Part shown: piece after piece, positions 1 to 64,000 of the stretch
Layout of the letters: each line of letters starts with the position of its first letter
How positions within the stretch are numbered: position 1 is the first letter of the stretch
Source of the DNA: Epilithonimonas hungarica
GTDB lineage: Bacteria; Bacteroidota; Bacteroidia; Flavobacteriales; Weeksellaceae
NCBI RefSeq assembly: GCF_900102265.1
Contig: NZ_FNBH01000003.1
Coordinates: forward strand, 310,001 to 374,000
Length of the DNA: 64,000 nucleotides
Reading direction: 5' to 3'
Program-made: the position numbers and the translations under genes
The notes under the pieces: generated by a model
Database searches by the model: none
Told to the model about the DNA's origin: nothing
The model's input: only the letters and a program-made list of their open reading frames with translations

Positions 1-974
1 TTGGCTATTATGACATAGCACTCAAAAATCTAGGGCAAATGCCGGACAATTTTATGAAAGCACTTGTTATCAATGGCATTGCTCGAATATTTATCGCAAA
101 AAAAGATGTTGGTCAAGCAAAAAAAAGATTGGATGAGGCTAAACGTCTTGCAGAAGAATCGTCATATTTAAGTTTAAAGAGTGAGATCTACGAAACTTCT
201 CAAGAGTATTATTCTTTGATCAAGGATATTGATAAACTTCAAGAGACCAAGGTCAAGCAAGACTCGATTATTGACAAGATCGAAACCAATTCATCATCGT
301 TCATAAGTGCCTCTGTTTCAAAACTTATCAAAAACAATGATGATATAAAAAAGGAAACGGAGAAAAAAAACATTGCAATTTGGATAGCATTGTTGCTTAT
401 TATCTCGGGAATAGTTTACTTTTTTTTATATAGGAGAAAGCAAAAAGACAATTTCAATAAATTCAAACAGTTCATGGAAAATCAGATCAAGACCCAGGAC
501 CTGAATTTTGAAATTCCCCCAAATAATATCGACAACGAGCTCCATCATGAAACCAATTATGACAATCGATCGGAAGGTTCTGAACAAAATACAATGATGA
601 CACCTGCGACAGAGAAAAAAATACTGCTTAAGCTTGAGAAGTTTGAGCAATCAAAATTATTTACCCGTAGCACTGTTTCCCTCCCGTATTTGGCCTCTTA
701 TTGTAATACCAATACAAAATATCTTTCTTATGTTGTGAATACCTATAAAAAGAAAGACTTTAAAAATTACATCAACGAATTACGTATCAAATATATCATC
801 GATAAATTAAAAAATGACCCTCAATATCATAAATATAAAATTTCTACACTAGCTGAAGAAGTTGGATTTTCTTCCCAAAGTAAATTCGCTGCTGCATTTA
901 GGAAAATAACAGAACTATCACCGTCACAATTCATCGAACATTTAAAAAAAAGCTCTAATTTCCAAGCAAAATAA
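1..974 (+). CDS. TPR-containing, membrane-anchored AraC-type transcriptional regulator (5' end outside window)
   Basis: The frame ending at 974 is open to the left edge, so this is the C-terminal part of a longer protein; the ATG at 39 is internal. Visible order: helical TPR-like repeats, one membrane segment (about residues 112-130 counted from that ATG, ending in YRRK), a linker, then about 90 residues with the double helix-turn-helix of AraC/XylS regulators (STLAEEVGFSSQSKFAAAFRK, then ELSPSQF). Flavobacteria have many such regulators, with a TPR sensor on one side of the inner membrane and a DNA-binding domain on the other. The ligand and targets cannot be read from the sequence. It lies more than 30 kb from the rhamnogalacturonan genes, so I do not assign it to them. 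Confidence 0.85.
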   Translation, partial: GYYDIALKNLGQMPDNFMKALVINGIARIFIAKKDVGQAKKRLDEAKRLAEESSYLSLKSEIYETSQEYYSLIKDIDKLQETKVKQDSIIDKIETNSSSFISASVSKLIKNNDDIKKETEKKNIAIWIALLLIISGIVYFFLYRRKQKDNFNKFKQFMENQIKTQDLNFEIPPNNIDNELHHETNYDNRSEGSEQNTMMTPATEKKILLKLEKFEQSKLFTRSTVSLPYLASYCNTNTKYLSYVVNTYKKKDFKNYINELRIKYIIDKLKNDPQYHKYKISTLAEEVGFSSQSKFAAAFRKITELSPSQFIEHLKKSSNFQAK

Positions 975-1457
975 GCAATGAAGCAATAAAACAACTTTTC
1001 TTTTCCACGAAAATGTATATTGCTGATTTCTAAAGCTTACAATTGTTTTATTTTCTAGTTTTTATCCACTTTTAGTTATTCATTTTCCCGAATACGCACT
1101 TAACAATGTTTGTTTAAAGCCTTTTCCTGCCTGTATTTTCGCAAAAAGTTTCTTGTAACACGACAAAATACGAATGATGAAAAAAGCATTTACTTTTCCC
1201 GATCTCATATTGGGAAAAGTATTTTTAAGGTATGGTCTCTCACAAATACGATTGAGCAACGTGGGGTTATCAAATACTTATTACAGCCTCCATCAAAATA
1301 AATTCTATCATATTTTATATCAAGTCAAATCGGCTTTTAGATCTATATCAAATGAGTATCTACACTATTGTTACAAAGAATACACATAGCCACATCTATA
1401 TTTCTCAATACCCACAAACACAAATCAGACTGAAAACACATTTATATTCTATACCTA
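975..1457. other. 483-bp intergenic region with an isolated terminator-like hairpin
   Basis: There is no credible gene here. Overlapping short frames of 62-71 codons have no recognisable sequence and conflict with one another. The one clear structure is the hairpin at 1191-1226, listed separately. The promoter of the following large secreted protein should lie in its right half, but no good TAnnTTTG match was found. Confidence 0.5.
1191..1226 (+). terminator. Rho-independent terminator
   Basis: A perfect 10-bp inverted repeat (TACTTTTCCC / GGGAAAAGTA, 11-nt loop) is followed directly by five Ts on the plus strand. It lies 217 bp beyond the regulator stop at 974, so it ends either a long 3' untranslated region or an unannotated short transcript. 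Confidence 0.7.
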
Positions 1458-4424
1458 ATGAACACAAAAATGAAACAAAAAACTTTACAAACTTTTGGTA
1501 TCTGGCGAATTATGCTGATAACCCTATTGCTGGTCAATAGTAGTTATCTCTTTGCAGATGGGTCAAAAAACCTTTATCCTGGTGGTGTCTCCGGAGGAAG
1601 AGCATTCTTGTACAGTAATTCGTATAATGGGACTTCCGGATCAACCTTGGCGTCTTGGCCTTTTAAAACCACAGGAACTCATTATGCATATGTTAATGCA
1701 GGAGAAATATTACATGTCGCCTCCAGCGCCCAGGGAATTGGGAACGGAAGAATTACTTTGACAGCCCCAAACGGTACCGTATATACATCAGCAAATAATA
1801 CAACAGGACAAATAAGTAGCAGAGCCGCTGAATTGGCCGGGCCTAGATTATCTTCACAAGGAACGGGAGGCAATCGATATTCTACATTTAACAGGACAGC
1901 AGCATCTGACCAAGTAGGGATTTGGAAAATAGATTTTTTACCAACGGGTGATGTTAACTCATCTAGCTCACCTTCTGTCACCAGCGTGGCAGCAGACTCC
2001 AATTGGACCCAGGGAACAAGTACAGAGCTGATCGCAGCCTGGGATATTTCAGTAGAATCTTCAGGAGCATGGGTATCTGGACGTGTCTATACCAATGTTG
2101 TGAATCTCCATATAAGCAGTGGTCAAACTTCAGGATTTTATGGAGAATTATTTGCACTTACAAGGGATGGCTATATCTATAGAGTGAATAACAACGGCAG
2201 TAATGGTGTTGGTTTTACTTTTTTCGTGAATAACCGTGGATTCATATCCGGAAATAACAATCTCTATAAGAGTATGGATTTTTCGAGTGGTATATCATCG
2301 TATGTTCAGCCACCAACAATCGCTGATACAGCACAGAATATAACCTATAAAATATTCTATGCTCAACCAGCATCCGATATGCCGACAAGTGCAAGTGGTA
2401 GCGTACCTGGAAATAGTACATGGCTTAAAAATAATGTTATAATACCTACTGTAAATAATGTAGCACTTGTGGGAGCAGAAAGTACACCAGGACAAGTAAG
2501 CAGTATCAAAGGAGGTTATATCAATTTCAATGCTGCTGTATTAGGATCATACACAGTTAGTATTGAAAGTTTATCCACTCCGGCGAGTTTTGCAACAAGA
2601 ACATTGGCGGGAATAGCAGATGCTGGTGCCAATACTATTTTTTGGGATGGGAAAGATGGGAATGGTAATACTTTGCCACAAGGGGATCAACCTATCGACA
2701 TAAAAGTACAGCTACGTGGTGCTGAGGTTCATTTTCCATATATCGATATGGAGATCAATCCATCTGGTATCATATTGGAACTTTTAAATGGGATGGACCC
2801 ATCCAATGAGCGGTTCCGGGTATATTGGAATGATACTGATATCACCATCTCTTCTGGCAATAATCAAGGTAAAGCTTCCAATCCCCTCAATACAAGTGTT
2901 AATGGTTCTTTAAGCGGACCTACAGGAACAGGAGGACATATGTGGGGCCAACAGACAGCGAATACAGCCCCACTACCAACAGCCAATCTTGGAAATGGGT
3001 TTGGAAATGAAAAATCGATAGATACCTGGTCATATATCAAAGGACCAATAGCGCAATCTGATACGTCTGTAACTGTTAAGACAGCCGACCTGCAAGTTAC
3101 AGCATTAACCGTGGATAAAACCAATGTAACTACAGGAGACGACCTTACTTATACTATCAAGGTAAAAAACAATGGTCCCAGCGATGTACAAGGTGCTCCT
3201 TTTACTTTTACTCTCCCTTCTGGGTTAGACCCTAAATCATTTATTTTCACAGGGAACTCTTGTGGTAGTCAATCTGTAGCATTAACATATAATTCATCTA
3301 CCCATACTTATTCATCAGAGCTAGACCTTCCTAATGGGTGTGAAATTACTTATTCTATCACAGTAACTGTTACGAATGGGGCAACTACAGGAAGCATTCA
3401 GTCACAGGCATCAATACTTCGCCCTAATGATGTTACAGATCCAGATGCTACAAACACAACACCTGGCGTTCCACCAACAGATGCTGAATATGAATGTACC
3501 AATAATGGACTAGGAGGAAATTGCAATAATATTTTGATAAACAATACAGTTTCATTCACTCCCGGAGAGGTATGTACAGAGCCGGTCAATGGTAATACCT
3601 TTCAATGGAATTATTCTGCTTCCTCAGAGCCTTTTATAACTCAGAATGTGATACAGCCTCCTTCTAATTATGGTTTTGTGCTTGATATATATGAACTGGA
3701 CAATTCTTTTAATTTAAATATAAACGGAACTCTCATTGCCGCACAGGAACTTCAGTTTCAATCTTCCGGGACATCCGGTATCAATGTTCAATTTGCCGAT
3801 GGGGATCATTATGAAACCAATACAACCCATAATGGAACATCAGCCGCTATTTGGCAAATGAGAGGAAATGCAGAAAATCCATTGATCCGTATAGTTATCA
3901 GCCCATCAGGAGCAATCTCACTTTTTGGCAGCAAAGACTCTTATGGTCCACTATTTCCTCTTGTTCTAACAAATGGGAATACATTGAATACAATCACTTG
4001 GAATAATTCAGGCATGAACAATGTCACTGTGACACAAAATGTCGTGGGTGTTACTATCATGGATGGTTACGGTTATGGATTGAATATCGCTCCGTGTGCG
4101 TGCTACAGACCGCCAGTGATCACTGGTAATGGTCCAGATACAACGACTGGGATAACACTTTTGAAAAGGGCGGGAAGCGATGATTCGGATAATTGGCCTA
4201 TGGTAAGAAAATCAGGACACATTGCTTTAGAATCCAATACAAAAGGGTTTGTAATCACCAGACTTTCAACGATTGATATTGAAGGACAAAATAGTCCTAC
4301 CGTTATTGCACCTAAAATAACCAGCCCTCAAGAAGGCATGATGGTATATGACACGACAGCAAAATGTATAAAAATCTATCATGATGGGATTTGGAGTTGT
4401 TTCAATAAGCCGGCTTGTCCATAG
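1458..4424 (+). CDS. Large secreted surface protein with FlgD-like and DUF11 domains
   Basis: A 988-residue protein with an N-terminal signal peptide (hydrophobic run IMLITLLLV, then a small-residue region before ADGSKN). The middle holds a FlgD-Ig-like stretch (NTIFWDGKDGNGN, near residue 395) and a DUF11-type repeat (near 548-660, DLTYTIKVKNNGPSD), both common in exported Bacteroidota proteins. The last 60 residues form a small module (SPQEGMMVYD...KIYHDGIWSC) that recurs in the next gene. No classical T9SS sorting domain is visible. An alternative start is the ATG at 1470 (fifth residue). It is likely an adhesin-like or structural surface protein; no enzymatic motif was seen and its binding target is unknown. 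Confidence 0.85.
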   Translation: MNTKMKQKTLQTFGIWRIMLITLLLVNSSYLFADGSKNLYPGGVSGGRAFLYSNSYNGTSGSTLASWPFKTTGTHYAYVNAGEILHVASSAQGIGNGRITLTAPNGTVYTSANNTTGQISSRAAELAGPRLSSQGTGGNRYSTFNRTAASDQVGIWKIDFLPTGDVNSSSSPSVTSVAADSNWTQGTSTELIAAWDISVESSGAWVSGRVYTNVVNLHISSGQTSGFYGELFALTRDGYIYRVNNNGSNGVGFTFFVNNRGFISGNNNLYKSMDFSSGISSYVQPPTIADTAQNITYKIFYAQPASDMPTSASGSVPGNSTWLKNNVIIPTVNNVALVGAESTPGQVSSIKGGYINFNAAVLGSYTVSIESLSTPASFATRTLAGIADAGANTIFWDGKDGNGNTLPQGDQPIDIKVQLRGAEVHFPYIDMEINPSGIILELLNGMDPSNERFRVYWNDTDITISSGNNQGKASNPLNTSVNGSLSGPTGTGGHMWGQQTANTAPLPTANLGNGFGNEKSIDTWSYIKGPIAQSDTSVTVKTADLQVTALTVDKTNVTTGDDLTYTIKVKNNGPSDVQGAPFTFTLPSGLDPKSFIFTGNSCGSQSVALTYNSSTHTYSSELDLPNGCEITYSITVTVTNGATTGSIQSQASILRPNDVTDPDATNTTPGVPPTDAEYECTNNGLGGNCNNILINNTVSFTPGEVCTEPVNGNTFQWNYSASSEPFITQNVIQPPSNYGFVLDIYELDNSFNLNINGTLIAAQELQFQSSGTSGINVQFADGDHYETNTTHNGTSAAIWQMRGNAENPLIRIVISPSGAISLFGSKDSYGPLFPLVLTNGNTLNTITWNNSGMNNVTVTQNVVGVTIMDGYGYGLNIAPCACYRPPVITGNGPDTTTGITLLKRAGSDDSDNWPMVRKSGHIALESNTKGFVITRLSTIDIEGQNSPTVIAPKITSPQEGMMVYDTTAKCIKIYHDGIWSCFNKPACP

Positions 4425-4534
4425 TTTATTTGTAAGAAAGTATAAAAAATTAATTCTGCTCTTTAAAATTATATTTAGCATTTTTCAAATTGTCTAAAAA
4501 AATATATCGGGTAAAAATCAATAAATGAAAAAAA

Positions 4535-5113
4535 ATGAAAAATTTATTTTTAGCAATTTCCTTGGCATTTTACAATTTTAGTTTTTCACAAGTGATCTTT
4601 GGGAATACGACAGGAACAGTTCCTGCAGGACAAAAAAACTCTGTCCTTCTCGAATTTGCCACTGGACAGAACAAAGGTATCATTCTTCCTTATGTCAGAA
4701 CGGTACCTTCCGGGTCCGGTTTGGTGGAAGGCACATTGATACTAGATGCAACAGATGCTACAAAAGCAAAAATAAAGTACTACAATGGGGTGACCTCTGC
4801 GGAATCGCCAGATGGATGGATGGACTTAAGCAATGGTAATACGGCCGACATTACCACAGCTATGGGTATACAGCCGACTTCAGCTGTGGTCACCGAGGAG
4901 TCTGCTGCCAAAGTTATTATTGGATCAGACACAACTAGTGCAGAGGGCGTCTTAGTACTAGAATCCGATACAAAAGCAATGGTTTTACCTATGGTAAATA
5001 GCACTGACGATGTTCCGGACCCAGCTCCCGGAATGCTGGTATATATCAATAAAAGCGGAGCTAAAAGGCTTGCACTTTTTAATGGCGGAGGTTGGACATT
5101 TTGGAAACCATGA
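4535..5113 (+). CDS. Small secreted protein with two copies of the module that ends its upstream neighbour
   Basis: A 192-residue protein with a signal peptide (LFLAISLAFYNFSFSQ, cleavage after SQ expected). The rest reads as two related halves. Each starts with a strand ending in a pattern like LE..T...G/M.LP, continues with a G-x-L-V/I-Y/L-D segment, and ends in a K...YNG/FNGG...GW motif. The second half resembles the C-terminal module of the 988-residue protein 110 bp upstream. The two genes run in the same direction and were probably duplicated or selected together. The function is unknown; a role in the surface or outer-membrane assembly of the larger protein is a guess. Confidence 0.75.
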   Translation: MKNLFLAISLAFYNFSFSQVIFGNTTGTVPAGQKNSVLLEFATGQNKGIILPYVRTVPSGSGLVEGTLILDATDATKAKIKYYNGVTSAESPDGWMDLSNGNTADITTAMGIQPTSAVVTEESAAKVIIGSDTTSAEGVLVLESDTKAMVLPMVNSTDDVPDPAPGMLVYINKSGAKRLALFNGGGWTFWKP

Positions 5114-5141
5114 TCAAGAATTCTATTATTTTATAAATTTT

Positions 5142-5207
5142 GCCAGATAGTTGTTTTTTATAGGAAATATCATTTATCCTTTAATTTGTGTTTTTTGACT
5201 ATCTGGC
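5142..5207. repeat. 10-bp perfect inverted repeat with a 46-nt loop
   Basis: GCCAGATAGT at 5142-5151 is matched by ACTATCTGGC at 5198-5207. It lies just after the secreted protein gene and just before the next start at 5223. It could be an extended terminator hairpin or a binding site; the loop is AT-rich with a T run before the second arm. Confidence 0.5.
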
Positions 5208-5222
5208 TTTATCATTACATCA

Positions 5223-5669
5223 ATGAAAGTAAGCAATAAAAAAAATATCGAGGCTATAGGAACATTATTGTTATTTTTAATACCCACGAACTTAATAATT
5301 ATAATATGGTATCTCCTGGTGTTAAAAAAAACAGACGTGGTTTTCTTTTCCTTTCTGGTATTATTGATTATAATAGCCTTTTTTCTTGCAAAATTAAGAT
5401 ATACTGAATTTGAAAATTCTGGTTATGTTGTGACTATTAAGAAAAAACATCCACTCAGGGCAGACAGTTTTGTATTTCCAGTTTTAGAATTTCCAATAGC
5501 TTTATTACAGCATTCTTATCTGAAAGGGAATACTATTTACTTGAATATTACCACTTCTGAATCTGAAAAATTATACGTTTTCAGAATGTCATTAATTGGA
5601 TTCAATTCAAAACAACGTGTGGAAATTCTTACATCATTGATAGAGACGCTTAAAATATTAAAAGAATAA
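5223..5669 (+). CDS. Small two-helix membrane protein of unknown function
   Basis: A 148-residue protein with two adjacent hydrophobic segments near the N-terminus (about residues 13-33 and 38-57) and a soluble C-terminal part of about 85 residues. The C-terminal part has alternating hydrophobic strands (VFPVLEFPIALL, TIYLNITTSES) that recall a PH-like or bacterial PH domain, though this is only an impression. There is no signal peptide. Its start follows an inverted repeat by 15 bp. I do not recognise the family. Confidence 0.65.
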   Translation: MKVSNKKNIEAIGTLLLFLIPTNLIIIIWYLLVLKKTDVVFFSFLVLLIIIAFFLAKLRYTEFENSGYVVTIKKKHPLRADSFVFPVLEFPIALLQHSYLKGNTIYLNITTSESEKLYVFRMSLIGFNSKQRVEILTSLIETLKILKE

Positions 5670-5885
5670 TGTTGCTGTTCAATTTTAAAATAATTGGATT
5701 TTTTAATTAAGATCTCTGTTGAATTTTGAACCAAAAATTTGGTAATTAAAATAGGTGGCTGAGAATTTCTACACTGTTCATAAATTATTTTAAAGAGTGC
5801 AAATTCTATTTTCATTTACAAGACAATTTAATTATTATGTTTTAACATTACCCAGATAAAACAATCCAAAGAAGAAATTATAAGT
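5670..5885. other. Intergenic region with no clear feature
   Basis: About 216 bp of very AT-rich sequence. A short palindrome (CCAAAAATTTGG) lies near 5731, but no convincing promoter or terminator was seen. Confidence 0.35.
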
Positions 5886-6656
5886 ATGAAAAACTATTTT
5901 ATTCTATTCTTCTTTGCTTTCAACATTCTTATTTTTTCTCAAACCACAAAGAATTATAATATAGATGGCACATCCCGAAAAGCAATCATCTACGAACCTA
6001 CTGCAAAATCTGATAAAGTTCCGGTGGTCTTTGTTTTTCACGGTCATGGTGGCAATGCTAATTTTGTAAGTAAAAGGATTGATGTTCAAAATTATTATAA
6101 AGAGGCTTTAGTAATTTTTATGGAAGGCCTACCTGGTAGAAAAGTTCCGGGCATTGACCCGAATGGTAGAATGAATGGCTGGCAGATTTTTACCGACGAT
6201 TTGGAAGGTCGTGATATCCAATTTTTTGATGAGGTCTTTTCGGATATTCATAGGCGTTATAAAATAGATGATAGTAGGATCTATCTCATCGGTCATTCCA
6301 ACGGTGCCAGATTTGTAAATGTACTTTGGAAGATGAGAGGCGACAAAATCACAGCTATCTGTTCTGCATCTGCACAAGGCGGCAATCTTATTTCCGGTGC
6401 TGTTCCTATTTCGGTCTGGATGTACATCGGAAACAATGACAGAATTGTTTCTCCACAGAATCAGGAGCAGTCTATCCCAATTGTCAAAAAAAATCTTGGA
6501 ATCACCGATAAAGAAAAAACAGGAGGAGACAAAACCTATTTCACAGGAAAAAACAACACAGAACTTGTTCTTCAGCAAAGCGATGCCGGTCACGAGTTTC
6601 CAAAATCCTCACTTGCTGATATTGTAGTGTTTTTAAAAAAACAGGCCAAGAATTAA
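5886..6656 (+). CDS. Secreted alpha/beta-hydrolase esterase (CE1 / PHB depolymerase / LpqC-like)
   Basis: A 256-residue protein with a signal peptide (ending IFSQ). The fold shows an oxyanion-type FHGHGGN loop (about 51-57), the nucleophile elbow GHSNGA with Ser138, and a late catalytic His in AGHEFP (about 237). This matches the poly(3-hydroxybutyrate) depolymerase / feruloyl-esterase-like family (LpqC), whose members hydrolyse esters outside the cytoplasm. The exact substrate (feruloyl, acetyl-xylan, polyester) cannot be told from sequence. It is a single gene, not linked to the polysaccharide locus further downstream. Confidence 0.8.
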   Translation: MKNYFILFFFAFNILIFSQTTKNYNIDGTSRKAIIYEPTAKSDKVPVVFVFHGHGGNANFVSKRIDVQNYYKEALVIFMEGLPGRKVPGIDPNGRMNGWQIFTDDLEGRDIQFFDEVFSDIHRRYKIDDSRIYLIGHSNGARFVNVLWKMRGDKITAICSASAQGGNLISGAVPISVWMYIGNNDRIVSPQNQEQSIPIVKKNLGITDKEKTGGDKTYFTGKNNTELVLQQSDAGHEFPKSSLADIVVFLKKQAKN

Positions 6657-6702
6657 CGTTTAATTATTTTTGATTTAAATTTTTCGGGTAATAAAATTAT
6701 CT

Positions 6703-6710
6703 TATTTTTG
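6703..6710 (+). promoter_or_regulatory. -7 promoter element of the DUF805 gene
   Basis: TATTTTTG fits the Bacteroidota -7 consensus TAnnTTTG and lies 24 bp before the ATG at 6735. No good -33 TTG at normal spacing was found. Confidence 0.4.
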
Positions 6711-6734
6711 ATACTAACAAAAAAATAATAAACT

Positions 6735-7139
6735 ATGAATTGGTATTTAAAAGTTCTAAAACAATACGCAGATTTTAACGGCAGGGCAAGACGAATGGAA
6801 TATTGGATGTACACATTGTTCAATGCTCTATTTTTAATTGCAGCAACTATTCTTGACAATATATTGGGTCTGAATTTTTCTTCCGAGATTCGTTACGGAT
6901 TTATCTACCTAATATATTCTTTGTTCACGCTTCTTCCTGGATTGGCAGTTGCTGTGAGAAGACTACATGATGTAGATAAGAGCGGATGGTTTATTCTAAT
7001 CGCTTTTATCCCATTGATTGGCGCTATCTGGTTACTTATTCTATTTTGTACAGAAGGAACGCCTGGCAAAAACCAATATGGTGTGAATCCTAAAGAAAAT
7101 TACCACGAAATCAACGAAATTGGACAAAAAGAATTATAG
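6735..7139 (+). CDS. DUF805 family inner-membrane protein
   Basis: A 134-residue protein with the features of DUF805 (YhaH/YhaI-like). The N-terminus is NWYLKVLKQYADFNGRARRMEYW, where FxGRARRxEYW is the family signature. Three or four hydrophobic helices follow, then the conserved RRLHDVDKSGW motif (near residue 76) and a C-terminal GTPGKNQYG. Family members are small integral membrane proteins of unknown biochemical role. It is transcribed towards gcvP and shares a bidirectional terminator with it. Confidence 0.9.
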   Translation: MNWYLKVLKQYADFNGRARRMEYWMYTLFNALFLIAATILDNILGLNFSSEIRYGFIYLIYSLFTLLPGLAVAVRRLHDVDKSGWFILIAFIPLIGAIWLLILFCTEGTPGKNQYGVNPKENYHEINEIGQKEL

Positions 7140-7156
7140 TTTTTTAATATTGCAAA

Positions 7157-7190
7157 ACAAAAACCTCTCAAGTGATTGAGAGGTTTTATT
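7157..7190. terminator. Bidirectional terminator between the DUF805 gene and gcvP
   Basis: A perfect 9-bp stem AACCTCTCA / TGAGAGGTT (7162-7170, 7177-7185) with a 6-nt loop has an A run on the left and a T run on the right. It can therefore stop both convergent transcripts. Confidence 0.85.
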
Positions 7191-7232
7191 TTATATAAAT
7201 CCAGACCAATAAATCTGTTATCCAAATCTTAC

Positions 7233-10091
7233 TTACATATACGCTTCAATCGGCTCACAAGTACAAACCAAGTTTCTGTCGCCATAAGCTTCATCCACTC
7301 TTGCAACAGTTGCAAAGAACTTGTGCGTTCTTACCCATTCCAATGGATAAGCAGCTTTTTCTCTTCCGTAAGGTTTGTCCCAACTGTCAGAGATAACCAA
7401 TTGCTCTGTATGGGGTGCGTTTTTCAGAACGTTGTTTGTCGCATCAGCTTCTCCGTTGGCAATCTCATCAATTTCATTTTTGATGCTGATCAAAGCTTCT
7501 GCAAAACGCTCGATTTCTTCTTTGCTTTCAGATTCTGTTGGTTCGATCATCAATGTTCCGGCTACAGGGAAACTCACTGTTGGAGCGTGGAAACCATAAT
7601 CCATTAATCTTTTTGCAACATCAGCCACTTCAATTCCCAAAGATTTGAACTGACGGAAGTCTACGATACACTCGTGTGCTACTCTACCATTTGCGTTTGC
7701 GTAAAGGATTGGGAAATGTTCTGCCAATAATTCTTTTAGATAATTAGCATTAAGAATTGCATATTCAGTAGCTTTTTTCAAACCGGAAGTTCCTAATAAT
7801 TTGATGTAGGCATAAGAGATATTCAGAATCAATCCAGAACCGTAAGGTGCTGCAGAAATCCCTTCAATCGCATCTTTTGTTCCTACCGGGATATTCGCAT
7901 TGGTTGGAAGAAATGGAACCAAATGTTCAGCCACGCAGATCGGGCCAACACCAGGACCACCACCACCGTGAGGAATTGCAAAAGTCTTATGAAGATTCAA
8001 GTGACAAACGTCTGCTCCGATATTTCCCGGACTTGTGAATCCAACCTGAGCATTCATGTTAGCACCGTCCATATAGACTTGTCCGCCGTGTTCGTGAATC
8101 AGTTTTGTAATTTCTTTGATATTCGCATCGAAGAATCCGTAAGTGGATGGATAAGTAATCATCACACAAGACAAGTTTTCAGAATGCTGTTCTGTCTTCG
8201 CTTTCAAATCTTCAAAATCGATTTCTCCATTCTCAAGATTTTTCACAACTACGATCTTCATTCCCGCCATTGCTGCAGAAGCCGGATTGGTTCCGTGTGC
8301 AGATTGAGGAATTAACACAATATTTCTATGACCTTCTCCTCTATTCTTATGATATTCGCGGATGACCATTAGTCCTGCATATTCGCCTTGCGCACCTGAA
8401 TTTGGTTGAAGTGATGTTCCAGCAAAACCAGTGATCTCAGCCAGATCTTTTTCAAGCTGCTTTATCATTTGCTGATAACCTCCAGCCTGTTCTGTCGGGA
8501 TAAATGGATGGATACTTCCCCATTCTGCCCAAGACAACGGAATCATTTGCGTTGCCGCGTTCAGTTTCATTGTGCAAGAACCCAAAGAAATCATAGAATG
8601 TGTCAAAGACAGATCTTTTCTTTCCAAACGCTTGATGTAACGCATCAATTCAGTCTCCGTATGGTATTTGTTGAAAACTTCTTCTTTAAGAATCTCATCT
8701 GTTCTCAACAATTCAGCCGGAATCGAATATTCTTCTTTGAGCGTCAATTTATAACCTTGCTTCGCTTTGAATTGAGCAAAGGCTTCAACCAATTTATTTA
8801 ATTTTTCAACCGTTGTAGTTTCATTGATAGAAATACTTACAATCCCTTGAGAGAAATAATTAAGATTGATTTTCTGGTCTCTCATCTTCATCCTCAAAGA
8901 TGTTTTTTCCTCCTCATGAAGTCTGAACTTTACTGTATCGAAAACAGGTTCGTCAACAATATCATAACCCAAAATTCTCAAAGCATCTGCTAAAGCATTG
9001 GTCTTATAATGGATTTGGTCAGCGATAAAATTAAGACCTTTTGGGCCGTGATAAACAGCGTACATCCCTGCCATTACAGCTAAAAGAACCTGTGCTGTAC
9101 AGATATTAGAAGTTGCTCTTTCTCTTTTGATATGCTGCTCTCTGGTCTGAAGTGCCATTCTCAATGCACGTTTTCCGTACATATCCTGAGAAACACCGAT
9201 AATTCTTCCAGGAATATCTCTTTTATAATCGTCTTTACAAGCAAAAAAAGCTGCGTGCGGACCACCATAACCAATTGGAATACCGAATCTCTGAGTCGTT
9301 CCAACAGCACAGTCTGCACCCATTGAAGCTGGAGATTTCAATTTAACCAAAGACATCGGATCGCAAGCTACAACTACCTGCAAATCGAATCCTTTTACAG
9401 AAGAAATGAAATCTGTATAGTCCAGAACAATTCCGTTTTTCCCTGGATATTGTAACAACACGCCATAATAAGAATCATTGAACTGATGCGTTGCGTGATT
9501 TCCTACAATAATATCTATTCCAAGACCTTCTGCCTTTGTTTTAAGAACAGAAATCGTTTGTGGTAAAACCAGATCGGAAACAAAAAACTTGATAGCTTCA
9601 TTTTTCTTTTGGTCTTTCGTTCTGTTGTTGAAGAACATATGCATTGCTTCTGCAGCGGCAGTCGATTCATCCAAAAGTGAAGCATTTGCCATTGCAAAAC
9701 CAGTCAGATCACAAACCACAGTCTGGAAGTTAAGAAGCGCTTCCAATCTACCTTGTGCGATCTCCGCCTGATAAGGTGTGTAAGCTGTATACCAGCTTGG
9801 ATTTTCAAGAATATTCCTTTGGATTGGAGAAGGCAGTATCGTGTTGTTATACCCGAATCCGATGTAAGTATCAAAATCGACATTCTTAGATGCCAGATCT
9901 TTGGAGTGAAGCAACATTTCGTACTCAGAAAGCGGCTCAGAAAGCTCCAGGTCTTTTTCTAATCTGATACTGTCAGGAATGGTTTGAGAAATGAGTTCAT
10001 CGATACTGTTAACCCCGATCTTGTCTAGCATTTCCGCTTTATCAGTTTCATTTAGGCTGATGTGACGGTTTACAAATTGCTGTGTGTTCAT
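7233..10091 (-). CDS. gcvP: Glycine dehydrogenase (decarboxylating), P-protein of the glycine cleavage system
   Basis: A 952-residue single-chain P-protein, the usual length for the fused form in which homologous N- and C-terminal PLP-transferase halves are joined. The active half carries the PLP-binding lysine in NLHKTFAIPHGGGGPG (Lys702). It catalyses PLP-dependent decarboxylation of glycine and transfers the aminomethyl group to the lipoyl arm of GcvH, in the cytoplasm. gcvT and gcvH are not adjacent. The gene stands alone, with its own -7 element at 10149-10157 and a shared terminator downstream. Confidence 0.97.
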   Translation of the reverse strand: MNTQQFVNRHISLNETDKAEMLDKIGVNSIDELISQTIPDSIRLEKDLELSEPLSEYEMLLHSKDLASKNVDFDTYIGFGYNNTILPSPIQRNILENPSWYTAYTPYQAEIAQGRLEALLNFQTVVCDLTGFAMANASLLDESTAAAEAMHMFFNNRTKDQKKNEAIKFFVSDLVLPQTISVLKTKAEGLGIDIIVGNHATHQFNDSYYGVLLQYPGKNGIVLDYTDFISSVKGFDLQVVVACDPMSLVKLKSPASMGADCAVGTTQRFGIPIGYGGPHAAFFACKDDYKRDIPGRIIGVSQDMYGKRALRMALQTREQHIKRERATSNICTAQVLLAVMAGMYAVYHGPKGLNFIADQIHYKTNALADALRILGYDIVDEPVFDTVKFRLHEEEKTSLRMKMRDQKINLNYFSQGIVSISINETTTVEKLNKLVEAFAQFKAKQGYKLTLKEEYSIPAELLRTDEILKEEVFNKYHTETELMRYIKRLERKDLSLTHSMISLGSCTMKLNAATQMIPLSWAEWGSIHPFIPTEQAGGYQQMIKQLEKDLAEITGFAGTSLQPNSGAQGEYAGLMVIREYHKNRGEGHRNIVLIPQSAHGTNPASAAMAGMKIVVVKNLENGEIDFEDLKAKTEQHSENLSCVMITYPSTYGFFDANIKEITKLIHEHGGQVYMDGANMNAQVGFTSPGNIGADVCHLNLHKTFAIPHGGGGPGVGPICVAEHLVPFLPTNANIPVGTKDAIEGISAAPYGSGLILNISYAYIKLLGTSGLKKATEYAILNANYLKELLAEHFPILYANANGRVAHECIVDFRQFKSLGIEVADVAKRLMDYGFHAPTVSFPVAGTLMIEPTESESKEEIERFAEALISIKNEIDEIANGEADATNNVLKNAPHTEQLVISDSWDKPYGREKAAYPLEWVRTHKFFATVARVDEAYGDRNLVCTCEPIEAYM

Positions 10092-10148
10092 TATATACTT
10101 TAGAAAATTAGATTTTAATAAAATTGGTTTGTAAATTTAGTGAATTTT

Positions 10149-10157
10149 GCAAAAATA
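10149..10157 (-). promoter_or_regulatory. -7 promoter element of gcvP
   Basis: Reading on the minus strand the sequence is TATTTTTGC, an exact TAnnTTTGC match 57 bp before the gcvP start. A clear -33 TTG was not found. Confidence 0.5.
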
Positions 10158-10195
10158 AAAAATCCCTATTTGTACAGAGATCTTATATTTTAAAC

Positions 10196-11962
10196 TTATT
10201 CGTGATGATACATTGCATCGATGATACTTTTGTATTTTTGAATTACAATATTTCTTTTGATTTTGAGCGTTGGTGTGATCTCACCACTTTGAATTTCGAA
10301 ATCAGCAGGCATCAAAACGAATTTTTTGATTTTCTCAAAACCAGGAAGATCCTTCTGGATGTCATCGATCAATTGATGATAAAAAGAAAGTACCTTTTCG
10401 TTCTTCACGACTTCTACCCAATTGGTAAATGTCACACCTAAACTTTTTATTTTCTCCGTCATCGATTCGAAATTGGGAACAATAACTGCAGTTACATAAG
10501 GTTTGTCTTCTGCCACCAACATTATCTGATTGATGTAATTGTTATTCGAAAACATGTTCTCAATCGGTTGTGGTGCGATATATTTTCCGTTGGAAGTTTT
10601 CATCAGGTCTTTGATTCTGTCTGTGATCACAAGATTGCCTTCTTCATCCATAAAGCCAGCATCACCTGTTTTCATCCAGCCATTTTCATCGAAAACCTTG
10701 GCTGTTTCTTCCGGTTTGTTGTAATAACCTTTCATTATCCCGCTTCCTTTCACAAGGATCTCATCATTCTCTCCAATCTTGATTTGAGAATCTCCTAATA
10801 ATTTCCCGGCAGTTCCATATTTATATTTTATAAAAGGAAAAGCGGTGATTGTAGCAGTCGTTTCCGTCATCCCATAACCAACTGTGATATGGATTCCCAT
10901 TGCATCAAAAAACTGTGTCACTTCTGCTGAAATAGAAGCACCTCCACAAGGCATAAACCAAAGTTTACCGCCCAGTTTTTTCTTTACTTTACCAAAGACC
11001 AGAGCATTGGCGATTTTATTTTTAATATTAAGCCCAAAAGGAATACTTTGATTCAAACGTTTTTTTTCAGAAACCAAAGCACCATTTTCAATCGACCAAC
11101 TGAATATCTTCTTTTTCAAATCTGAACCTGAATTGACCATTTCGTTTAGTCCGGCATAGATTTTCTGATAGAATCTTGGAACCGAGCACATCATTGTCGG
11201 TTTGACCTCGGTCAGTGCAGATGCAATCAGTTTTGGGTTCTCCAGGAAACTAACTTTTGCACCAAAATGTAAACAAAGTAATGTCCAGCTTCTCTCAAAA
11301 ACGTGTGTCAAAGGTAAAAATGCCAACGAATGCTCTTCCTCAAAATTCCTGAATTTGAAAAACTCCATATGCGCATCAAATGCTTTTATGAAATTAGAAT
11401 GCGTAATCATCACACCTTTCGGAACCCCGGTTGTTCCTGACGTATAAATCAATGTTGCTAAATCATCTTCTCCTCTTTCAACAATTTCCAAATCTTCAGA
11501 TGCAGACTCGATAAAAGTTTCTAAGTAGGAAGAGTTTTCCTTTAACTTGATATATTTTTTCGAAACAATGATCTGTTTAAGCGGTAAACCTTTGTTCAAA
11601 AGATTCTGGCAGACATTGTATTGTTCCTGATTTCCTGCAAAAATAATTTCTGCTCCGGAATCTTTGATGATATATTCAACCTGGTCTTCGCCATTGGTAG
11701 AATAAACCGGAACTGTAACCGCTCCAATCGCCATAATCGCCAAATCAAAAATGATCCATTCCGCAGAATTATCAGCATAAATAGAAACTTTATCGTTCTC
11801 TTTTACACCATTTTCTTTAAGTGCATTGGCCGTTTTATAGACAATTCTTTTGAGTTTGTACCAGCTGAGTTCTTTCCATTCATGGTCTTTTTTGAAACCT
11901 ATGGCGGGTTTTTCCGGAAATTGGTTAACGTTTTTTTGAAGAAAACTAGTAACGTTGCTCAT
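10196..11962 (-). CDS. Long-chain fatty acid--CoA ligase (AMP-binding, FadD15-like)
   Basis: A 588-residue acyl-adenylate-forming enzyme. The P-loop-like signature YTSGTTGVPKG lies at about 173-183, the GYGMTETTA motif near 370, and the adenylate-binding TGDAGFMDEEGNLVITDR segment towards the C-terminus. It activates fatty acids to acyl-CoA with ATP in the cytoplasm or at the membrane. It starts 9 bp after the end of the epimerase-like gene and is the last gene of a probable minus-strand operon. The length and eukaryote-like layout match the FadD15/ACSL-like group common in Bacteroidota; chain-length preference is unknown. Confidence 0.9.
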   Translation of the reverse strand: MSNVTSFLQKNVNQFPEKPAIGFKKDHEWKELSWYKLKRIVYKTANALKENGVKENDKVSIYADNSAEWIIFDLAIMAIGAVTVPVYSTNGEDQVEYIIKDSGAEIIFAGNQEQYNVCQNLLNKGLPLKQIIVSKKYIKLKENSSYLETFIESASEDLEIVERGEDDLATLIYTSGTTGVPKGVMITHSNFIKAFDAHMEFFKFRNFEEEHSLAFLPLTHVFERSWTLLCLHFGAKVSFLENPKLIASALTEVKPTMMCSVPRFYQKIYAGLNEMVNSGSDLKKKIFSWSIENGALVSEKKRLNQSIPFGLNIKNKIANALVFGKVKKKLGGKLWFMPCGGASISAEVTQFFDAMGIHITVGYGMTETTATITAFPFIKYKYGTAGKLLGDSQIKIGENDEILVKGSGIMKGYYNKPEETAKVFDENGWMKTGDAGFMDEEGNLVITDRIKDLMKTSNGKYIAPQPIENMFSNNNYINQIMLVAEDKPYVTAVIVPNFESMTEKIKSLGVTFTNWVEVVKNEKVLSFYHQLIDDIQKDLPGFEKIKKFVLMPADFEIQSGEITPTLKIKRNIVIQKYKSIIDAMYHHE

Positions 11963-11971
11963 TAATGATAG

Positions 11972-12976
11972 TTATGATTTTAAGGATTCCGTATAATTTT
12001 TCAGATGAAAATCCACACTTTCATCAATAGGAATGAATTCGTAACCTAAAGTTTCACGAATTTTTTTGTTTGTTATTTTCGAGTCTGATTTGACGGTCTC
12101 TACATTGGTTTTATTTCCCAATTTCAAGATTGGAATAAACCAACCAAAAATCATGGAGAAAAATGGTAACAAATCAAGAATCGAATTTGATATGATCTTT
12201 ACCGGACTTTTTCCGAAGACCTTCCGCACTTTATCAGAGATCGTTTTGTATTTTACATTTTCTGAAGTGACTATGAATCGTTGTCCAAAGATTGATTTTT
12301 CCATTAATTCAATCGCAACTTTAGCGACATCCCTTACATCTACATAAGCTGTAGAGCCTGGAAATGTAAAACGGTTTGACAGTTCTTTGAACAATTTCCC
12401 ACTGCTGTGATTCCAGTTTCCGGAGCCGATGATCAAACCCGGATTGATGATAACTGTATTAAGACCTTCATATTGTGCGCGCCAGACCTCCATCTCGGAA
12501 ACATATTTGGAAATCGCATAATCGGAATGGTGAAGTTTTTCATTGAAATCAGAATTCTCATCCATTTCACCCTTTTCATTAAATCCATCCAAAACTGCTA
12601 TGGAACTCACAAAAAGGAACTTTTTGACTTTCAAAGGGTCGATTGCGAAGAGTAATTTCTCCGTTGCCTCAGAGTTATTTTTGTATAGACTTTTTTCATC
12701 TTTTGGATCGAAGCTCACTTTTGCGGCACAATGATAGACTTCGTCCACATCTTTCAGAACATTTTGAAGTGAATCCAAATCTTCGAAATCAACATCCATC
12801 CACTCTATCTGATCAAAATAAAAATCAGGTCGCTCGGTATAAAACCGATAAGATTCTGAAACATCTTTTAAGTTGCTGGATTTTCGTTTGGTCGCACGGA
12901 CTTTCTTTCCCTTTTTCAAAAGTTCAAGAGCAATAACTCTCCCCAAAATCCCTGTTGCGCCAGTTATTAGAATCAT
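11972..12976 (-). CDS. NAD-dependent epimerase/dehydratase family protein (extended SDR)
   Basis: A 334-residue extended short-chain dehydrogenase. It has the nucleotide-binding GATGILG motif at the very N-terminus (residues 6-12) and the catalytic YxxxK as YAISK (near residue 152). The overall pattern resembles dihydroflavonol-4-reductase / 3-beta-HSD-like enzymes. The start codon overlaps the stop of the upstream 77-codon gene by 4 bp, so the two are translationally coupled. Grouping with an acyl-CoA ligase hints at lipid modification, but no substrate can be named. Confidence 0.85.
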   Translation of the reverse strand: MILITGATGILGRVIALELLKKGKKVRATKRKSSNLKDVSESYRFYTERPDFYFDQIEWMDVDFEDLDSLQNVLKDVDEVYHCAAKVSFDPKDEKSLYKNNSEATEKLLFAIDPLKVKKFLFVSSIAVLDGFNEKGEMDENSDFNEKLHHSDYAISKYVSEMEVWRAQYEGLNTVIINPGLIIGSGNWNHSSGKLFKELSNRFTFPGSTAYVDVRDVAKVAIELMEKSIFGQRFIVTSENVKYKTISDKVRKVFGKSPVKIISNSILDLLPFFSMIFGWFIPILKLGNKTNVETVKSDSKITNKKIRETLGYEFIPIDESVDFHLKNYTESLKS

Positions 12977-13206
12977 TCTTTAATAGATTTGATTTTTAAA
13001 AATCTAACGATGAAAATAGAATTCGCTAAAGAATATGCGAGAATCACACCAATGAAATACCAGAAGCTTCTGCCATCCAAAAACCATTCTCCATGACCAG
13101 AAAGTGAATCTCTGAGGACAAAAAACAGCAATACGATCAAAAAAATATTGATGAGAACAGAAAAAATCAAAATGATCTTATAAATGGTTTCTTGGTATTT
13201 TTTCAT
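12973..13206 (-). CDS. Small two-helix membrane protein
   Basis: A 77-residue protein with two hydrophobic segments (about 10-29 and 46-67) around a short polar loop (SLSGHGEWFLDGRSF) and a basic C-terminus. The stop overlaps the next gene by 4 bp and the gene lies 20 bp after the hydrolase, which supports it being real and part of the operon. The family is not recognised. Confidence 0.7.
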   Translation of the reverse strand: MKKYQETIYKIILIFSVLINIFLIVLLFFVLRDSLSGHGEWFLDGRSFWYFIGVILAYSLANSIFIVRFLKIKSIKE

Positions 13207-13226
13207 TTAGGAATTACAAAGATAAT

Positions 13227-14003
13227 TTAATTCTGCAAAAATTCTTTCACAGCAGCGTTGAAATCAACAGGATTATTGGCCTGAACCCAATGTTCCGCAT
13301 TTTTTATTTTGATGAGTTGGTAATTCGGGAACTGTTGTCTGATCAAAAACTCATCCTGTGGAAGTATATAATTGGAATTGGCTCCGGCAATGAATAAAGT
13401 CGGACCATTAAAAACCCCGAACTTAATTGCATTGGAAACAAATTCTGTATATTTTGCAGCAAGAGTTTCAAGATTGAATCTCCAGGCCAGTTTTTTCTCC
13501 TCCGTCCAATATAAATTCTTCATCAAAAACTGAATCACAAACTTCTCGTGAATATATTCTCCAAGAACTTTTTCTACATCCTGACGAGATTCAACCGTAG
13601 AGAAATCAACAGTTTGAAGCGCTTTGATAATTCCCTGATGGTGTGGCGGATAGGCTTTTGGAGAAATATCTGCAACGATTAGCTTTTCAACTCTTTCAGG
13701 AAAATTGATGGCGAATTGCATCACCGCTTTTCCACCAAGCGAATGTCCGAGAAGATTGGCTTTTTCGATCTTATGAAAATCCATATAATTCAGAATATCG
13801 TTGGCCAAATCATCGTGCGTCATAGAATCTGAATGAAAACTGCGGCCGTGATTTCTCAAGTCCAGCAAATGTGTCGGCATCAATTCCCCAAATTCTTTTC
13901 CAAAACTTCCCCAGTTATCAAGCATTCCGAACAATCCGTGAAAAACCAAAAGTGGCGTTTCCGTTCTTTCTTCTCCGTATATTTTTGAATGTAAAATTTC
14001 CAT
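13227..14003 (-). CDS. Alpha/beta-fold hydrolase (YbfF-like esterase)
   Basis: I place the start at 14003 (MEILHSKIYG), which gives 258 residues. The longer frame to 14072 would overlap pdxJ and adds residues unlike the family. The protein shows HGLFGMLDNW (oxyanion loop, about 22-31), DLRNHGRS (about 48-55) and the nucleophile elbow GHSLGG with Ser88. A late His lies in NAEHWV. This matches the YbfF/abhydrolase-11 esterases, cytoplasmic enzymes acting on short acyl esters; the physiological substrate is unknown. It starts 16 bp after pdxJ, consistent with one transcript. Confidence 0.85.
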   Translation of the reverse strand: MEILHSKIYGEERTETPLLVFHGLFGMLDNWGSFGKEFGELMPTHLLDLRNHGRSFHSDSMTHDDLANDILNYMDFHKIEKANLLGHSLGGKAVMQFAINFPERVEKLIVADISPKAYPPHHQGIIKALQTVDFSTVESRQDVEKVLGEYIHEKFVIQFLMKNLYWTEEKKLAWRFNLETLAAKYTEFVSNAIKFGVFNGPTLFIAGANSNYILPQDEFLIRQQFPNYQLIKIKNAEHWVQANNPVDFNAAVKEFLQN

Positions 14004-14019
14004 CAATAATAAAATATAA

Positions 14020-14739
14020 TTACCACTTCGCCAATCTCTTAAGATAAGCCTGAACCGTATTTTCCAAACCAAGATAAAGTGCTTCCGAAATCAAGGCGTG
14101 ACCAATGGAAACTTCCAACAGGTTTGGGATGTTATCTGCAAAATATTTTAAGTTGTCTAATGACAAATCGTGTCCAGCATTGATTCCTAAACCAAATTCG
14201 CTTGCAACAACAGCTGTTTTAAAATAAGATTCTACAGCAAATTCTTTATTGCCAGGATAATGTTTGGCGTAAGCTTCTGTGTAAAGCTCGATTCTATCCG
14301 TTCCTGTTTCTGCCGCGAATTTTACCATTTCGGGATTCGGGTCAAGGAAAATAGAAGTTCTGATTCCGGCGTTTTTGAATTCTGTAATAACAGATTTCAA
14401 GAAATCAAGATTCTTTTCACAATCCCAGCCCGCATTGGAAGTGATTGCATCATCAGCATCGGGAACCAGGGTCACTTGCTCCGGTTTAATTTCCAGAACC
14501 ATATCGATAAAAGGTCTGTGAGGATTTCCTTCGATATTGAATTCCGTTGTTACCAAAGGTTTCAAATCGTAAACGTCCTTTCTCGTGATATGTCTTTCGT
14601 CCGGTCTTGGATGGATGGTAATTCCCTGCGCTCCGAATCTTTCCAAATCCAAAGCCACTTGTGTTACACTTGGAACATCGCCTCCTCTGGCATTTCTAAG
14701 CGTTGCGATTTTATTGATATTGACACTAAGTTTGGTCAT
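14020..14739 (-). CDS. pdxJ: Pyridoxine 5'-phosphate synthase
   Basis: A 239-residue enzyme with the PdxJ hallmarks: an N-terminal [16 protein letters not shown], the [12 protein letters not shown] motif (about 36-47), GNPHRPF, LVPD and [11 protein letters not shown]. It condenses 1-deoxy-D-xylulose 5-phosphate with 3-amino-2-oxopropyl phosphate to pyridoxine 5'-phosphate in the DXP-dependent vitamin B6 route. The length is typical. It lies only 31 bp after the MscS gene and 16 bp before the hydrolase, so it is probably co-transcribed with both. Confidence 0.97.
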
Positions 14740-14770
14740 AACTCCTATAAATGATAATTAATAATTGATT

Positions 14771-16024
14771 TTAAACTTTTTGAACGATATCAAGTTCAAA
14801 CTCTTTTGCAGCCGATAACAAATGGTCAAAAATATCAGACTGGATATTCTCGTATTTCTCTGTATCAGCCTCGGTTGCGAAGCAATAGATTTCCAAAGGC
14901 AAACCTTCCGGCGTACTTTGCAATTGTCTCACAAGGATAATTTCTTTCTGGTCGATTTTGTCGCTGTTGTTAAGATAGTTCTGAACATATTTTCGGAAAA
15001 CACCAATGTTGGTCAACTGAGTTCCATTGATGATCTCGTCAGGATTTTCCATTGATCGTCTTTCTTTCTCTATCTCTTTTTCCTTAAGGCCAAGATAAGT
15101 TTTGATAAGATTGATTCTCTTCAATCGGTTCATCAAATCATCGTTCACAAACTTCAGAGATTTCATATTGAAAACAATCGATTTTTTGATCCTTCTCGTA
15201 TTTTCGTCAGAGATCACCTGATAATTCTTGATTTCTGTCGTTAATAGATCATAGGTCGGAATTGTCGAGATCGTTTTGTCAAAATTTTTGATCTTTGTTG
15301 TCAAAAGGTCAATTCCCTCGATATTTCCTTCAATATTGTATTTTGGGATTGCTACCCAATCGCCAGGCTTCAGGTTTTTGGAAGTAGCCACGTGGATTCC
15401 CGTTACAAAACCTAAAATCGTATCCCGGAAAATCAGAACAATTACAGCTGTGATAGCTCCCAAACTTCCTAAAACCGTACTGCTTGCAATCCCAAAAATG
15501 ACACAGATAGCAATGACACTAAAGATGAAAATTCCGAAAATCTTTACCGTTTGAGTAATGGAATTGATCGCAAGGATTTTATAGTAATCTTTCTGGATCT
15601 CGTAATAAGTCTGCAAAACTCTTATGAAACGGAAAGCCATGTTCGCAATCGCCCAAACAATCAGGAAACCTATCATTCTTTCGAGAAAAACAAAGCTTTT
15701 AGGATGTCTGTAAAAGATAGAAAACAAGGCATAATTCCCGAATCCCAAAGCCAGAATACTAGCCACAGAATTGGTAACTCTGGCTTTGTAGATCGACTTC
15801 ATCACGGGATATTTTTCCTTATCAAAAAAGAATCTGAAAATCAGGTTGATCCCATTTTTCAGGATAAAAGAAAGCAAATAAATAAGGAATATCAGAAGGA
15901 CAAACTTAAGTGTAATCTGAGTCGACAAAACAAACTCATCAGGAAAAAAGTCTTTGCAGAAGAAATGAATTTCATCACTGATCCGCTGAAGAAAATCTTT
16001 GTAATCTATAAGTTCATTTTTCAT
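14771..16024 (-). CDS. Mechanosensitive ion channel family protein (MscS-like, YbdG type)
   Basis: A 417-residue protein with about five N-terminal membrane helices. The MscS core follows: a pore-lining helix rich in Gly/Ala (SSTVLGSLGAITAVIVLIFRDTILG, near 180-203), then the beta domain (PGDWVAIPKYNIEGNIEGIDLLTTKIKNFD) and an alpha/beta cytosolic vestibule. Such channels open under membrane tension and release osmolytes. The length and the NxEGxV-like loop suit the YbdG/MscM subgroup. A -7 element lies just upstream at 16042-16049; downstream genes appear to be read through into pdxJ. Confidence 0.88.
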   Translation of the reverse strand: MKNELIDYKDFLQRISDEIHFFCKDFFPDEFVLSTQITLKFVLLIFLIYLLSFILKNGINLIFRFFFDKEKYPVMKSIYKARVTNSVASILALGFGNYALFSIFYRHPKSFVFLERMIGFLIVWAIANMAFRFIRVLQTYYEIQKDYYKILAINSITQTVKIFGIFIFSVIAICVIFGIASSTVLGSLGAITAVIVLIFRDTILGFVTGIHVATSKNLKPGDWVAIPKYNIEGNIEGIDLLTTKIKNFDKTISTIPTYDLLTTEIKNYQVISDENTRRIKKSIVFNMKSLKFVNDDLMNRLKRINLIKTYLGLKEKEIEKERRSMENPDEIINGTQLTNIGVFRKYVQNYLNNSDKIDQKEIILVRQLQSTPEGLPLEIYCFATEADTEKYENIQSDIFDHLLSAAKEFELDIVQKV

Positions 16025-16041
16025 TGAAGAGAATTATTTCA

Positions 16042-16049
16042 CAAATTTA
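16042..16049 (-). promoter_or_regulatory. -7 promoter element of the MscS-pdxJ gene cluster
   Basis: The minus strand reads TAAATTTG, an exact TAnnTTTG match, 17 bp before the MscS start at 16024. No matching -33 TTG was identified. Confidence 0.4.
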
Positions 16050-16112
16050 AGGATAAAAAAAATTCTTTTGGCATTACTTTGAATGTTGTATTTTTAAATA
16101 AATTTAAAAATA

Positions 16113-16601
16113 ATGGATTCTGTATTTATAGACATTATCGCTTTGGTTCTCCTTTTTGTAGGAATGTTGGGAACTTTCCTTCCTGTTTTGCCTGGCTTAT
16201 TATTGAGTATCTGCGGATTACTGATATTCAAATTCGGGACAGAAAACGAAATGCCGATGATGTACGTTTGGATTTTTGTTTTACTGACATTAATTTCAAC
16301 AATCCTGAATTATGTAATTCCAGCCAAAACCAACAAAAAATATGGCGGAACACGTTACGGGAGCATTGGTTCTTTCATTGGAACACTTGTCGGGTTATTT
16401 TTTATCCCGATTCCGCTTGGTTTTTTGATAGGAATGTTATTAGGTGTTTTCCTTGGCGAATTATTGCACGACATTAATGATAGGAAAAAAGCTTTCAACT
16501 CTATGAAAGGAGCTTTTATCGGATTTGTTTACGGAACGGGATTTAGTTTGATGGTCGGACTGGCAATGTTTTTGGTTGTTGGTTATTATATTTTCTTTTA
16601 A
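16113..16601 (+). CDS. DUF456 domain membrane protein
   Basis: A 162-residue, highly hydrophobic protein with four to five helices separated by Gly/Pro-rich turns (GTFLPVLPGLLLSICG near the start; KYGGTRYGSIGSFIGTLVGLFFIPIPLGFLIG in the middle; GELLHD after it). This pattern is typical of DUF456, an integral membrane family of unknown activity with glycine-zipper-like repeats. It is followed by a lipoprotein gene 8 bp downstream, likely on the same transcript. Confidence 0.85.
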   Translation: MDSVFIDIIALVLLFVGMLGTFLPVLPGLLLSICGLLIFKFGTENEMPMMYVWIFVLLTLISTILNYVIPAKTNKKYGGTRYGSIGSFIGTLVGLFFIPIPLGFLIGMLLGVFLGELLHDINDRKKAFNSMKGAFIGFVYGTGFSLMVGLAMFLVVGYYIFF

Positions 16602-16609
16602 AATTATAA

Positions 16610-17029
16610 ATGATGAATATCAAAACACTTTTATTCGCTCCGGTTTTATTATTGATGAGCAATTGTACGACGCAATCTCAGACTCTGAATTCAGAGAACG
16701 GAAGCAACACAATTACAATCGGAATCAATAAAACGGCAAAAATCCCGAATTCTAAGATCAATCTTCACTTCAAAGAAATTACGGAAGACAGCCGTTGTCC
16801 GGTTGATGTGACTTGTGTCTGGGAAGGCATTGCAACAGTTAATATTGAAGGAACTTCTGGAAGTCAGAAAACCAATTTTCAGGTTGGGACGAGAGATTTT
16901 TTACCAAGAAATGTTAGCAAGTCTTTCAGTTTTTCAGGATACAGATTTACATTAACCGATTTGAAACCCTATCCTGGCGGAAAACAAGAAAGCGAATCTG
17001 TAACTTTTAAGTATGAGAAAGAGGAATAA
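16610..17029 (+). CDS. Predicted small lipoprotein
   Basis: A 139-residue protein with a lipoprotein signal peptide. The hydrophobic run LLFAPVLLL leads to the lipobox LMSNC with Cys19. An alternative start is the second Met (16613). The mature part is a small beta-rich domain with a Cys pair in SRCPVDVTCVWEG, likely a disulfide. I recognise this pattern as a recurrent, unnamed Bacteroidota lipoprotein type, without known function. It follows the DUF456 gene by 8 bp. Confidence 0.75.
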   Translation: MMNIKTLLFAPVLLLMSNCTTQSQTLNSENGSNTITIGINKTAKIPNSKINLHFKEITEDSRCPVDVTCVWEGIATVNIEGTSGSQKTNFQVGTRDFLPRNVSKSFSFSGYRFTLTDLKPYPGGKQESESVTFKYEKEE

Positions 17030-17073
17030 TATCCAATCAAAAAATTCTATAACTATCCATTCTCAAACTCAAA

Positions 17074-17724
17074 TCATCCCCAAACAATTGGCTTTTTACC
17101 TTTTTCTAATAGATAGTTATTGATTTTTGAAAACGGTTTGCTTCCAAAAAAGCCTCTGTAAACAGAAAATGGAGAAGGATGCGCTGACTGAATGATGAAA
17201 TGTTTGCCTTGGTCAATCAATACAGATTTTTTCTGTGCAAATGCTCCCCAAAGCACAAAAACTACATTTTGTTTTTTATCAGAAATTTGCTTGATAATAT
17301 AATCTGTAAACGTTTCCCAACCGAGGTCTTTATGAGAGTTCGGTTCGTGTGCTTTTACGGTTAAAGTTGCATTAAGAAGCAGAACACCTTGCCTTGCCCA
17401 ATCCTGCAAATCTTTGTTTTTTCTTTCGATTCCAATGTCATCTTTTAGCTCAATAAAGATATTTTTGAGTGAAGGAGGCGCAGTCACATTTTCTGAAACA
17501 GAGAAACAAAGCCCATTAGCCTGTCCATCATTATGATAAGGGTCTTGACCGATGATAACAACTTCCACATCATCAAATTCCGTCAATTCCAAAGCTCGGA
17601 AAATCTCATTTTTTGGTGGAAAACATTTCGTCGAATTATATTCAACTTTTACCTTATTCCAAAGATTTTCAAAATAGTCACTTTCTTTAATTGGTTTCAA
17701 AACTTCTTTCCAGGTCATAGTCAT
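17074..17724 (-). CDS. ung: Uracil-DNA glycosylase, family 1
   Basis: A 216-residue protein of typical Ung length. The water-activating motif GQDPYHNDGQANG gives Asp61 as catalytic acid, and the DNA-intercalation loop HPSPFSVYRGFFG is near residue 186. It removes uracil from DNA to begin base-excision repair. The gene has two possible ATGs (17724, 17718). A full promoter at 17733-17764 places the transcription start almost at the start codon, so the message should be leaderless or nearly so. Confidence 0.97.
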   Translation of the reverse strand: MTMTWKEVLKPIKESDYFENLWNKVKVEYNSTKCFPPKNEIFRALELTEFDDVEVVIIGQDPYHNDGQANGLCFSVSENVTAPPSLKNIFIELKDDIGIERKNKDLQDWARQGVLLLNATLTVKAHEPNSHKDLGWETFTDYIIKQISDKKQNVVFVLWGAFAQKKSVLIDQGKHFIIQSAHPSPFSVYRGFFGSKPFSKINNYLLEKGKKPIVWG

Positions 17725-17732
17725 ATTTTTTA

Positions 17733-17764
17733 CAAAATTAAATTTACAAATCGATTAAAGCAAA
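17733..17764 (-). promoter_or_regulatory. Full Bacteroidota promoter of ung
   Basis: On the minus strand TTTG, then exactly 20 nt, then TAATTTTG. This is a complete -33/-7 match at standard spacing, ending 8 bp before the first ung ATG. Confidence 0.75.
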
Positions 17765-17883
17765 TCCGCTGACTTTTCCAGTGAATTAAAGTTAATTTCT
17801 CTTAAAAGGTCTTTGGCTTAATTTTTAATGTAATAAATTCGAGCAAAATTTAACATTTATCTGTAAAAACAGCTCAAATTAGA

Positions 17884-18996
17884 ATGAAAATCTGGAACAG
17901 TTTTATTTTTTCAATAATTTTTATGGCCAATTTATCCGCACAGAACACCATCATCGTTGGAACTTATACGAATAGTGATAAGTGCAGCAGTGGTGGAATT
18001 TATGTTTTTGATTTTGATGAAAATACTTACAAATACAATTTGAAATTCCATACAGAGAATATAATCAATCCAAGTTTTGTAAGCCTTAGTCCAGATAAGC
18101 AATTTCTTTTTTCAGTTAATGAAAATGGCGAAAAAAGTACAATCACGTCATTTGAAATTGATGAAGCGAATGGAACTTTAATCAAAAAAGACGAGAAAAA
18201 AACGCAGGGGGAAGACCCGTGTTTTATCATTTCTGACGACCAAAATATAATTGTTGCCAATTATTCCGGTGGAAGCATCAATGTTTTCAAAAGATATGTT
18301 GACGGAAAATTATCTGATGTTTTTCAGAATATAAAATTTGAAGGTGTTGGTATGAATCCAAAAAGACAGGAAAAATCACACATTCATCAGGTTCAGTTCT
18401 CCCCGGATATGAAATATGTTTTGGCAACCGATTTGGGATTGGACAAGATCTATGTATTCAAATATAATAAAACCGGAGAAGAGGTTTTGGAAAAAGCGGG
18501 GGAATTTGATGCGAAAAAAGGCTCTGGCCCACGACATATTATTTTTAATAAATCTGGAAAATTAATTTATCTCGTCCAGGAACTCAGTGGAGATCTGTCT
18601 GTCTTGAGTTTCAATGAAGGAAAAATTGAATTAATTCAAGAAGAAACCTTGTTGTCAAGAAAAGTTAGGTTTAATTTCAGAGCGGCTGATATCCATTTGT
18701 CTGATAATGAGGAATTTTTATATGTTACGAATCGTGATGATGCAGATGACATCACAACTTTCAAAATCTTGAAGGATGGAAAAGTGAAAAAAATTCAGCA
18801 AATCAAAACAACCGGGCGAAATCCCCGAAATTTTGCCATCAGCCCAAATAATAAACTGGTTTTGATCGCGAACCAGGATACGAATAGAATCAATATTTTC
18901 AGTAGGGATCTCAAATCGGGAGAATTGACTCCCACAAAGAAGTCCATCCCTGTTTGTGCACCCGTGAATGTTATTTTCTATGAAAAAGGAAAATAA
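17884..18996 (+). CDS. Lactonase-family beta-propeller protein (Pgl-like), secreted
   Basis: A 370-residue protein with a signal peptide (FSIIFMANLSAQ). The body has repeated blades with the pattern NPSFVSLSPDKQFLFSVNE, GSGPRHIIFNKSGKLIYLVQE and GRNPRNFAISPNNKLVLIANQ. This is the lactonase / 6-phosphogluconolactonase YbhE-like seven-bladed propeller. Exported members are annotated as lactonases but their natural substrates are mostly unknown. Because of the signal peptide it is unlikely to be the cytoplasmic enzyme of the pentose phosphate route, which is provided by pgl at 54.6 kb. A paralogue lies at 21425-22552. Confidence 0.85.
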   Translation: MKIWNSFIFSIIFMANLSAQNTIIVGTYTNSDKCSSGGIYVFDFDENTYKYNLKFHTENIINPSFVSLSPDKQFLFSVNENGEKSTITSFEIDEANGTLIKKDEKKTQGEDPCFIISDDQNIIVANYSGGSINVFKRYVDGKLSDVFQNIKFEGVGMNPKRQEKSHIHQVQFSPDMKYVLATDLGLDKIYVFKYNKTGEEVLEKAGEFDAKKGSGPRHIIFNKSGKLIYLVQELSGDLSVLSFNEGKIELIQEETLLSRKVRFNFRAADIHLSDNEEFLYVTNRDDADDITTFKILKDGKVKKIQQIKTTGRNPRNFAISPNNKLVLIANQDTNRINIFSRDLKSGELTPTKKSIPVCAPVNVIFYEKGK

Positions 18997-19044
18997 TTCA
19001 TTACAAGTATAATATTTTAATAAAATTTTAGTTTTAATAGCTTA

Positions 19045-21363
19045 ATGTTCGAAGACTCGATGTTTGATAAAAAATTTATTCTTTCATTTTTTCTGATTTG
19101 GTGTTCCGGATTGCTTTTTTCGCAAACCGAAAAAGAAAATGAAATTGAAAGCGTTACCATTAAATCGGTAAAAAAGTATAAAAATAAAAAAGAAAATCCG
19201 GCTTATGCGATCATGCAACAGGTCTGGAAAAAAAAGAAATCCAACGGACTTCTTCTCCATAAGGACTATAAATATAAAACTTACGAGAAAATCGATTTCC
19301 GATTAGATAATATCGACAGTTCTTTTACGAAAAAGAAAGTATTCAGAGGTTTGGATTCTATCATTTTCAAATACAACGATTCTTCTGAGATTGCAGGAAA
19401 AGCAGTTTTACCACTTTTTATTACAGAAAGTATCACCCAGATCTACGGGAAAAATGACCCTAAAAAAGAAAGGAAAGACCTTTTGGCTATAAGGAATTCC
19501 GGACTTAAAAACAACCAGATCGTTGCGAAGACAATCCAGAACATGTATAAGGACATCAACATTTATGATAATACGATCAATTATCTGAATCTTGGTTTTA
19601 CAAGTCCAGTTTCCACAGACGGTTTCGGCGTTTTTGATTACAATATTACAGATACGATCGAAGTAAATACGGTCAGAAGTTACGAGATCCGGTTCACGCC
19701 TAAAAATCCTGAGGCATTAGCTTTGAAAGGGCGACTTTATATCTCGATGGACAAATATAATGTGATGAAAGTGGAGATGGAAACGAATAAAAGGATCAAT
19801 ATCAACTTTGTGAAAAATATTGCTACCGATCTAGAATTCGATAATCCAGATGATTCTACATTTATTCCGACCAGAAATGAGACTACGCTTAATCTTGTCC
19901 TTAATGATAGAGATGGTGCAAAAAGTGTGATCGCAAAACGGGTTGCGAATTATTCCAATTATGAGTTCGATAAAGGGATAGATGATTCCTTCCTTAATAA
20001 AGTCTATATACCGGAAGACTATTTGGTTGATAAAGATGAAAATTATTGGCTGGAAAACAGAACCGAAAAACTGACAGAAAGCGAACAGAATATCTACAAA
20101 ATGTATGACGAACTGGAAAACGTTCCGAAATATAAACGGATTGTAAAACTGGTCCAGATCGGTAACACAGGTTATATTCATTTTGGAAAATGGCTGGATT
20201 TTGGAAATATTTTCCAGACTTGGGGATATAATGATATAGAAGGACTGAGACTAAGAGCCGGAGCCAGAACTTATTTTGGAAAGAACGATATGTGGAGGGT
20301 CCAAGCTTATACCGCTTACGGTTTCCGTGATGAAAAATGGAAATTCGGAGGTGAGGCCAAATATATGTTCAATAAAACCAATCGTTTCCAAATTGGTGCA
20401 GGTTACAGACAAGATGTTTTGCAGCTTGGAGTTCAATTAACAACCGATGAGGGAATCATGACCCGTTCATTTGCCTCTTCGTCTGTTCTTAACAGCGGTG
20501 AAACAACATCGATGAGTTCTGTGAAACAATACAATTTCTTCACAAGTATAGAGCCTTGGAAAAACTTCCAGATCAAGTTGGATGCAACCACACAAAACAT
20601 CAGATCTGCCGACTCCGATCTTTTCAATATCGATTATTACAGACAAGGTGTTCTGCGAAATGATTTGAACGATACAAGATTTACAGCGACCATTATCGCA
20701 AGACCCGGAATCAAATTTTCCACTTATGGTATTGATCGGTACGAGATGACCGCCTTGGCAACCAATCCAACTTTAATTCTTAAATATACAAAAGGGGTCG
20801 GAGGCGTTTTCGATTCGGACTTTAATTATAACAAGCTTCAGTTTTATTATTATCAACCGGTGATCTTAGGAAACTGGGGAAGATTATTTGCCAATGTGGA
20901 AGTTGGTAAAAACTTTGACGCTCTCCCACTCGCTTTGCAAAATGTCTTGCCCGCCAACCAGTCTTATGGTCTGGTAAGAGGTGTTTTCTCTTTGATGAAT
21001 TATTATGAATTCGTTGCAGATTCTTATGCAGTTTTGTTTTTGGAACACCACTTCAATGGAAAAATTCTTTCTCAAATCCCACTAATCAAAAAATTGAAAT
21101 TAAGAGAAGTTGCATTTTTTCGCTCGGGAGTTGGAAGCCTGAAACAAGAAACCATCAATATGAATGCAGGAAGTATGAAATTGACTGCTCCTGACAAGCC
21201 TTATTACGAATATGGTTTTGGGATCGAAAATATTGGTTGGGGCAATTTCAGAATATTGAGAGTCGATTTTAACTGGAGAGGAAATTATCTTAATCATAAT
21301 ACTTCTGCAACGTCCGAAGTTAGAAAATTTGGTGTTCAGTTTGGTTTCCAGATGAATTTTTAG
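19045..21363 (+). CDS. DUF5686 family outer-membrane protein
   Basis: A 772-residue protein with a signal peptide (FILSFFLIWCSGLLFSQ). Then comes the DUF5686 start (ENPAYAIMQQVWKKKK, about residues 52-67) and a long C-terminal half rich in amphipathic beta strands, as in outer-membrane barrels, ending in ...FGVQFGFQMNF with a terminal Phe. Many relatives have a carboxypeptidase-regulatory-like domain before DUF5686; here that domain is missing or reduced to about 30 residues. The alternative ATG is 19060. Its role is unknown; it lies between two lactonase paralogues. Confidence 0.85.
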   Translation: MFEDSMFDKKFILSFFLIWCSGLLFSQTEKENEIESVTIKSVKKYKNKKENPAYAIMQQVWKKKKSNGLLLHKDYKYKTYEKIDFRLDNIDSSFTKKKVFRGLDSIIFKYNDSSEIAGKAVLPLFITESITQIYGKNDPKKERKDLLAIRNSGLKNNQIVAKTIQNMYKDINIYDNTINYLNLGFTSPVSTDGFGVFDYNITDTIEVNTVRSYEIRFTPKNPEALALKGRLYISMDKYNVMKVEMETNKRININFVKNIATDLEFDNPDDSTFIPTRNETTLNLVLNDRDGAKSVIAKRVANYSNYEFDKGIDDSFLNKVYIPEDYLVDKDENYWLENRTEKLTESEQNIYKMYDELENVPKYKRIVKLVQIGNTGYIHFGKWLDFGNIFQTWGYNDIEGLRLRAGARTYFGKNDMWRVQAYTAYGFRDEKWKFGGEAKYMFNKTNRFQIGAGYRQDVLQLGVQLTTDEGIMTRSFASSSVLNSGETTSMSSVKQYNFFTSIEPWKNFQIKLDATTQNIRSADSDLFNIDYYRQGVLRNDLNDTRFTATIIARPGIKFSTYGIDRYEMTALATNPTLILKYTKGVGGVFDSDFNYNKLQFYYYQPVILGNWGRLFANVEVGKNFDALPLALQNVLPANQSYGLVRGVFSLMNYYEFVADSYAVLFLEHHFNGKILSQIPLIKKLKLREVAFFRSGVGSLKQETINMNAGSMKLTAPDKPYYEYGFGIENIGWGNFRILRVDFNWRGNYLNHNTSATSEVRKFGVQFGFQMNF

Positions 21364-21424
21364 GAAATTTGTGACAACACAGATTTAATTCCGTCAGGTT
21401 TAATTCCACATTAATTCTTCACCA

Positions 21425-22552
21425 ATGAAATTCCAAAAAATATTTATATTATTAAGTCTCTTAATTTTCAAAAGTCTATATTCACAAAGACAGTTTGTAT
21501 TTTTTGGTTCTTATAATTGGGACAAAGGTTCAGACGCGGTTTATGTTTATGAACTTGATATGAAAACAGGAAAACTGACGAAAGTTACTTCCTCTTCTGA
21601 TGTTATCAATCCGGGTTACATCACTGTTTCGCCTGACGGAAAATATATCTACGCTTCATCTGATGCTAAAACTCCAAATTACGGAACAGTAAGTTCCTTT
21701 GCTTTCGATGCAGATAAAAAATCCTTGACTTTCCTCAATCAACAAAAAACCGGTGGCGAAAATCCCGTTTATGTGAATGTTGACAAAAATGGAAAATGGC
21801 TCATTAATGCAACGTACAATCAAGCAACGATTTCTGTTTTTCCGCTTCTTGAAAATGGAAAAATTGATTCGATAGCGCAACATTTTACATTCACAGAAGG
21901 AAGTGGCGTTGACCCGAAAAGACAGGAAAAAGCGCACACACATTCTGCGGTTTTTTCACCAGATTATAAAACTGTACTTTTTGCAGATCTGGGTACAGAT
22001 AAGATTTTGCAATATCCTTTTGACCCAACACAAAAACAACCTTTGATTGACAACCAAAGTACTTTCATCAATACAAAACCGGGAAGCGGACCGAGACATA
22101 TCACTTTCAGCAAAGATGGAAAATTAGCTTATTCTATCGAGGAATTGGCTGGGATGATCTCGGTTTATGATTTTTCTGAAAACAAGTTGGAAGAAATCCA
22201 GAGAATTCCGACACATCCGGACGAAATCAAAGACGGTTTTGAGAGCTCGGATGTTCATATCTCTCCGGACGGAAAGTTCCTTTACGCGAGCAATAGAGGG
22301 AAAGAAAACAATATTGCAATTTTTAAAATCAAAGAAAATGGAACTTTGGAATCCATCGGATATCAATCTGTGAAAGGGAAACATCCGAGAACTTTCGCAA
22401 TTGATGAAACTGGAAAATTCATTATTGTTACAAACGTAATTTCTCAAAACGTAACCGTTTTTAAAAGAAACTTAGATACAGGAATGTTGAAGAAAGTGAG
22501 AAAACCAGTCAAAATCAAAAATGTGACTTGTGTGAAGACGAAGATGTATTGA
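21425..22552 (+). CDS. Lactonase-family beta-propeller protein (paralogue)
   Basis: A 375-residue protein with a signal peptide (FILLSLLIFKSLYSQ). It carries the same blade motifs as its paralogue at 17884: INPGYITVSPDGKYIYASS, GVDPKRQEKAHTHSAVFSPD and GSGPRHITFSKDGKLAYSIEE. The block PKRQEK.H.H is shared almost exactly with the other copy. The pair probably arose by local duplication, with the DUF5686 gene now in between. The activity is inferred as an exported lactonase; the substrate is unknown. Confidence 0.85.
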   Translation: MKFQKIFILLSLLIFKSLYSQRQFVFFGSYNWDKGSDAVYVYELDMKTGKLTKVTSSSDVINPGYITVSPDGKYIYASSDAKTPNYGTVSSFAFDADKKSLTFLNQQKTGGENPVYVNVDKNGKWLINATYNQATISVFPLLENGKIDSIAQHFTFTEGSGVDPKRQEKAHTHSAVFSPDYKTVLFADLGTDKILQYPFDPTQKQPLIDNQSTFINTKPGSGPRHITFSKDGKLAYSIEELAGMISVYDFSENKLEEIQRIPTHPDEIKDGFESSDVHISPDGKFLYASNRGKENNIAIFKIKENGTLESIGYQSVKGKHPRTFAIDETGKFIIVTNVISQNVTVFKRNLDTGMLKKVRKPVKIKNVTCVKTKMY

Positions 22553-22599
22553 TTATTTGATAGCAATTGGCTACCTGCCTTTAACTTAAATAAGCATAT

Positions 22600-22637
22600 A
22601 AAAGTCGCAAAGGAAAACTTTTGCGATTTCTTTTTTA
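22600..22637 (+). terminator. Terminator after the lactonase paralogue
   Basis: TCGCAAA and TTTGCGA form a 7-bp stem around a short A-rich loop, followed by TTTCTTTTTT on the plus strand. The arms resemble the CGCAAAG repeat family also seen at about 42.77 kb. Confidence 0.6.
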
Positions 22638-22654
22638 TCCGTTAGAAACTATTC

Positions 22655-22688
22655 TTGCGCCTTTGCGTTAAATATAATTCTATCTTTG
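22655..22688 (+). promoter_or_regulatory. Promoter of rsmA overlapping the upstream TTG codon
   Basis: TATCTTTGC at 22681-22689 is an exact TAnnTTTGC -7 element. A TTG at 22655-22657 gives a 23-nt spacer. The -7 box contains the TTG at 22686 that a long reading of rsmA would use as start, so that codon should lie upstream of the mRNA start. Confidence 0.55.
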
Positions 22689-22703
22689 CAAAAAAAATCG
22701 GAA

Positions 22704-23483
22704 TTGGACGTTAGAGCAAAAAAACATCTCGGTCAGCATTTTCTTACAGACCAGAATATCGCACGTGACATTGTAGATTCGCTTTCTTTGGAAGGTTATA
22801 AAAAAGTTTTGGAAGTGGGCCCTGGAATGGGTGTTCTTACAAAATTTCTTCTGGAAAAGGACGTTGAAACTTACGTTGCTGAGATTGATAACGAGTCCAT
22901 CGATTATCTTAAAAAACATTATCCGAAATTAGAAGAACAGCATTTCGTTGGAGATTTTCTGAAAACTGATATTCCAACAGTTTTTGATGGTGAAGAATTG
23001 GCTGTGATCGGGAATTTCCCTTATAATATTTCGTCTCAGATCTTGTTCAAGATCATTGATAATTTCCAATATGTTCCGGAAATGAGCGGCATGTTCCAAA
23101 AAGAAGTCGCAGAGAGAACAGCGGCAGTTCCAAGGACAAAAGATTACGGGATTTTGTCGGTTTTGGTTCAGGCCTATTACGATGTGGAATATCTTTTCAC
23201 GGTTCATGAAAATGTGTTCAATCCGCCACCAAAAGTGAAATCCGGTGTTATTCGAATGACCAGAAATCTGAAACCAGGTTTGGCTGGAAATGAGGTTTTG
23301 TTCAAACAGATCGTGAAAGCCGGATTTGGACAGAGACGCAAAAAAATGAGCAATTCTTTGAAAGTTCTTGGTATTCCTGAAGCTATGAGTTCACATCGTT
23401 TTCTTGACATTCGTGCGGAGGAATTGTCTGTTGCTGATTTTATTGATTTTACGAATGAGTGGAAGGCGAGTTTTGGAGTTTGA
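22704..23483 (+). CDS. rsmA: 16S rRNA (adenine(1518)-N(6)/adenine(1519)-N(6))-dimethyltransferase
   Basis: The family signature RAKKHLGQHFLTDQNIA is at the N-terminus. The SAM-binding VLEVGPGMGVLT and the catalytic NFPYNISS follow. The enzyme dimethylates two adjacent adenines near the 3' end of 16S rRNA during 30S maturation. There is no ATG near the conserved N-terminus. A TTG at 22686 would add six residues but lies inside the -7 promoter box, so I prefer the TTG at 22704, giving MDVRAKKHLGQHF and 259 residues, a normal length. It is followed by a repeat-rich spacer. Confidence 0.92.
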   Translation: MDVRAKKHLGQHFLTDQNIARDIVDSLSLEGYKKVLEVGPGMGVLTKFLLEKDVETYVAEIDNESIDYLKKHYPKLEEQHFVGDFLKTDIPTVFDGEELAVIGNFPYNISSQILFKIIDNFQYVPEMSGMFQKEVAERTAAVPRTKDYGILSVLVQAYYDVEYLFTVHENVFNPPPKVKSGVIRMTRNLKPGLAGNEVLFKQIVKAGFGQRRKKMSNSLKVLGIPEAMSSHRFLDIRAEELSVADFIDFTNEWKASFGV

Positions 23484-23626
23484 GAGTTTATAAAAAATGC
23501 TTTATAAGCATAATATTTTCATTCCGTAGGAATCTAAACTTCGCTGTCGAAATCATTTTGGAATGAAAAACGGGCTTTGTTAATCTTCTAAGTTATGAAT
23601 AAATGTTCTAATAAAGACAAATCCCA

Positions 23627-23730
23627 TAGCCCCGATTGCAGTGGAAATCCTTTTTTGCGTTTACCAACAGTTCTATTTAAAGGAGACGTCTTGCAAAAAA
23701 GATTGCAACGGAAAGCGGGAAATAGCTCCT
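23627..23730 (+). repeat. Intergenic imperfect-palindrome repeat, copy A
   Basis: It starts TAGCCCCGATTGCAGTGG and contains TTTTTTGC (23651-23658) facing GCAAAAAA (23693-23700). It ends with GCGGGAAATAGCTCC. The arms flank a loop with AGTTCTATTTAA. Related copies are at 41786-41884 and, reversed, at 59773-59893. Confidence 0.75.
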
Positions 23731-23796
23731 AAAAAATATTCAAAAAATACTCTTCGAAGTTGTTATTTAGCTCTTAAAAATTTATTTTAAAATCCC

Positions 23797-23804
23797 TATT
23801 TTTG
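23797..23804 (+). promoter_or_regulatory. -7 promoter element of idi (near-leaderless message)
   Basis: TATTTTTG fits TAnnTTTG and ends only 4 bp before the idi ATG at 23809. The transcript should therefore begin at or next to the start codon. Confidence 0.5.
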
Positions 23805-23808
23805 TACT

Positions 23809-24318
23809 ATGGAAAAAGTGGTATTGGTAAATCCGAATGATGAAGTTTTAGGACAAATGGAAAAAATGCAGGCGCATGAAAATGGGCTTTTGCATCGTGC
23901 ATTTTCGGTGTTTTTATTCAATGAAAAGGGAGAAATGATCTTGCAGAAACGTGCCAATGAAAAATACCACTCACCCAACCAATGGACCAATGCATGTTGC
24001 TCACACCCAAGAATCGAGGAATCTTATCTGGATGCAGCGAAAAGACGTATCAAAGAGGAATTGGGAATCGATTGTGAGCTGACGGAGAAATTCCATTTCA
24101 TCTATAAAGCGGATGTTGGAGATGGGCTTTGGGAACACGAATTGGATCATGTCTTCACAGGAAACTTTGATGGGGAATTTAATTTAAATCCTGAGGAAGT
24201 GTCTGAAATCCGATATGTTTCCATCTCTGATTTGCAACAGGAAATAGCTGAAAATCCGGAAAACTTTACAGAATGGTTTAAAATCATTTGGGCGGAGTAT
24301 CGCAATCAGCTGAATTAA
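23809..24318 (+). CDS. idi: Isopentenyl-diphosphate delta-isomerase, type I
   Basis: A 169-residue Nudix-fold enzyme. The N-terminal VDENDE-like stretch is VLVNPNDEVLG. The catalytic cysteine lies in WTNACCSHPR (Cys64 by alignment to the usual C-x-HP), and the metal/acid site is in WEHELDHVF. It interconverts isopentenyl and dimethylallyl diphosphate for isoprenoid synthesis in the cytoplasm. The length fits bacterial Idi-1. The gene stands alone with its own promoter. A short three-unit tandem repeat follows the stop. Confidence 0.95.
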   Translation: MEKVVLVNPNDEVLGQMEKMQAHENGLLHRAFSVFLFNEKGEMILQKRANEKYHSPNQWTNACCSHPRIEESYLDAAKRRIKEELGIDCELTEKFHFIYKADVGDGLWEHELDHVFTGNFDGEFNLNPEEVSEIRYVSISDLQQEIAENPENFTEWFKIIWAEYRNQLN

Positions 24319-24329
24319 TTAAAAAACTC

Positions 24330-24356
24330 GCAGATTTGGCAGATAAAGCAGATTTT
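24330..24356. repeat. Three 9-bp tandem units (GCAGATnnn)
   Basis: GCAGATTTG, GCAGATAAA and GCAGATTTT follow one another without gaps just after idi. Similar CGCAGATTT-type runs are, to my knowledge, frequent in Flavobacteriia intergenic DNA. Confidence 0.6.
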
Positions 24357-24485
24357 TTTAAGCTGCAAAATTAGCTGGATTTGTGAGAGAAATATTTTTC
24401 ATTTTCCCACTTATAAGTTTTAGATTTCAAAGTCTGATCATTTACTTGAAAATATTCCTTAACTTTATTATCAAATCTTACGCAT

Positions 24486-25142
24486 ATGAAAGCTTTGGTA
24501 ATTGGTGCAACCGGCGCTACAGGAAACGACCTCGTGAATCAACTTTGCCAGGATCCTGATTTTGATGAAATTGATATTTTTGTGAGGAGACGTTCTGATT
24601 TTCATAATGAAAAAGTCAAAGCGCACATCGTAGATTTTGACCAGCCTGATGAATGGAAACATCTTGTGAAAGGTGATGTTGTTTTTTCCTGTCTCGGAAC
24701 AACTTTGAAAACTGCCGGAAGTAAGGATAACCAGTGGAAAATCGATTACGACTATCAATATCAGTTTGCGAAAGCAGCGAAAGAAAATCAAGTAGATGAT
24801 TATATTTTGGTTTCTGCTTACGGCGCAAATCCGGATTCCAAAATCTTCTATTCCCGAATGAAAGGAGAACTGGAGGAAGCTGTTAAAAATTTACATTTTC
24901 CAAAAACGACGATCTTCAAACCCGGTATGCTGGAACGAAAAAACACTGACAGAAACGGTGAGGTCTATGGTTTGAAAATAATTAAATTTCTAAATAAATT
25001 CGGATTTTTCAAAAGTCAGCAACCACTTCCAACTTCTGTTCTGGCAAAAGCTATGATTGTGGCCTCAAAGATAAAATCCAATAGTTTTTCAGAAATCAAG
25101 CTTCATAGTATTTTCAGTTTTGCAGAGAAGAAAACGCAATAA
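24486..25142 (+). CDS. NAD(P)-binding oxidoreductase-like protein (atypical SDR, HTATIP2/YbjT type)
   Basis: A 218-residue protein beginning with a Rossmann motif KALVIGATGATGNDL. It continues with DVVFSCLGTT, then YILVSAYGANPDSKIFYSRMKGELEEAV. The YSRMKGE segment stands where atypical SDRs of the HTATIP2 group have YxxxK. It probably binds NAD(P)H; whether it is an enzyme or a sensor is unknown. It is convergent with the lactate dehydrogenase gene, 70 bp away. Confidence 0.8.
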   Translation: MKALVIGATGATGNDLVNQLCQDPDFDEIDIFVRRRSDFHNEKVKAHIVDFDQPDEWKHLVKGDVVFSCLGTTLKTAGSKDNQWKIDYDYQYQFAKAAKENQVDDYILVSAYGANPDSKIFYSRMKGELEEAVKNLHFPKTTIFKPGMLERKNTDRNGEVYGLKIIKFLNKFGFFKSQQPLPTSVLAKAMIVASKIKSNSFSEIKLHSIFSFAEKKTQ

Positions 25143-25212
25143 TTCTGGCTAATATCATTATGTTATAGATCTTCCTGAAAATGAGTTTGGTCCATTTTTA
25201 TTGATAATTCAG

Positions 25213-26364
25213 TTATTTCACTCTGAAATTCTGCAACTGCTCAGGTTTATCGCAACAAACTTGCTCCATAACTTGTCTAAACTGCATTTTCAGCATTTCG
25301 ATGATATGGTCGCCTCCTTTGTTTCCCAAAGCGCCAACAGCATACATAAAAGTACGCCCCATAAAAGTAAATTCCGCGCCACAACTCAAAGCTCGGGCAA
25401 CATCCGGACCAGTTCTTACACCACTGTCCATCATTATTTTGATTTGATTTTTATATTTATCGCTGATTTCTTTTACAACAGCAATCGTGGATTCTCCTGC
25501 ATCCAGCTGCCTTCCACCGTGATTGGAAATGATCATTCCGTCGAAACCTAAACGTACTGCTTCTTCCGCATCTTCATCGGAAGCAACACCTTTAATGACC
25601 AGTTTTCCTTTCCATTTATCACGGATGGCTTTGATCCTGTCTGGATTTAATCTGCCAGAAAAAGTGGAATTCATGAACTGTCCCAGCTGTTTCACGTTCA
25701 TATTCTTATCCATATATTTCTCCATCGTTTTAAAACTTGGAACACCATGTTTCAGCATTTCCAGACACCATTGTGGTTTTGCCAAAGCCTGGGAAACATT
25801 TCTAAAATTCAATTGCGGAGGCATCGCCAAACCATTTCTGATCTCCTTAGCTCTGTAACCGAAAGTCGGAACATCAGAAAGGACGACCAAAACGTCATAT
25901 CCAGAAGCTTCACAACGATCGAGAATATCGTCTCTCAACCACTCTTCCCTTGGATGATACAATTGATACCAAGCTTTCCCTTCCGTTAATTCAGCAATTC
26001 TTTCGATACTGCTTGTTGTAACTGTGCTTAGAATAAAAGGGATGTTATGTTTGAAAGCTGCTTTTGCAAGAATCTCTGGCGCATTCGGCCACATCAATCC
26101 TTGTAAACCAACAGGCGAGATGCCAAAAGGAGCTGAATATTTCACGCCAAACAATTCGGTTTCCATATTGGCTTCAGCATAAGTATTATTCAAATAACGC
26201 GGTCGGAGCAGAACGTCTCTTAATTCGCTTGTGTTCCTGTCTCTGTTGATATTTTCATTACAGCCTCCATCAAGATACTCAAATGCAAAACGAGGCATTC
26301 TTTTTTTAGCTCTTTCGATCAACAATTCAAGCGACGCATATCTGATATCAAATGGAAATGACAT
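25213..26364 (-). CDS. lldD: FMN-dependent alpha-hydroxy-acid dehydrogenase, probably L-lactate dehydrogenase
   Basis: A 383-residue member of the L-lactate dehydrogenase/glycolate oxidase family. The catalytic histidine motif SNHGGRQLD and the flavin-binding DSGVRTGPDVARAL are in their usual places in the last third. It begins 3 bp after the rhamnulokinase stop. This position suggests its job here: oxidising L-lactate, made from L-lactaldehyde by the fused aldolase/dehydrogenase, to pyruvate. The family also includes glycolate and mandelate enzymes, so the substrate is an inference from context. Confidence 0.87.
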   Translation of the reverse strand: MSFPFDIRYASLELLIERAKKRMPRFAFEYLDGGCNENINRDRNTSELRDVLLRPRYLNNTYAEANMETELFGVKYSAPFGISPVGLQGLMWPNAPEILAKAAFKHNIPFILSTVTTSSIERIAELTEGKAWYQLYHPREEWLRDDILDRCEASGYDVLVVLSDVPTFGYRAKEIRNGLAMPPQLNFRNVSQALAKPQWCLEMLKHGVPSFKTMEKYMDKNMNVKQLGQFMNSTFSGRLNPDRIKAIRDKWKGKLVIKGVASDEDAEEAVRLGFDGMIISNHGGRQLDAGESTIAVVKEISDKYKNQIKIMMDSGVRTGPDVARALSCGAEFTFMGRTFMYAVGALGNKGGDHIIEMLKMQFRQVMEQVCCDKPEQLQNFRVK

Positions 26365-26367
26365 AAT

Positions 26368-27756
26368 CTATAAATTAAAAATTAAAGGCTGCAACACATT
26401 CATCTTATAATGTTGCTGCAAAAAAGTTTCATCGATTTCTTTATTAGAGATCACCATTGCGGCGCCTAAAGCAGAACCCAGCGGAGAATGTGTTGACATC
26501 ACACTGTAATGCTGGAAATGATGGGACATCAGTTTCATAAAAACATCATTATCGGTAAAGCCTCCATCTATGTAAATGGTCTCAATTTCGGAATTTCCAA
26601 TGGCATTTTTAATCGTATGAATCTGTAGGTCCATCAATTCTATCATTAATTGATGATAAGCTTCTTCAAACGTCGGAAACGAATTCAGATCTGTTTCACT
26701 GATCATTTTTCGTTTTAATGAGATTCCTTCAAAACGAAAATAAACGGCTTTATGCTTCATCAAACGTAGGTACAAATCCTGGTCAAAACGCACTTCCCTG
26801 TGGAATCCGTATTCTTTTCCGTAATGGGCACACAATTTTTCAACTTGGATCCTATATTCATTTCCCATAAAAAACCGCGAAGCTTTTACGCGTTTACCAT
26901 CAACACGCATATAATTCAGACAATTATTTTCGATGTCCTCATACGTCAGACTTTCATCATTGAAAGGATTAAGAGAAATACTCCAAGTTCCTGTTGAAAC
27001 CAATAAAAATGGATTCTTTTTGCTCAAAATATAAGGCAATAATGCAGAAGAACTGTCGTGAATTCCTACGCCAATCTTTATCTTTTGACCTTTATAAGAA
27101 GTATTGATACTTGCTGATGTCGGAACAATCGGTGGTAACAATGCATCTACTTCCTCTTCATAAACCCAATCATGATAATCATTCTTATCATAATCCCACA
27201 AATTGGTGTGACAGCCGATTGAAGTAAACTCGGAAACACATAATCCTGTGAACAAGTACGATAAATATTGGGGTAAATGAAGACTGTAACGTATTTTTTT
27301 GAAAACTTCCGGATGTTTGTATTTCAGCCAAAACAATTGCATTCCGGAGTTTAGCATTCCAGACTGTGGAGAAGCTGTTTCGCGGGCAATTTTCAGTTTG
27401 TCGCCATGTTTTTCGTAGAATAGATCAAGAATCTCCTGCTCCATCGGTTTTGTATAATTGTACAATGGCGTCAGAACATTTCCTTTCTGGTCCAGATGAA
27501 CCAGGCTCGCACCGTAACTGGAAAAATTGATTGTTTTCACTTCATAATCTTTATTATCCAATATCGAATGAAAATTATCTTTTATCCAGTTTTGTAATGC
27601 TATGATGTCTTCTGTAGGATAACCATCTTCATCCGTTGTCAGTGGTAATTCTGTATATTCCCGAACAACTTCTTTATAATTTTTATCAAATAAAAAGAAC
27701 TTTTTATTGGTCTTTCCAATATCAAATACGATGCTTACCTTCTTCTTTTTGGACAT
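26368..27756 (-). CDS. rhaB: FGGY-family carbohydrate kinase, probable L-rhamnulokinase
   Basis: A 462-residue FGGY kinase. It has an N-terminal phosphate-binding FDIGKTNKKFFLFD (about 9-22), the substrate-site SSYGASLVHLD, GIHDSSSALLPYI, and the C-terminal GSALGAAMV. It would phosphorylate L-rhamnulose to rhamnulose 1-phosphate, and its position between rhaI and lldD supports this. L-fuculokinase is the main alternative on sequence alone. A 208-bp gap with a terminator separates it from rhaI, so it may be expressed at a lower level or from its own start. Confidence 0.85.
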   Translation of the reverse strand: MSKKKKVSIVFDIGKTNKKFFLFDKNYKEVVREYTELPLTTDEDGYPTEDIIALQNWIKDNFHSILDNKDYEVKTINFSSYGASLVHLDQKGNVLTPLYNYTKPMEQEILDLFYEKHGDKLKIARETASPQSGMLNSGMQLFWLKYKHPEVFKKIRYSLHLPQYLSYLFTGLCVSEFTSIGCHTNLWDYDKNDYHDWVYEEEVDALLPPIVPTSASINTSYKGQKIKIGVGIHDSSSALLPYILSKKNPFLLVSTGTWSISLNPFNDESLTYEDIENNCLNYMRVDGKRVKASRFFMGNEYRIQVEKLCAHYGKEYGFHREVRFDQDLYLRLMKHKAVYFRFEGISLKRKMISETDLNSFPTFEEAYHQLMIELMDLQIHTIKNAIGNSEIETIYIDGGFTDNDVFMKLMSHHFQHYSVMSTHSPLGSALGAAMVISNKEIDETFLQQHYKMNVLQPLIFNL

Positions 27757-27828
27757 CCTTGCAATGAATTATTTTGAATATTAAAGTAGTTTCGAATTCC
27801 ATCTCAGAACTATTCTAATAATTGGTTT

Positions 27829-27893
27829 AAAATTTTTAAAAACCATTAAGGAGCTTTTAGGTCTAGGAAAACTAAATTCTGCCTTAATGGTCG
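27829..27893 (-). terminator. Terminator or attenuator between rhaI and rhaB
   Basis: On the minus strand ACCATTAAGG pairs with CCTTAATGGT (10 bp perfect, about 30-nt loop) and is followed by TTTTTAAAAATTTT. It lies 74 bp after the rhaI stop. Confidence 0.6.
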
Positions 27894-27964
27894 TAAAGAA
27901 TAAATTACTTATAATAAAAACCTTTAATTCTTAAAAGTTGAAATTATCAATTTTAAATAGGACC

Positions 27965-29245
27965 TTACAATCCTGTTGCCTTGGTATCGAAACCTCTTTC
28001 GGAGATCAATGTTTCTCTTACTTTCAGATTTCTGTAAGCTGAGATCGGGTCAAGTGCGGCTCCGGTTTTCAATCTTGCTGCTTTCAATAACGGACGAACA
28101 TCCGTTCTGTAAGCATTCTGCAAAATCTCCTGTGCACGAACAACATCGTTGTTTGATTGTGCATCTTTCAATGCTTTTTGGTCAACTAAAAGTGCCTGTG
28201 CGTAAGCAATTAAAATCGCCTCCAAAGACTGGATCAAATCCTCCAAAGGGTCTTTGACATTATGACTCGCATCAATCATCCAAGCCGGATAAGGATTCTG
28301 AGGATTATTTTCGATTCCGTAAACCAGTTCATTGAAAATCAAGAACAATGCATAAGGTTTGATTGAACCTACCGTCAGATCATCATCTCCATATTTGCTG
28401 TCATTGAAATGGAAACCACCTAATTTCCCTTTATACATCAAGGTTGCAACAATCTGCTCAATATTTGAATTGGGTAAATGGTGTCCCAGATCAACCAAAG
28501 TATAAGCTCTATCTCCACAAGCATTTGCCAGCATAAAAGACGTTCCCCAATCCTGGATCGTGGTCGAATAGAAATTAGGTTCGTAAGGTTTGTATTCGAT
28601 GAACAATTTCCAATCTTCCGGCATTCCTGCGTAGATTTCTTTCAAGCTTTGTTCAGTTTTAGACAAAGCTGTCTGGAAATTCAGCTGTCCTGGAAAACTT
28701 GCGCCGTCCGCTAACCAAACCGTTAAACTTTTTGAGTCTAATTCTTTTCCGATTCTGATAACTTCTTTGTTATGTTCTACCGCATAAGCTCTTGAATCTT
28801 CGTTAACAGTATTCAAAGAACCAAATTTGTAAGAATGTTTTGCATTCGGCTGGTCTTGGAAAGTGTTAGAATTCATTGCGTCAAAAACAAGTCCGTGAGA
28901 AACTGCTTTTTCTTTAATTGCCTTCACATCACTTGGAATATCCCAAGGAATATGAAGGGAAATCGCTCCGGCAGAGTGTGTAAGCGCGTGAATCAAGCCA
29001 ACATCATCCAGTTTTTGCTCCAAAGATGAAGGTTCTCCTCCGTAAGAAAATCTTCCGAAACGAGTTCCTCCAGCTCCCAAAGCCCAACTTGGAATGGCTA
29101 CCTGAAAATCAGCGATCTTATCAACAATCTCGGAAACATTTGCCCCCGATCTTGTCAATTTGTTCTGCAGATAATCAAAATCTGAATCAAAGTTCTCGAC
29201 TTCTCCTTTGTTGTATTGTTCAATAATATCTTTTCCTATGATCAT
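27965..29245 (-). CDS. rhaI: L-rhamnose isomerase
   Basis: A 426-residue TIM-barrel sugar isomerase of the RhaI type (as in Pseudomonas stutzeri and Bacteroides), distinct from E. coli RhaA. Visible segments include SWALGAGGTRFGRF near the N-terminus and the metal-site regions FIEYKPYEP, LVDLGHHLPNSNIE, GGFHFNDSKYGDDD and DASHNVKDP. It converts L-rhamnose to L-rhamnulose with a divalent metal in the cytoplasm. It lies directly after the aldolase gene, separated by a short hairpin terminator that may tune expression. Confidence 0.93.
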   Translation of the reverse strand: MIIGKDIIEQYNKGEVENFDSDFDYLQNKLTRSGANVSEIVDKIADFQVAIPSWALGAGGTRFGRFSYGGEPSSLEQKLDDVGLIHALTHSAGAISLHIPWDIPSDVKAIKEKAVSHGLVFDAMNSNTFQDQPNAKHSYKFGSLNTVNEDSRAYAVEHNKEVIRIGKELDSKSLTVWLADGASFPGQLNFQTALSKTEQSLKEIYAGMPEDWKLFIEYKPYEPNFYSTTIQDWGTSFMLANACGDRAYTLVDLGHHLPNSNIEQIVATLMYKGKLGGFHFNDSKYGDDDLTVGSIKPYALFLIFNELVYGIENNPQNPYPAWMIDASHNVKDPLEDLIQSLEAILIAYAQALLVDQKALKDAQSNNDVVRAQEILQNAYRTDVRPLLKAARLKTGAALDPISAYRNLKVRETLISERGFDTKATGL

Positions 29246-29261
29246 AATATCTTTAATTTTT

Positions 29262-29292
29262 TAAAAAAGAAAGCCTGCCCATGAACAGGCCT
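29262..29292 (-). terminator. Intercistronic hairpin between rhaD and rhaI
   Basis: The minus strand reads a GCCTG...CAGGC stem (GGCCTGTTCATGGGCAGGC) followed by TTTCTTTTTT. It lies 27 bp after the rhaD stop and is a good partial terminator. Confidence 0.7.
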
Positions 29293-29318
29293 CCCAATTA
29301 ATAAATTACTTTTTAATT

Positions 29319-31421
29319 TTATCTTGGAAAGGCATTTGCCATTCCGCCATCTACGTTGATGATGTTTCCTGTCGTTTTATCTAAAATGGCGACACAAGCA
29401 AATACGCCATTTGCAATATCTTCCGGAAGAATGATCTCGTTTAACAAGTTTCTTTTTGCATAGAACGCAGGCAAATCTTCAACAGAGATCCCATTTGCTT
29501 TTGCACGACCTTCTGCCCATTTCCCTTCCCAAATTTTACTTCCAACGATAACGCCGTCAGGATTAACAACATTCACACGGATTTTATCACCTGCCAATTC
29601 TGCCGCCAATAAGCGGGTCATATGCTGTTGAGCTGCTTTTGCAGTTCCGTAAGCTACGTTGTTTGGACCGGCTACCAATCCGTTTTTACTTGCGATATTT
29701 ACGATGTTTCCGCCTAAACCCTGTTTTCTGATAACTTCAACACCAAATTTAGACATTAAGAACTGACCTTTCACTAAAACATTTTCCAATAAATCCCAAT
29801 CTTGTAAAGTGGTCTCTTCTAATGATTTAGAAATTGCCAAACCAGCTGAATGAACAATGATATCCACTCCACCGAAAGCCAAAACAGTTTCATTGAAAGC
29901 TCTGGCTATTGCTTCATCGCTCGTCACATCGCACTGAACTGCAATTGCTTGGTCTTTGCTGTATTTTTCAGTAACAGATTCAACAGCTTTCTGATCAAGG
30001 TCTGTGAAAACGACGACAGCACCTTCAGCCACCATTTTGTCTGCAATAGCTTGTCCGATTCCACCTCCGGCTCCGGTTACGATCGCTATTTTCCTTGACA
30101 ATGGCTTCTCTTTTGGCATTCTCTGAAGTTTTGCTTCTTCCAACAACCAATATTCTATGTCAAAAGCTTCCTGTCTTGGCAGTGAAGTGTATTCAGAAAT
30201 GGCTTCTGCCCCACGCATTACGTTGATCGCATTGACATAGAATTCACTTGCAACACGAGTCGTTTGTTTATCTTTTGAGAAACTGAACATTCCAACTCCA
30301 GGGTAAATAATGATCACCGGATTCGGGTCACGCATTGCAGGACTGTTCTGATGTTTACAAGTCTCGTAATATTCTTTGTACTCTTTTCTGTATTGTTGGA
30401 AAAGTGGATTCAATTTTTCAAGAATAACTTTGGAATCAGACAGATCTTCATTTTTATCTAAAGTCAATATCAAGGGCTGTATCTTGGTTCTCAGGAAATG
30501 GTCCGGACAAGATGTTCCAAGCGGAGCCAAGCGTTCCAGATCATTGCTGTTGATATATTCCAAAACAACATCGCTGTCTGTGAAATGACCCACCATTCTA
30601 TTCTCAGATGAAGCTAAACCTCTCAACAAAGGCATGATCTGAGCGGCTTTTGCTTTACGTTCTTCTGCAGGGAGAGATTCTACTTTTTGCCCCCCGAAAA
30701 CCTGGCCGTTTTCTGCTATTTTCTTATTGATATAATCAGAAGCCGTTTCGATAACTTCCAAACTATTAATGTAACATTCATATGAAGTATCGCCCCAAGT
30801 AAATAATCCATGACTACCTAATACGATTCCTCTGATTCCCGGATTGTCATTTAAACATTTTTCCAATTGTAATCCCAGATCAAAACCTGGTTTTTGCCAA
30901 GGAACCCAACCCATTGTATCTCCCCAGATTTCTTTTGTAATTGCTTCGCTGTCTTTTGCTGCTGCGACTGCGATCAAAGCATCCGGATGAAGGTGGTCTA
31001 TATGTTTGAACGGAAGCAAACCGTGGAGAGGCGTATCAATTGAAGGAGCTTTACTGTCCAGATCAAAAATACAGTGATTGAAAAGTCCAACCATTCTATC
31101 TTCATCTGCCAAGCCCTCATAAACATTTTTAAGATTTCTTAATCTTTCGGTATAAAGACCTGCAATTCCTTTTCTGGTTAAAGTTCCAATGTCACCGCCC
31201 GAACCCTTCACCCACATTACTTCAACTTCTTCATTAGTCAAAGGGTCTTTTTCAATAGTTTTACAGCTTGTGTTTCCTCCTCCATAATTTGTGATTCTAA
31301 GATCTGCTCCCAGTATGTTTGAACGGTACAAAAATAAAGCAACTTGGTCGTCTCCAAATGATGATGCTTTTTCTTCATCCCACAAATAATCTACATATTT
31401 AAATGTTCTTACGTTTTCCAT
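29319..31421 (-). CDS. rhaD: Bifunctional rhamnulose-1-phosphate aldolase / L-lactaldehyde dehydrogenase
   Basis: A 700-residue fusion. The first about 420 residues are a class II aldolase (aldolase_II/adducin fold; TNYGGGNTSCK, WVKGSGGDIGTL, and the metal histidines in LHPDALIAVAA and GSHGLFTWG). The last about 250 residues are a short-chain dehydrogenase (VTGAGGGIGQAIA, YGTAKAA). It splits L-rhamnulose 1-phosphate to DHAP and L-lactaldehyde, and the SDR part oxidises the aldehyde to L-lactate. The start is set at 31421 (MENVRTFKYV). The longer frame to 31475 reads through an operator and -7 element at 31445-31490, so its start codon would not be transcribed. Confidence 0.92.
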   Translation of the reverse strand: MENVRTFKYVDYLWDEEKASSFGDDQVALFLYRSNILGADLRITNYGGGNTSCKTIEKDPLTNEEVEVMWVKGSGGDIGTLTRKGIAGLYTERLRNLKNVYEGLADEDRMVGLFNHCIFDLDSKAPSIDTPLHGLLPFKHIDHLHPDALIAVAAAKDSEAITKEIWGDTMGWVPWQKPGFDLGLQLEKCLNDNPGIRGIVLGSHGLFTWGDTSYECYINSLEVIETASDYINKKIAENGQVFGGQKVESLPAEERKAKAAQIMPLLRGLASSENRMVGHFTDSDVVLEYINSNDLERLAPLGTSCPDHFLRTKIQPLILTLDKNEDLSDSKVILEKLNPLFQQYRKEYKEYYETCKHQNSPAMRDPNPVIIIYPGVGMFSFSKDKQTTRVASEFYVNAINVMRGAEAISEYTSLPRQEAFDIEYWLLEEAKLQRMPKEKPLSRKIAIVTGAGGGIGQAIADKMVAEGAVVVFTDLDQKAVESVTEKYSKDQAIAVQCDVTSDEAIARAFNETVLAFGGVDIIVHSAGLAISKSLEETTLQDWDLLENVLVKGQFLMSKFGVEVIRKQGLGGNIVNIASKNGLVAGPNNVAYGTAKAAQQHMTRLLAAELAGDKIRVNVVNPDGVIVGSKIWEGKWAEGRAKANGISVEDLPAFYAKRNLLNEIILPEDIANGVFACVAILDKTTGNIINVDGGMANAFPR

Positions 31422-31444
31422 TTTTATATTTCTAAATTTTTCAT

Positions 31445-31490
31445 CAAAATTAGATGGTTGGATTTTCAACGGCATCCCGTACTATACTGA
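31445..31490 (-). promoter_or_regulatory. Operator and -7 element of rhaD (regulon site 5)
   Basis: On the minus strand the 18-bp direct repeat TCAGTATAGTACGGGATG (31490-31473) is followed by exactly 20 bp and then TAATTTTG (31452-31445). The repeat is degenerate but has the same 10-bp period and spacing as four other sites in this locus. Confidence 0.7.
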
Positions 31491-31583
31491 TGAATCCTAG
31501 ATTTAAAGTTAATTTAAAATAAGATTCAGCTTCAATCCGACGATTATTGATATCAAATCCAACCCTTTCTAATTTGTAAAATA

Positions 31584-33653
31584 TTAATAGCCTGGCAATT
31601 GGGTCAGATTTGGATTATCTATCATTGGGTGTCCTGCAGATGCGGCTGCGAAAGGCAACAGTTCTGTTTTATTGGTCTGGAAACCGAAGAAAAGACCATC
31701 GTTGGCAGACTCTACCCAACCCGGATACGCATTTCCATTCTCAGCATAACCAAACGGCTTAGAATACATATTGTTACCCATTCCCAAAACATTGAATCCT
31801 GCTCCAAACCCTACTGCTTTTCTCGCATTGCCATTAAACGTACTGGTGTATGCTTCAAACATCTGTGTAGGATACCATTTATCATCTGTCGAAATAGGCT
31901 GTCCATGTGCTGCTACAATCGCTCTTAATGCTGTTTGATAAGCTGCATAATTTGCTGAACTGGTAGGAACGTTTTTGATGGTAGCAATTTCCGTTGGGTC
32001 GGTGATGTCAATGTAAGGTAGTGCTAAGAATGGATCACCATAAACCTGGGAATTTTTATGAAACTTATAGAGTCTGTAAGTGGCCACATTAGCATATTTA
32101 CCAACTCTTCTGGTCAAATCCTTCATGTCCTGTCTTGTCGCCTCGATTTCAGTCGTTAAGCTATTCGTTCTGATAAGGTCTGTACGGAGCATAAACTCGC
32201 CGGCAAACTCCCATTTTCTTTCCTGAACAATCGCCTTTAAAAACTCAGTTTGTCCGGAAGGTAATGGCAATGAACCAATACCAGCTCTTGTACGAATGGC
32301 TGTCAATGCAGCGTTTGCAGCAGCTGTAGGACCATTGTTAAGATAATTTTGAGTCTCCGCATACATCAATAGAACATCGGCATATCTCAGTAATGGAATA
32401 TTAAGGTTTCTGTCAGCAGCGGCCTGTGGCTCAACACACCAGGACAATCTGAATTTTCCAGGCATTATTGCAGAATAAGTAGTTCCTACATCTACAAATG
32501 TATCACCTGCAGCTCCGGCTTCCAGGAAGTAGACACTGTAAGAAGTACAAGTCACATCTCTACGGGTATCATTTTGGTTGAATGAAAGATAGTATGACGG
32601 CAATATCATCTGCTGGGAAGAACGTGAACCGAAAACGCCATTCTTATACCCCGGATGCGCATAGACCTGGAATGCCGAATTGGTATTCTGACCCAATGAT
32701 GCGACATGCCAAAGCATTTCGGAATTGACCGCACCGAAATTTCGGCGATCAAAGTTGAACCATAATGTCTCGAAGCCGCTTTTTCCACCTTGGCTTTGAA
32801 CGAGACTTTTGGTACCGCCATTAATGATAGCTGCACAAGCATTATCTGCAATCTGATAAAGTTCCCTTACTCTTGTATTGTCCGAACGGCGGGAAACCAC
32901 ACCTGGGTTGGAAGTGTTCAGCTCCCAACGAAGCGAATAACCCGCAGCATAAAGTGCAATTCTTGCAAGCAGTGCATTGACACCTTCTTTAGACAAACGT
33001 TCTGTGGTCCCGAAACCGCTGGCTGCCAATGTAGGAACAGTCACTGATGCTTCCTGCAAATCGCCTACAATTCTGTCATAGATTTCATCGCGAGAGGCAC
33101 GTTTTGGATAGAATGTATTTTCATCATTCGGGTCCAGTGTTTCCAATGGCTCAAATACCGAAGGTACGTCGCCATAAATCCTAATCAGGTTATAATAACA
33201 AAAAGCACGGATGGACTTAGCCTCACCAATCAAGGCGTCACGTTTTTCACTTGCAGGCATTTTCCCTAATTGATACACTGCAATATTGGTTCGCTCGATG
33301 ACAGCATACATAGCAGAGTAGATCCCTGTTACCGTAAATGGTGTGTAAGCGTCATAATTGTAATTACAAACATTATATTTTGAATTATTGAGCGCTTCAA
33401 CAGAATGGTTCACTGTGTCACCTGCGCCCAATTGATAGAACATCTCTGTGGGAACCAGACCTCTGTAGCATCCCAATACGAACATCTCAGCGGTCTGCAG
33501 GTCTTGAAAAACCAAATCCGAATCTGCTGTGTTGTAAGCCGGCTGGTCCAGAAAATCTTCATTACAGGAGTTGGTTGCCAAAACAGCCAAAACCATTGAC
33601 GACATTACAAGCGTCTTTTTTAAAAATCTATGTTGGATAAATATATTTTTCAT
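31584..33653 (-). CDS. SusD/RagB-family nutrient-binding outer-membrane lipoprotein
   Basis: A 689-residue protein with a lipoprotein signal ending LATNSC (Cys30), followed by NEDFLDQPAYNTADSD, the usual SusD start (DFLDxxP). TPR-like helices (AKSIRAFCYYNLIRIYGDVP, the conserved R-A-FxYxxLxxxYGDVP motif) and the C-terminal QERKWEFAGEFMLRTDLIR motif confirm the family. SusD proteins sit on the cell surface as the lid of a SusC transporter and bind glycan pieces. The gene follows its SusC partner by 20 bp. The expected ligand is an RG-I oligosaccharide or rhamnose-containing glycan, inferred from context. Confidence 0.95.
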   Translation of the reverse strand: MKNIFIQHRFLKKTLVMSSMVLAVLATNSCNEDFLDQPAYNTADSDLVFQDLQTAEMFVLGCYRGLVPTEMFYQLGAGDTVNHSVEALNNSKYNVCNYNYDAYTPFTVTGIYSAMYAVIERTNIAVYQLGKMPASEKRDALIGEAKSIRAFCYYNLIRIYGDVPSVFEPLETLDPNDENTFYPKRASRDEIYDRIVGDLQEASVTVPTLAASGFGTTERLSKEGVNALLARIALYAAGYSLRWELNTSNPGVVSRRSDNTRVRELYQIADNACAAIINGGTKSLVQSQGGKSGFETLWFNFDRRNFGAVNSEMLWHVASLGQNTNSAFQVYAHPGYKNGVFGSRSSQQMILPSYYLSFNQNDTRRDVTCTSYSVYFLEAGAAGDTFVDVGTTYSAIMPGKFRLSWCVEPQAAADRNLNIPLLRYADVLLMYAETQNYLNNGPTAAANAALTAIRTRAGIGSLPLPSGQTEFLKAIVQERKWEFAGEFMLRTDLIRTNSLTTEIEATRQDMKDLTRRVGKYANVATYRLYKFHKNSQVYGDPFLALPYIDITDPTEIATIKNVPTSSANYAAYQTALRAIVAAHGQPISTDDKWYPTQMFEAYTSTFNGNARKAVGFGAGFNVLGMGNNMYSKPFGYAENGNAYPGWVESANDGLFFGFQTNKTELLPFAAASAGHPMIDNPNLTQLPGY

Positions 33654-33673
33654 TTTAAATCAATTTAAAAAAA

Positions 33674-36600
33674 TTAAAATGTTAAGTTAATTCCAAGTAC
33701 GTAACTTCTGGACCTTGGATAAGTAGAACTGTCATAGCCTGGTGTCACAGCCACGCCACTTGCAGCAGAAACCTCCGGGTCAAAACCGGAATAACCTGTT
33801 ATCGTAGCTAAGTTATTCACTGTAACATAAATTCTGGCATTGGTTACCATAATGTCTCTCAGGAAATTTTTAGGTAAAGAATAGCCTAAGGTCAGCTGCG
33901 CAATTCTAAGATAGGAACCATCTTCTACATAATACGATGACGGATAAGTGATGGTCTGTGTATTAGTATTGCTAAGACTCCAAAGTCTTGAATCTTCATT
34001 AGGGTTAAGTTCTTTCAATCTGGCAAGGTTCATTGTCTGCTGTCCAGTATTTGGGTCGATCAGATGATAGAAATTAGTCCCGAATTCCGACGGAACGTTC
34101 TGAAACAAGGCATATGGACTTAAACTATGTTTAGTAGCATTGTACACATCGCCACCAACGCTGAATTTCATAAATACTGCTAAGTCAAAACCTTTGTAAG
34201 AAAAGTTATTGCTCATTCCTCCGATGAAATCTGGCGTTGCGTCACCAATCTTCACCATCTTTCTTGTGAATTGGTCTCCTGCTTCATTATCAGCAGCAAA
34301 CTTGATATCTCCTGGCTTGGGTGTTCCCGTTGCTGGTTTCACCACACCATCTTTAAGAGTCAATGAACCATTGGCGTTCTGGATGAAATCATCCGTTGTG
34401 TAGATTCCCTGATAAACATAGCCATACATCTCACCAAGCTGTTCACCAACTGTTGCATAATAGGTAACCACACCTGCTCTGTTGCTTCCAACGCTGAACG
34501 TTCTGGAATTTCTTCCCCGCTCTAATGAAAGTACTTTGGAACGGTTATGACCGATGTTGAAATCTGTGGACCATCTGAAATTGTCAGACCTCCAGTTGAT
34601 TGTGTTCAATGTAAACTCGACACCACGATTTCTCATATTTCCAATATTTTGATATTGTCTGGAGTATCCTGACGATGTCGGAAGAACCGCTTCTAGAAGC
34701 ATTCCATCTACAATATTATTATACCACTCAGATGTCAGTTTAATTCTACTATTGAATAAGGCTAGATCGACACCGACATTCGTTGTCTTCATTTCTTCCC
34801 ATTTCAGATTTTGATTTCCAAGATTGGAACTCGTCACGTAAACTGGTGTTCCCGGCGTGTTGTTCATAGGATAATCCGTAATGGAATAAGTCGTTTTAAA
34901 GAGATTGTTTCCGATATCATTATTCCCTGTCACACCGTATTCAACTCTGAATTTTAGATCATTAATTGTATTTGTGATTTTGGAATTCTGCCAGAAACTC
35001 TCCTGGGATGTTCGCCAGGCTGCGGCTACTGATGGAAAAATACCCCATTTATTATTCGGTCCAAACTTTGATGACCCATCCCTTCTAATAGTGGCTGTTA
35101 ATAGATATCTATCATCGTAGTTATAGTTAACCCTTCCAAAGTAAGACATCAAAGAATTACTACTTCTGTCGGTAGATTTACCAGAAACTGTTGCTGTGGA
35201 AATATCATCCAGCCCAAAGTTAGGAAAAGGAAATTTTATCAGAGACAGATTATTGCTTTCTGATTGGGAATATACGAGTTCCTGACCGATCAATGCATTA
35301 AGCTTATGCTTATCTCCAAATGTATTGTTATAAGTTACCGTATTCGTAATCTGGTAACCGTAGGATTCGCTGTTTCCTATTTTTCCATTGATTCCCGTAG
35401 TTGTCGGGTCTGTAAGATTTGCCCTGGAGTTCTCATCGGAGAAAGAAGTTGATTTGGTGTTTTTCCAATTATATTGTCCAGCCGTTCTGAAGGTAAAATT
35501 CTTCAAAAAGTCAATTTCTATTCCTGCATTCGCTACAAAGTTTCTTGTGCGTGCATTGGAAGTGGAAGCCTGAAGTTCCACAAACGGGTTTTCTGTATCA
35601 AAACTCGGGTCCAATGCAGTAAAATCCCCGTACGTTTGCGTATTGAAAAGCTGGTCCAGACTGAAACGCGTCCCACCAATGATCGGCTGAAGCAAAATCT
35701 TCTTCATCCCGGAGTAAGCACCACCACCATTAAGCGAATTGGAATTGAAAACGGTATTGAAATCTACCCTTACGCCTTTGTACAACTCAGATTTAATATT
35801 TGCTCTCAAAGAGTTTCTGGTCTCACTGAAATTGCTTAGCAAGCCGTCTTGTTTATTGTAATTATAACTGACAAATGCCTGTGTCTTTTCAGTCCCAACA
35901 GAAAAATTAAAGTTATGATTGGTGGTCACTCCGGAACCGCCAAGCATTTTTTCCTGCCAATCCAGCGTGGGTGCATTAGCATATCTTTCGCTGATTCTGT
36001 TGAACACACCTGTGTAGAAACCTTGGGATTCAGGCGGTAGATTATTATCAAAATAATTGCTCCACTGGGCAGTTCTTCCGGCCAAGTTAGCCATTTCGTA
36101 CTGATATTTCACATAATCTTCTGCATTAGAAAGCATATCCAATCTTTTGGACAATGTATCGAATGAGGTGAAGTTGTTATAGTTGATAATAGTTTTTCCC
36201 TTTTTTCCGCCTTTAGTTTTGATGACGATAATACCATTGGAACCACGTGCACCGTAAATAGCGATGGCAGATGCACCTTTTAGCACATCAATACTTTCAA
36301 TGTCATTTGGGTTGATGACATTCAGGGCATTGTCCAGCTGGAATCCATCCACAATGTAAAGCGGCTCCGTGCCTTGCGTGATGGAAGCACCTCCACGAAT
36401 GGTAACATTGGCACTGGCACCAGGCGCACCACTTGCTGTAACGATATTAAGACCAGCTGCCCTGCCTTGCAGCGCCTGTAAAGCGTTCATTGCTGGTGTA
36501 GCTGCAAGTTCTTTTGCGGAAACAGATGACACCGAACCTGTAAGGTCGGACTTCTTAACCGTTCCATAACCGATGACCACCACTTCATCAATAACTTTGG

Positions 36601-36715
36601 TACTGACCTGTGCAGTATCGCTGACCGTTTCTTGACCAGCAAGAAAAGCAGACGAAAGCAAAAATGCCGGAAAAACGATTCCCTTTATTGCTTTGTGTTT
36701 AATGATTAAAGACAT
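33674..36715 (-). CDS. SusC/RagA-family TonB-linked outer-membrane transporter
   Basis: A 1013-residue TonB-dependent receptor. The signal peptide (VFPAFLLSSAFLAGQ) is followed almost at once by the TonB-box region DEVVVIGYGTVKKSDLTGS (from about residue 43). Then come the plug (LQALQGRAAGLNIV, IRGGASI, PLYIVDG, DIESIDVLKGASAIAIYGARGSNGIIVIKTK) and a 22-strand barrel ending in YVLGINLTF. The carboxypeptidase-regulatory-like domain that usually precedes the TonB box in SusC is absent. It imports glycan fragments bound by the SusD partner using TonB energy. Its promoter carries regulon site 1. Confidence 0.95.
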   Translation of the reverse strand: MSLIIKHKAIKGIVFPAFLLSSAFLAGQETVSDTAQVSTKVIDEVVVIGYGTVKKSDLTGSVSSVSAKELAATPAMNALQALQGRAAGLNIVTASGAPGASANVTIRGGASITQGTEPLYIVDGFQLDNALNVINPNDIESIDVLKGASAIAIYGARGSNGIIVIKTKGGKKGKTIINYNNFTSFDTLSKRLDMLSNAEDYVKYQYEMANLAGRTAQWSNYFDNNLPPESQGFYTGVFNRISERYANAPTLDWQEKMLGGSGVTTNHNFNFSVGTEKTQAFVSYNYNKQDGLLSNFSETRNSLRANIKSELYKGVRVDFNTVFNSNSLNGGGAYSGMKKILLQPIIGGTRFSLDQLFNTQTYGDFTALDPSFDTENPFVELQASTSNARTRNFVANAGIEIDFLKNFTFRTAGQYNWKNTKSTSFSDENSRANLTDPTTTGINGKIGNSESYGYQITNTVTYNNTFGDKHKLNALIGQELVYSQSESNNLSLIKFPFPNFGLDDISTATVSGKSTDRSSNSLMSYFGRVNYNYDDRYLLTATIRRDGSSKFGPNNKWGIFPSVAAAWRTSQESFWQNSKITNTINDLKFRVEYGVTGNNDIGNNLFKTTYSITDYPMNNTPGTPVYVTSSNLGNQNLKWEEMKTTNVGVDLALFNSRIKLTSEWYNNIVDGMLLEAVLPTSSGYSRQYQNIGNMRNRGVEFTLNTINWRSDNFRWSTDFNIGHNRSKVLSLERGRNSRTFSVGSNRAGVVTYYATVGEQLGEMYGYVYQGIYTTDDFIQNANGSLTLKDGVVKPATGTPKPGDIKFAADNEAGDQFTRKMVKIGDATPDFIGGMSNNFSYKGFDLAVFMKFSVGGDVYNATKHSLSPYALFQNVPSEFGTNFYHLIDPNTGQQTMNLARLKELNPNEDSRLWSLSNTNTQTITYPSSYYVEDGSYLRIAQLTLGYSLPKNFLRDIMVTNARIYVTVNNLATITGYSGFDPEVSAASGVAVTPGYDSSTYPRSRSYVLGINLTF

Positions 36716-36748
36716 ATGTTAATTTTTAGTAATATTAAATTAATACCG

Positions 36749-36794
36749 CCAAAGTACATTGTTAGGAAAAGTTTGGCATCCTGCAATATCCTGC
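36749..36794 (-). promoter_or_regulatory. Operator and -7 element of susCD (regulon site 1)
   Basis: The minus strand has GCAGGATATTGCAGGATG (36794-36777), two GCAGGAT units with a 10-bp period. Exactly 20 bp later is TACTTTGG (36756-36749), a one-mismatch TAnnTTTG. The susC ATG is 33 bp further on. Confidence 0.75.
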
Positions 36795-36966
36795 ATTATC
36801 AATTTATTAATTTATCATAATTTTTTAAAGTATATTTACACAAATAAAGTCAAAAACAAATTATAGTATTTAAAAAATGTTAATATTTTTTGAAAATAAA
36901 AACCAGAGTAAGCTTTATGTATTTTGGATTGAATTGATTATATTTTTCTGAATTCCATATTAATTT

Positions 36967-37000
36967 CAAAAAAAGACACTGATAAAAATCAGTGCCTTCT
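36967..37000 (-). terminator. rhaT terminator
   Basis: On the minus strand GGCACTGATTTTTATCAGTG (7-bp stem, short loop) is followed by TCTTTTTTT. It lies about 80 bp after the rhaT stop and isolates rhaT from susC. Confidence 0.8.
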
Positions 37001-37080
37001 ATTAACTTGATTTGAAATTAGAATTGTATCATATCTTTTCATAAAATATTAGAAAAAAACGACTTAAATTGTTTTAATTG

Positions 37081-38169
37081 TTATCGTAAAGAATTGCCAT
37101 AACCCACAATCAAAATCGAGATGAACATCACCAACATCCCAATAACAATTGTTGAGATGGTCTTCTTGGAAACGCCTTTCCATTCTTTGATAATCACGCC
37201 CCAAAGATTTGCAATAAGGATGATGAATGCCATGTGTAAAATCCATGAGCTTGGACCATTGCCCATCTTGCTCTCTCCCATTCCATAAAAGAAAAATTGT
37301 AAAAACCACATCGTTCCAGCTAATGCACAGAAAATAATATTCTTTACAACCGGAACATTTTTCTTGATATAATCGGTATAAGATCTATTCTTAAATGAAA
37401 GGTAAAGACATCCGATAAGATTTGAAGCCATTCCGCCCCAAAGGACGACAACGTAGGTTACATTATTTTGAAAGAGGAATTCTCCCTGATCCGGATTTGC
37501 TAGTTTCCATGCTTCGTTTGCAACCGTGGCCATTGGTTTTCCAGCCTCCAGTCCGAAATTGAAACAAGCACTGAGAACTCCGGAAATAATAGCAACGATA
37601 AGTCCCAAACCAAATTTATATTCGGTTTTAGATTCTACACCATGAGGGTCGATGGAACTGGTTTGGAGTTCCTTATCCTTCATAACACCAGCTTTTCCAC
37701 TGATGATAATCCCGACAATACAAATTAACAATCCCAGAAGAACCATTCTTCCCCAATCGCTGGAAAGCATTAAACCAATATTATCTTTTCCTGCCTGCGG
37801 ATTAAATTCATAAAAAATGGAAGGAAGAAGCGAACCTATCACCATAGTAAGTCCCAACATGATACTGCTTCCAAGTGCAACGCCTAGGTAACGAACACCT
37901 AAACCATACATAAAACCACCAATTCCCCACAGTGCTCCGAATAAAAATGTCAGTCCTAAAATCGATGAGCTTTCATTTTTAATAATTTCCCAAAAATCAG
38001 GAATTGTAAGAAAAGCGGCCAAAGGTGGAACAATAATCCATGAAAAGACACCACCGATCAACCAAAAAGTTTCCCACTGCCACCCTTTCACCTTTTTATA
38101 AGGTAAGTAAAAACTGCCAGAAGAAAAACCTCCTAAAAAATGGAAAATAACTCCTAATAATGCATTCAT
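37081..38169 (-). CDS. rhaT: L-rhamnose/H+ symporter
   Basis: A 362-residue protein with about ten membrane helices and the RhaT hallmarks: an N-terminal LGVIFHFLGGFSSGSFYLPYKKVKGWQWE, then GALWGIGGFMYGLGVRYLG, and SGVLSACFNFGLEAGKP. It moves L-rhamnose with protons across the inner membrane. The length is close to the E. coli protein. It lies between the polysaccharide-degrading cluster and susCD with its own promoter (regulon site 4) and terminator, so it is a single-gene transcript under the same apparent control. Confidence 0.93.
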   Translation of the reverse strand: MNALLGVIFHFLGGFSSGSFYLPYKKVKGWQWETFWLIGGVFSWIIVPPLAAFLTIPDFWEIIKNESSSILGLTFLFGALWGIGGFMYGLGVRYLGVALGSSIMLGLTMVIGSLLPSIFYEFNPQAGKDNIGLMLSSDWGRMVLLGLLICIVGIIISGKAGVMKDKELQTSSIDPHGVESKTEYKFGLGLIVAIISGVLSACFNFGLEAGKPMATVANEAWKLANPDQGEFLFQNNVTYVVVLWGGMASNLIGCLYLSFKNRSYTDYIKKNVPVVKNIIFCALAGTMWFLQFFFYGMGESKMGNGPSSWILHMAFIILIANLWGVIIKEWKGVSKKTISTIVIGMLVMFISILIVGYGNSLR

Positions 38170-38191
38170 AATTATCGTATTGCTTGAATTT

Positions 38192-38237
38192 GAAAATTAA
38201 CAACATGTAATCGATTGCGCATCTTGTACTGTCATGC
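38192..38237 (-). promoter_or_regulatory. Operator and -7 element of rhaT (regulon site 4)
   Basis: The minus strand reads GCATGACAGTACAAGATG (38237-38220), then exactly 20 bp, then TAATTTTC (38199-38192). The units are a weaker form of the RCAGGAT repeat but keep the period and spacing. Confidence 0.65.
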
Positions 38238-38435
38238 CTAACTTTTTTGAAAAATAAGATTTTTTCTACTGTTTCGAAAACGTTTATTAAAACACTATTA
38301 AATTGATAGTTACAGGTAATTTCATAATAAATTAACATTAAATTATTTTACCAAAGCACATGTCTAATTATCATTATTTCTAATTTTTGATATTTACCAA
38401 AAATCAAACAGCTCTTTTGATTTCTATTTATTTAA

Positions 38436-38475
38436 ATAAAAAAAGACTTAACAATTTCCATTATTAAGTCTTTTG
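38436..38475 (-). terminator. Terminator of the RG-I degradation operon
   Basis: AAAAGACTTAA and TTAAGTCTTTT (11 bp perfect) form a stem with a 12-nt loop. On the minus strand it is followed by TTTTTTT and lies about 22 bp after the GH105 stop. Confidence 0.8.
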
Positions 38476-38495
38476 ATTCTTTAGAAAATTAAAAT

Positions 38496-39662
38496 TTATT
38501 TCAATTGATATACTTCGCTTGCAGCGAGTAATAAACAACCTAAACCATAATCCTCAAAATCAGGTTCCTTGCTAACAGAAAGCGGTTGTCCATCTTTTGG
38601 CTCTTTCCCTGTTCCCTGGACCCATCCCAAAAATCCATTCGGTTGAACAGAATCTTTTACAATTGCATTCCAAGCTTTAGTAAGAACTGGCAAATATGCT
38701 TTTTTATCAATCAAACCTTTATTAATTCCATAGGCCATTCCGTAAACAAAAAGTGCAGTTCCCGTCATCTCTTTTCCGCCAAAATTAGTTGGGTCGTGAA
38801 GACTCACATTCCAAAATCCATCCTCTCTCTGAATCGGAAGCAAAGCCGATAAAAGGTCTTTATAATCCTGCAAATACTCCTGATAATGTGCATCAGACCT
38901 AGGCGTATCTTCCAAAGTTCTTGCTAGAGCTGCTACAACCCAACCGTTTCCACGGCTCCAATAGCAATCTTCTCCATTCGGTTCTTTATAAGGAGGCACA
39001 AAACTTTTGTCTCTCCACCACAGTTTATCTTTTGCATTGTACAGACCGTTTCCGCCGTGTTTATACTTGGTGAAAGCGTACATCTCGTAATTTTTGTCAA
39101 AATATTTTTTGTCGCCAGTAATTCTACCCAACTTTGTAAAAATCGGCATTCCCATTTGCAATGCGTCTATCCACCACCAATCGTCAGATTTTCCGGAAGC
39201 AATCATACTATCCATAGAAAGCTTCACGAATTTGATTCTCTCAGGATTCTTTCTTCCATCGATTTCATAAAGGTCGAGATATGTTTGTCCACAAGCTTGA
39301 TTGTCGGCATTTCGAGTGTAAGTTCCACGCATCATATCCCAATTATGTTTTTGCGACCAATCCAAAGCGTAATCATAATATTCTTTTTTCGGATTAATTT
39401 TATAAAGCGCCATCAAGCCTTCATAATAAACCGCTCTCGTCCAAAGATTACTTGGCCATACCTTCTTTCCAACGACTTCCTTGCCTGCATCTGGCCATTT
39501 ATTCATAAAATATTGGTTGGCACGTTGAGCAACTTCCAGAACTTCTTTCTTATTTGGAAGTTCAGATATTTTCTTTGCGGTTGACTTTTTTTGAGCTGTA
39601 CAAGAAGAAATCCCTCCAAATAACAAAGCAAAAGCGAGACTTGCAGTTAGTAACTTTTTCAT
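38496..39662 (-). CDS. GH105 unsaturated rhamnogalacturonyl hydrolase, lipoprotein
   Basis: I place the start at 39662 (MKKLLTASLAF), giving 388 residues; the frame reaches back to 39701 but the extra 13 residues spoil the signal peptide. The lipobox is GISSC. The body is an alpha/alpha-barrel of the YteR/RhiN type with NLWTRAVYYEGLMALY, WWIDALQMGMPIF, YWSRGNGWVVAALA and MTGTALFVYGMAYGI. These enzymes remove the unsaturated galacturonyl residue left by rhamnogalacturonan lyases, by hydration of its double bond. The PL11 gene immediately upstream in the operon would make that substrate. Confidence 0.9.
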   Translation of the reverse strand: MKKLLTASLAFALLFGGISSCTAQKKSTAKKISELPNKKEVLEVAQRANQYFMNKWPDAGKEVVGKKVWPSNLWTRAVYYEGLMALYKINPKKEYYDYALDWSQKHNWDMMRGTYTRNADNQACGQTYLDLYEIDGRKNPERIKFVKLSMDSMIASGKSDDWWWIDALQMGMPIFTKLGRITGDKKYFDKNYEMYAFTKYKHGGNGLYNAKDKLWWRDKSFVPPYKEPNGEDCYWSRGNGWVVAALARTLEDTPRSDAHYQEYLQDYKDLLSALLPIQREDGFWNVSLHDPTNFGGKEMTGTALFVYGMAYGINKGLIDKKAYLPVLTKAWNAIVKDSVQPNGFLGWVQGTGKEPKDGQPLSVSKEPDFEDYGLGCLLLAASEVYQLK

Positions 39663-39709
39663 AATATTTATATATAATTTTTTCAAAAAAACTGATTTCA
39701 ACTGGTAAA

Positions 39710-41587
39710 TTAATTAGGTTTTACAGTAAAAACATTTGGCTTTAAGATTTTTTTCACAGATTCATCCAGATAATAATCCGTGTGTGGAGGCTGATTATAG
39801 CCTACATTTTGCCATACAATACTCAAACGATACTGCGGATTATGCATCAAAGTGTATAACCTGTGTTTTGTAGGAATTGTCGTGCTGAAAATTCTTAATT
39901 CCTGATTATCAGCTGTTCTGTACATTACTTCTTCTCGCCAGTCCCCGAATAAATCTACAACCAAAGACGGATTTTTCTTCGTTCCGTTATTCGATTCACA
40001 TTGGAAATCTTTAGCATCAAATATGACAGTTGATTTTTCTTTTTTCCAATTCCATTTTGAAACGACTGTTCCGTCTAAAATTTCACTTAAAAAATCACCG
40101 TCCCAGTAAATTCCCATATTCACTGCCGGATTTTTATTACTGATTTTCTTTCCCTTTGCACTGTAAACTCCTTTTAAACCTGCACCGGCTGCCCAACATT
40201 CCGAACCATCATAACGAGGGTCTATATTTAGCGACAAACCTCTTCCCGGTCCCTGAAATTTACTTGCCTGACTGTAAACTGTAGAAGGTAATTTCCACAA
40301 AACCTTTCCTGTTTTTCCATCTCTAAAATGTGCTCCCGCATCATCAAATCTTTCCTGAATATCAAAAATTTCCAATCCCGGATTTGAAGGGTCTAAATCT
40401 CCAACGTGCAAAGCATCACCGTGACCGTAGCCTGTACTGTTCAACACTTTTCCGTCGTCATCAACCGTCATTGCACCGAAAACGATTTCGTCTTTTCCGT
40501 CATTATCAACATCGGCAATGCTCAGATTATGATTTCCCTGTCCGCGATATTGTTTGTTTTCTTCTGAACTTTCGGTATCAAAAAGCCAACGGAGACTGAG
40601 TTTTCTGTCTTTAAAATCCCAAGCTGCAATCGCAGTTCTGGTGTAATAACCTCTCGACATAATCACACTTGGAGTCTTTCCGTCGAGATATGCAACTGCT
40701 CCTAAAAATCGGTCGATGCGGTTTCCTTTGGCATCGCCCCAGGTTTCGGTCATTTCTTCGTTAGTTGGGTTTAAACTTCTAGCAAATCTTGGAACTTCAT
40801 AGTTAACGGTATTAATTTCCGTACCGGTTTGTCCGTCAAAAACCGTCAGATATTCAGGTCCGGAAAGAATCATTCCGTTTTCGTTGACATAATTTTTGGT
40901 TGGGTCACCAATGAATTTTCCTTTTCCATCTTTGCTTCCGTCGGCGGTTTTCATCACGATTTCCGCTTTTCCGTCCTGGTCTAAATCATACACCAAAAAT
41001 TGTGTATAATGTGCTCCTTCTCTGATATTTTTACCTAAATTAATTTCCCACAAAAACTGACCATTCAGTTTATAAGCCTGAATAATCGGCGGGTCTGTTT
41101 CTCCTTTTTGGCTGTTGTCTTTTGACCTTCCGGTTTGATGTAGGATGATTTCGTACTCACCATCTCCATCTAAATCAGCTACAGAAGCGTCATTTGGCGT
41201 GTAACCGGCTGGTGTTTTCAACGGAATAGAAAAATAAGGTTTTTGATTCGCAGTATATTTTGCAAAATCTTGGTCAACATCCTGATGTTGCGTGTTTGAT
41301 TTTACGAAATAGGTATAATTTTTTCCTTTGTCAGCGGTTTTATCTAAAAAATTGGTTTCGTTTGAAAGTGGTTTTTCATTCAACTTTTTAGTTGAATTAT
41401 TTTCAGTTCGGTATAAATCAAAATGAGTATTTTGAGCTTCTGTTCCCAGCAAACGCCAACTCACAAAAACGCCTGACTCTGCAGGAATCGCAACGATTCC
41501 TCTTTTCAGGTATTCCATTTGTCTTTGGGCAAAAAAAGTTTGCGAAAGAAAAATGGCGGATGTAATGAAGATATATTTGATTTTCAA
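39710..41587 (-). CDS. PL11 rhamnogalacturonan lyase (YesW/YesX-like), secreted
   Basis: A 625-residue protein with a signal peptide (FITSAIFLSQTFFAQ). The start of the mature chain (RQMEYLKRGIVAIPAESGVFVSWRLLG) is typical of PL11. An eight-bladed propeller follows, with calcium-type D-x-DxDG motifs (VADLDGDGEYEI, VYDLDQDGKAEIV, IADVDNDGKDEIV). The C-terminus has SIVWQNVGYNQPPHTDYYL. It cleaves the rhamnose-galacturonic acid bond of the RG-I backbone by beta-elimination. It is followed by GH105, which processes the unsaturated ends. Confidence 0.93.
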   Translation of the reverse strand: MKIKYIFITSAIFLSQTFFAQRQMEYLKRGIVAIPAESGVFVSWRLLGTEAQNTHFDLYRTENNSTKKLNEKPLSNETNFLDKTADKGKNYTYFVKSNTQHQDVDQDFAKYTANQKPYFSIPLKTPAGYTPNDASVADLDGDGEYEIILHQTGRSKDNSQKGETDPPIIQAYKLNGQFLWEINLGKNIREGAHYTQFLVYDLDQDGKAEIVMKTADGSKDGKGKFIGDPTKNYVNENGMILSGPEYLTVFDGQTGTEINTVNYEVPRFARSLNPTNEEMTETWGDAKGNRIDRFLGAVAYLDGKTPSVIMSRGYYTRTAIAAWDFKDRKLSLRWLFDTESSEENKQYRGQGNHNLSIADVDNDGKDEIVFGAMTVDDDGKVLNSTGYGHGDALHVGDLDPSNPGLEIFDIQERFDDAGAHFRDGKTGKVLWKLPSTVYSQASKFQGPGRGLSLNIDPRYDGSECWAAGAGLKGVYSAKGKKISNKNPAVNMGIYWDGDFLSEILDGTVVSKWNWKKEKSTVIFDAKDFQCESNNGTKKNPSLVVDLFGDWREEVMYRTADNQELRIFSTTIPTKHRLYTLMHNPQYRLSIVWQNVGYNQPPHTDYYLDESVKKILKPNVFTVKPN

Positions 41588-41646
41588 AATCTTTTATTTT
41601 TAATAAGTTCTGGCTAAATGCTTTTATAAACTAGTTCTTTCAGTAT

Positions 41647-41721
41647 GTCATTCTGAACGAAATAAAATGTAGTGAAGAATCTCAATTTTTCTGACTGAGA
41701 TTCTTCCTTCGTCAGAATGAC
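41647..41721. repeat. Nested inverted repeat (GTCATTCTGA...TCAGAATGAC)
   Basis: Outer arms GTCATTCTGA (41647-41656) and TCAGAATGAC (41712-41721); inner arms GAAGAATCTCA (41674-41684) and TGAGATTCTTC (41696-41706). Both pairs are perfect, so the transcript would fold into one long hairpin. Confidence 0.8.
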
Positions 41722-41785
41722 AAATGCTCAATTAAATTAACCTGTTTATCCGCTTTCAATATTTGTTCTTAATCATACATTTTAA

Positions 41786-41884
41786 ACGTTGAATCTCTCG
41801 CAGCCCGACCTGAGTGGAGCTCTTTTTGTCGCAGCAAAGCGCAGACAAAAAAGCGGGAACGGAGGGCGGAAAAGCTGCCCAAAC
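41786..41884 (+). repeat. Intergenic imperfect-palindrome repeat, copy B
   Basis: CGTTGAATCT, GCAGCCCGACCTGAGTGG and CTTTTTGTC lead into a short loop, then GACAAAAAAGCGGGAACGGA and AGCTGCCC. It shares its ends with copy C (reverse at 59.8 kb) and more loosely with copy A, but has a shorter loop. Confidence 0.7.
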
Positions 41885-41924
41885 AATTCCCATCATTGTA
41901 TTTCAATCGATTGCACAGATTCGA

Positions 41925-42728
41925 TTATTTTTTAGAAACCTGCTTCAGCAACCACTTTACCCATTCTTCAGTTCCCTGATAATTGGTGAAATCTGCCGGA
42001 AGTTTTTTACCGTCGATATATTCGTTATAGCACCACGGGTCGCCCAATGCGAAAACGGTTCCTTTGCCGACTTTTGCAATGGCTCCAATATTTTTGCCTT
42101 CTGCCATCAAAATGGCCTTGGCAGGAGCTTTTACATCAATTGAACTTACTTCCTTCATATATAATTTTTGCTCAGAAAACACTTCATTTCCGGCAGGAAC
42201 CATTACTTTTCCCTGTTCAAATTCTCTTTTCTGAACGCGGTTATAACTGTCATCATTGAAATGAATCCCGAATTCTCCCGCCAATTTGTTGAAATATTCG
42301 AATTCCGAATTGCCATTATCATTGCTCATCAAAACCAAAACACCGCCTTTTTTCACCCAATCTGTCAGATTTTTGATGCTGGTCGGGTCAATCAGATTGG
42401 CTTTTCCGCCGTAAGCTTCTTTGTCGATATCGGCATCAACAATGATGTAAATGTTGGCTTTTTTCAAATCTTTTTTGGAAGGAGCAGTCGTCAATGTTGA
42501 AATTTCAGCACCTTGTTTCTGGAAAATCTCGCCCAGTAAAGAAAATCCGCCGTTGGAAGTGTCGTTCCACGTGTAATGCCAAGATTCCAGAACTTTGGTT
42601 TCTTTATTTTCCTTTTTTTCGTTATTGAAAAAGTTGTCTAAAACGACTTTCGGTTTGTTTTGAGCATTGGAAAATCCGAATGTGAAGAGCGTTCCTAAAG
42701 CTAATGTTTTTACGATATTCTGCTTCAT
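41925..42728 (-). CDS. Secreted protein of unknown function in the RG-I operon (GATase1/DUF4350-like)
   Basis: A 267-residue protein with a signal peptide (TLALGTLFTFGFSNAQ). The rest looks like a flavodoxin/glutamine-amidotransferase-like fold: VVLDNFFNNE, KKANIYIIVDADID, LTDWVKKGGVLVLMSND and VGKGTVFALGDPWCYNEYI. This pattern (xxWVxxGGVLVLM and a final GKGxVxALGDPW) resembles the DUF4350 / ThuA-like domain sometimes found with GH105 enzymes in Bacteroidota. No catalytic Cys nucleophile motif is seen. It may help bind or trim RG-I products at the surface or in the periplasm; that is inference from position only. Confidence 0.75.
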   Translation of the reverse strand: MKQNIVKTLALGTLFTFGFSNAQNKPKVVLDNFFNNEKKENKETKVLESWHYTWNDTSNGGFSLLGEIFQKQGAEISTLTTAPSKKDLKKANIYIIVDADIDKEAYGGKANLIDPTSIKNLTDWVKKGGVLVLMSNDNGNSEFEYFNKLAGEFGIHFNDDSYNRVQKREFEQGKVMVPAGNEVFSEQKLYMKEVSSIDVKAPAKAILMAEGKNIGAIAKVGKGTVFALGDPWCYNEYIDGKKLPADFTNYQGTEEWVKWLLKQVSKK

Positions 42729-42763
42729 ATCTATTTATTTTAATTTATTTGTTGGTTTTTCGC

Positions 42764-42811
42764 AAAGACGCAAGTTAATGAGAAAAATACTTTTTTAAGG
42801 CGCAAAGATTT
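42764..42811. repeat. CGCAAAG-type intergenic repeat
   Basis: CGCAAAGACGCAA and AAGGCGCAAAGATTTTAT occur within 48 bp between GH106 and the next gene. The same GCGCCTTTGCG string (reverse) occurs upstream of rsmA near 22657. Confidence 0.45.
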
Positions 42812-42870
42812 TATCTTCGATAAAATTATTTTAGTGCTTTTTCAACAAATAATATTTCATTTTTTATAAT

Positions 42871-45645
42871 TTATTTTGAATAATGAACTGGAATTAATTG
42901 AATTTCGCCATCCAACCCTGAAGGTTGTACTTTCCAATTTGAAGCGTCGAAAGGTTTGTAATCGATGTTGACAAAATTAATTTCGTGGTAATTTCGCCAT
43001 TGAATTTTATTTTGGTCCATATAACGGATTCGGTTTGCCATCAGGTTTGACACCTCAATCTGAATGGTATTTTTTCCCTTTTTCAAATATTTTCCGACAT
43101 TGATTTCAAACGGAAGACACCAGACAATTCCGGCATCTTGTCCGTTGATGATGACTTTTGCACTTTCATATAATTTGTCGAATTTCAGTACAAAATCATC
43201 GGCTTTATTTTTCTTTAAGCTGAAAGTCGTTGTGTAAACTCCTGTTCCCGAAAAGCTTTGCGTTTGAGCGTCTTCTGTGAAATTCGTCCAAGGCTGAAGT
43301 TTCGTTAACTTTCTGGGTTTCGGAAGTTCGGGACCTCCTTCTTTGAAACTTAATTGCCAAGGTTGATTTAAAACAATTGGCGCTTCTGTTTTTTCAACAT
43401 ATTTCCACTTTGCAACAGAATTATCTGCAGTCTCAGAAGCTTTTACAATTAAAGATTCCCCAGATTTTAATTGAATTTTCACTGAATTATTTTGAGTCTG
43501 GGCAATTCCATAATCCCCATTTTCAGGATTCATCAAAGTGACTTGTTTTCCGACAAAATTCAGCGGAATATTTTGATTGATTTCCTTGGAAGTATGATTG
43601 ACGATGTAATAATATTTTCCGCCATCAAACTTTCTTCTGATAAATTTTAATCCTGTATTGGTCAGTTTTTCTCTTTCAATTTTTAAGAATTCTAACCCTT
43701 TTTCAACATCAGAACTTAACACAATTTTTCCTTTTCCGAAGCTTGCTGATTTAAGATTTCCATTTTGCTGAAAAGGAATTTGAGTCCATAAAGATTGTAA
43801 TTCTTTTCTTCTTTTCTCCACTTCAAAATTTCCGGGGACATCTTTTGGTTCGTTTTGAAAAATAATTGAAGCACCATTTTGAGCCAAGTTTAAAATATTT
43901 TTTAAAGTTGATTCAGAGAAATAATTCAATTGAGGAATAATTAAAACTTTATAAGAACCTCCATTTTCCGAAACCTGAATATTCTGATTTTCAAACTTCG
44001 CTTCACCAATCATTTTATCAGAAATCATATCCAGAGAATAGCCGGATTTCCCTAATTTCTCAAGATTTTCGTAGAATACGGTCGGATGTAACCATTTTTC
44101 AATATTATGAATTTTGAACGCCATATCTTTCCCTTTCGGATTCGCCCATTGGTCGTAAACTGGCCAGTACATCAAGATTTCATTGTCTGATTTTCCGCTT
44201 TGTAACACAGATTGAATTCTCTCGATGTAAGAATTTAAACCTTTTATATTTGGCCATAAGCTGTTTTCAGGAACAAAATTCGTCGAAGCATAAAACAGCC
44301 AACCCGGAAACTGAACATCAGCCGGCGTATACGTTGTTCCGTGATAAAAAATATGGTTAATTCCTGATAGAAAAATCTGCTCAGCTTCAGGTTTTACCTG
44401 CGACCACGAAGTTTTGAAATGTTCTGTCAACCAAGTGAAAGATTCGTTGGAAATCAAAGGTTTTCCGGTAATATTGGCTGCTGAAGAGGCAAATTTCAGC
44501 ATATTGATGTCGGGAACTTCCTTCGTATTGATGTCTTCCAGATTTCTTCTCAAACCCTGAATATCAAATTTTGTACTTCCGAAAGTTTCCGATTCCGGAA
44601 TATCGACTGCTGCGTATAAATCGAGTAAATTTCCTGACGAACCGTGAGCCTGATTCGTATTTTTAGAATTTTTGGAATGTGCCCATTTCGTGAAATTATC
44701 GGTGAAGTTATTCAAAATCAGTTCGCTCAAAGTTTCTCTGTAATCCGATTTTACCCTTCCTGCAATTTCATTTAGCTCATCACTAACCAAATATTTGATG
44801 TATGGACTTAAATCATACCCTCGTCTCTTCTTAAATTCATTTTTAAAATCAGCAGTCCAGTCTGCGTTGTAAACCTCGTAACTATCATTAAAAAATGAAC
44901 GGATTCCATAGTTTGAATTTCCAAAAGCTTTGTCGAAAGTTTTAAAATAATCAGCCGTTGCTGTGTTTGAAAAATGGTCTAAAGTATAGCCTTCTCCGCC
45001 CGGAGCGGCACGTTTTACTTTTTGCAAAGTTTTACCTACAAAAACTGCATAGATTGTCCATTTTCCAGACGTCGGTTTCCAGTTTAAACTTCCATCGCTA
45101 CTGACTTTATCTGTTAAAACTACCGCTTCATTTTTTTCATTGTAAGCTGTGACAATATCTAATTTTATGATTTTTAAATTCTTCTGTTTTTCATCTTTCA
45201 AAATAATTTTATCTGAAAAATTCTCGCCTGCTGAAATCGTGTAAGTCTGAACAATCATTTTCGTAGCAGCATCCTGTTCATCAACTTGCGGTCCACCGAT
45301 TGGCCAGCCTGTTCCAACCGACATATCGACGCCCATATTCAGGTTTTTTGCTTTGTAAGTAGTGAGTTGAAGCATTTTCATCCATTCCGGAGAGAGATAA
45401 TTAATATATTTACTTTCAAATCCTTTTGCGCCGTAAATAGGAACAATTTCAACGCCTCCAAAACCTGCTTTATTAAGTGTTGTCAGCTGTTTATCCAATC
45501 CTTTTTCATCGACAGCATTTCCCATCCACCACCAACGTGTCCAGGGTTTTGCGGTCTCGGTGGTTTTTGGCCACGGATTTTGTGCGGAAAGATTTCCGAA
45601 AGCAAAACAGATTAAACTTAATTTTATGATAGATTGAATATTCAT
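42871..45645 (-). CDS. GH106 alpha-L-rhamnosidase, secreted
   Basis: A 924-residue protein with a signal peptide (LSLICFAFGNLSAQ). The mature N-terminus (PWTRWWWMGNAVDEKGLDKQL and NKAGFGGVEIVPIYGAKG) is characteristic of GH106, followed by a distorted TIM barrel (SNESFTWLTEHF, INHIFYHGTTYTPAD). A C-terminal beta-sandwich has galactose-binding-like features (LKFDKLYESAKVIINGQDAG). It would release terminal alpha-L-rhamnose from RG-I pieces, feeding the rhamnose pathway coded in the same locus. It is followed closely by CE12 upstream in the operon (10-bp gap). Confidence 0.9.
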   Translation of the reverse strand: MNIQSIIKLSLICFAFGNLSAQNPWPKTTETAKPWTRWWWMGNAVDEKGLDKQLTTLNKAGFGGVEIVPIYGAKGFESKYINYLSPEWMKMLQLTTYKAKNLNMGVDMSVGTGWPIGGPQVDEQDAATKMIVQTYTISAGENFSDKIILKDEKQKNLKIIKLDIVTAYNEKNEAVVLTDKVSSDGSLNWKPTSGKWTIYAVFVGKTLQKVKRAAPGGEGYTLDHFSNTATADYFKTFDKAFGNSNYGIRSFFNDSYEVYNADWTADFKNEFKKRRGYDLSPYIKYLVSDELNEIAGRVKSDYRETLSELILNNFTDNFTKWAHSKNSKNTNQAHGSSGNLLDLYAAVDIPESETFGSTKFDIQGLRRNLEDINTKEVPDINMLKFASSAANITGKPLISNESFTWLTEHFKTSWSQVKPEAEQIFLSGINHIFYHGTTYTPADVQFPGWLFYASTNFVPENSLWPNIKGLNSYIERIQSVLQSGKSDNEILMYWPVYDQWANPKGKDMAFKIHNIEKWLHPTVFYENLEKLGKSGYSLDMISDKMIGEAKFENQNIQVSENGGSYKVLIIPQLNYFSESTLKNILNLAQNGASIIFQNEPKDVPGNFEVEKRRKELQSLWTQIPFQQNGNLKSASFGKGKIVLSSDVEKGLEFLKIEREKLTNTGLKFIRRKFDGGKYYYIVNHTSKEINQNIPLNFVGKQVTLMNPENGDYGIAQTQNNSVKIQLKSGESLIVKASETADNSVAKWKYVEKTEAPIVLNQPWQLSFKEGGPELPKPRKLTKLQPWTNFTEDAQTQSFSGTGVYTTTFSLKKNKADDFVLKFDKLYESAKVIINGQDAGIVWCLPFEINVGKYLKKGKNTIQIEVSNLMANRIRYMDQNKIQWRNYHEINFVNIDYKPFDASNWKVQPSGLDGEIQLIPVHYSK

Positions 45646-45655
45646 TTCTTATTTT

Positions 45656-46978
45656 TTAGTTTCCATCAGGCTTCAAACTTTCCATAAAGATACTTTCTGG
45701 CCAATGGAATTTGTCAATATCATCGGGTTTATTAGGGTTAAAACTTTTATAATTCTTTGAGATATATTTCTTTAAAGGTAAATTTTGGTCAACGATAGAT
45801 TTAACCACACATTTCGCCAGTTCGTAAGCACCGTAGGTATTGAAATGTGTATCATCTGCTAAAACTGTTGGTTGATTTGGATAATTGTTTGCCGGATAAT
45901 AAACAAATGCTTTCTTAGAATTTTCTGGTCCCATCGCTTCGAACAAGGTCTTACTCATTGCATTTAAATCGATTAAATATACATTTTCTTCTTTCGCAAT
46001 TTCCCGCATTGCATCAGGAAAATCATCCAAAGTATTAACGATTTTATTATTTTCGTCAAAAACTCTTCGGTTCATTGAAGTAACCAAAACAGGAGTTGCC
46101 CCCAATTCTTTGGCTTTCGAAATCCATTCTTTTAACCTTTTTTTGTAACCAGATTTAATGCTGTTTCCAGCTTTTTGGTCGTTGTGCCCAAACTGGATTA
46201 AAAGATAATCTCCGGGTTTTATCTTATTCCAGATTTTATCGATTCGGTGACGGTCTTCAAAGGCTTTCAACGTTTCTCCGCTTTCAGCGTAATTGGCAAT
46301 CACAACTTCATTCGGAACGAAAAAATACGGCAACATCTGTCCCCACGACGCCCAAGGTTCGTACTGCGCATCTACAACCGTTGAATCTCCAGTGATATAA
46401 ATGGTTTTAGCTGTTGGGTTGGGTTGAATGATAACTGAAGAAACTTTTGGAGTTTTGTCATTGAATTCAATCGTCAATAAGTTGTCCCAATGTAAATATT
46501 TAGTTTCTCTTGGTTTTAATTTTACAATTCCGATTTTTTCGCCATTTTGATTTCGGATGATACTGTCTTTTACGTGAACTGAAATTTGTTTTTCAACAAT
46601 TTCACCTTGTTTTGTTTTGATATCATTCAGCATCAGACGGCGGTTTTCTACACGAACTGTCGTTTCAGATGCTCCTTTGGTATCGCCAAGATTTAATGTA
46701 ATATTATAATTTCCCTCAGGAATTGCGACTGAAAAATAGAAAGGTTTGTCACTCGTAATAAAGTCTCCCGTCAAAGCATTTCCTCCGTTATCAAACGATT
46801 TTAAACCGGAAATATCCATAAAACCGTAACCTTTTTTCTTATCGAATTTTGAGGTTGGCCTGATGGGAATAAAACCGTTTTCAGTTCTATTTCCTCCAAA
46901 ATCAAACTTGAAAGTCGTCTGTTGAGCAAACAAAAACGAACTTAAGAAAAGCGTCAAAAATTTTATCCAGTTCTGCAT
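45656..46978 (-). CDS. CE12 rhamnogalacturonan acetylesterase with N-terminal beta domain
   Basis: A 440-residue protein with a signal peptide (FLTLFLSSFLFAQ). The first about 180 residues form a beta-sandwich (FDFGGNRTENGFIPI, YNITLNLGD). The rest is an SGNH hydrolase of the RhgT/CE12 type: nucleophile Ser199 in ITGDST, block III GHNDQK (Asn266) and the Asp-His pair in DDTHF (Asp375, His378). It removes acetyl groups from RG-I galacturonic acid, opening the backbone to the lyase and hydrolases. It is one base from the GH2 gene, so clearly co-transcribed. Confidence 0.92.
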   Translation of the reverse strand: MQNWIKFLTLFLSSFLFAQQTTFKFDFGGNRTENGFIPIRPTSKFDKKKGYGFMDISGLKSFDNGGNALTGDFITSDKPFYFSVAIPEGNYNITLNLGDTKGASETTVRVENRRLMLNDIKTKQGEIVEKQISVHVKDSIIRNQNGEKIGIVKLKPRETKYLHWDNLLTIEFNDKTPKVSSVIIQPNPTAKTIYITGDSTVVDAQYEPWASWGQMLPYFFVPNEVVIANYAESGETLKAFEDRHRIDKIWNKIKPGDYLLIQFGHNDQKAGNSIKSGYKKRLKEWISKAKELGATPVLVTSMNRRVFDENNKIVNTLDDFPDAMREIAKEENVYLIDLNAMSKTLFEAMGPENSKKAFVYYPANNYPNQPTVLADDTHFNTYGAYELAKCVVKSIVDQNLPLKKYISKNYKSFNPNKPDDIDKFHWPESIFMESLKPDGN

Positions 46979-46979
46979 T

Positions 46980-49835
46980 TTAATCTGTTAAAATATTTTC
47001 TTTTGGCATTGTAAACTGTTTATTTTCATCGCCCAAATCCGGAAGACCAAAATAGAAATATAGTGTTCTTTTAAATGTCCCGTTCAGATGATTCGGTTCA
47101 CTTTCAGGACCTAAAGTTGAAGTATCATTATTAATATTAAACGCTAAAACAGTTCCCAACGGCGGAATTGCATCGAGGAAAGAAATATTTCCAGTTGGCA
47201 ATTTCGGGTAACCTTCTGCACCGTAAATTCCGTAAAAATCAAAAAGTCTGACAAACATTTTTTCTTCCTTTGTTCCGATTGTCATTTTTCCTTCGGCTGT
47301 ATCCAATTGCAACCACGAAACATCATCAAAATAACCTTTAAATTCAGGATAAATCCAAGGTGAAAAACCTGTTCTGGTGGAGTTTCTCAGGTTTTGCCAA
47401 ACATTGTAAGTTTGCCCCTGAGTACGGTTTTTCCAAACGTGATAAGGACCTTTTCCAAACCATTTTGCGCTGATGACATAATTTTCGGGATAATCAAAAC
47501 TTACTCCTGCAAACTGATAATCTCCGGAAAGTGAATATTCATAATTCAATTCTAAAATTCCGTTAGAATTAAGTTTCCAAACTGCTTTTTTTCCGTCTTT
47601 GTATGAAACTTCGATGATTTGATTTTTCCCTTCTGATAAAGATTTAATTGAAGACAATTCCGTTTTTCCATTCACGAAAATCGGTCCGTTTCGGAAGGTC
47701 ATTTTTTTGCCTTTTTTATCGATAATGACTGATTTTAATAATCCGTCTTTTTTACCTATTGAAAATTCTTTTTCGTCTGATTTTAAAATAAATAATGAAT
47801 CATTTTCCGCAACAGAAACCGGAAATTCTTTGATTAAAGTCTTCGAAAACTGTTTTGAAATCTCATCGTTCGATTTTATTTTCCAAGTCCAAGTGTAGAT
47901 TTCCTTTCCCAAAAAATCGGTTGCAGTCAGCATTAAAGCTTCACTTTCTTTCCAGTTTTGAGGAAGATTTAATCTAACATTTCCTTTTTCTGTTGGTTTA
48001 ATATCCGGAGATTCTGCTTTTCCACTTTGAAGTACATTAAATCCGGATTCAGACGAAAATGGTGTTTTGAATTTGACCAGTTTCCATTCAAACTGACATT
48101 CATTTAGATTGGTAAAATGATAACGGTTTTCAACAGGAATTGTTCCATTAAAATCTGTCGGCAACGTTTTAAAATCAATTTTTACAGGACTGTAAATTTC
48201 ACGGATGGCATAAAAACTTCCTTCTTTTTCACGATGCGGACCAACTACTCCATCCGGCGCATTAATCGCATTGACATCGATTTGATTATTGAAATCGGTT
48301 CGCACCAAACCTTCATCCGCAAATGCCCAAAGGAAACCGCCTGCTCCTTTTTTGGAATTCCAGTGAAGTTCCCAATAATCAGCCAAAGAAGTTCCGCCAC
48401 CACCGTCATCCTGTGCGTGCAGAAATTCGGTCGGCATATAAATATTTTCTCCTTCAAGGATTTTTTTGGTGCTGTAATAATCTTCGTAATGGTTGCAGTC
48501 GATGCCGTTGAAAGCATTTCCTGGTTTGTGATGGGCGTGAATGACGGGACGGTTTGATAAGTCGTATTTTGCAAATTCTGCATCCAAGTCCAAATTATGT
48601 CCGCCTTCGTTTCCGTTGCTCCAGAAAATAATCGATGGATGATTGGCATCTCTTGTAACCATTTCTCTGACCAGTTTTTTGCCGATTTCAGTACTATATT
48701 TTTTTTGCCAACCCGCCAATTCATCCAAAACATACAACCCTAAAGAATCGCAAATCTGAAGAAACGATTTATTCGGTGGATAATGGGCACAGCGAACGGC
48801 ATTCATATTCATTTCTTTGATGAGCTGAACGTCCATTAAATCTATATTTTTATTCACCGCTCGTCCTGTTTCAGGCCACCAGACGTGACGGTTGATGCCT
48901 TTCATTTTGATTTTGGTTCCGTTGATGTAAATTCCGTCGCCTTTTCGGATTTCAATGGTTCGGAAACCGAATTTTTCTTCGGTTTGGCTGATTATTTTTT
49001 TGTTTTTATTTAAAGTGAATTTTGCTTTGTATAAATTCGGTGTTTCTGCCGTCCAAAGCTTCGGGTTTTTAACGGAAAACTGAATCTGCTTTAAAGTATC
49101 TCCATTTTGAATTTGAACCTGAGATTCGCCAACCAAATTATTTTTAACATCAAAAATTTCAACTTTTAAATTATTGACTGAAGTGATTCCTTTTAAGTAA
49201 ATATTTGAACTAAAAGTTCCGTCCGCTTTTGCATCAATCGCCGTCCACGAAATATGTTCTTTTGGAGTTGCTTCCAAATAAACCGGGCGGAAAATCCCTC
49301 CTAAAATCCAGTAATCTGCAAGACGTTCTGCATTATTGACGGATTTATCAGCCGACATTTTGGAAACTTTTACCTCTAGAATATTTTCTTTTCCAAAAAT
49401 TAATTTGTCGGAAATATCATATTTAAATTCATAAAAAGCACCCTGATGAATTGCTCCGGCCAATTTTCCGTTGATTTTCACTTCGGTGTCGGTCATCGAA
49501 CCTTCGAAAACAATGTTGACCGATTTTCCTTTCCAGGAATTTGGAACTGAAAACTTGTGTTTGTAAAGACCTGTTTCGTCGTTAAATTTAAAATTCTTTC
49601 CGTAGGTAACGTAGTCTCTTCCGTAGTTGTAAGAGCCAAATCCCTGCTGTTCCCATTGTGATGGAACCTGTATTTTGTCCCAGCTTCCTGATTTTCTTCC
49701 TCCAGTTATCCAAAAATCCCATTCTTTTGTCTGCTCAGAATCTGTCCCGCTCAGGAATTGGATTTCCTTAGACTGAGAATGCAGAAACTGTGAGCAAAAG
49801 CATAAAAGAACGAATATTTTGGTAAAATAACTCAT
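46980..49835 (-). CDS. GH2 beta-galactosidase, secreted
   Basis: A 951-residue protein with a signal peptide (FVLLCFCSQFLHSQ). The order is sugar-binding jelly roll, immunoglobulin-like domain, TIM barrel, then C-terminal domains as in LacZ. The acid/base Glu410 lies in SNGNEGG and the nucleophile is Glu470 in MPTEFLHAQ. In this operon it would trim beta-galactose side chains of RG-I. Other GH2 activities cannot be excluded, but the large size and Bgal_small-like end favour beta-galactosidase. The start codon overlaps the GH28 stop by 4 bp. Confidence 0.9.
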   Translation of the reverse strand: MSYFTKIFVLLCFCSQFLHSQSKEIQFLSGTDSEQTKEWDFWITGGRKSGSWDKIQVPSQWEQQGFGSYNYGRDYVTYGKNFKFNDETGLYKHKFSVPNSWKGKSVNIVFEGSMTDTEVKINGKLAGAIHQGAFYEFKYDISDKLIFGKENILEVKVSKMSADKSVNNAERLADYWILGGIFRPVYLEATPKEHISWTAIDAKADGTFSSNIYLKGITSVNNLKVEIFDVKNNLVGESQVQIQNGDTLKQIQFSVKNPKLWTAETPNLYKAKFTLNKNKKIISQTEEKFGFRTIEIRKGDGIYINGTKIKMKGINRHVWWPETGRAVNKNIDLMDVQLIKEMNMNAVRCAHYPPNKSFLQICDSLGLYVLDELAGWQKKYSTEIGKKLVREMVTRDANHPSIIFWSNGNEGGHNLDLDAEFAKYDLSNRPVIHAHHKPGNAFNGIDCNHYEDYYSTKKILEGENIYMPTEFLHAQDDGGGGTSLADYWELHWNSKKGAGGFLWAFADEGLVRTDFNNQIDVNAINAPDGVVGPHREKEGSFYAIREIYSPVKIDFKTLPTDFNGTIPVENRYHFTNLNECQFEWKLVKFKTPFSSESGFNVLQSGKAESPDIKPTEKGNVRLNLPQNWKESEALMLTATDFLGKEIYTWTWKIKSNDEISKQFSKTLIKEFPVSVAENDSLFILKSDEKEFSIGKKDGLLKSVIIDKKGKKMTFRNGPIFVNGKTELSSIKSLSEGKNQIIEVSYKDGKKAVWKLNSNGILELNYEYSLSGDYQFAGVSFDYPENYVISAKWFGKGPYHVWKNRTQGQTYNVWQNLRNSTRTGFSPWIYPEFKGYFDDVSWLQLDTAEGKMTIGTKEEKMFVRLFDFYGIYGAEGYPKLPTGNISFLDAIPPLGTVLAFNINNDTSTLGPESEPNHLNGTFKRTLYFYFGLPDLGDENKQFTMPKENILTD

Positions 49836-51208
49836 TTTGCAGCAGTATCGGAATCGTCTTTTTTGTTGTAAGATTGCGTGAGAGAAGCTACTTGCATCAC
49901 ATTAACATTTTTTTGCTTTAAATTCTGAATGTTGTTCAGGTTTTGTATTTCAGGTTTTAAAGCTTTTATTTTCAAATTTTCAAATGTGAAATCTTTTAAA
50001 TCAAATAAGTCTGATTTTTCAACAGAGAATGCCGTTTCGCAACTGATATCGATATTCTTGATGGTAATATTGTTCGCCAATCCTTTTCTCGGTCTTTCTT
50101 CGCCTTTCAAATCAAAAAACTGATTCCAGCCTTTAACATACAAGAATGTTTTCACGTTTCCTGTGATGTTTTCTACGGTAAGATATTCGTAATGTTGAGG
50201 AGTATCCGGACGCATTTTCAGATGTAATAATCTTGAAGCATCTTTTACCTTAGAATTTCTTAGAATCACGTTGTAATTGTGAATTGATTCGCTTCCACAA
50301 GTCAAAACGCTGTGGCAAAATCCAAAACTGTTGTTTTCGATAAGGATGTTTCTGTTTTCACCGTTGTTCGGGTCTTTATCGGATTTCGGACCTTTTCCGC
50401 CTTTTAAAGCAATTGCATCGTCATTGACTGACATATAGCAATTTTTAATTAAGAAATTGGTACACGCATCGATGTCAACTGCGTCTGTACTTGGTGCTTT
50501 TACTGGTGCTTTCGGAGCAAGAATAGTGAGATTTAACAATTTTACAAAATCACTTTTGTAATAATGCGTACTCCAAAACGGTGAATTTTTAACAGTAATT
50601 CCTTCAATCTGAATGTTTTTTGAATTGGAAACGTAGATAATTCTAGGTCTCATTTCGTCCATATTGGTGCATTTAGGATTCCATTCTCTTCTTTTCCAGA
50701 ATGATTTCCAGAAGCGAAGTCCATTTCCGTCCAGAGTTCCTTTTCCTGAAATCGTGAAGCCGTCTAATCCGTCTGCATTAATCAAAGCAGGAAAATATTT
50801 CACAGTCTGACCTTCCATTCTTGTCGTTACAACTGGAAAATCATTGATATCATCACTGCCTTTTAATTTTGCTCCATTTTCCAGATGCAAATGGGTACCT
50901 TGTTTGAAGAAAATTGAACTGATTAAAAATGTTCCTTTCGGCACCACCACAACTCCACCACCATTTTTAGCAGCCAAATCAATGATTGCCTGAAGTTCTT
51001 TGGTCTGAAGAATCGTGCTGTCGTTCTTCACTCCATTGTCTGTAAGGATATATTTTTTGCCTAATTTGTTGATGTCTGTGGGCTTGCTTTCTTTAAACCA
51101 TTTGTCGATTTTGGTACCGTCTGGCCAGTTGTCCTGGCTTTTTAATCCTGAAAAAGAAAAGCAGAGCGAAAAAGCCAGGAAAAGCTTTGATATATTTTGA
51201 AATTTCAT
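49832..51208 (-). CDS. GH28 polygalacturonase / rhamnogalacturonan hydrolase, secreted
   Basis: A 458-residue right-handed beta-helix with a signal peptide (FLAFSLCFSFSGLKSQ). GH28 catalytic acids are seen in TDAVDID (about 241-247) and NDDAIALKGG (Asp263, Asp264). His299 in FGFCHSV and the GSES turn follow; RLLHLKM stands in the place of the usual RIK. It would hydrolyse galacturonic-acid linkages in pectin or RG-I. This is the first gene of the operon; regulon site 2 is at 51239-51284. Confidence 0.9.
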   Translation of the reverse strand: MKFQNISKLFLAFSLCFSFSGLKSQDNWPDGTKIDKWFKESKPTDINKLGKKYILTDNGVKNDSTILQTKELQAIIDLAAKNGGGVVVVPKGTFLISSIFFKQGTHLHLENGAKLKGSDDINDFPVVTTRMEGQTVKYFPALINADGLDGFTISGKGTLDGNGLRFWKSFWKRREWNPKCTNMDEMRPRIIYVSNSKNIQIEGITVKNSPFWSTHYYKSDFVKLLNLTILAPKAPVKAPSTDAVDIDACTNFLIKNCYMSVNDDAIALKGGKGPKSDKDPNNGENRNILIENNSFGFCHSVLTCGSESIHNYNVILRNSKVKDASRLLHLKMRPDTPQHYEYLTVENITGNVKTFLYVKGWNQFFDLKGEERPRKGLANNITIKNIDISCETAFSVEKSDLFDLKDFTFENLKIKALKPEIQNLNNIQNLKQKNVNVMQVASLTQSYNKKDDSDTAAK

Positions 51209-51238
51209 AATCGATTTTATATAGCTAATAAACGAAAA

Positions 51239-51284
51239 TAAAAATATAGTTTCTGAGAGTTTGGAGCATCCTGCCCTCTCCTGT
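51239..51284 (-). promoter_or_regulatory. Operator and -7 element of the GH28 operon (regulon site 2)
   Basis: Minus strand: ACAGGAGAGGGCAGGATG (51284-51267), then 20 bp, then TATTTTTA (51246-51239). The GH28 ATG is 30 bp beyond. Both repeat units are close to the RCAGGAT consensus. Confidence 0.75.
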
Positions 51285-51462
51285 CAAAAAAATTCTAATG
51301 AATATATAAAGGATATTTTTTTATTGATTTAATGTTAAATTTTGATTCTAAAACATTTTATTTGATGCAAACTCAATTATCTTCAAACCTTGATTAAATC
51401 TTAATTTCAGTTCATATTTAATTAATATAAAATTCACGAAAACCATAACAACCTGATAATTA

Positions 51463-51508
51463 ACAGGATTGGACAGGATAGTCATCTTGGTGGTTGTCTC
51501 TAATTTTC
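51463..51508 (+). promoter_or_regulatory. Operator and -7 element of the PL1 gene (regulon site 3)
   Basis: Plus strand: ACAGGATTGGACAGGATA (51463-51480), two perfect ACAGGAT units with a 10-bp period. Exactly 20 bp later is TAATTTTC (51501-51508). The PL1 ATG is at 51550. Confidence 0.75.
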
Positions 51509-51549
51509 CCTCACAACAAAAGTTCTATTTCTAACTAATCAGAATTATT

Positions 51550-54540
51550 ATGAAAGAAAAAATTCTACCTATTAAGCAAATATTTAAGCTATTTATGTTT
51601 TGTGGAGCAATTTCAACGACTATTGGTATTGATGCACAAACATTAGCCTTTCCGGAAGCGACTGGTTTTGGAAGATTTGCAACAGGTGCACGCGGTTCAG
51701 GAAATCCTGAAATCTATCTGGTAACCAATCTAAATGATAGTGGACCAGGTTCTTTCCGTGATGCAGTGAGTAAAGAAGGACGATTTGTGATATTCAAAGT
51801 TGGCGGTATCATCAATACTAAATCCCAAATCGTAATTCCTAAAAATACAACCATTGCGGGCCAGACTGCTCCCGGAGAAGGAATTGTTCTTCTTGGCTCC
51901 AGAGTCACTTTTACAGGAGCAAGTAATACAATTTCCCGTTATATTAGAATCCGTTTTGGAAGTACAACCCAAGGTCAGGATACATCAGGACTTGCGAATG
52001 GTACGAATATGATTTTCGACCATATGTCCTTCACTTGGGGAACGGACGAAGTTTTCTCTATCAACTGGGATAACAAAGGTGAAAGTCCTGACAATATAAC
52101 GATCCAGAATTCTATTATCGGTCAAGGTTTGCACCGTCACAATCACTCGGCTGGAGGATTGATGCAACCTTCTGGTGGAAAAATCAGTTTGATCGGAAAT
52201 TTGTATATCTGCAACAAGACTCGCAACAATAAGGTAAAGGGAATCAATGAATTCGTCAATAACATCGTTTATAACTGGGGAAATTACGGGAATACCTACG
52301 GACATGCAGAATCGGGTGACGCTTACATTATGGGTGGAGACTCAGCGGGAACTTCTGATGTGAATATCATTAATAATTATTTTATTGGTGGGCCAAATAC
52401 GAGCAATACCGTTACAACACCTTTCAACAGAGGAAATGACAATTTCTTTTTATTTGGTTCTGGAAATTATTTTGATAATAACAAAGACGGGATCTTGAAC
52501 GGAACTTTGATTCCTTCGGATTTGACAGGTTTTCCTACGGGTGATATTAATTCCATCAAATCAGAGCCTTATGATTATCCGATGAAAAATCCAACTTTGA
52601 CAGCTCAACAAGCTTATGACAAATCAATTTTGAATGTCGGTGCATCTTATCCGAGACGTGACCAGGTTGAGAATCTGATGATTGCTGATCTGCAGTCAAA
52701 AGGAACAACGGCGACCTATGTGTATGTTCAGTCTGACCTTACATCTCAATTTGGTTTTACCAATGGTGGCGCGGGACACGTTTATGGTGCTCCAGCTCCT
52801 TTGGATACCGATAATGATGGAATGCCAGATGCTTGGGAAGATGCGAACGGATTAGATAAATATACACCAGATGCATTGAATGTGAGCACTACAAACGCTC
52901 CATATCTTAATATTGAAGTTTATATCAACAGCTTACCCTATCAAACTCCGCCGGATTTTATAATTCCGCCAACTGACCTGAATTTCACGAATGTTACGAC
53001 AACAGAAGTTCCGCCTGCAAGTTCTTTCACAGTTAACTGGAGCGATAATTCGATTAATGAAACTAATTATATTCTGGAACGTTCGACCGATGGAAATAAT
53101 TTTTCTGAAATCGCAACCTTGTCTGCAAATACTGTAAGCTATAATGAAACAGGTTTAACTCCAAATACTCAATATTATTACAGAGTTAAAGCTATTAGTG
53201 CAACAGAATCTTCAGTTTATACTTCGATTGCATCAATTACAACTCCACCGATTCCTTCAGCTCCGACGAAAGCTACAAATCCAACACCAATAACAGGAAA
53301 TGATAATGTAGAATTGACCAGCGGAAATCTACTTTTGAAATGGTCAGGAAGTACAAATACGACAGCTTATTCAGTTTATCTTGGAACGGATGCATCAAAT
53401 TTAAATAAAATCGCGGATGTTAATTATTCAAATTCTCCATCTTATCAATTGACCGGATTAAGTCCTGCAACGACTTATTATTGGAGAATCGATGCTTCGA
53501 ACGAAAAAGGGACTGCAACCGGTGACGTTTGGAATTTCCATACACTTACACCAAGGCTCGTTGGGCATTGGCCATTCAAAGAAGCACCATTGGAAGGAGA
53601 AAAAATTGCGGATGTCACCGATTATGAAAATGACGGAATATTGGATGTCGCTTACGACAATTCTAATGTCAGAATTCAAGGAAAGGAAAATTATGCGCTT
53701 GATCTATTGACTTCACCCAGTAATATGTACATCGCAAGTGTTCCGAATCAAGACCATATATTCTTTGACAAAAACTCATTCACTGTCTCTTTCTGGATGA
53801 AAGCTCCTACGAGTATGATTCCTTCTTCATCATCGGCAAGTCTTTATGTTTTATGCAAAGGTTCATTTACGAAAAATACGACAACCGGAGCAACAGGAAA
53901 ACGATACAATGTTGAAGTCAAAGGCGGTCAGTTACGTTTTGCTATCGATGATGATGTGACCAAGAAAGAAATCAGTTCCCCAATTGCAAATTATTTCACG
54001 GGTGATTGGGTCAATGTGGTAATAATGAGAGATATTGTTGCCCATAAAATGAGAATTTACACGAACGGAGTTCTTAGTGCAGAAGGCGATGAAACTGCTG
54101 TTACTGGAATTGGAGAGGTCAGTGATCTAATCATTGGAAACATTGGAGAATTGGAATTAATGTCAACCACAGCTCCAGCACCTTATAAAGGCGCATTTGA
54201 TGAGCTGAAAATGTTTAACTATGCTTTACCTCTCTCGGAAGTACAAGCTTTGTATAGCCAAACGACATTAAGCACGGATAAATTCCTTTCTAAAAAAGGC
54301 ATTATCTATCCTAATCCTGTTAAAGACCAAATCTCAATACAACTCCCTGATTACAAAAAATCTAGTTTGACTGCAACACTAAGAGATATGTCAGGAAAAA
54401 TTATCCTTAATGAAAAAATTAATTCTAAGGAAAAAGGAATCTTCATTTTAAACATTTCTAGCAGAAAAGCTTCCGGGACTTATATCTTGAATGTTTCAGG
54501 AGAAAATCTGAATAGTCATTTCAAGGTTATTATAGAATAA
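51550..54540 (+). CDS. Multidomain PL1-type pectate lyase exported by the type IX system
   Basis: A 996-residue protein. Signal peptide 1-29; right-handed beta-helix of the polysaccharide lyase family 1 kind at about 30-390 (FPEATGFGRFATGARG, VTNLNDSGPGSFRDAV, FDHMSFTWGTDE, HRHNHSAGG). A calcium-type DTDNDGMPDAWE repeat lies near 417, two fibronectin III domains about 475-665, and a LamG-like domain about 690-890. A C-terminal type A T9SS sorting domain follows from about 915 (IYPNPVKDQISI...GTYILNV). It would act on homogalacturonan or RG-I at the cell surface. It is transcribed away from the GH28 operon under a matching operator. Confidence 0.9.
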   Translation: MKEKILPIKQIFKLFMFCGAISTTIGIDAQTLAFPEATGFGRFATGARGSGNPEIYLVTNLNDSGPGSFRDAVSKEGRFVIFKVGGIINTKSQIVIPKNTTIAGQTAPGEGIVLLGSRVTFTGASNTISRYIRIRFGSTTQGQDTSGLANGTNMIFDHMSFTWGTDEVFSINWDNKGESPDNITIQNSIIGQGLHRHNHSAGGLMQPSGGKISLIGNLYICNKTRNNKVKGINEFVNNIVYNWGNYGNTYGHAESGDAYIMGGDSAGTSDVNIINNYFIGGPNTSNTVTTPFNRGNDNFFLFGSGNYFDNNKDGILNGTLIPSDLTGFPTGDINSIKSEPYDYPMKNPTLTAQQAYDKSILNVGASYPRRDQVENLMIADLQSKGTTATYVYVQSDLTSQFGFTNGGAGHVYGAPAPLDTDNDGMPDAWEDANGLDKYTPDALNVSTTNAPYLNIEVYINSLPYQTPPDFIIPPTDLNFTNVTTTEVPPASSFTVNWSDNSINETNYILERSTDGNNFSEIATLSANTVSYNETGLTPNTQYYYRVKAISATESSVYTSIASITTPPIPSAPTKATNPTPITGNDNVELTSGNLLLKWSGSTNTTAYSVYLGTDASNLNKIADVNYSNSPSYQLTGLSPATTYYWRIDASNEKGTATGDVWNFHTLTPRLVGHWPFKEAPLEGEKIADVTDYENDGILDVAYDNSNVRIQGKENYALDLLTSPSNMYIASVPNQDHIFFDKNSFTVSFWMKAPTSMIPSSSSASLYVLCKGSFTKNTTTGATGKRYNVEVKGGQLRFAIDDDVTKKEISSPIANYFTGDWVNVVIMRDIVAHKMRIYTNGVLSAEGDETAVTGIGEVSDLIIGNIGELELMSTTAPAPYKGAFDELKMFNYALPLSEVQALYSQTTLSTDKFLSKKGIIYPNPVKDQISIQLPDYKKSSLTATLRDMSGKIILNEKINSKEKGIFILNISSRKASGTYILNVSGENLNSHFKVIIE

Positions 54541-54561
54541 TATCAAATCAAATTTTTCATA

Positions 54562-54606
54562 ACAAAACCCCTTCCAAATATTTTTGAAAGAGGTTTTATT
54601 TTTTTG
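54562..54606. terminator. Bidirectional terminator between PL1 gene and pgl
   Basis: AAAACCCCTTCCAAA and TTTGAAAGAGGTTTT form a 15-bp stem with two mismatches. It is followed by T runs on both strands and is placed between convergent genes. Confidence 0.75.
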
Positions 54607-54620
54607 ATCAATAATTAAAT

Positions 54621-55331
54621 TTATCCTATTGCTTTTTTATCTGTAAAAAACTGAAATGTTTCTTTCTTCTCAATTAATTGAATTGGATATAATTCTGGAT
54701 TGTATTCTCCCTTCAGGGCTTCATTCAGAGCATGTTTTTTTGATTCACCGAAAGCTACAACCAAGATATTTTCTGCTTTGTTAATAAGTGGGGCCGTCAA
54801 TGTTATTCTAAACATTTCCTGAGGTTTCAGATAATAAGCATCTACCCATTTTTCTTTTTCATGGAGTATTTTTTCCCCGGGAAACAGAGAAGCCGTATGA
54901 CCATCGTCTCCCATCCCTAAAAGAATGAAGTCGAAGACACCTTCTTTTCCCAAAACTGATATGATATGCTCTTCATATTCTTTAGCATATTCTTCTGGTT
55001 CAATTCCATCTTTATACATTGGGAAAATATGATCTCTATTAACCGGAACTTTATTCAATAATGTTTCAAAAGTCATTTTAGCATTACTTTTCTCATCAGT
55101 TAGAGAAACCCATCTTTCATCGACCCAGAAAAAATAGACTTTACCCCACTCTATTTTATCAGCGTATTCCGGAGTTGCCAATAAATTAAAAATTGCCTTT
55201 GGAGAAGAGCCACCACTTAACGCAACAACAAATTTACCGTGTTTCTGAACAGATCTTTCCGAAAGTTCAGCAAACCTATCAGCCGCTTTTCTATAAAGTG
55301 TATCCAGATCATCAAATATTGTAATATTCAT
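54621..55331 (-). CDS. pgl: 6-phosphogluconolactonase (DevB/SOL type)
   Basis: A 236-residue protein with the glucosamine-6-phosphate isomerase-like fold: ALSGGSSPKAIFNLL (about 34-48), VYFFWVDERWV and LLGMGDDGHTASLFPG. This is the DevB form, unrelated in structure to the lactonase propellers at 17.9 and 21.4 kb. It hydrolyses 6-phosphogluconolactone in the oxidative pentose phosphate pathway. It is the last gene of gnd-zwf-pgl, 14 bp after zwf, which settles its role. Confidence 0.95.
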   Translation of the reverse strand: MNITIFDDLDTLYRKAADRFAELSERSVQKHGKFVVALSGGSSPKAIFNLLATPEYADKIEWGKVYFFWVDERWVSLTDEKSNAKMTFETLLNKVPVNRDHIFPMYKDGIEPEEYAKEYEEHIISVLGKEGVFDFILLGMGDDGHTASLFPGEKILHEKEKWVDAYYLKPQEMFRITLTAPLINKAENILVVAFGESKKHALNEALKGEYNPELYPIQLIEKKETFQFFTDKKAIG

Positions 55332-55345
55332 TTTATATTTTTAAA

Positions 55346-56827
55346 TTAAACCCATTTGTGACCTTGTCTTTCAACTAAAGCATTACTATCTTCCGGCCCC
55401 CAGCTTCCGGCCTCGTAATTGGGGAAGGAAGAATCTTTGGTCTTTTCCCAGGTTTCCTGAATGGTTTTCATAACATCCCAAGCTTCTTCCACCTGATCGG
55501 AACGCATAAATAAAGTTAAATCGCCCAAAAGAGCTTCTAATAACAAGGTCTCATAAGCTTCAGGCGTATCATTCTGGCAAGCAAAATTATCAAATATCAT
55601 TTCCACAGGTTTTAATTCTAATGAAAGTCCAGGTTTCTTTGCCATAAACTGCAGTCTGATATCCATTTGAGGCTGTATGTTGATTATTAATCGATTAGCT
55701 GATAAAAGCTGTGAACTTTCTGAAAATGTATTATGTGGAAGTGGCTTAAACTGAATCGTGATATAAGAATGCTTTTCTTTCATTTTCTTACCCGTTCTGA
55801 CATAGAAAGGAGTGTTCTGCCATCTTTCATTATCGAGATAGAATTTTATTGCAGCGAAAGTTTCGGTATTGGAATCCGGGGCAATTCCTTCTTCCTGACG
55901 ATAACCTTTTTCTGGAACGCCATTAACCGTACCTTTTCCATATTGCCCCCTCACTGCATAATGGTCAACTTTATCGGGCGAAATTCTACGGATCGATTTC
56001 AGAACATCAACCTTGCGATCTCTGATCTCACTTGACTCCAACGAAACAGGTGGTTCCATGGAAACCATACAAAGGATCTGTAACAAATGATTCTGAATCA
56101 TATCTCTAAGTGCTCCTGTCTGCTCATAGAAAGCAGCCCGTGTTTCCACTCCGACTTCCTCTGCAACAGTGATCTGTACAGATTCTATATGTCTATGATT
56201 CCATAAAGGCTCAAAGATCGAATTTCCAAATCTGAATGCCAGAATGTTCTGAACCGTTTCTTTCCCAAGATAATGATCAATGCGGTAGATCTGTTCCTCT
56301 TTGAAGGTTTGTGAAAGAAGATTATTGAGTTCTATTGCAGATGCCTTATCATGACCAAAAGGTTTCTCGATGATGATCCTGTCTTTTTTAGAATCGGAAG
56401 CAATTGATGTATTCCTGATGTGACCGGAAATAACCGATACAAAATTAGGTGCTATCGACAAGTAAAAAAGCCTGTTACCTCTTGTTCCATAGACCTTGTC
56501 AAAATCCTCTAATTTCTGATACAGATTTTTATAAGAATCTTCTTCATCCAATTGATGCTGAAAATACTTGATATGAGCCTGAAAACCAGCCCAATCTTCA
56601 GCAGTTACTTTTTTTCTCGAGAAGCTTTCCAGATTTTCTTTGATATAATTTCTAAAGTTTTCGTCTGTATTCTCTGCTCTTCCCAACGCCAGGATATTGA
56701 AACCCTTGGGCATTCTTCCATCGATATATAAATTATAAAAAGCCGGAAAAAGTTTTCTTTTCGCTAGGTCTCCTGTTGCGCCAAAGATAACAATGGTCGT
56801 TGGCTGCAAAATTGTGTGTTCGCTCAT
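55346..56827 (-). CDS. zwf: Glucose-6-phosphate 1-dehydrogenase
   Basis: I set the start at 56827 (MSEHTILQPTTIVIFGATGDLAKRK), giving 493 residues. The frame extends to 56911 but that part would overlap the end of gnd and is not like the family. The coenzyme motif GATGDLAKRK (about 14-23), the active-site RIDHYLGKE and the GxEPP-like region (ILCMVSMEPPVSL) are present. It makes 6-phosphogluconolactone and NADPH. It is the middle gene of the operon, 10 bp after gnd. Confidence 0.97.
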   Translation of the reverse strand: MSEHTILQPTTIVIFGATGDLAKRKLFPAFYNLYIDGRMPKGFNILALGRAENTDENFRNYIKENLESFSRKKVTAEDWAGFQAHIKYFQHQLDEEDSYKNLYQKLEDFDKVYGTRGNRLFYLSIAPNFVSVISGHIRNTSIASDSKKDRIIIEKPFGHDKASAIELNNLLSQTFKEEQIYRIDHYLGKETVQNILAFRFGNSIFEPLWNHRHIESVQITVAEEVGVETRAAFYEQTGALRDMIQNHLLQILCMVSMEPPVSLESSEIRDRKVDVLKSIRRISPDKVDHYAVRGQYGKGTVNGVPEKGYRQEEGIAPDSNTETFAAIKFYLDNERWQNTPFYVRTGKKMKEKHSYITIQFKPLPHNTFSESSQLLSANRLIINIQPQMDIRLQFMAKKPGLSLELKPVEMIFDNFACQNDTPEAYETLLLEALLGDLTLFMRSDQVEEAWDVMKTIQETWEKTKDSSFPNYEAGSWGPEDSNALVERQGHKWV

Positions 56828-56837
56828 TTTTCGAGAT

Positions 56838-58256
56838 TTAATTGTTTTCACTATTCCAGAAAGTATGGAAAACACCTTCTCTATCAACTCTTTGATAGGT
56901 ATGTGCCCCAAAATAATCTCGCTGAGCCTGGATAAGATTTACCGGCAAAGATTCCGTTGTGTAAGCATCAAAATAACCTAAAGCTGTCTGGATCCCTAAG
57001 CTTGGAATTCCATTTGACACAGCATAAGAAGCCGTTTTTCTTAATGAAGAAATTTTATCTTTCACGATTTCGGAAATTCCCTGGTCCAATAAAATATTAG
57101 ATAGATTCTCGTCATTAGAATAAGCCTGATAGAATTTTTCCAACAAAACCGAACGAATGATACATCCGCCTCTCCAGATTTTTACAACATCTTTTAATGG
57201 AATGTCAAACTGATAATCTTCAGAAGCTTTTACCAATAATGCCAAACCTTGTGCATAACTGATCAAAGTCGATAAATAAAGTGCATCACCAACTTCTTTG
57301 ATGAATGATTCTGTATTTTCAGGCTTTGAGATCTCTTCTTTAGAATATAATTGAGACGCCTTTACCCTCTCATCTTTATAAGCTGATAAAATTCTTGAAG
57401 TTACCGCAATATCGATTGTCGGGATAGAAACCCCGATTTCCATTGCCTGTTCAGAAGTCCATTTTCCGGTTCCTTTTGCTCCTGCTTTATCAAGAATTTT
57501 ATCTACAAGATAAGCGTTTGTCAAATCATCTTTTTGTTGGAAAATATCTCTTGTGATCTCTATTAAGAATGAATTCATCTCACCTTCATTCCAAGTTTTG
57601 AAAACTTCGTATAGTCTGTCGTTATTAAGGCCTGCACCTTTTCTCAACAAATCGTAAGCTTCGCTGATCAACTGCATGATAGCATATTCGATTCCGTTGT
57701 GCACCATTTTCACATAGTTTCCGGCAGAACCCTTGCCCATATAGGCTGTACAAGCTTCACCCTCGACTTTCGCAGAAATCGCTTCCAGCATCGGTTTTAG
57801 AATATTGAAAGCTTCCAGGTCTCCTCCAGGCATTATACTAGGTCCTTTTCTAGCACCCTTCTCACCTCCGGAAACTCCCATTCCCATAAAATGTAGATTT
57901 TTCGAAGCCAGAGCAGCAATACGTCTGTTTGTATCAGCAAAATAAGAATTTCCTGCGTCTATTACAATATCTCCTTTTTCTAAAAGTGGTGTAATGCTTT
58001 CCAACACCGCATCTACAGGTTTTCCGGCAGGAACCATCAGAATAATTTTTCTTGGACTTTCCAATACGGATACAAATTCTTCCAAAGAAGCAGTTCCCTG
58101 CACAGTTGTTCCCTCTGTTGCACCATTGTGAAGTTCTTTTACTTTTTGCTCGTCGAGGTCAAATCCTGCAGCCGAAAAGCCGTTGTCAGCTATATTATAG
58201 AGAAGGTTCCGTCCCATTACTCCAAGACCAACGATCCCATAATTAAGTTTTTCCAT
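56838..58256 (-). CDS. gnd: 6-phosphogluconate dehydrogenase, decarboxylating
   Basis: A 472-residue protein of typical long-form length. It has the N-terminal Rossmann motif GIVGLGVMGRNL, GGEKGARKGPSIMPGG (substrate binding), KMVHNGIEYAIMQ (catalytic lysine and glutamate region), and the C-terminal QAQRDYFGAHTYQRVDREGVFHTFW. It oxidises 6-phosphogluconate to ribulose 5-phosphate and CO2 with NADP+. It is the first gene of the operon gnd-zwf-pgl, all on the minus strand. No exact TAnnTTTG box was found upstream. Confidence 0.97.
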   Translation of the reverse strand: MEKLNYGIVGLGVMGRNLLYNIADNGFSAAGFDLDEQKVKELHNGATEGTTVQGTASLEEFVSVLESPRKIILMVPAGKPVDAVLESITPLLEKGDIVIDAGNSYFADTNRRIAALASKNLHFMGMGVSGGEKGARKGPSIMPGGDLEAFNILKPMLEAISAKVEGEACTAYMGKGSAGNYVKMVHNGIEYAIMQLISEAYDLLRKGAGLNNDRLYEVFKTWNEGEMNSFLIEITRDIFQQKDDLTNAYLVDKILDKAGAKGTGKWTSEQAMEIGVSIPTIDIAVTSRILSAYKDERVKASQLYSKEEISKPENTESFIKEVGDALYLSTLISYAQGLALLVKASEDYQFDIPLKDVVKIWRGGCIIRSVLLEKFYQAYSNDENLSNILLDQGISEIVKDKISSLRKTASYAVSNGIPSLGIQTALGYFDAYTTESLPVNLIQAQRDYFGAHTYQRVDREGVFHTFWNSENN

Positions 58257-58511
58257 TTTTTAATTAGATTAATTTTAAGCAATAAAAATACGGAAATGCC
58301 AAAGACGAAAAAAATTAAACACAAAAAAATTACTTAAAAAGACAATAGTCAAAATGAATTGATCGTGCTTTGAAAAACCATTTCTAAAGGCTAAGCCTCA
58401 TTCACCGACTCATTTTGCCCATTCGACGAAAAATCCATCATTTTTTTAAGATTCATTCTGAACTTTACATCAGAAAAAAGAGCAATAACGCTCAATTTAA
58501 ATCTTAAAATT
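58257..58511. other. Divergent spacer between gnd and dps
   Basis: This 255-bp AT-rich region should hold promoters for both genes. A short GAGC/GCTC hairpin (GAGCAATAACGCTC, about 58481-58494) lies in the probable dps leader. No other element was recognised. Confidence 0.4.
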
Positions 58512-58988
58512 ATGAAAACAAACATCGGACTTACAGAGCAAAACACAGAAGCTGTAGCAGAACAATTGGCAAAGCTTTTAGCAGACGAAACTTTACTTTA
58601 CATCAAAACCAGAAATGCCCACTGGAACGTAACTGGCGACAACTTCCACGCCAATCACATTTTCTTTGAAGAGCAATATAAACAATTAGATGAACTGATT
58701 GACAGCGTGGCAGAACGTATGCGAAAAATCGGTCATTACGCTCCTGCAACAATGAAAATCTATCTTGAATTAACGCATCTTACTGAATACAGCGACAGGA
58801 CCAACGACGGACTCGGTTATATGAAAGATCTATTAAGCGATCACGAAAGCATCATCGAGTTTTTAAGAGGAAATGTTACGCCTTTTGCCGAAGAATACAA
58901 GGATTACGGTACAAGCGACTTTATCACAGGATTGATGGAAACACACGAAGAAATGGCCTGGATGATACGTTCTTACTTTAGAAAGTAA
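58512..58988 (+). CDS. dps: DNA starvation/stationary-phase protection protein
   Basis: A 158-residue ferritin-like protein. The Dps ferroxidase residues follow the family spacing: His37 (AHWNV), His49 (HANHIFF), Asp64 and Glu68 (ELIDSVAERMRKIG). Dps forms a 12-subunit shell that stores iron with hydrogen peroxide as oxidant and protects DNA under starvation or oxidative stress. Flavobacterial Dps proteins usually lack a long lysine-rich DNA-binding tail, and here the N-terminus is also short. A LytTR regulator follows 53 bp downstream. Confidence 0.93.
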   Translation: MKTNIGLTEQNTEAVAEQLAKLLADETLLYIKTRNAHWNVTGDNFHANHIFFEEQYKQLDELIDSVAERMRKIGHYAPATMKIYLELTHLTEYSDRTNDGLGYMKDLLSDHESIIEFLRGNVTPFAEEYKDYGTSDFITGLMETHEEMAWMIRSYFRK

Positions 58989-59009
58989 GCAAATAAGACA
59001 AGGAATAAT

Positions 59010-59017
59010 TATATTTG
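59010..59017 (+). promoter_or_regulatory. -7 promoter element of the LytTR regulator
   Basis: TATATTTG (followed by C) is an exact TAnnTTTG match located 24 bp before the ATG at 59042. No -33 TTG at standard spacing was found, so activation by another factor is possible. Confidence 0.5.
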
Positions 59018-59041
59018 CGTCAACCATAAATAACTATCCCT

Positions 59042-59737
59042 ATGAAAGCCTTGATTGTTGATGATAATGATATCGCAAGAACAACTTTGGCGCACTTGGT
59101 AAAACAAGTACCAAACCTCACGATTGTCAATGAATTTTCTAATGCGATTGAGGCTTACAACTTCTTGCAGACCAATTCCGTCGATTTGATTTTTCTCGAT
59201 ATCGAAATGCCGGAAATGAGCGGTATAGAACTCACAAAAAATCTTTCCGGGAAGGACACCATCATTATTTTCACAACGTCGAACAAAGAATATGCACTCG
59301 AAGCTTTCGAACTGAATATCGCAGATTACATCCTGAAACCAGTGATGCCGGCGAGATTTTTACAGGCGGTAAGTAAAGCTCAGGCAATTCTTGATAGCAG
59401 AAAAGAAGATGTGGAAGTCACCAAAGATGAGTTCTTATTCGTGAGAGATTCCAATATCACAAGGCGTTTGAAGCTCGACGATATTTTTTATGCAGAAGCA
59501 ATGGGTGATTACGTGAAGTTTTATACACGGGAAAAAATGTTTGCTATCCATGGTAAAATGAAAACAGCGGAAGAACGTTTGCCTAAAGACCATTTCATCA
59601 GAGTTCATCGCTCTTACATCGTTTCTGTAGGCAAAATAGACACGCTTCAGGATGGTGGAATTATGATCAATGGAAAATTCATTCCTGTTGCAGATGCTTA
59701 TCGAAAAGCACTCAACACAAGAATGAATGTCTTTTAA
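59042..59737 (+). CDS. LytTR-family response regulator
   Basis: A 231-residue protein. A receiver domain (about 1-115) has the acidic pocket VDDND (Asp7, Asp8), phosphoacceptor Asp53 in FLDIEMPEM, Thr near 78-79 and Lys99 in YILKPV. A LytTR DNA-binding domain (about 130-228) follows, with FLFVRDSN, IFYAEAMGDYVKFYT and HFIRVHRSYIV. It is a cytoplasmic transcription factor switched by phosphorylation. Its usual partners are 5TM or 7TM LytS-type kinases; none is adjacent. The next gene is a hybrid kinase of a different class, 258 bp away. Confidence 0.93.
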   Translation: MKALIVDDNDIARTTLAHLVKQVPNLTIVNEFSNAIEAYNFLQTNSVDLIFLDIEMPEMSGIELTKNLSGKDTIIIFTTSNKEYALEAFELNIADYILKPVMPARFLQAVSKAQAILDSRKEDVEVTKDEFLFVRDSNITRRLKLDDIFYAEAMGDYVKFYTREKMFAIHGKMKTAEERLPKDHFIRVHRSYIVSVGKIDTLQDGGIMINGKFIPVADAYRKALNTRMNVF

Positions 59738-59772
59738 AATTTTTATTTGACTACATCGAACCACTTTGTTAG

Positions 59773-59893
59773 GTTTGGGCAGCTTTATCCGCCTTCCGCT
59801 CCCAATCTTTTTTGCACACGATTTCAGATTAAATAGAACTTGAGAACAAGCAAAAAAGGATTTCCGCTCAAGTCGGGCTGCAGATTCAACGTT
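59773..59893 (-). repeat. Intergenic imperfect-palindrome repeat, copy C (reverse orientation)
   Basis: Read on the minus strand it has GTTGAATCTGCAGCCCGAC, then TTTTTTGC, a loop with AAGTTCTATTTAA, GCAAAAAAG and AGCTGCCCAAAC. The inward TTTTTTGC/GCAAAAAA arms are at 59808-59815 and 59850-59857. The loop string is shared with copy A and the ends with copy B. Confidence 0.75.
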
Positions 59894-59910
59894 CTAATCA
59901 GAGCGCAAAA

Positions 59911-59963
59911 ATCCCCCTCCATTGGAGGGATGGCGAAAATTCAAAGAATTTTTGACGGGGTGG
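59911..59963. repeat. CCCCTCC/GGAGGG and AAAATTC/GAATTTT double-hairpin element
   Basis: CCCTCC (59915-59920) pairs with GGAGGG (59924-59929). AAAATTC and GAATTTT (59937-59953) form a second arm pair, followed by TGACGGGGTGG. I recall similar elements between genes in Flavobacteriia genomes; no second copy is in this window. Confidence 0.5.
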
Positions 59964-59995
59964 TTTTCAACAATTCAAAATAAGTACAGATACTT

Positions 59996-62203
59996 ATGAA
60001 AAAAATATCCTCAGTAATGGGAAACAGACGATTCAGTTATTTCATCATCCTCACATTTATTGCGGGTTCTCTCCTATTGATAGCAGTTCAAATCAATTCG
60101 GCTAAAAATACCAAAGAACTCATCCAAAATAACAACCGACTTCTGAACGAGTTGCGTTCCAGCAATCATTTGCGTGAAATCGACCGCGATATTCTTGGCG
60201 TTGAAAGCAGAATCCGAGCTTCTATTGCAACCAATGATACGACTCATCTCGAAGGAATCGACCAAAAAATCAGTCAGATAGAAAACTTTCTCGATTCACT
60301 TTCCAAAGACAATTCAGACGGCGTTGAAGAAAAGCTGATTCACAGACTGAGCGTTCTCGCAATGGAAAAGAAGACAACGAAAGACAAATTACTGCTTCGC
60401 TATCACACCCTTGGAAATATGGACGACAACACTTCCATTGCTAATCCAAGAGCTCGAAAAATTTCGAACGAAATCACGTCCATCACTGCTAAAATTTACG
60501 AAAGCAGAAAACTTCATATGGTTAGCCTCAGCAAAGAGACTGAAGCAATGGGACAAAAAGCGAGATTGTATGATATTTCCTTATTGATTCTTTTGATTTT
60601 GAGCGGTTCCATTGTCGGTTATCACATTCTACGTCAGTTCAAACGTCAGAGATTGTTAATTCAGGAATTGGATGTTGCAGAGAAAAAAGCATCGGTTGCC
60701 GCACAGACCAAAGAAAATTTTCTAGCCAATATGAGCCACGAAATCAGAACGCCTTTGAGCGGAATTTTGGGATTTACCAACCTTTTACAGAAAAGACCTT
60801 TGGATGAAACTTCGAAAGAATTTGTCTCATCCATTCAACGTTCCGGGGAAAATCTGATGGCGATTATCAATGACATTTTAGATTTATCAAAAATCGAAGC
60901 CGGAATGATGCGCATTACCAAAGGTATATTCAGCATCAATGGATTGGTGAATTCTGTCGAAACATTTTTTGTTGAACGAGCCAAGGAAAAAGGATTGACG
61001 ATTTCCAGCAAAATCGATACTTCAATTCCCGATACTTTGAATGGTGACGCAACGAGACTCACTCAGATTTTGGTCAACCTCATCGGAAATGCAATCAAAT
61101 TTACACATCAGGGAACTATCAATATCGAAATTTACAATAAACAGCAAACCGAAAACGAAATCATTGTCGGCTTCAAAGTTTCTGACACAGGCATCGGAAT
61201 TGATAAAGAAAAACTCATTGAAGTTTTTGAAAGATTCAATCAGGGAGAAGATTCAACGACCAGAAATTACGGTGGAACAGGACTTGGTTTATCGATTGTG
61301 AAAAGCCTAATTCAGTTGCAGAACGGCGATATAGAAGTGACGAGCGAACAGGGAAAAGGCACGACTTTCCATTTTTATATTCCATACACAATTGCAAAAG
61401 AACAGCTTAATTTAGTTCCAAAAGTTGACACCGATTATTTTAAAGATAAAACGAATGCGCCTCTGAAAGTATTAATCGTAGATGATAATGCTATCAATCA
61501 AAGCCTGATGAAACATCTCCTTTCCCAATGGAACATCAATTTTGAAACTGCAAATAACGGCTTGGAAGCTGTGGAATTTCTCAGAAACAACGACTGTGAT
61601 TTGGTTTTAATGGACATCCAAATGCCACAAATGGACGGTTATGTCGCCACGCAAACCATCCGTGAAGAACTGAAACTGAACACGCCAATCATCGCAATGA
61701 CCGCACACGCTTTGGCAGGCGAACGCGAAAGATGTATGAGCCGTGGAATGAACGAATACATTTCCAAACCGATAAAAGAAGAGGAATTATTCAAATTAAT
61801 CTCCAATTTCGGTCTGAAGGAAAATGAAAAAATCGAAGTAAAAACAGAAGAAATCACTTCTAATTATGAGTTCATCGACCTTACCTATTTGAAGTCTATC
61901 AGCAATGGCGACAAAGATTTTGAAAGAACCGTGACGCAACAGTTTTTAGATAATGTCCCGACTCATTTGCAGGAACTGAAACTGGCTTATGAATATAAAG
62001 ATTTCAAATTGCTGAAATTAAGAGCACACGATTTGAAATCGAGTGTTGCGATAATGGGTTTGCTGGCTTTATTAGAGGAAAAATTAAATATTTTAGAATT
62101 AACAGTCGACGATAATCCAGCTTCAACACAAGCTTTGGAAGAGGTGAAAGATATTTTGCTGAAATCTTTTTTTGAGGCTAAATTATTTATGAAATCGCTT
62201 TAA
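59996..62203 (+). CDS. Hybrid sensor histidine kinase with receiver and HPt domains
   Basis: A 735-residue inner-membrane protein. Two membrane helices (about 14-33 and 193-211) enclose a helical periplasmic sensor of about 155 residues, four-helix/CHASE3-like in appearance. Then come a HisKA domain with His248 (ANMSHEIRTPLSG), an ATPase domain (Asn365 in NLIGNAIKFT; SDTGIGI; GGTGLGLSI), a receiver with Asp540 (LVLMDIQMPQMDGY, Lys591), and an HPt domain with His678 (LRAHDLKSS). This is an ArcB/BarA-like phosphorelay. The final output regulator is not evident. Confidence 0.93.
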   Translation: MKKISSVMGNRRFSYFIILTFIAGSLLLIAVQINSAKNTKELIQNNNRLLNELRSSNHLREIDRDILGVESRIRASIATNDTTHLEGIDQKISQIENFLDSLSKDNSDGVEEKLIHRLSVLAMEKKTTKDKLLLRYHTLGNMDDNTSIANPRARKISNEITSITAKIYESRKLHMVSLSKETEAMGQKARLYDISLLILLILSGSIVGYHILRQFKRQRLLIQELDVAEKKASVAAQTKENFLANMSHEIRTPLSGILGFTNLLQKRPLDETSKEFVSSIQRSGENLMAIINDILDLSKIEAGMMRITKGIFSINGLVNSVETFFVERAKEKGLTISSKIDTSIPDTLNGDATRLTQILVNLIGNAIKFTHQGTINIEIYNKQQTENEIIVGFKVSDTGIGIDKEKLIEVFERFNQGEDSTTRNYGGTGLGLSIVKSLIQLQNGDIEVTSEQGKGTTFHFYIPYTIAKEQLNLVPKVDTDYFKDKTNAPLKVLIVDDNAINQSLMKHLLSQWNINFETANNGLEAVEFLRNNDCDLVLMDIQMPQMDGYVATQTIREELKLNTPIIAMTAHALAGERERCMSRGMNEYISKPIKEEELFKLISNFGLKENEKIEVKTEEITSNYEFIDLTYLKSISNGDKDFERTVTQQFLDNVPTHLQELKLAYEYKDFKLLKLRAHDLKSSVAIMGLLALLEEKLNILELTVDDNPASTQALEEVKDILLKSFFEAKLFMKSL

Positions 62204-62220
62204 AGTCTAATCAATTGCGT

Positions 62221-62334
62221 CGGGCTTTAGCCCGATGATTAAAATTTAAATGAACTCGGCTTTAGCCAAAATTTAGATTAAGTTTTGGCTAAAGCCTAAC
62301 CTATTATTTTTCGGGAACGAAAGGGCTAAAGCCC
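62221..62334. repeat. Cluster of four GGCTTTAGCC palindromic units
   Basis: CGGGCTTTAGCCCG (62221-62234), GGCTTTAGCC (62258-62267), then GGCTAAAGCC (62287-62296) and GGGCTAAAGCCC (62323-62334). There are two units in each orientation, arranged so that the inner pair also forms a larger hairpin. It lies just after the kinase stop and may also act as its terminator. Confidence 0.8.
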
Positions 62335-62361
62335 ATTCCTATTGATTTTTTTAATACCAAA

Positions 62362-62916
62362 ATGATTATGGAAAACCAAGGCGCATCGGTGGTCATCACC
62401 CATCACGTTCTCAACGGCAAACAAACCGAATATGAAAAATGGCTCGATGAAATTCTGCCCGTTTCCAAAAACGCCAAAGGCTTTATCGACTGGCAAATCG
62501 TTCGTCCAATTCCAAATCTTACTTTTGTCTACACGGTCATTATCCGATTTGATACGATTGAAAATCTCAGAAACTGGATGGAATCTGATACCAGAAGAAA
62601 ACTGATTGACAAAGCACATCCCTTATTCACCAAAGAAGACAATTACGAAATCAAATCGGGTCTGGATTTTCTATTTTATGGCGAAAAAGAAAACAAAGTT
62701 CCGGTTCGATGGAAACAATATCTGGCAACTTGGTCTGCAATTTATCCTTTATCATTATTGATGCAATTGCTGTTATTGCCTTCTTTAAGATTAATGAATA
62801 TTCCTGCCAATCGGTATTTTGATACTTTCATCAGTACAGGATGTCTGGTATTTTTAGTGATTTTTGTAGTGATGCCGAATTATACGAAGCTGATTAGGAA
62901 ATGGCTGTATAAATAA
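62362..62916 (+). CDS. Antibiotic biosynthesis monooxygenase (ABM) domain protein with C-terminal membrane helices
   Basis: A 184-residue protein. The first about 100 residues are a ferredoxin-like ABM domain (SVVITHHVLNGKQTEYEKWLDEI, GFIDWQIVRP, RFDTIENLRNWMES). The C-terminal 70 residues contain two membrane helices (about 127-147 and 156-175). Such fusions form a known family of small inner-membrane proteins without an assigned substrate. The start could be the ATG at 62362 or the third residue (62368). It is followed by a strong terminator. Confidence 0.85.
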   Translation: MIMENQGASVVITHHVLNGKQTEYEKWLDEILPVSKNAKGFIDWQIVRPIPNLTFVYTVIIRFDTIENLRNWMESDTRRKLIDKAHPLFTKEDNYEIKSGLDFLFYGEKENKVPVRWKQYLATWSAIYPLSLLMQLLLLPSLRLMNIPANRYFDTFISTGCLVFLVIFVVMPNYTKLIRKWLYK

Positions 62917-62938
62917 TTAAAATTTTGTTCTAAAATAA

Positions 62939-62973
62939 AATCCGTCTCAAACAAAATTGAGACGGATTTTTTG
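62939..62973 (+). terminator. Rho-independent terminator of the ABM gene
   Basis: AAAATCCGTCTCA and TGAGACGGATTTT form a 13-bp perfect stem with a short loop and are followed by a T run. Confidence 0.9.
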
Positions 62974-63115
62974 TTTAAATCTTTTTCTTAAAAAAGATTA
63001 GTAAAAAGCAAAAATAAGCAAAACGGTTAAAACCTTTGCTATACAAGGCTTTATAAAAACAGTAGTCTTAGTTCGGAAGTCGGTGTCTGATAGATTTTGG
63101 GCTTAAAATGACAAG

Positions 63116-63166
63116 GTTAAGTTACTAATTCGTTACCGATTGATAAAGGTAACTACATAGCTTAAC
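63116..63166. repeat. Nested inverted repeats upstream of the integrase
   Basis: GTTAAG (63116-63121) faces CTTAAC (63161-63166). Inside, GTTACC (63132-63137) faces GGTAAC (63148-63153). With GTTAC at 63121-63125 and GTAAC at about 63209 there are four copies of the pentamer near the integrase. They could be arm-type binding sites. Confidence 0.45.
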
Positions 63167-63251
63167 TGATTATATTTCAGTCTTTTGCATCCTTTTTTAC
63201 ATTCCCTTGTAACTCAATGTAATTTAATTTTAAACATTAAACATTTGAGTT

Positions 63252-64000
63252 ATGGAACAGACAAAAAAATCCACGTTCAAACTACTTTTCTACCTGAAAA
63301 AGAACGAACTGAAAAAGAACGGTAATGCCCCGATTATGGCACGTATTACCATTGACGGAACTCCTAAAACTTTCGGAACAAAGTTAGAAATAAACCCCAA
63401 TAATTGGGATTTGAAACACGGAAGAGTTCAGGGCAAAAGTGCGCAGGCATTAAGCATCAATAAAAAACTGGATAATATACGTGGGCGTATCGACAAGATT
63501 TATGAAGATATGCTGAAGCACGAGGGCTTTGCGACCGCCCAAAAAGTAAAGCTATCATTTTTGGGTGTCGGCGTAATGGATGATGCTATCCTAAAAGTTT
63601 TCAACAACCAAAATGAGGATTTTAAAAAATTGGTCGAAAAGGAAGAACGCTCACAAAGCACCTACAACAAGTATATCACAGTTTACAATCATCTTACCAC
63701 ATTTATAAAGGAACGCTATCATCGTGATGATATGGCTTTTCGGGAATTGACTTCCGATTTTATCCGGGAGTTTGATTTTTACCTCCGGTATGATTTGCAG
63801 TCTTCCCACAATACAGTTTGGGTGTACACGATGCCTGTATTAGCCCTTGTGGAACTGGCTATTAAAAAAGGCTTGATACGTGATAATCCTTTTCAGGATT
63901 ACGAAATCAATATGGAAGAAACCGACCGGGGTTATATCCTTAAAGAAGATGTTGAAAAGCTGATGATGTGCGTACCACCGCACCCACGGTATAAACTGGT
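63252..64000 (+). CDS. Tyrosine-type site-specific integrase of a conjugative or mobilisable element (3' end outside window)
   Basis: An open frame of 249 codons from ATG 63252 runs off the right edge. The N-terminus (KSTFKLLFYLKKNELKKNGNAPIMARITIDG) is the arm-type DNA-binding domain of Bacteroidetes transposon integrases. A SAM-like core-binding domain follows (STYNKYITVYNHLTTFIKERY... NTVWVYTMPVLALVELAIKKGLIRDNPF). The start of the catalytic domain appears at the edge (YILKEDVEKLM). The catalytic Arg, His and Tyr are not in the window. Codon use (GCG, CGG, CCG) looks richer in GC than the neighbours, in keeping with horizontal transfer. Confidence 0.92.
   Translation, partial: MEQTKKSTFKLLFYLKKNELKKNGNAPIMARITIDGTPKTFGTKLEINPNNWDLKHGRVQGKSAQALSINKKLDNIRGRIDKIYEDMLKHEGFATAQKVKLSFLGVGVMDDAILKVFNNQNEDFKKLVEKEERSQSTYNKYITVYNHLTTFIKERYHRDDMAFRELTSDFIREFDFYLRYDLQSSHNTVWVYTMPVLALVELAIKKGLIRDNPFQDYEINMEETDRGYILKEDVEKLMMCVPPHPRYKL

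Follow-up and report, generated by a model that had tools for sequence, protein, structure and literature searches.

Five promoters of a rhamnose and pectin locus in Epilithonimonas hungarica share an 18-bp element that is best explained as an operator through which a rhamnose regulator of the GntR family acts. We give this explanation as a whole, including activation of the genes downstream, a probability of about 0.7. The five 18-mers proposed by the initial annotation each occur exactly once in the window, the 64-kb stretch of DNA that was analysed, and exactly 20 bp separate every one of them from its -7 box (Table 1). The boxes had been described as TAnnTTTG-like; all five resemble TAnnTTT, and only that of rhaEW matches TAnnTTTG in full. 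Two units with a 10-bp period are likewise present, in imperfect form at rhaT (CATGAC/CAAGAT) and rhaEW (CAGTAT/CGGGAT). The predicted leaders measure 18-37 nt, and for RhaEW a coding start at 31421 is more likely than one at 31475. A divergent pair of sites closely resembling the GH28 operator was also seen at G212:C23:98224-98463.

Table 1. Operator copies, -7 boxes and target genes in the window.
Feature	Sequence	Position	Strand	Remarks
susC/susD operator	GCAGGATATTGCAGGATG	36777..36794	-	exact 18-mer
susC -7 box	TACTTTGG	36749..36756	-	20 bp past operator; predicted start 36744, leader 29 nt
GH28-GH2-GDSL-GH106 operon operator	ACAGGAGAGGGCAGGATG	51267..51284	-	exact 18-mer
GH28 operon -7 box	TATTTTTA	51239..51246	-	predicted start 51234, leader 26 nt
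Pectate-lyase-like gene operator	ACAGGATTGGACAGGATA	51463..51480	+	exact 18-mer
Pectate-lyase-like gene -7 box	TAATTTTC	51501..51508	+	predicted start 51513, leader 37 nt
rhaT operator	GCATGACAGTACAAGATG	38220..38237	-	exact 18-mer; weakest copy
rhaT -7 box	TAATTTTC	38192..38199	-	predicted start 38187, leader 18 nt
rhaEW-rhaI-rhaK-lldD operator	TCAGTATAGTACGGGATG	31473..31490	-	exact 18-mer
rhaEW -7 box	TAATTTTG	31445..31452	-	predicted start 31440, 19 nt ahead of in-frame ATG at 31421
Operon of RhaEW, RhaI-like isomerase, FGGY rhamnulokinase-like and FMN-dependent lactate-dehydrogenase-like proteins		25213..31475	-	
Operon of SusC and SusD		31584..36715	-	outer-membrane import pair
RhaT gene		37081..38169	-	L-rhamnose/proton symporter
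GH28, GH2, GDSL esterase, GH106, 267-aa protein, PL11 rhamnogalacturonan lyase, GH88/105-like		38496..51208	-	
Pectate-lyase-like protein		51550..54540	+	secreted; fn3, LamG and type IX sorting domains

The names first given to the genes at the five promoters stood: SusC/SusD, a GH28-headed operon, a pectate-lyase-like protein, RhaT and RhaEW (aldolase/dehydrogenase). RhaT and the bifunctional RhaEW both pass an NCBIfam cut-off, the pectate-lyase-like protein reaches 112.9 bits with NCBIfam PelZ, far under the model cut-off of 840, and the GH28-headed operon may comprise more than one transcription unit. As proposed, the regulon reaches from breakdown of the polymer through import across the outer membrane to the uptake and catabolism of rhamnose, with an operator at each of these steps and recurrence in relatives. 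An operator precedes rhaEW in 79 of 80 related loci by a relaxed score, which takes the best place within ~540 bp, and in 73 by a stricter criterion, counts that are not independent since 34 of the 80 loci come from the Chryseobacterium/Epilithonimonas group. Within that group it stands before susC in all 33 loci holding this gene and before rhaT in 27 of 29 (33 and 29, respectively, of the 80 overall). The sole locus scored as lacking the rhaEW operator, L133, reached a best score of 9/14 and was set aside as having none; its genome holds a GntR ortholog (56% identity) and operator matches elsewhere, and an AraC-like gene lies near its rhaEW. Among 164 repeats from the 80 loci, picked without reference to the -7 box, 88 have an exact TAnnTTT at 20 bp, and the next best spacing has 6.

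In Flavobacterium psychrophilum, the sigma-A -7 box is placed at -12 to -5 (excerpt of PMC9723704). With the same placement here, the 18-mer covers -50 to -33 and is centred at -41.5, so that it sits, as the initial annotation held, where a -33 element would be, and no recognisable -33 box is present. A TTG at -33 spacing was found in 0 of 82 operator promoters compared with 7 of 85 other promoters, a weak comparison since the operator itself occupies those positions. Judged from its position, the element fits a class-II-like activator. A GntR protein bound at -50 to -33 would most likely recruit RNA polymerase to target promoters that would keep just the TAnnTTTG-like -7 box, with the operator in place of the -33 box. 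Its sensor domain would bind a rhamnose-derived ligand, either rhamnose or a catabolic intermediate. One signal would thus turn on the degradation of the pectin backbone together with SusCD import, RhaT and the catabolism of rhamnose, probably with feedback onto the regulator gene itself.

The main rival is that the same GntR-LacI-like protein is a repressor, which would block RNA polymerase at -50 to -33 until the sugar releases it; we regard this as unlikely, though as a serious contender. Repressor sites usually vary in position, whereas the spacing here is strictly 20 bp, with a centre at -41.5, and the promoters have no recognisable -33 box that could support unregulated transcription, which argues for activation even though most characterised GntR proteins are repressors. 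Repression has further precedent in B. subtilis AraR, a repressor according to its PDB title, and in another flavobacterium, where the title of a paper names a GntR protein as repressor of the alginate genes.

The half-sites lie one helical turn apart (RCAGTAY-AG-YACAGGATR), and the operator reads better as a direct repeat than as a palindrome, the scores for both being partly circular since the sites were chosen by a period-10 pattern. A palindrome-like GTAYAGTAC is held by the rhaEW logo and is absent from the susC and rhaT copies of the window; palindromes with GT...AC are the usual form of GntR operators (excerpt of PMC4494728).

A GntR-LacI-like gene is present in 71 of the 80 rhaEW loci. 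For the nine loci with no such gene nearby, an ortholog was found elsewhere in the genome, as predicted, with 56-92% identity, and these genomes hold three to nine operator matches each; two of the nine also belong, by coordinates, to the 246 genomes of the order considered below. The gene of E. hungarica (G000:C3:313968-315011, minus strand) is unlinked and outside the window, and a sixth composite copy of the operator lies upstream of it, on another contig. The winged helix of its protein matches PF00392 over residues 24-87 (E 2.3e-12; 46.8 bits, cut-off 27), and the LacI/GalR-like sugar domain reaches 22.1 bits with PF13377, under the cut-off of 26.5, which a paralogue exceeds with 36 bits. 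In Foldseek, the AlphaFold model (pLDDT 88.4) has its best PDB matches in LacI, RbsR and sugar-binding proteins (E to 3.9e-13). The candidate regulator is, as modelled, an AraR-like chimera of a GntR winged helix and a LacI/periplasmic-binding-like domain. The GntR copy in G251, at the same place as in G110, has one TAG in the match.

Across the 246 genomes of the order, a GntR ortholog of at least 46% identity occurs in 29, a line that was chosen after the data were seen (39 genomes pass E 1e-50, and the ten with matches at only 34-42% identity were counted as without ortholog). The same 29 genomes have RhaEW, and since the two genes are never apart, co-occurrence alone cannot single out GntR. 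Tight operator matches were found in all 29 ortholog genomes (132 matches) compared with 22 of the 217 others (31 matches; Fisher p 3.5e-24). From the matches listed, we sampled 40 non-rhaEW sites in ortholog genomes: 35 lie directly ahead of an ORF of 150 aa or longer, and one falls within such an ORF. Of the 31 matches in genomes without the ortholog, 20 were sampled, also among those listed; 16 of these are inside an ORF and three just upstream. Five of the 40 sites have no ORF of this length starting in range and did not enter the protein scan, in which 25 of 40 families were among those listed. The sampled matches in G116 and G133 lie within a few kb of rhaEW, none of them at the rhaEW promoter.

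The letters of the operator also vary with those of the recognition helix. GntR proteins with SRDT.[ED]K accompany CrGGA[TC] as the second operator unit in 66 of 66 loci, and those with SRDT.VR accompany CAGAAC (four) or CATAAC (one) in five of five, with the 20-bp gap kept and the change falling at the same operator position. This amounts to one evolutionary event, since all VR proteins fall into a single clade. The exact VR-type operator gave six matches, all in four of the five VR genomes, with a pattern written from those very sites; when one mismatch was allowed, the count over whole genomes was close to that of the reversed control. Two Allomuricauda genomes contain both versions of helix and operator together. 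At the level of sequence, co-variation and co-occurrence point to GntR as the partner of the operator, and we infer that it binds the element directly.

OmpR/PhoB-type regulators bind 10-11-bp direct repeats, and an unlinked protein of that type or of the DeoR type could be the true binder, with GntR a co-inherited neighbour only. DeoR-family rhamnose regulators use direct repeats with a 10-11-bp period (excerpt of PMC3870299), and the period of the operator lies in that range. Such a binder is nonetheless improbable, as it leaves unexplained why an operator copy stands ahead of the unlinked GntR gene in E. hungarica and why recognition helix and operator letters match.

The initial annotation had assigned the repeat to an AraC-family activator, a proposal that the results do not support. 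AraC-like genes lie in 4 of the 80 rhaEW loci, against the 71 with GntR; these are L133, L145, L150 and L152, the latter three with the operator present. Although the E. hungarica genome contains 60 HTH_18 matches and an AraC-type RhaR governs rhamnose genes in Bacteroides, the known AraC rhamnose motif has a period of 21 bp compared with 10 bp here (excerpts of PMC3870299), and both the presence and the letters of the operator track the GntR gene. Gene linkage, motif period and this tracking speak against an AraC regulator, which we consider highly improbable.

The composite pattern CAGGATNNNNCAGGATG-N20-TANNTTT, with at most 3 mismatches, has five matches in the 64-kb window; 200 patterns with permuted repeat letters averaged 0.095 matches, with 2 as the maximum and no case of five. 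These permutations, together with the genome-by-genome distribution of the operator (29 of 29 genomes with the GntR ortholog against 22 of 217 others), rule out a chance origin and leave next to no probability that the motif is an accident or a general promoter feature. Over the whole genome (3.96 Mb) the composite returned 13 matches compared with 3 for the reversed control; the five sites were recovered, and the element is not confined to the window. Three matches have one mismatch, all within the rhamnose/pectin locus, and three have two, including rhaEW and C5:191041. Eight of the 13 lie outside the locus: one is upstream of the GntR gene on the other contig, and the remaining seven are weak, namely C5:191041 and six with three mismatches. 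More weight falls on the tests in other genomes, as the composite was derived from these five sites. A scan for the repeat alone, also with at most 3 mismatches, gave 1001 matches and 241 for the reversed pattern; we judged it useless, since CAGGAT agrees with the codon usage of genes, and therefore used the composite with the -7 box.

Like the candidate, the AraR subfamily of GntR regulators, to which B. subtilis AraR belongs, combines a winged helix with a LacI/GalR-type domain and controls the use of sugars and polymers (excerpt of PMC4494728). The PDB sequence matches of the candidate, AraR included, nevertheless cover the winged helix only; the operator here is a 10-bp-period repeat fixed at -41.5, with a GTAC-like palindrome only in the rhaEW version, and the sugar pathway is that of rhamnose/RG-I. 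RhaR regulons of Bacteroidales (AraC) and other phyla (AraC, DeoR, LacI) share the core of isomerase, kinase, aldolase and transporter but belong to different regulator families, with twelve regulator groups named from the AraC, DeoR and LacI families and a 21-bp period in the AraC motifs (excerpts of PMC3870299). In Bacteroides the RhaR regulon is a single operon; HTCS_Rgu-1 and HTCS_Rgu-2 of B. thetaiotaomicron likewise use direct repeats to control rhamnogalacturonan breakdown and SusC/SusD, but they are hybrid two-component regulators separate from the monosaccharide regulator (excerpts of PMC3878776), whereas here the polymer genes and the monosaccharide genes share one operator class. 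FarR, NagQ and NanR are GntR proteins that read direct repeats rather than palindromes, yet their subfamilies are HutC and FadR and their repeats have other letters (excerpt of PMC4494728).

A rhamnose regulator of the GntR family in Flavobacteriia was described neither in the titles and abstract openings listed from the open-licence literature nor in passages on GntR and rhamnose from papers among them. Put at its fullest, our reading is that in the rhamnose users of the order, 29 of 246 genomes, the GntR-LacI chimera would be a class-II-like activator, bound as a head-to-tail dimer to a 10-bp repeat at exactly -41.5, where it would take the place of the contact that the unusual sigma factor of Bacteroidota makes at -33. 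The helix and operator change within one clade, with both versions in two Allomuricauda genomes, would then show a regulon splitting in two. We hold this extended account tentatively, at slightly less than even odds. Flavobacteriia degrade much plant and algal polysaccharide, and to our knowledge few flavobacterial operators have been defined. With an operator and its probable regulator, pectin and rhamnose regulons would become predictable from sequence in genomes that carry the regulator gene, and the strict placement at -41.5 would allow a direct test of how activators contact the atypical RNA polymerase of Bacteroidota.

The five 18-bp direct repeats occur once each in the 64 kb searched, and at 5/5 sites exactly 20 bp separate the 18-mer from a TAnnTTT-like box, bearing out the fixed distance to the -7 element put forward in the initial annotation. 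Behind these elements lie the genes for SusC/SusD, a GH28-GH2-GDSL-GH106 operon, a secreted pectate-lyase-like protein, RhaT, and RhaEW (a bifunctional aldolase/dehydrogenase) with RhaI-RhaK-LldD. Start positions and leaders were predicted by setting the -7 box at -12 to -5, its mapped place in Flavobacterium psychrophilum (PMC9723704). The listed ATG of the longest rhaEW reading frame falls within the operator, and several relatives align to RhaEW only from about residue 18; the true start is probably the other tabulated ATG. The susC box reads TAnnTTGG in many Chryseobacterium-group relatives, with its G one position earlier, a form reminiscent of the TAnnTTGY box SM5 in F. psychrophilum (PMC9723704).

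Coordinates of the features discussed, with predicted leaders of the five operator promoters (window, own-genome contig C3, or fetched rhaEW loci and regions, L)
Feature	Location	Predicted leader (nt)
susC promoter, -7 box	window 36749-36756	29
GH28 operon promoter		26
Pectate-lyase-like gene promoter		37
rhaT promoter		18
rhaEW, probable start (ATG)	window 31421	19, given this ATG
rhaEW, ATG of longest reading frame	window 31475	
AraC-type HTH match (PF12833)	window 39-974	
GntR ortholog, own genome	C3:313968-315011	
Transporter-like ORF, cluster c5	L107:18686-20104	
Gene for ~1000-aa protein (genus g2)	L221:467-3478	
Gene for ~1000-aa protein (genus g2)	L223:477-3512	
Probable KDPG/KHG aldolase gene	L224:364-1053	
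Probable KDPG/KHG aldolase gene	L226:363-1019	
AraC-like gene	L133:8673-9572	

Allowing up to 3 mismatches, the composite of repeat, spacer and box has 5 matches in the window, while permuting the repeat letters in 200 control patterns yielded 0.095 matches on average and never more than 2. Genome-wide (3.96 Mb) there are 13 matches versus 3 for the reversed control; the top three all lie within the RG-I/rhamnose locus and seven further ones elsewhere, outside the window. Three matches carry 2 mismatches, one of them at rhaEW and another preceding a GntR gene on contig C3.

This arrangement is conserved around RhaEW. Among 80 RhaEW loci of Flavobacteriia (34 from the Chryseobacterium/Epilithonimonas group), many of them close relatives whose counts are not independent events, the composite has 163 matches in 71 loci, compared with 2.7 on average, and at most 36, for 40 permuted patterns. 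A degenerate form finds 180 sites: 73 precede RhaEW, 33 SusC and 29 RhaT, and 7 fall within ORFs. The rhaEW operator logo from 39 sites outside the Chryseobacterium/Epilithonimonas group is RCAGTAYAGTACAGGATRS-N20-TAnTTTTG. When 164 repeats were collected without reference to the box, TAnnTTT stood at 20 bp in 88; the second-best gap, 30 bp, accounts for six cases, all with an extra repeat unit one turn upstream. Such a third unit, one helical turn farther upstream, was seen at rhaEW in L079, L084, L097, L102 and L105, and also in L138.

Downstream in the rhaEW region of L107 and 35 other loci lies an ORF of ~470 aa, c5, that resembles a membrane transporter; two scanned copies had no Pfam match. 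It occurs in 36/80 loci and RhaT in 33, never both in one locus, and five copies have an operator upstream, making c5 a candidate alternative rhamnose transporter.

The AraC-family activator originally proposed as binder of the repeat is disfavored: AraC-like genes occur in 4/80 RhaEW loci, against 71/80 for a GntR gene. In three of the four, gene and operator are both present; the other, L133, is the sole locus without a rhaEW operator, where replacement of the regulator by the AraC-like protein is possible, although a GntR ortholog and operator matches persist elsewhere in that genome. The window's only PF12833 match lies ~24 kb from the closest target gene.

The GntR gene emerged from clustering the ORFs of the 80 loci, with a domain scan covering part of the clusters. 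Its product, about 348 residues long, forms the largest regulator-like cluster. A domain search identified a LacI-like domain in it besides the GntR winged helix, and its predicted model (pLDDT 88.4) matches LacI, RbsR and sugar-binding proteins in Foldseek. The gene adjoins rhaEW, mostly divergently, in Flavobacteriaceae; in the Chryseobacterium group its place is downstream of lldD. The own-genome ortholog shares 89% identity with the L075 copy. It is not linked to the locus and adjoins another pectin cluster (GH28, DUF4450, esterase); an operator lies some 260-285 bp upstream of the gene. The counterpart of this operator in L075, L076, L103 and L104 precedes another gene, c38, which in the three mapped loci lies ahead of GntR on the same strand. 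Sites were assigned directly to GntR in 3 of the 80 loci.

Genome comparisons link this protein to the operator. A GntR ortholog (at least 46% identity) is present in 29 of 246 genomes from the order. The tight operator occurs in every one of these 29 (132 matches), versus 22 of the 217 others (31 matches in all; Fisher p 3.5e-24); the reversed control has 5 matches over all 246. The identical 29 genomes carry RhaEW, and this co-occurrence does not tell GntR apart from RhaEW. Among 40 sampled sites from ortholog genomes, none at a rhaEW promoter, one lies inside an ORF and 35 directly before one, as against 16 and 3 of the 20 sampled from the 31 other matches. Nine of the 35 proteins encoded downstream have a TonB plug domain (SusC-like); rhamnosidases, other glycoside hydrolases, sulfatases and KDPG aldolases are also among them. 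For each of the nine loci where no GntR gene lies close by, the same genome encodes an ortholog at another place and has 3 to 9 operator matches. G251 and G252, two of these genomes, correspond to G110 and G172 of the larger set, and the G251 copy contains one TAG. In L221 and L223 an extra operator recurs before a ~1000-aa protein, perhaps the equivalent of the pectate-lyase-like protein encoded in the window; similar sites occur in G005, G065, G139, G172 and G177. Operator-like sites also precede genes in L224 and L226, probably the scan's two KDPG/KHG aldolases, which suggests a link to uronate breakdown.

Operator letters also vary with the recognition helix. In the 66 loci with SRDT.[ED]K, the second unit of the repeat is CrGGA[TC]; in the five with SRDT.VR (L118, L120, L127, L132, L135), that unit is CAGAAC (4) or CATAAC (1), with the gap to the box unchanged. 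As the VR proteins form one clade, the change counts as one event. The L118 and L120 genomes (G246, G247) carry two GntR paralogues with differing helices and both operator kinds, 2 matches of each; genomes with the VR protein alone have 0, 1 and 0 canonical matches. Across 14 genomes, VR-operator counts at 1 mismatch are near their reversed control, and the six exact matches are confined to VR genomes.

The 18-mer would occupy -50 to -33, centered at -41.5, the place of a class II activator as defined for E. coli CRP. A TTG at -33 spacing occurs in 0/82 operator promoters versus 7/85 other TAnnTTTG sites, a weak contrast. AraR-type proteins are usually repressors, and the GntR protein might act likewise, but the strict distance and the missing -33 box fit repression less well than activation. 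The GntR protein would sense rhamnose, rhamnulose or rhamnulose phosphate as candidate ligands.

A comparative study of rhamnose regulons names AraC, DeoR and LacI regulators and treats Bacteroidales, the word Flavobacteri being absent from its available text; its AraC motifs differ in having a 21-bp period (PMC3870299). The available part of a GntR survey tabulates one Bacteroidetes protein and mentions a few GntR proteins that read direct repeats (PMC4494728). Since no publication describing the present regulator or operator turned up among the open-licence papers listed, we take the system, as far as seen, as a previously undescribed variation on known kinds, a sugar-sensing GntR chimera and a polymer-plus-monomer regulon.
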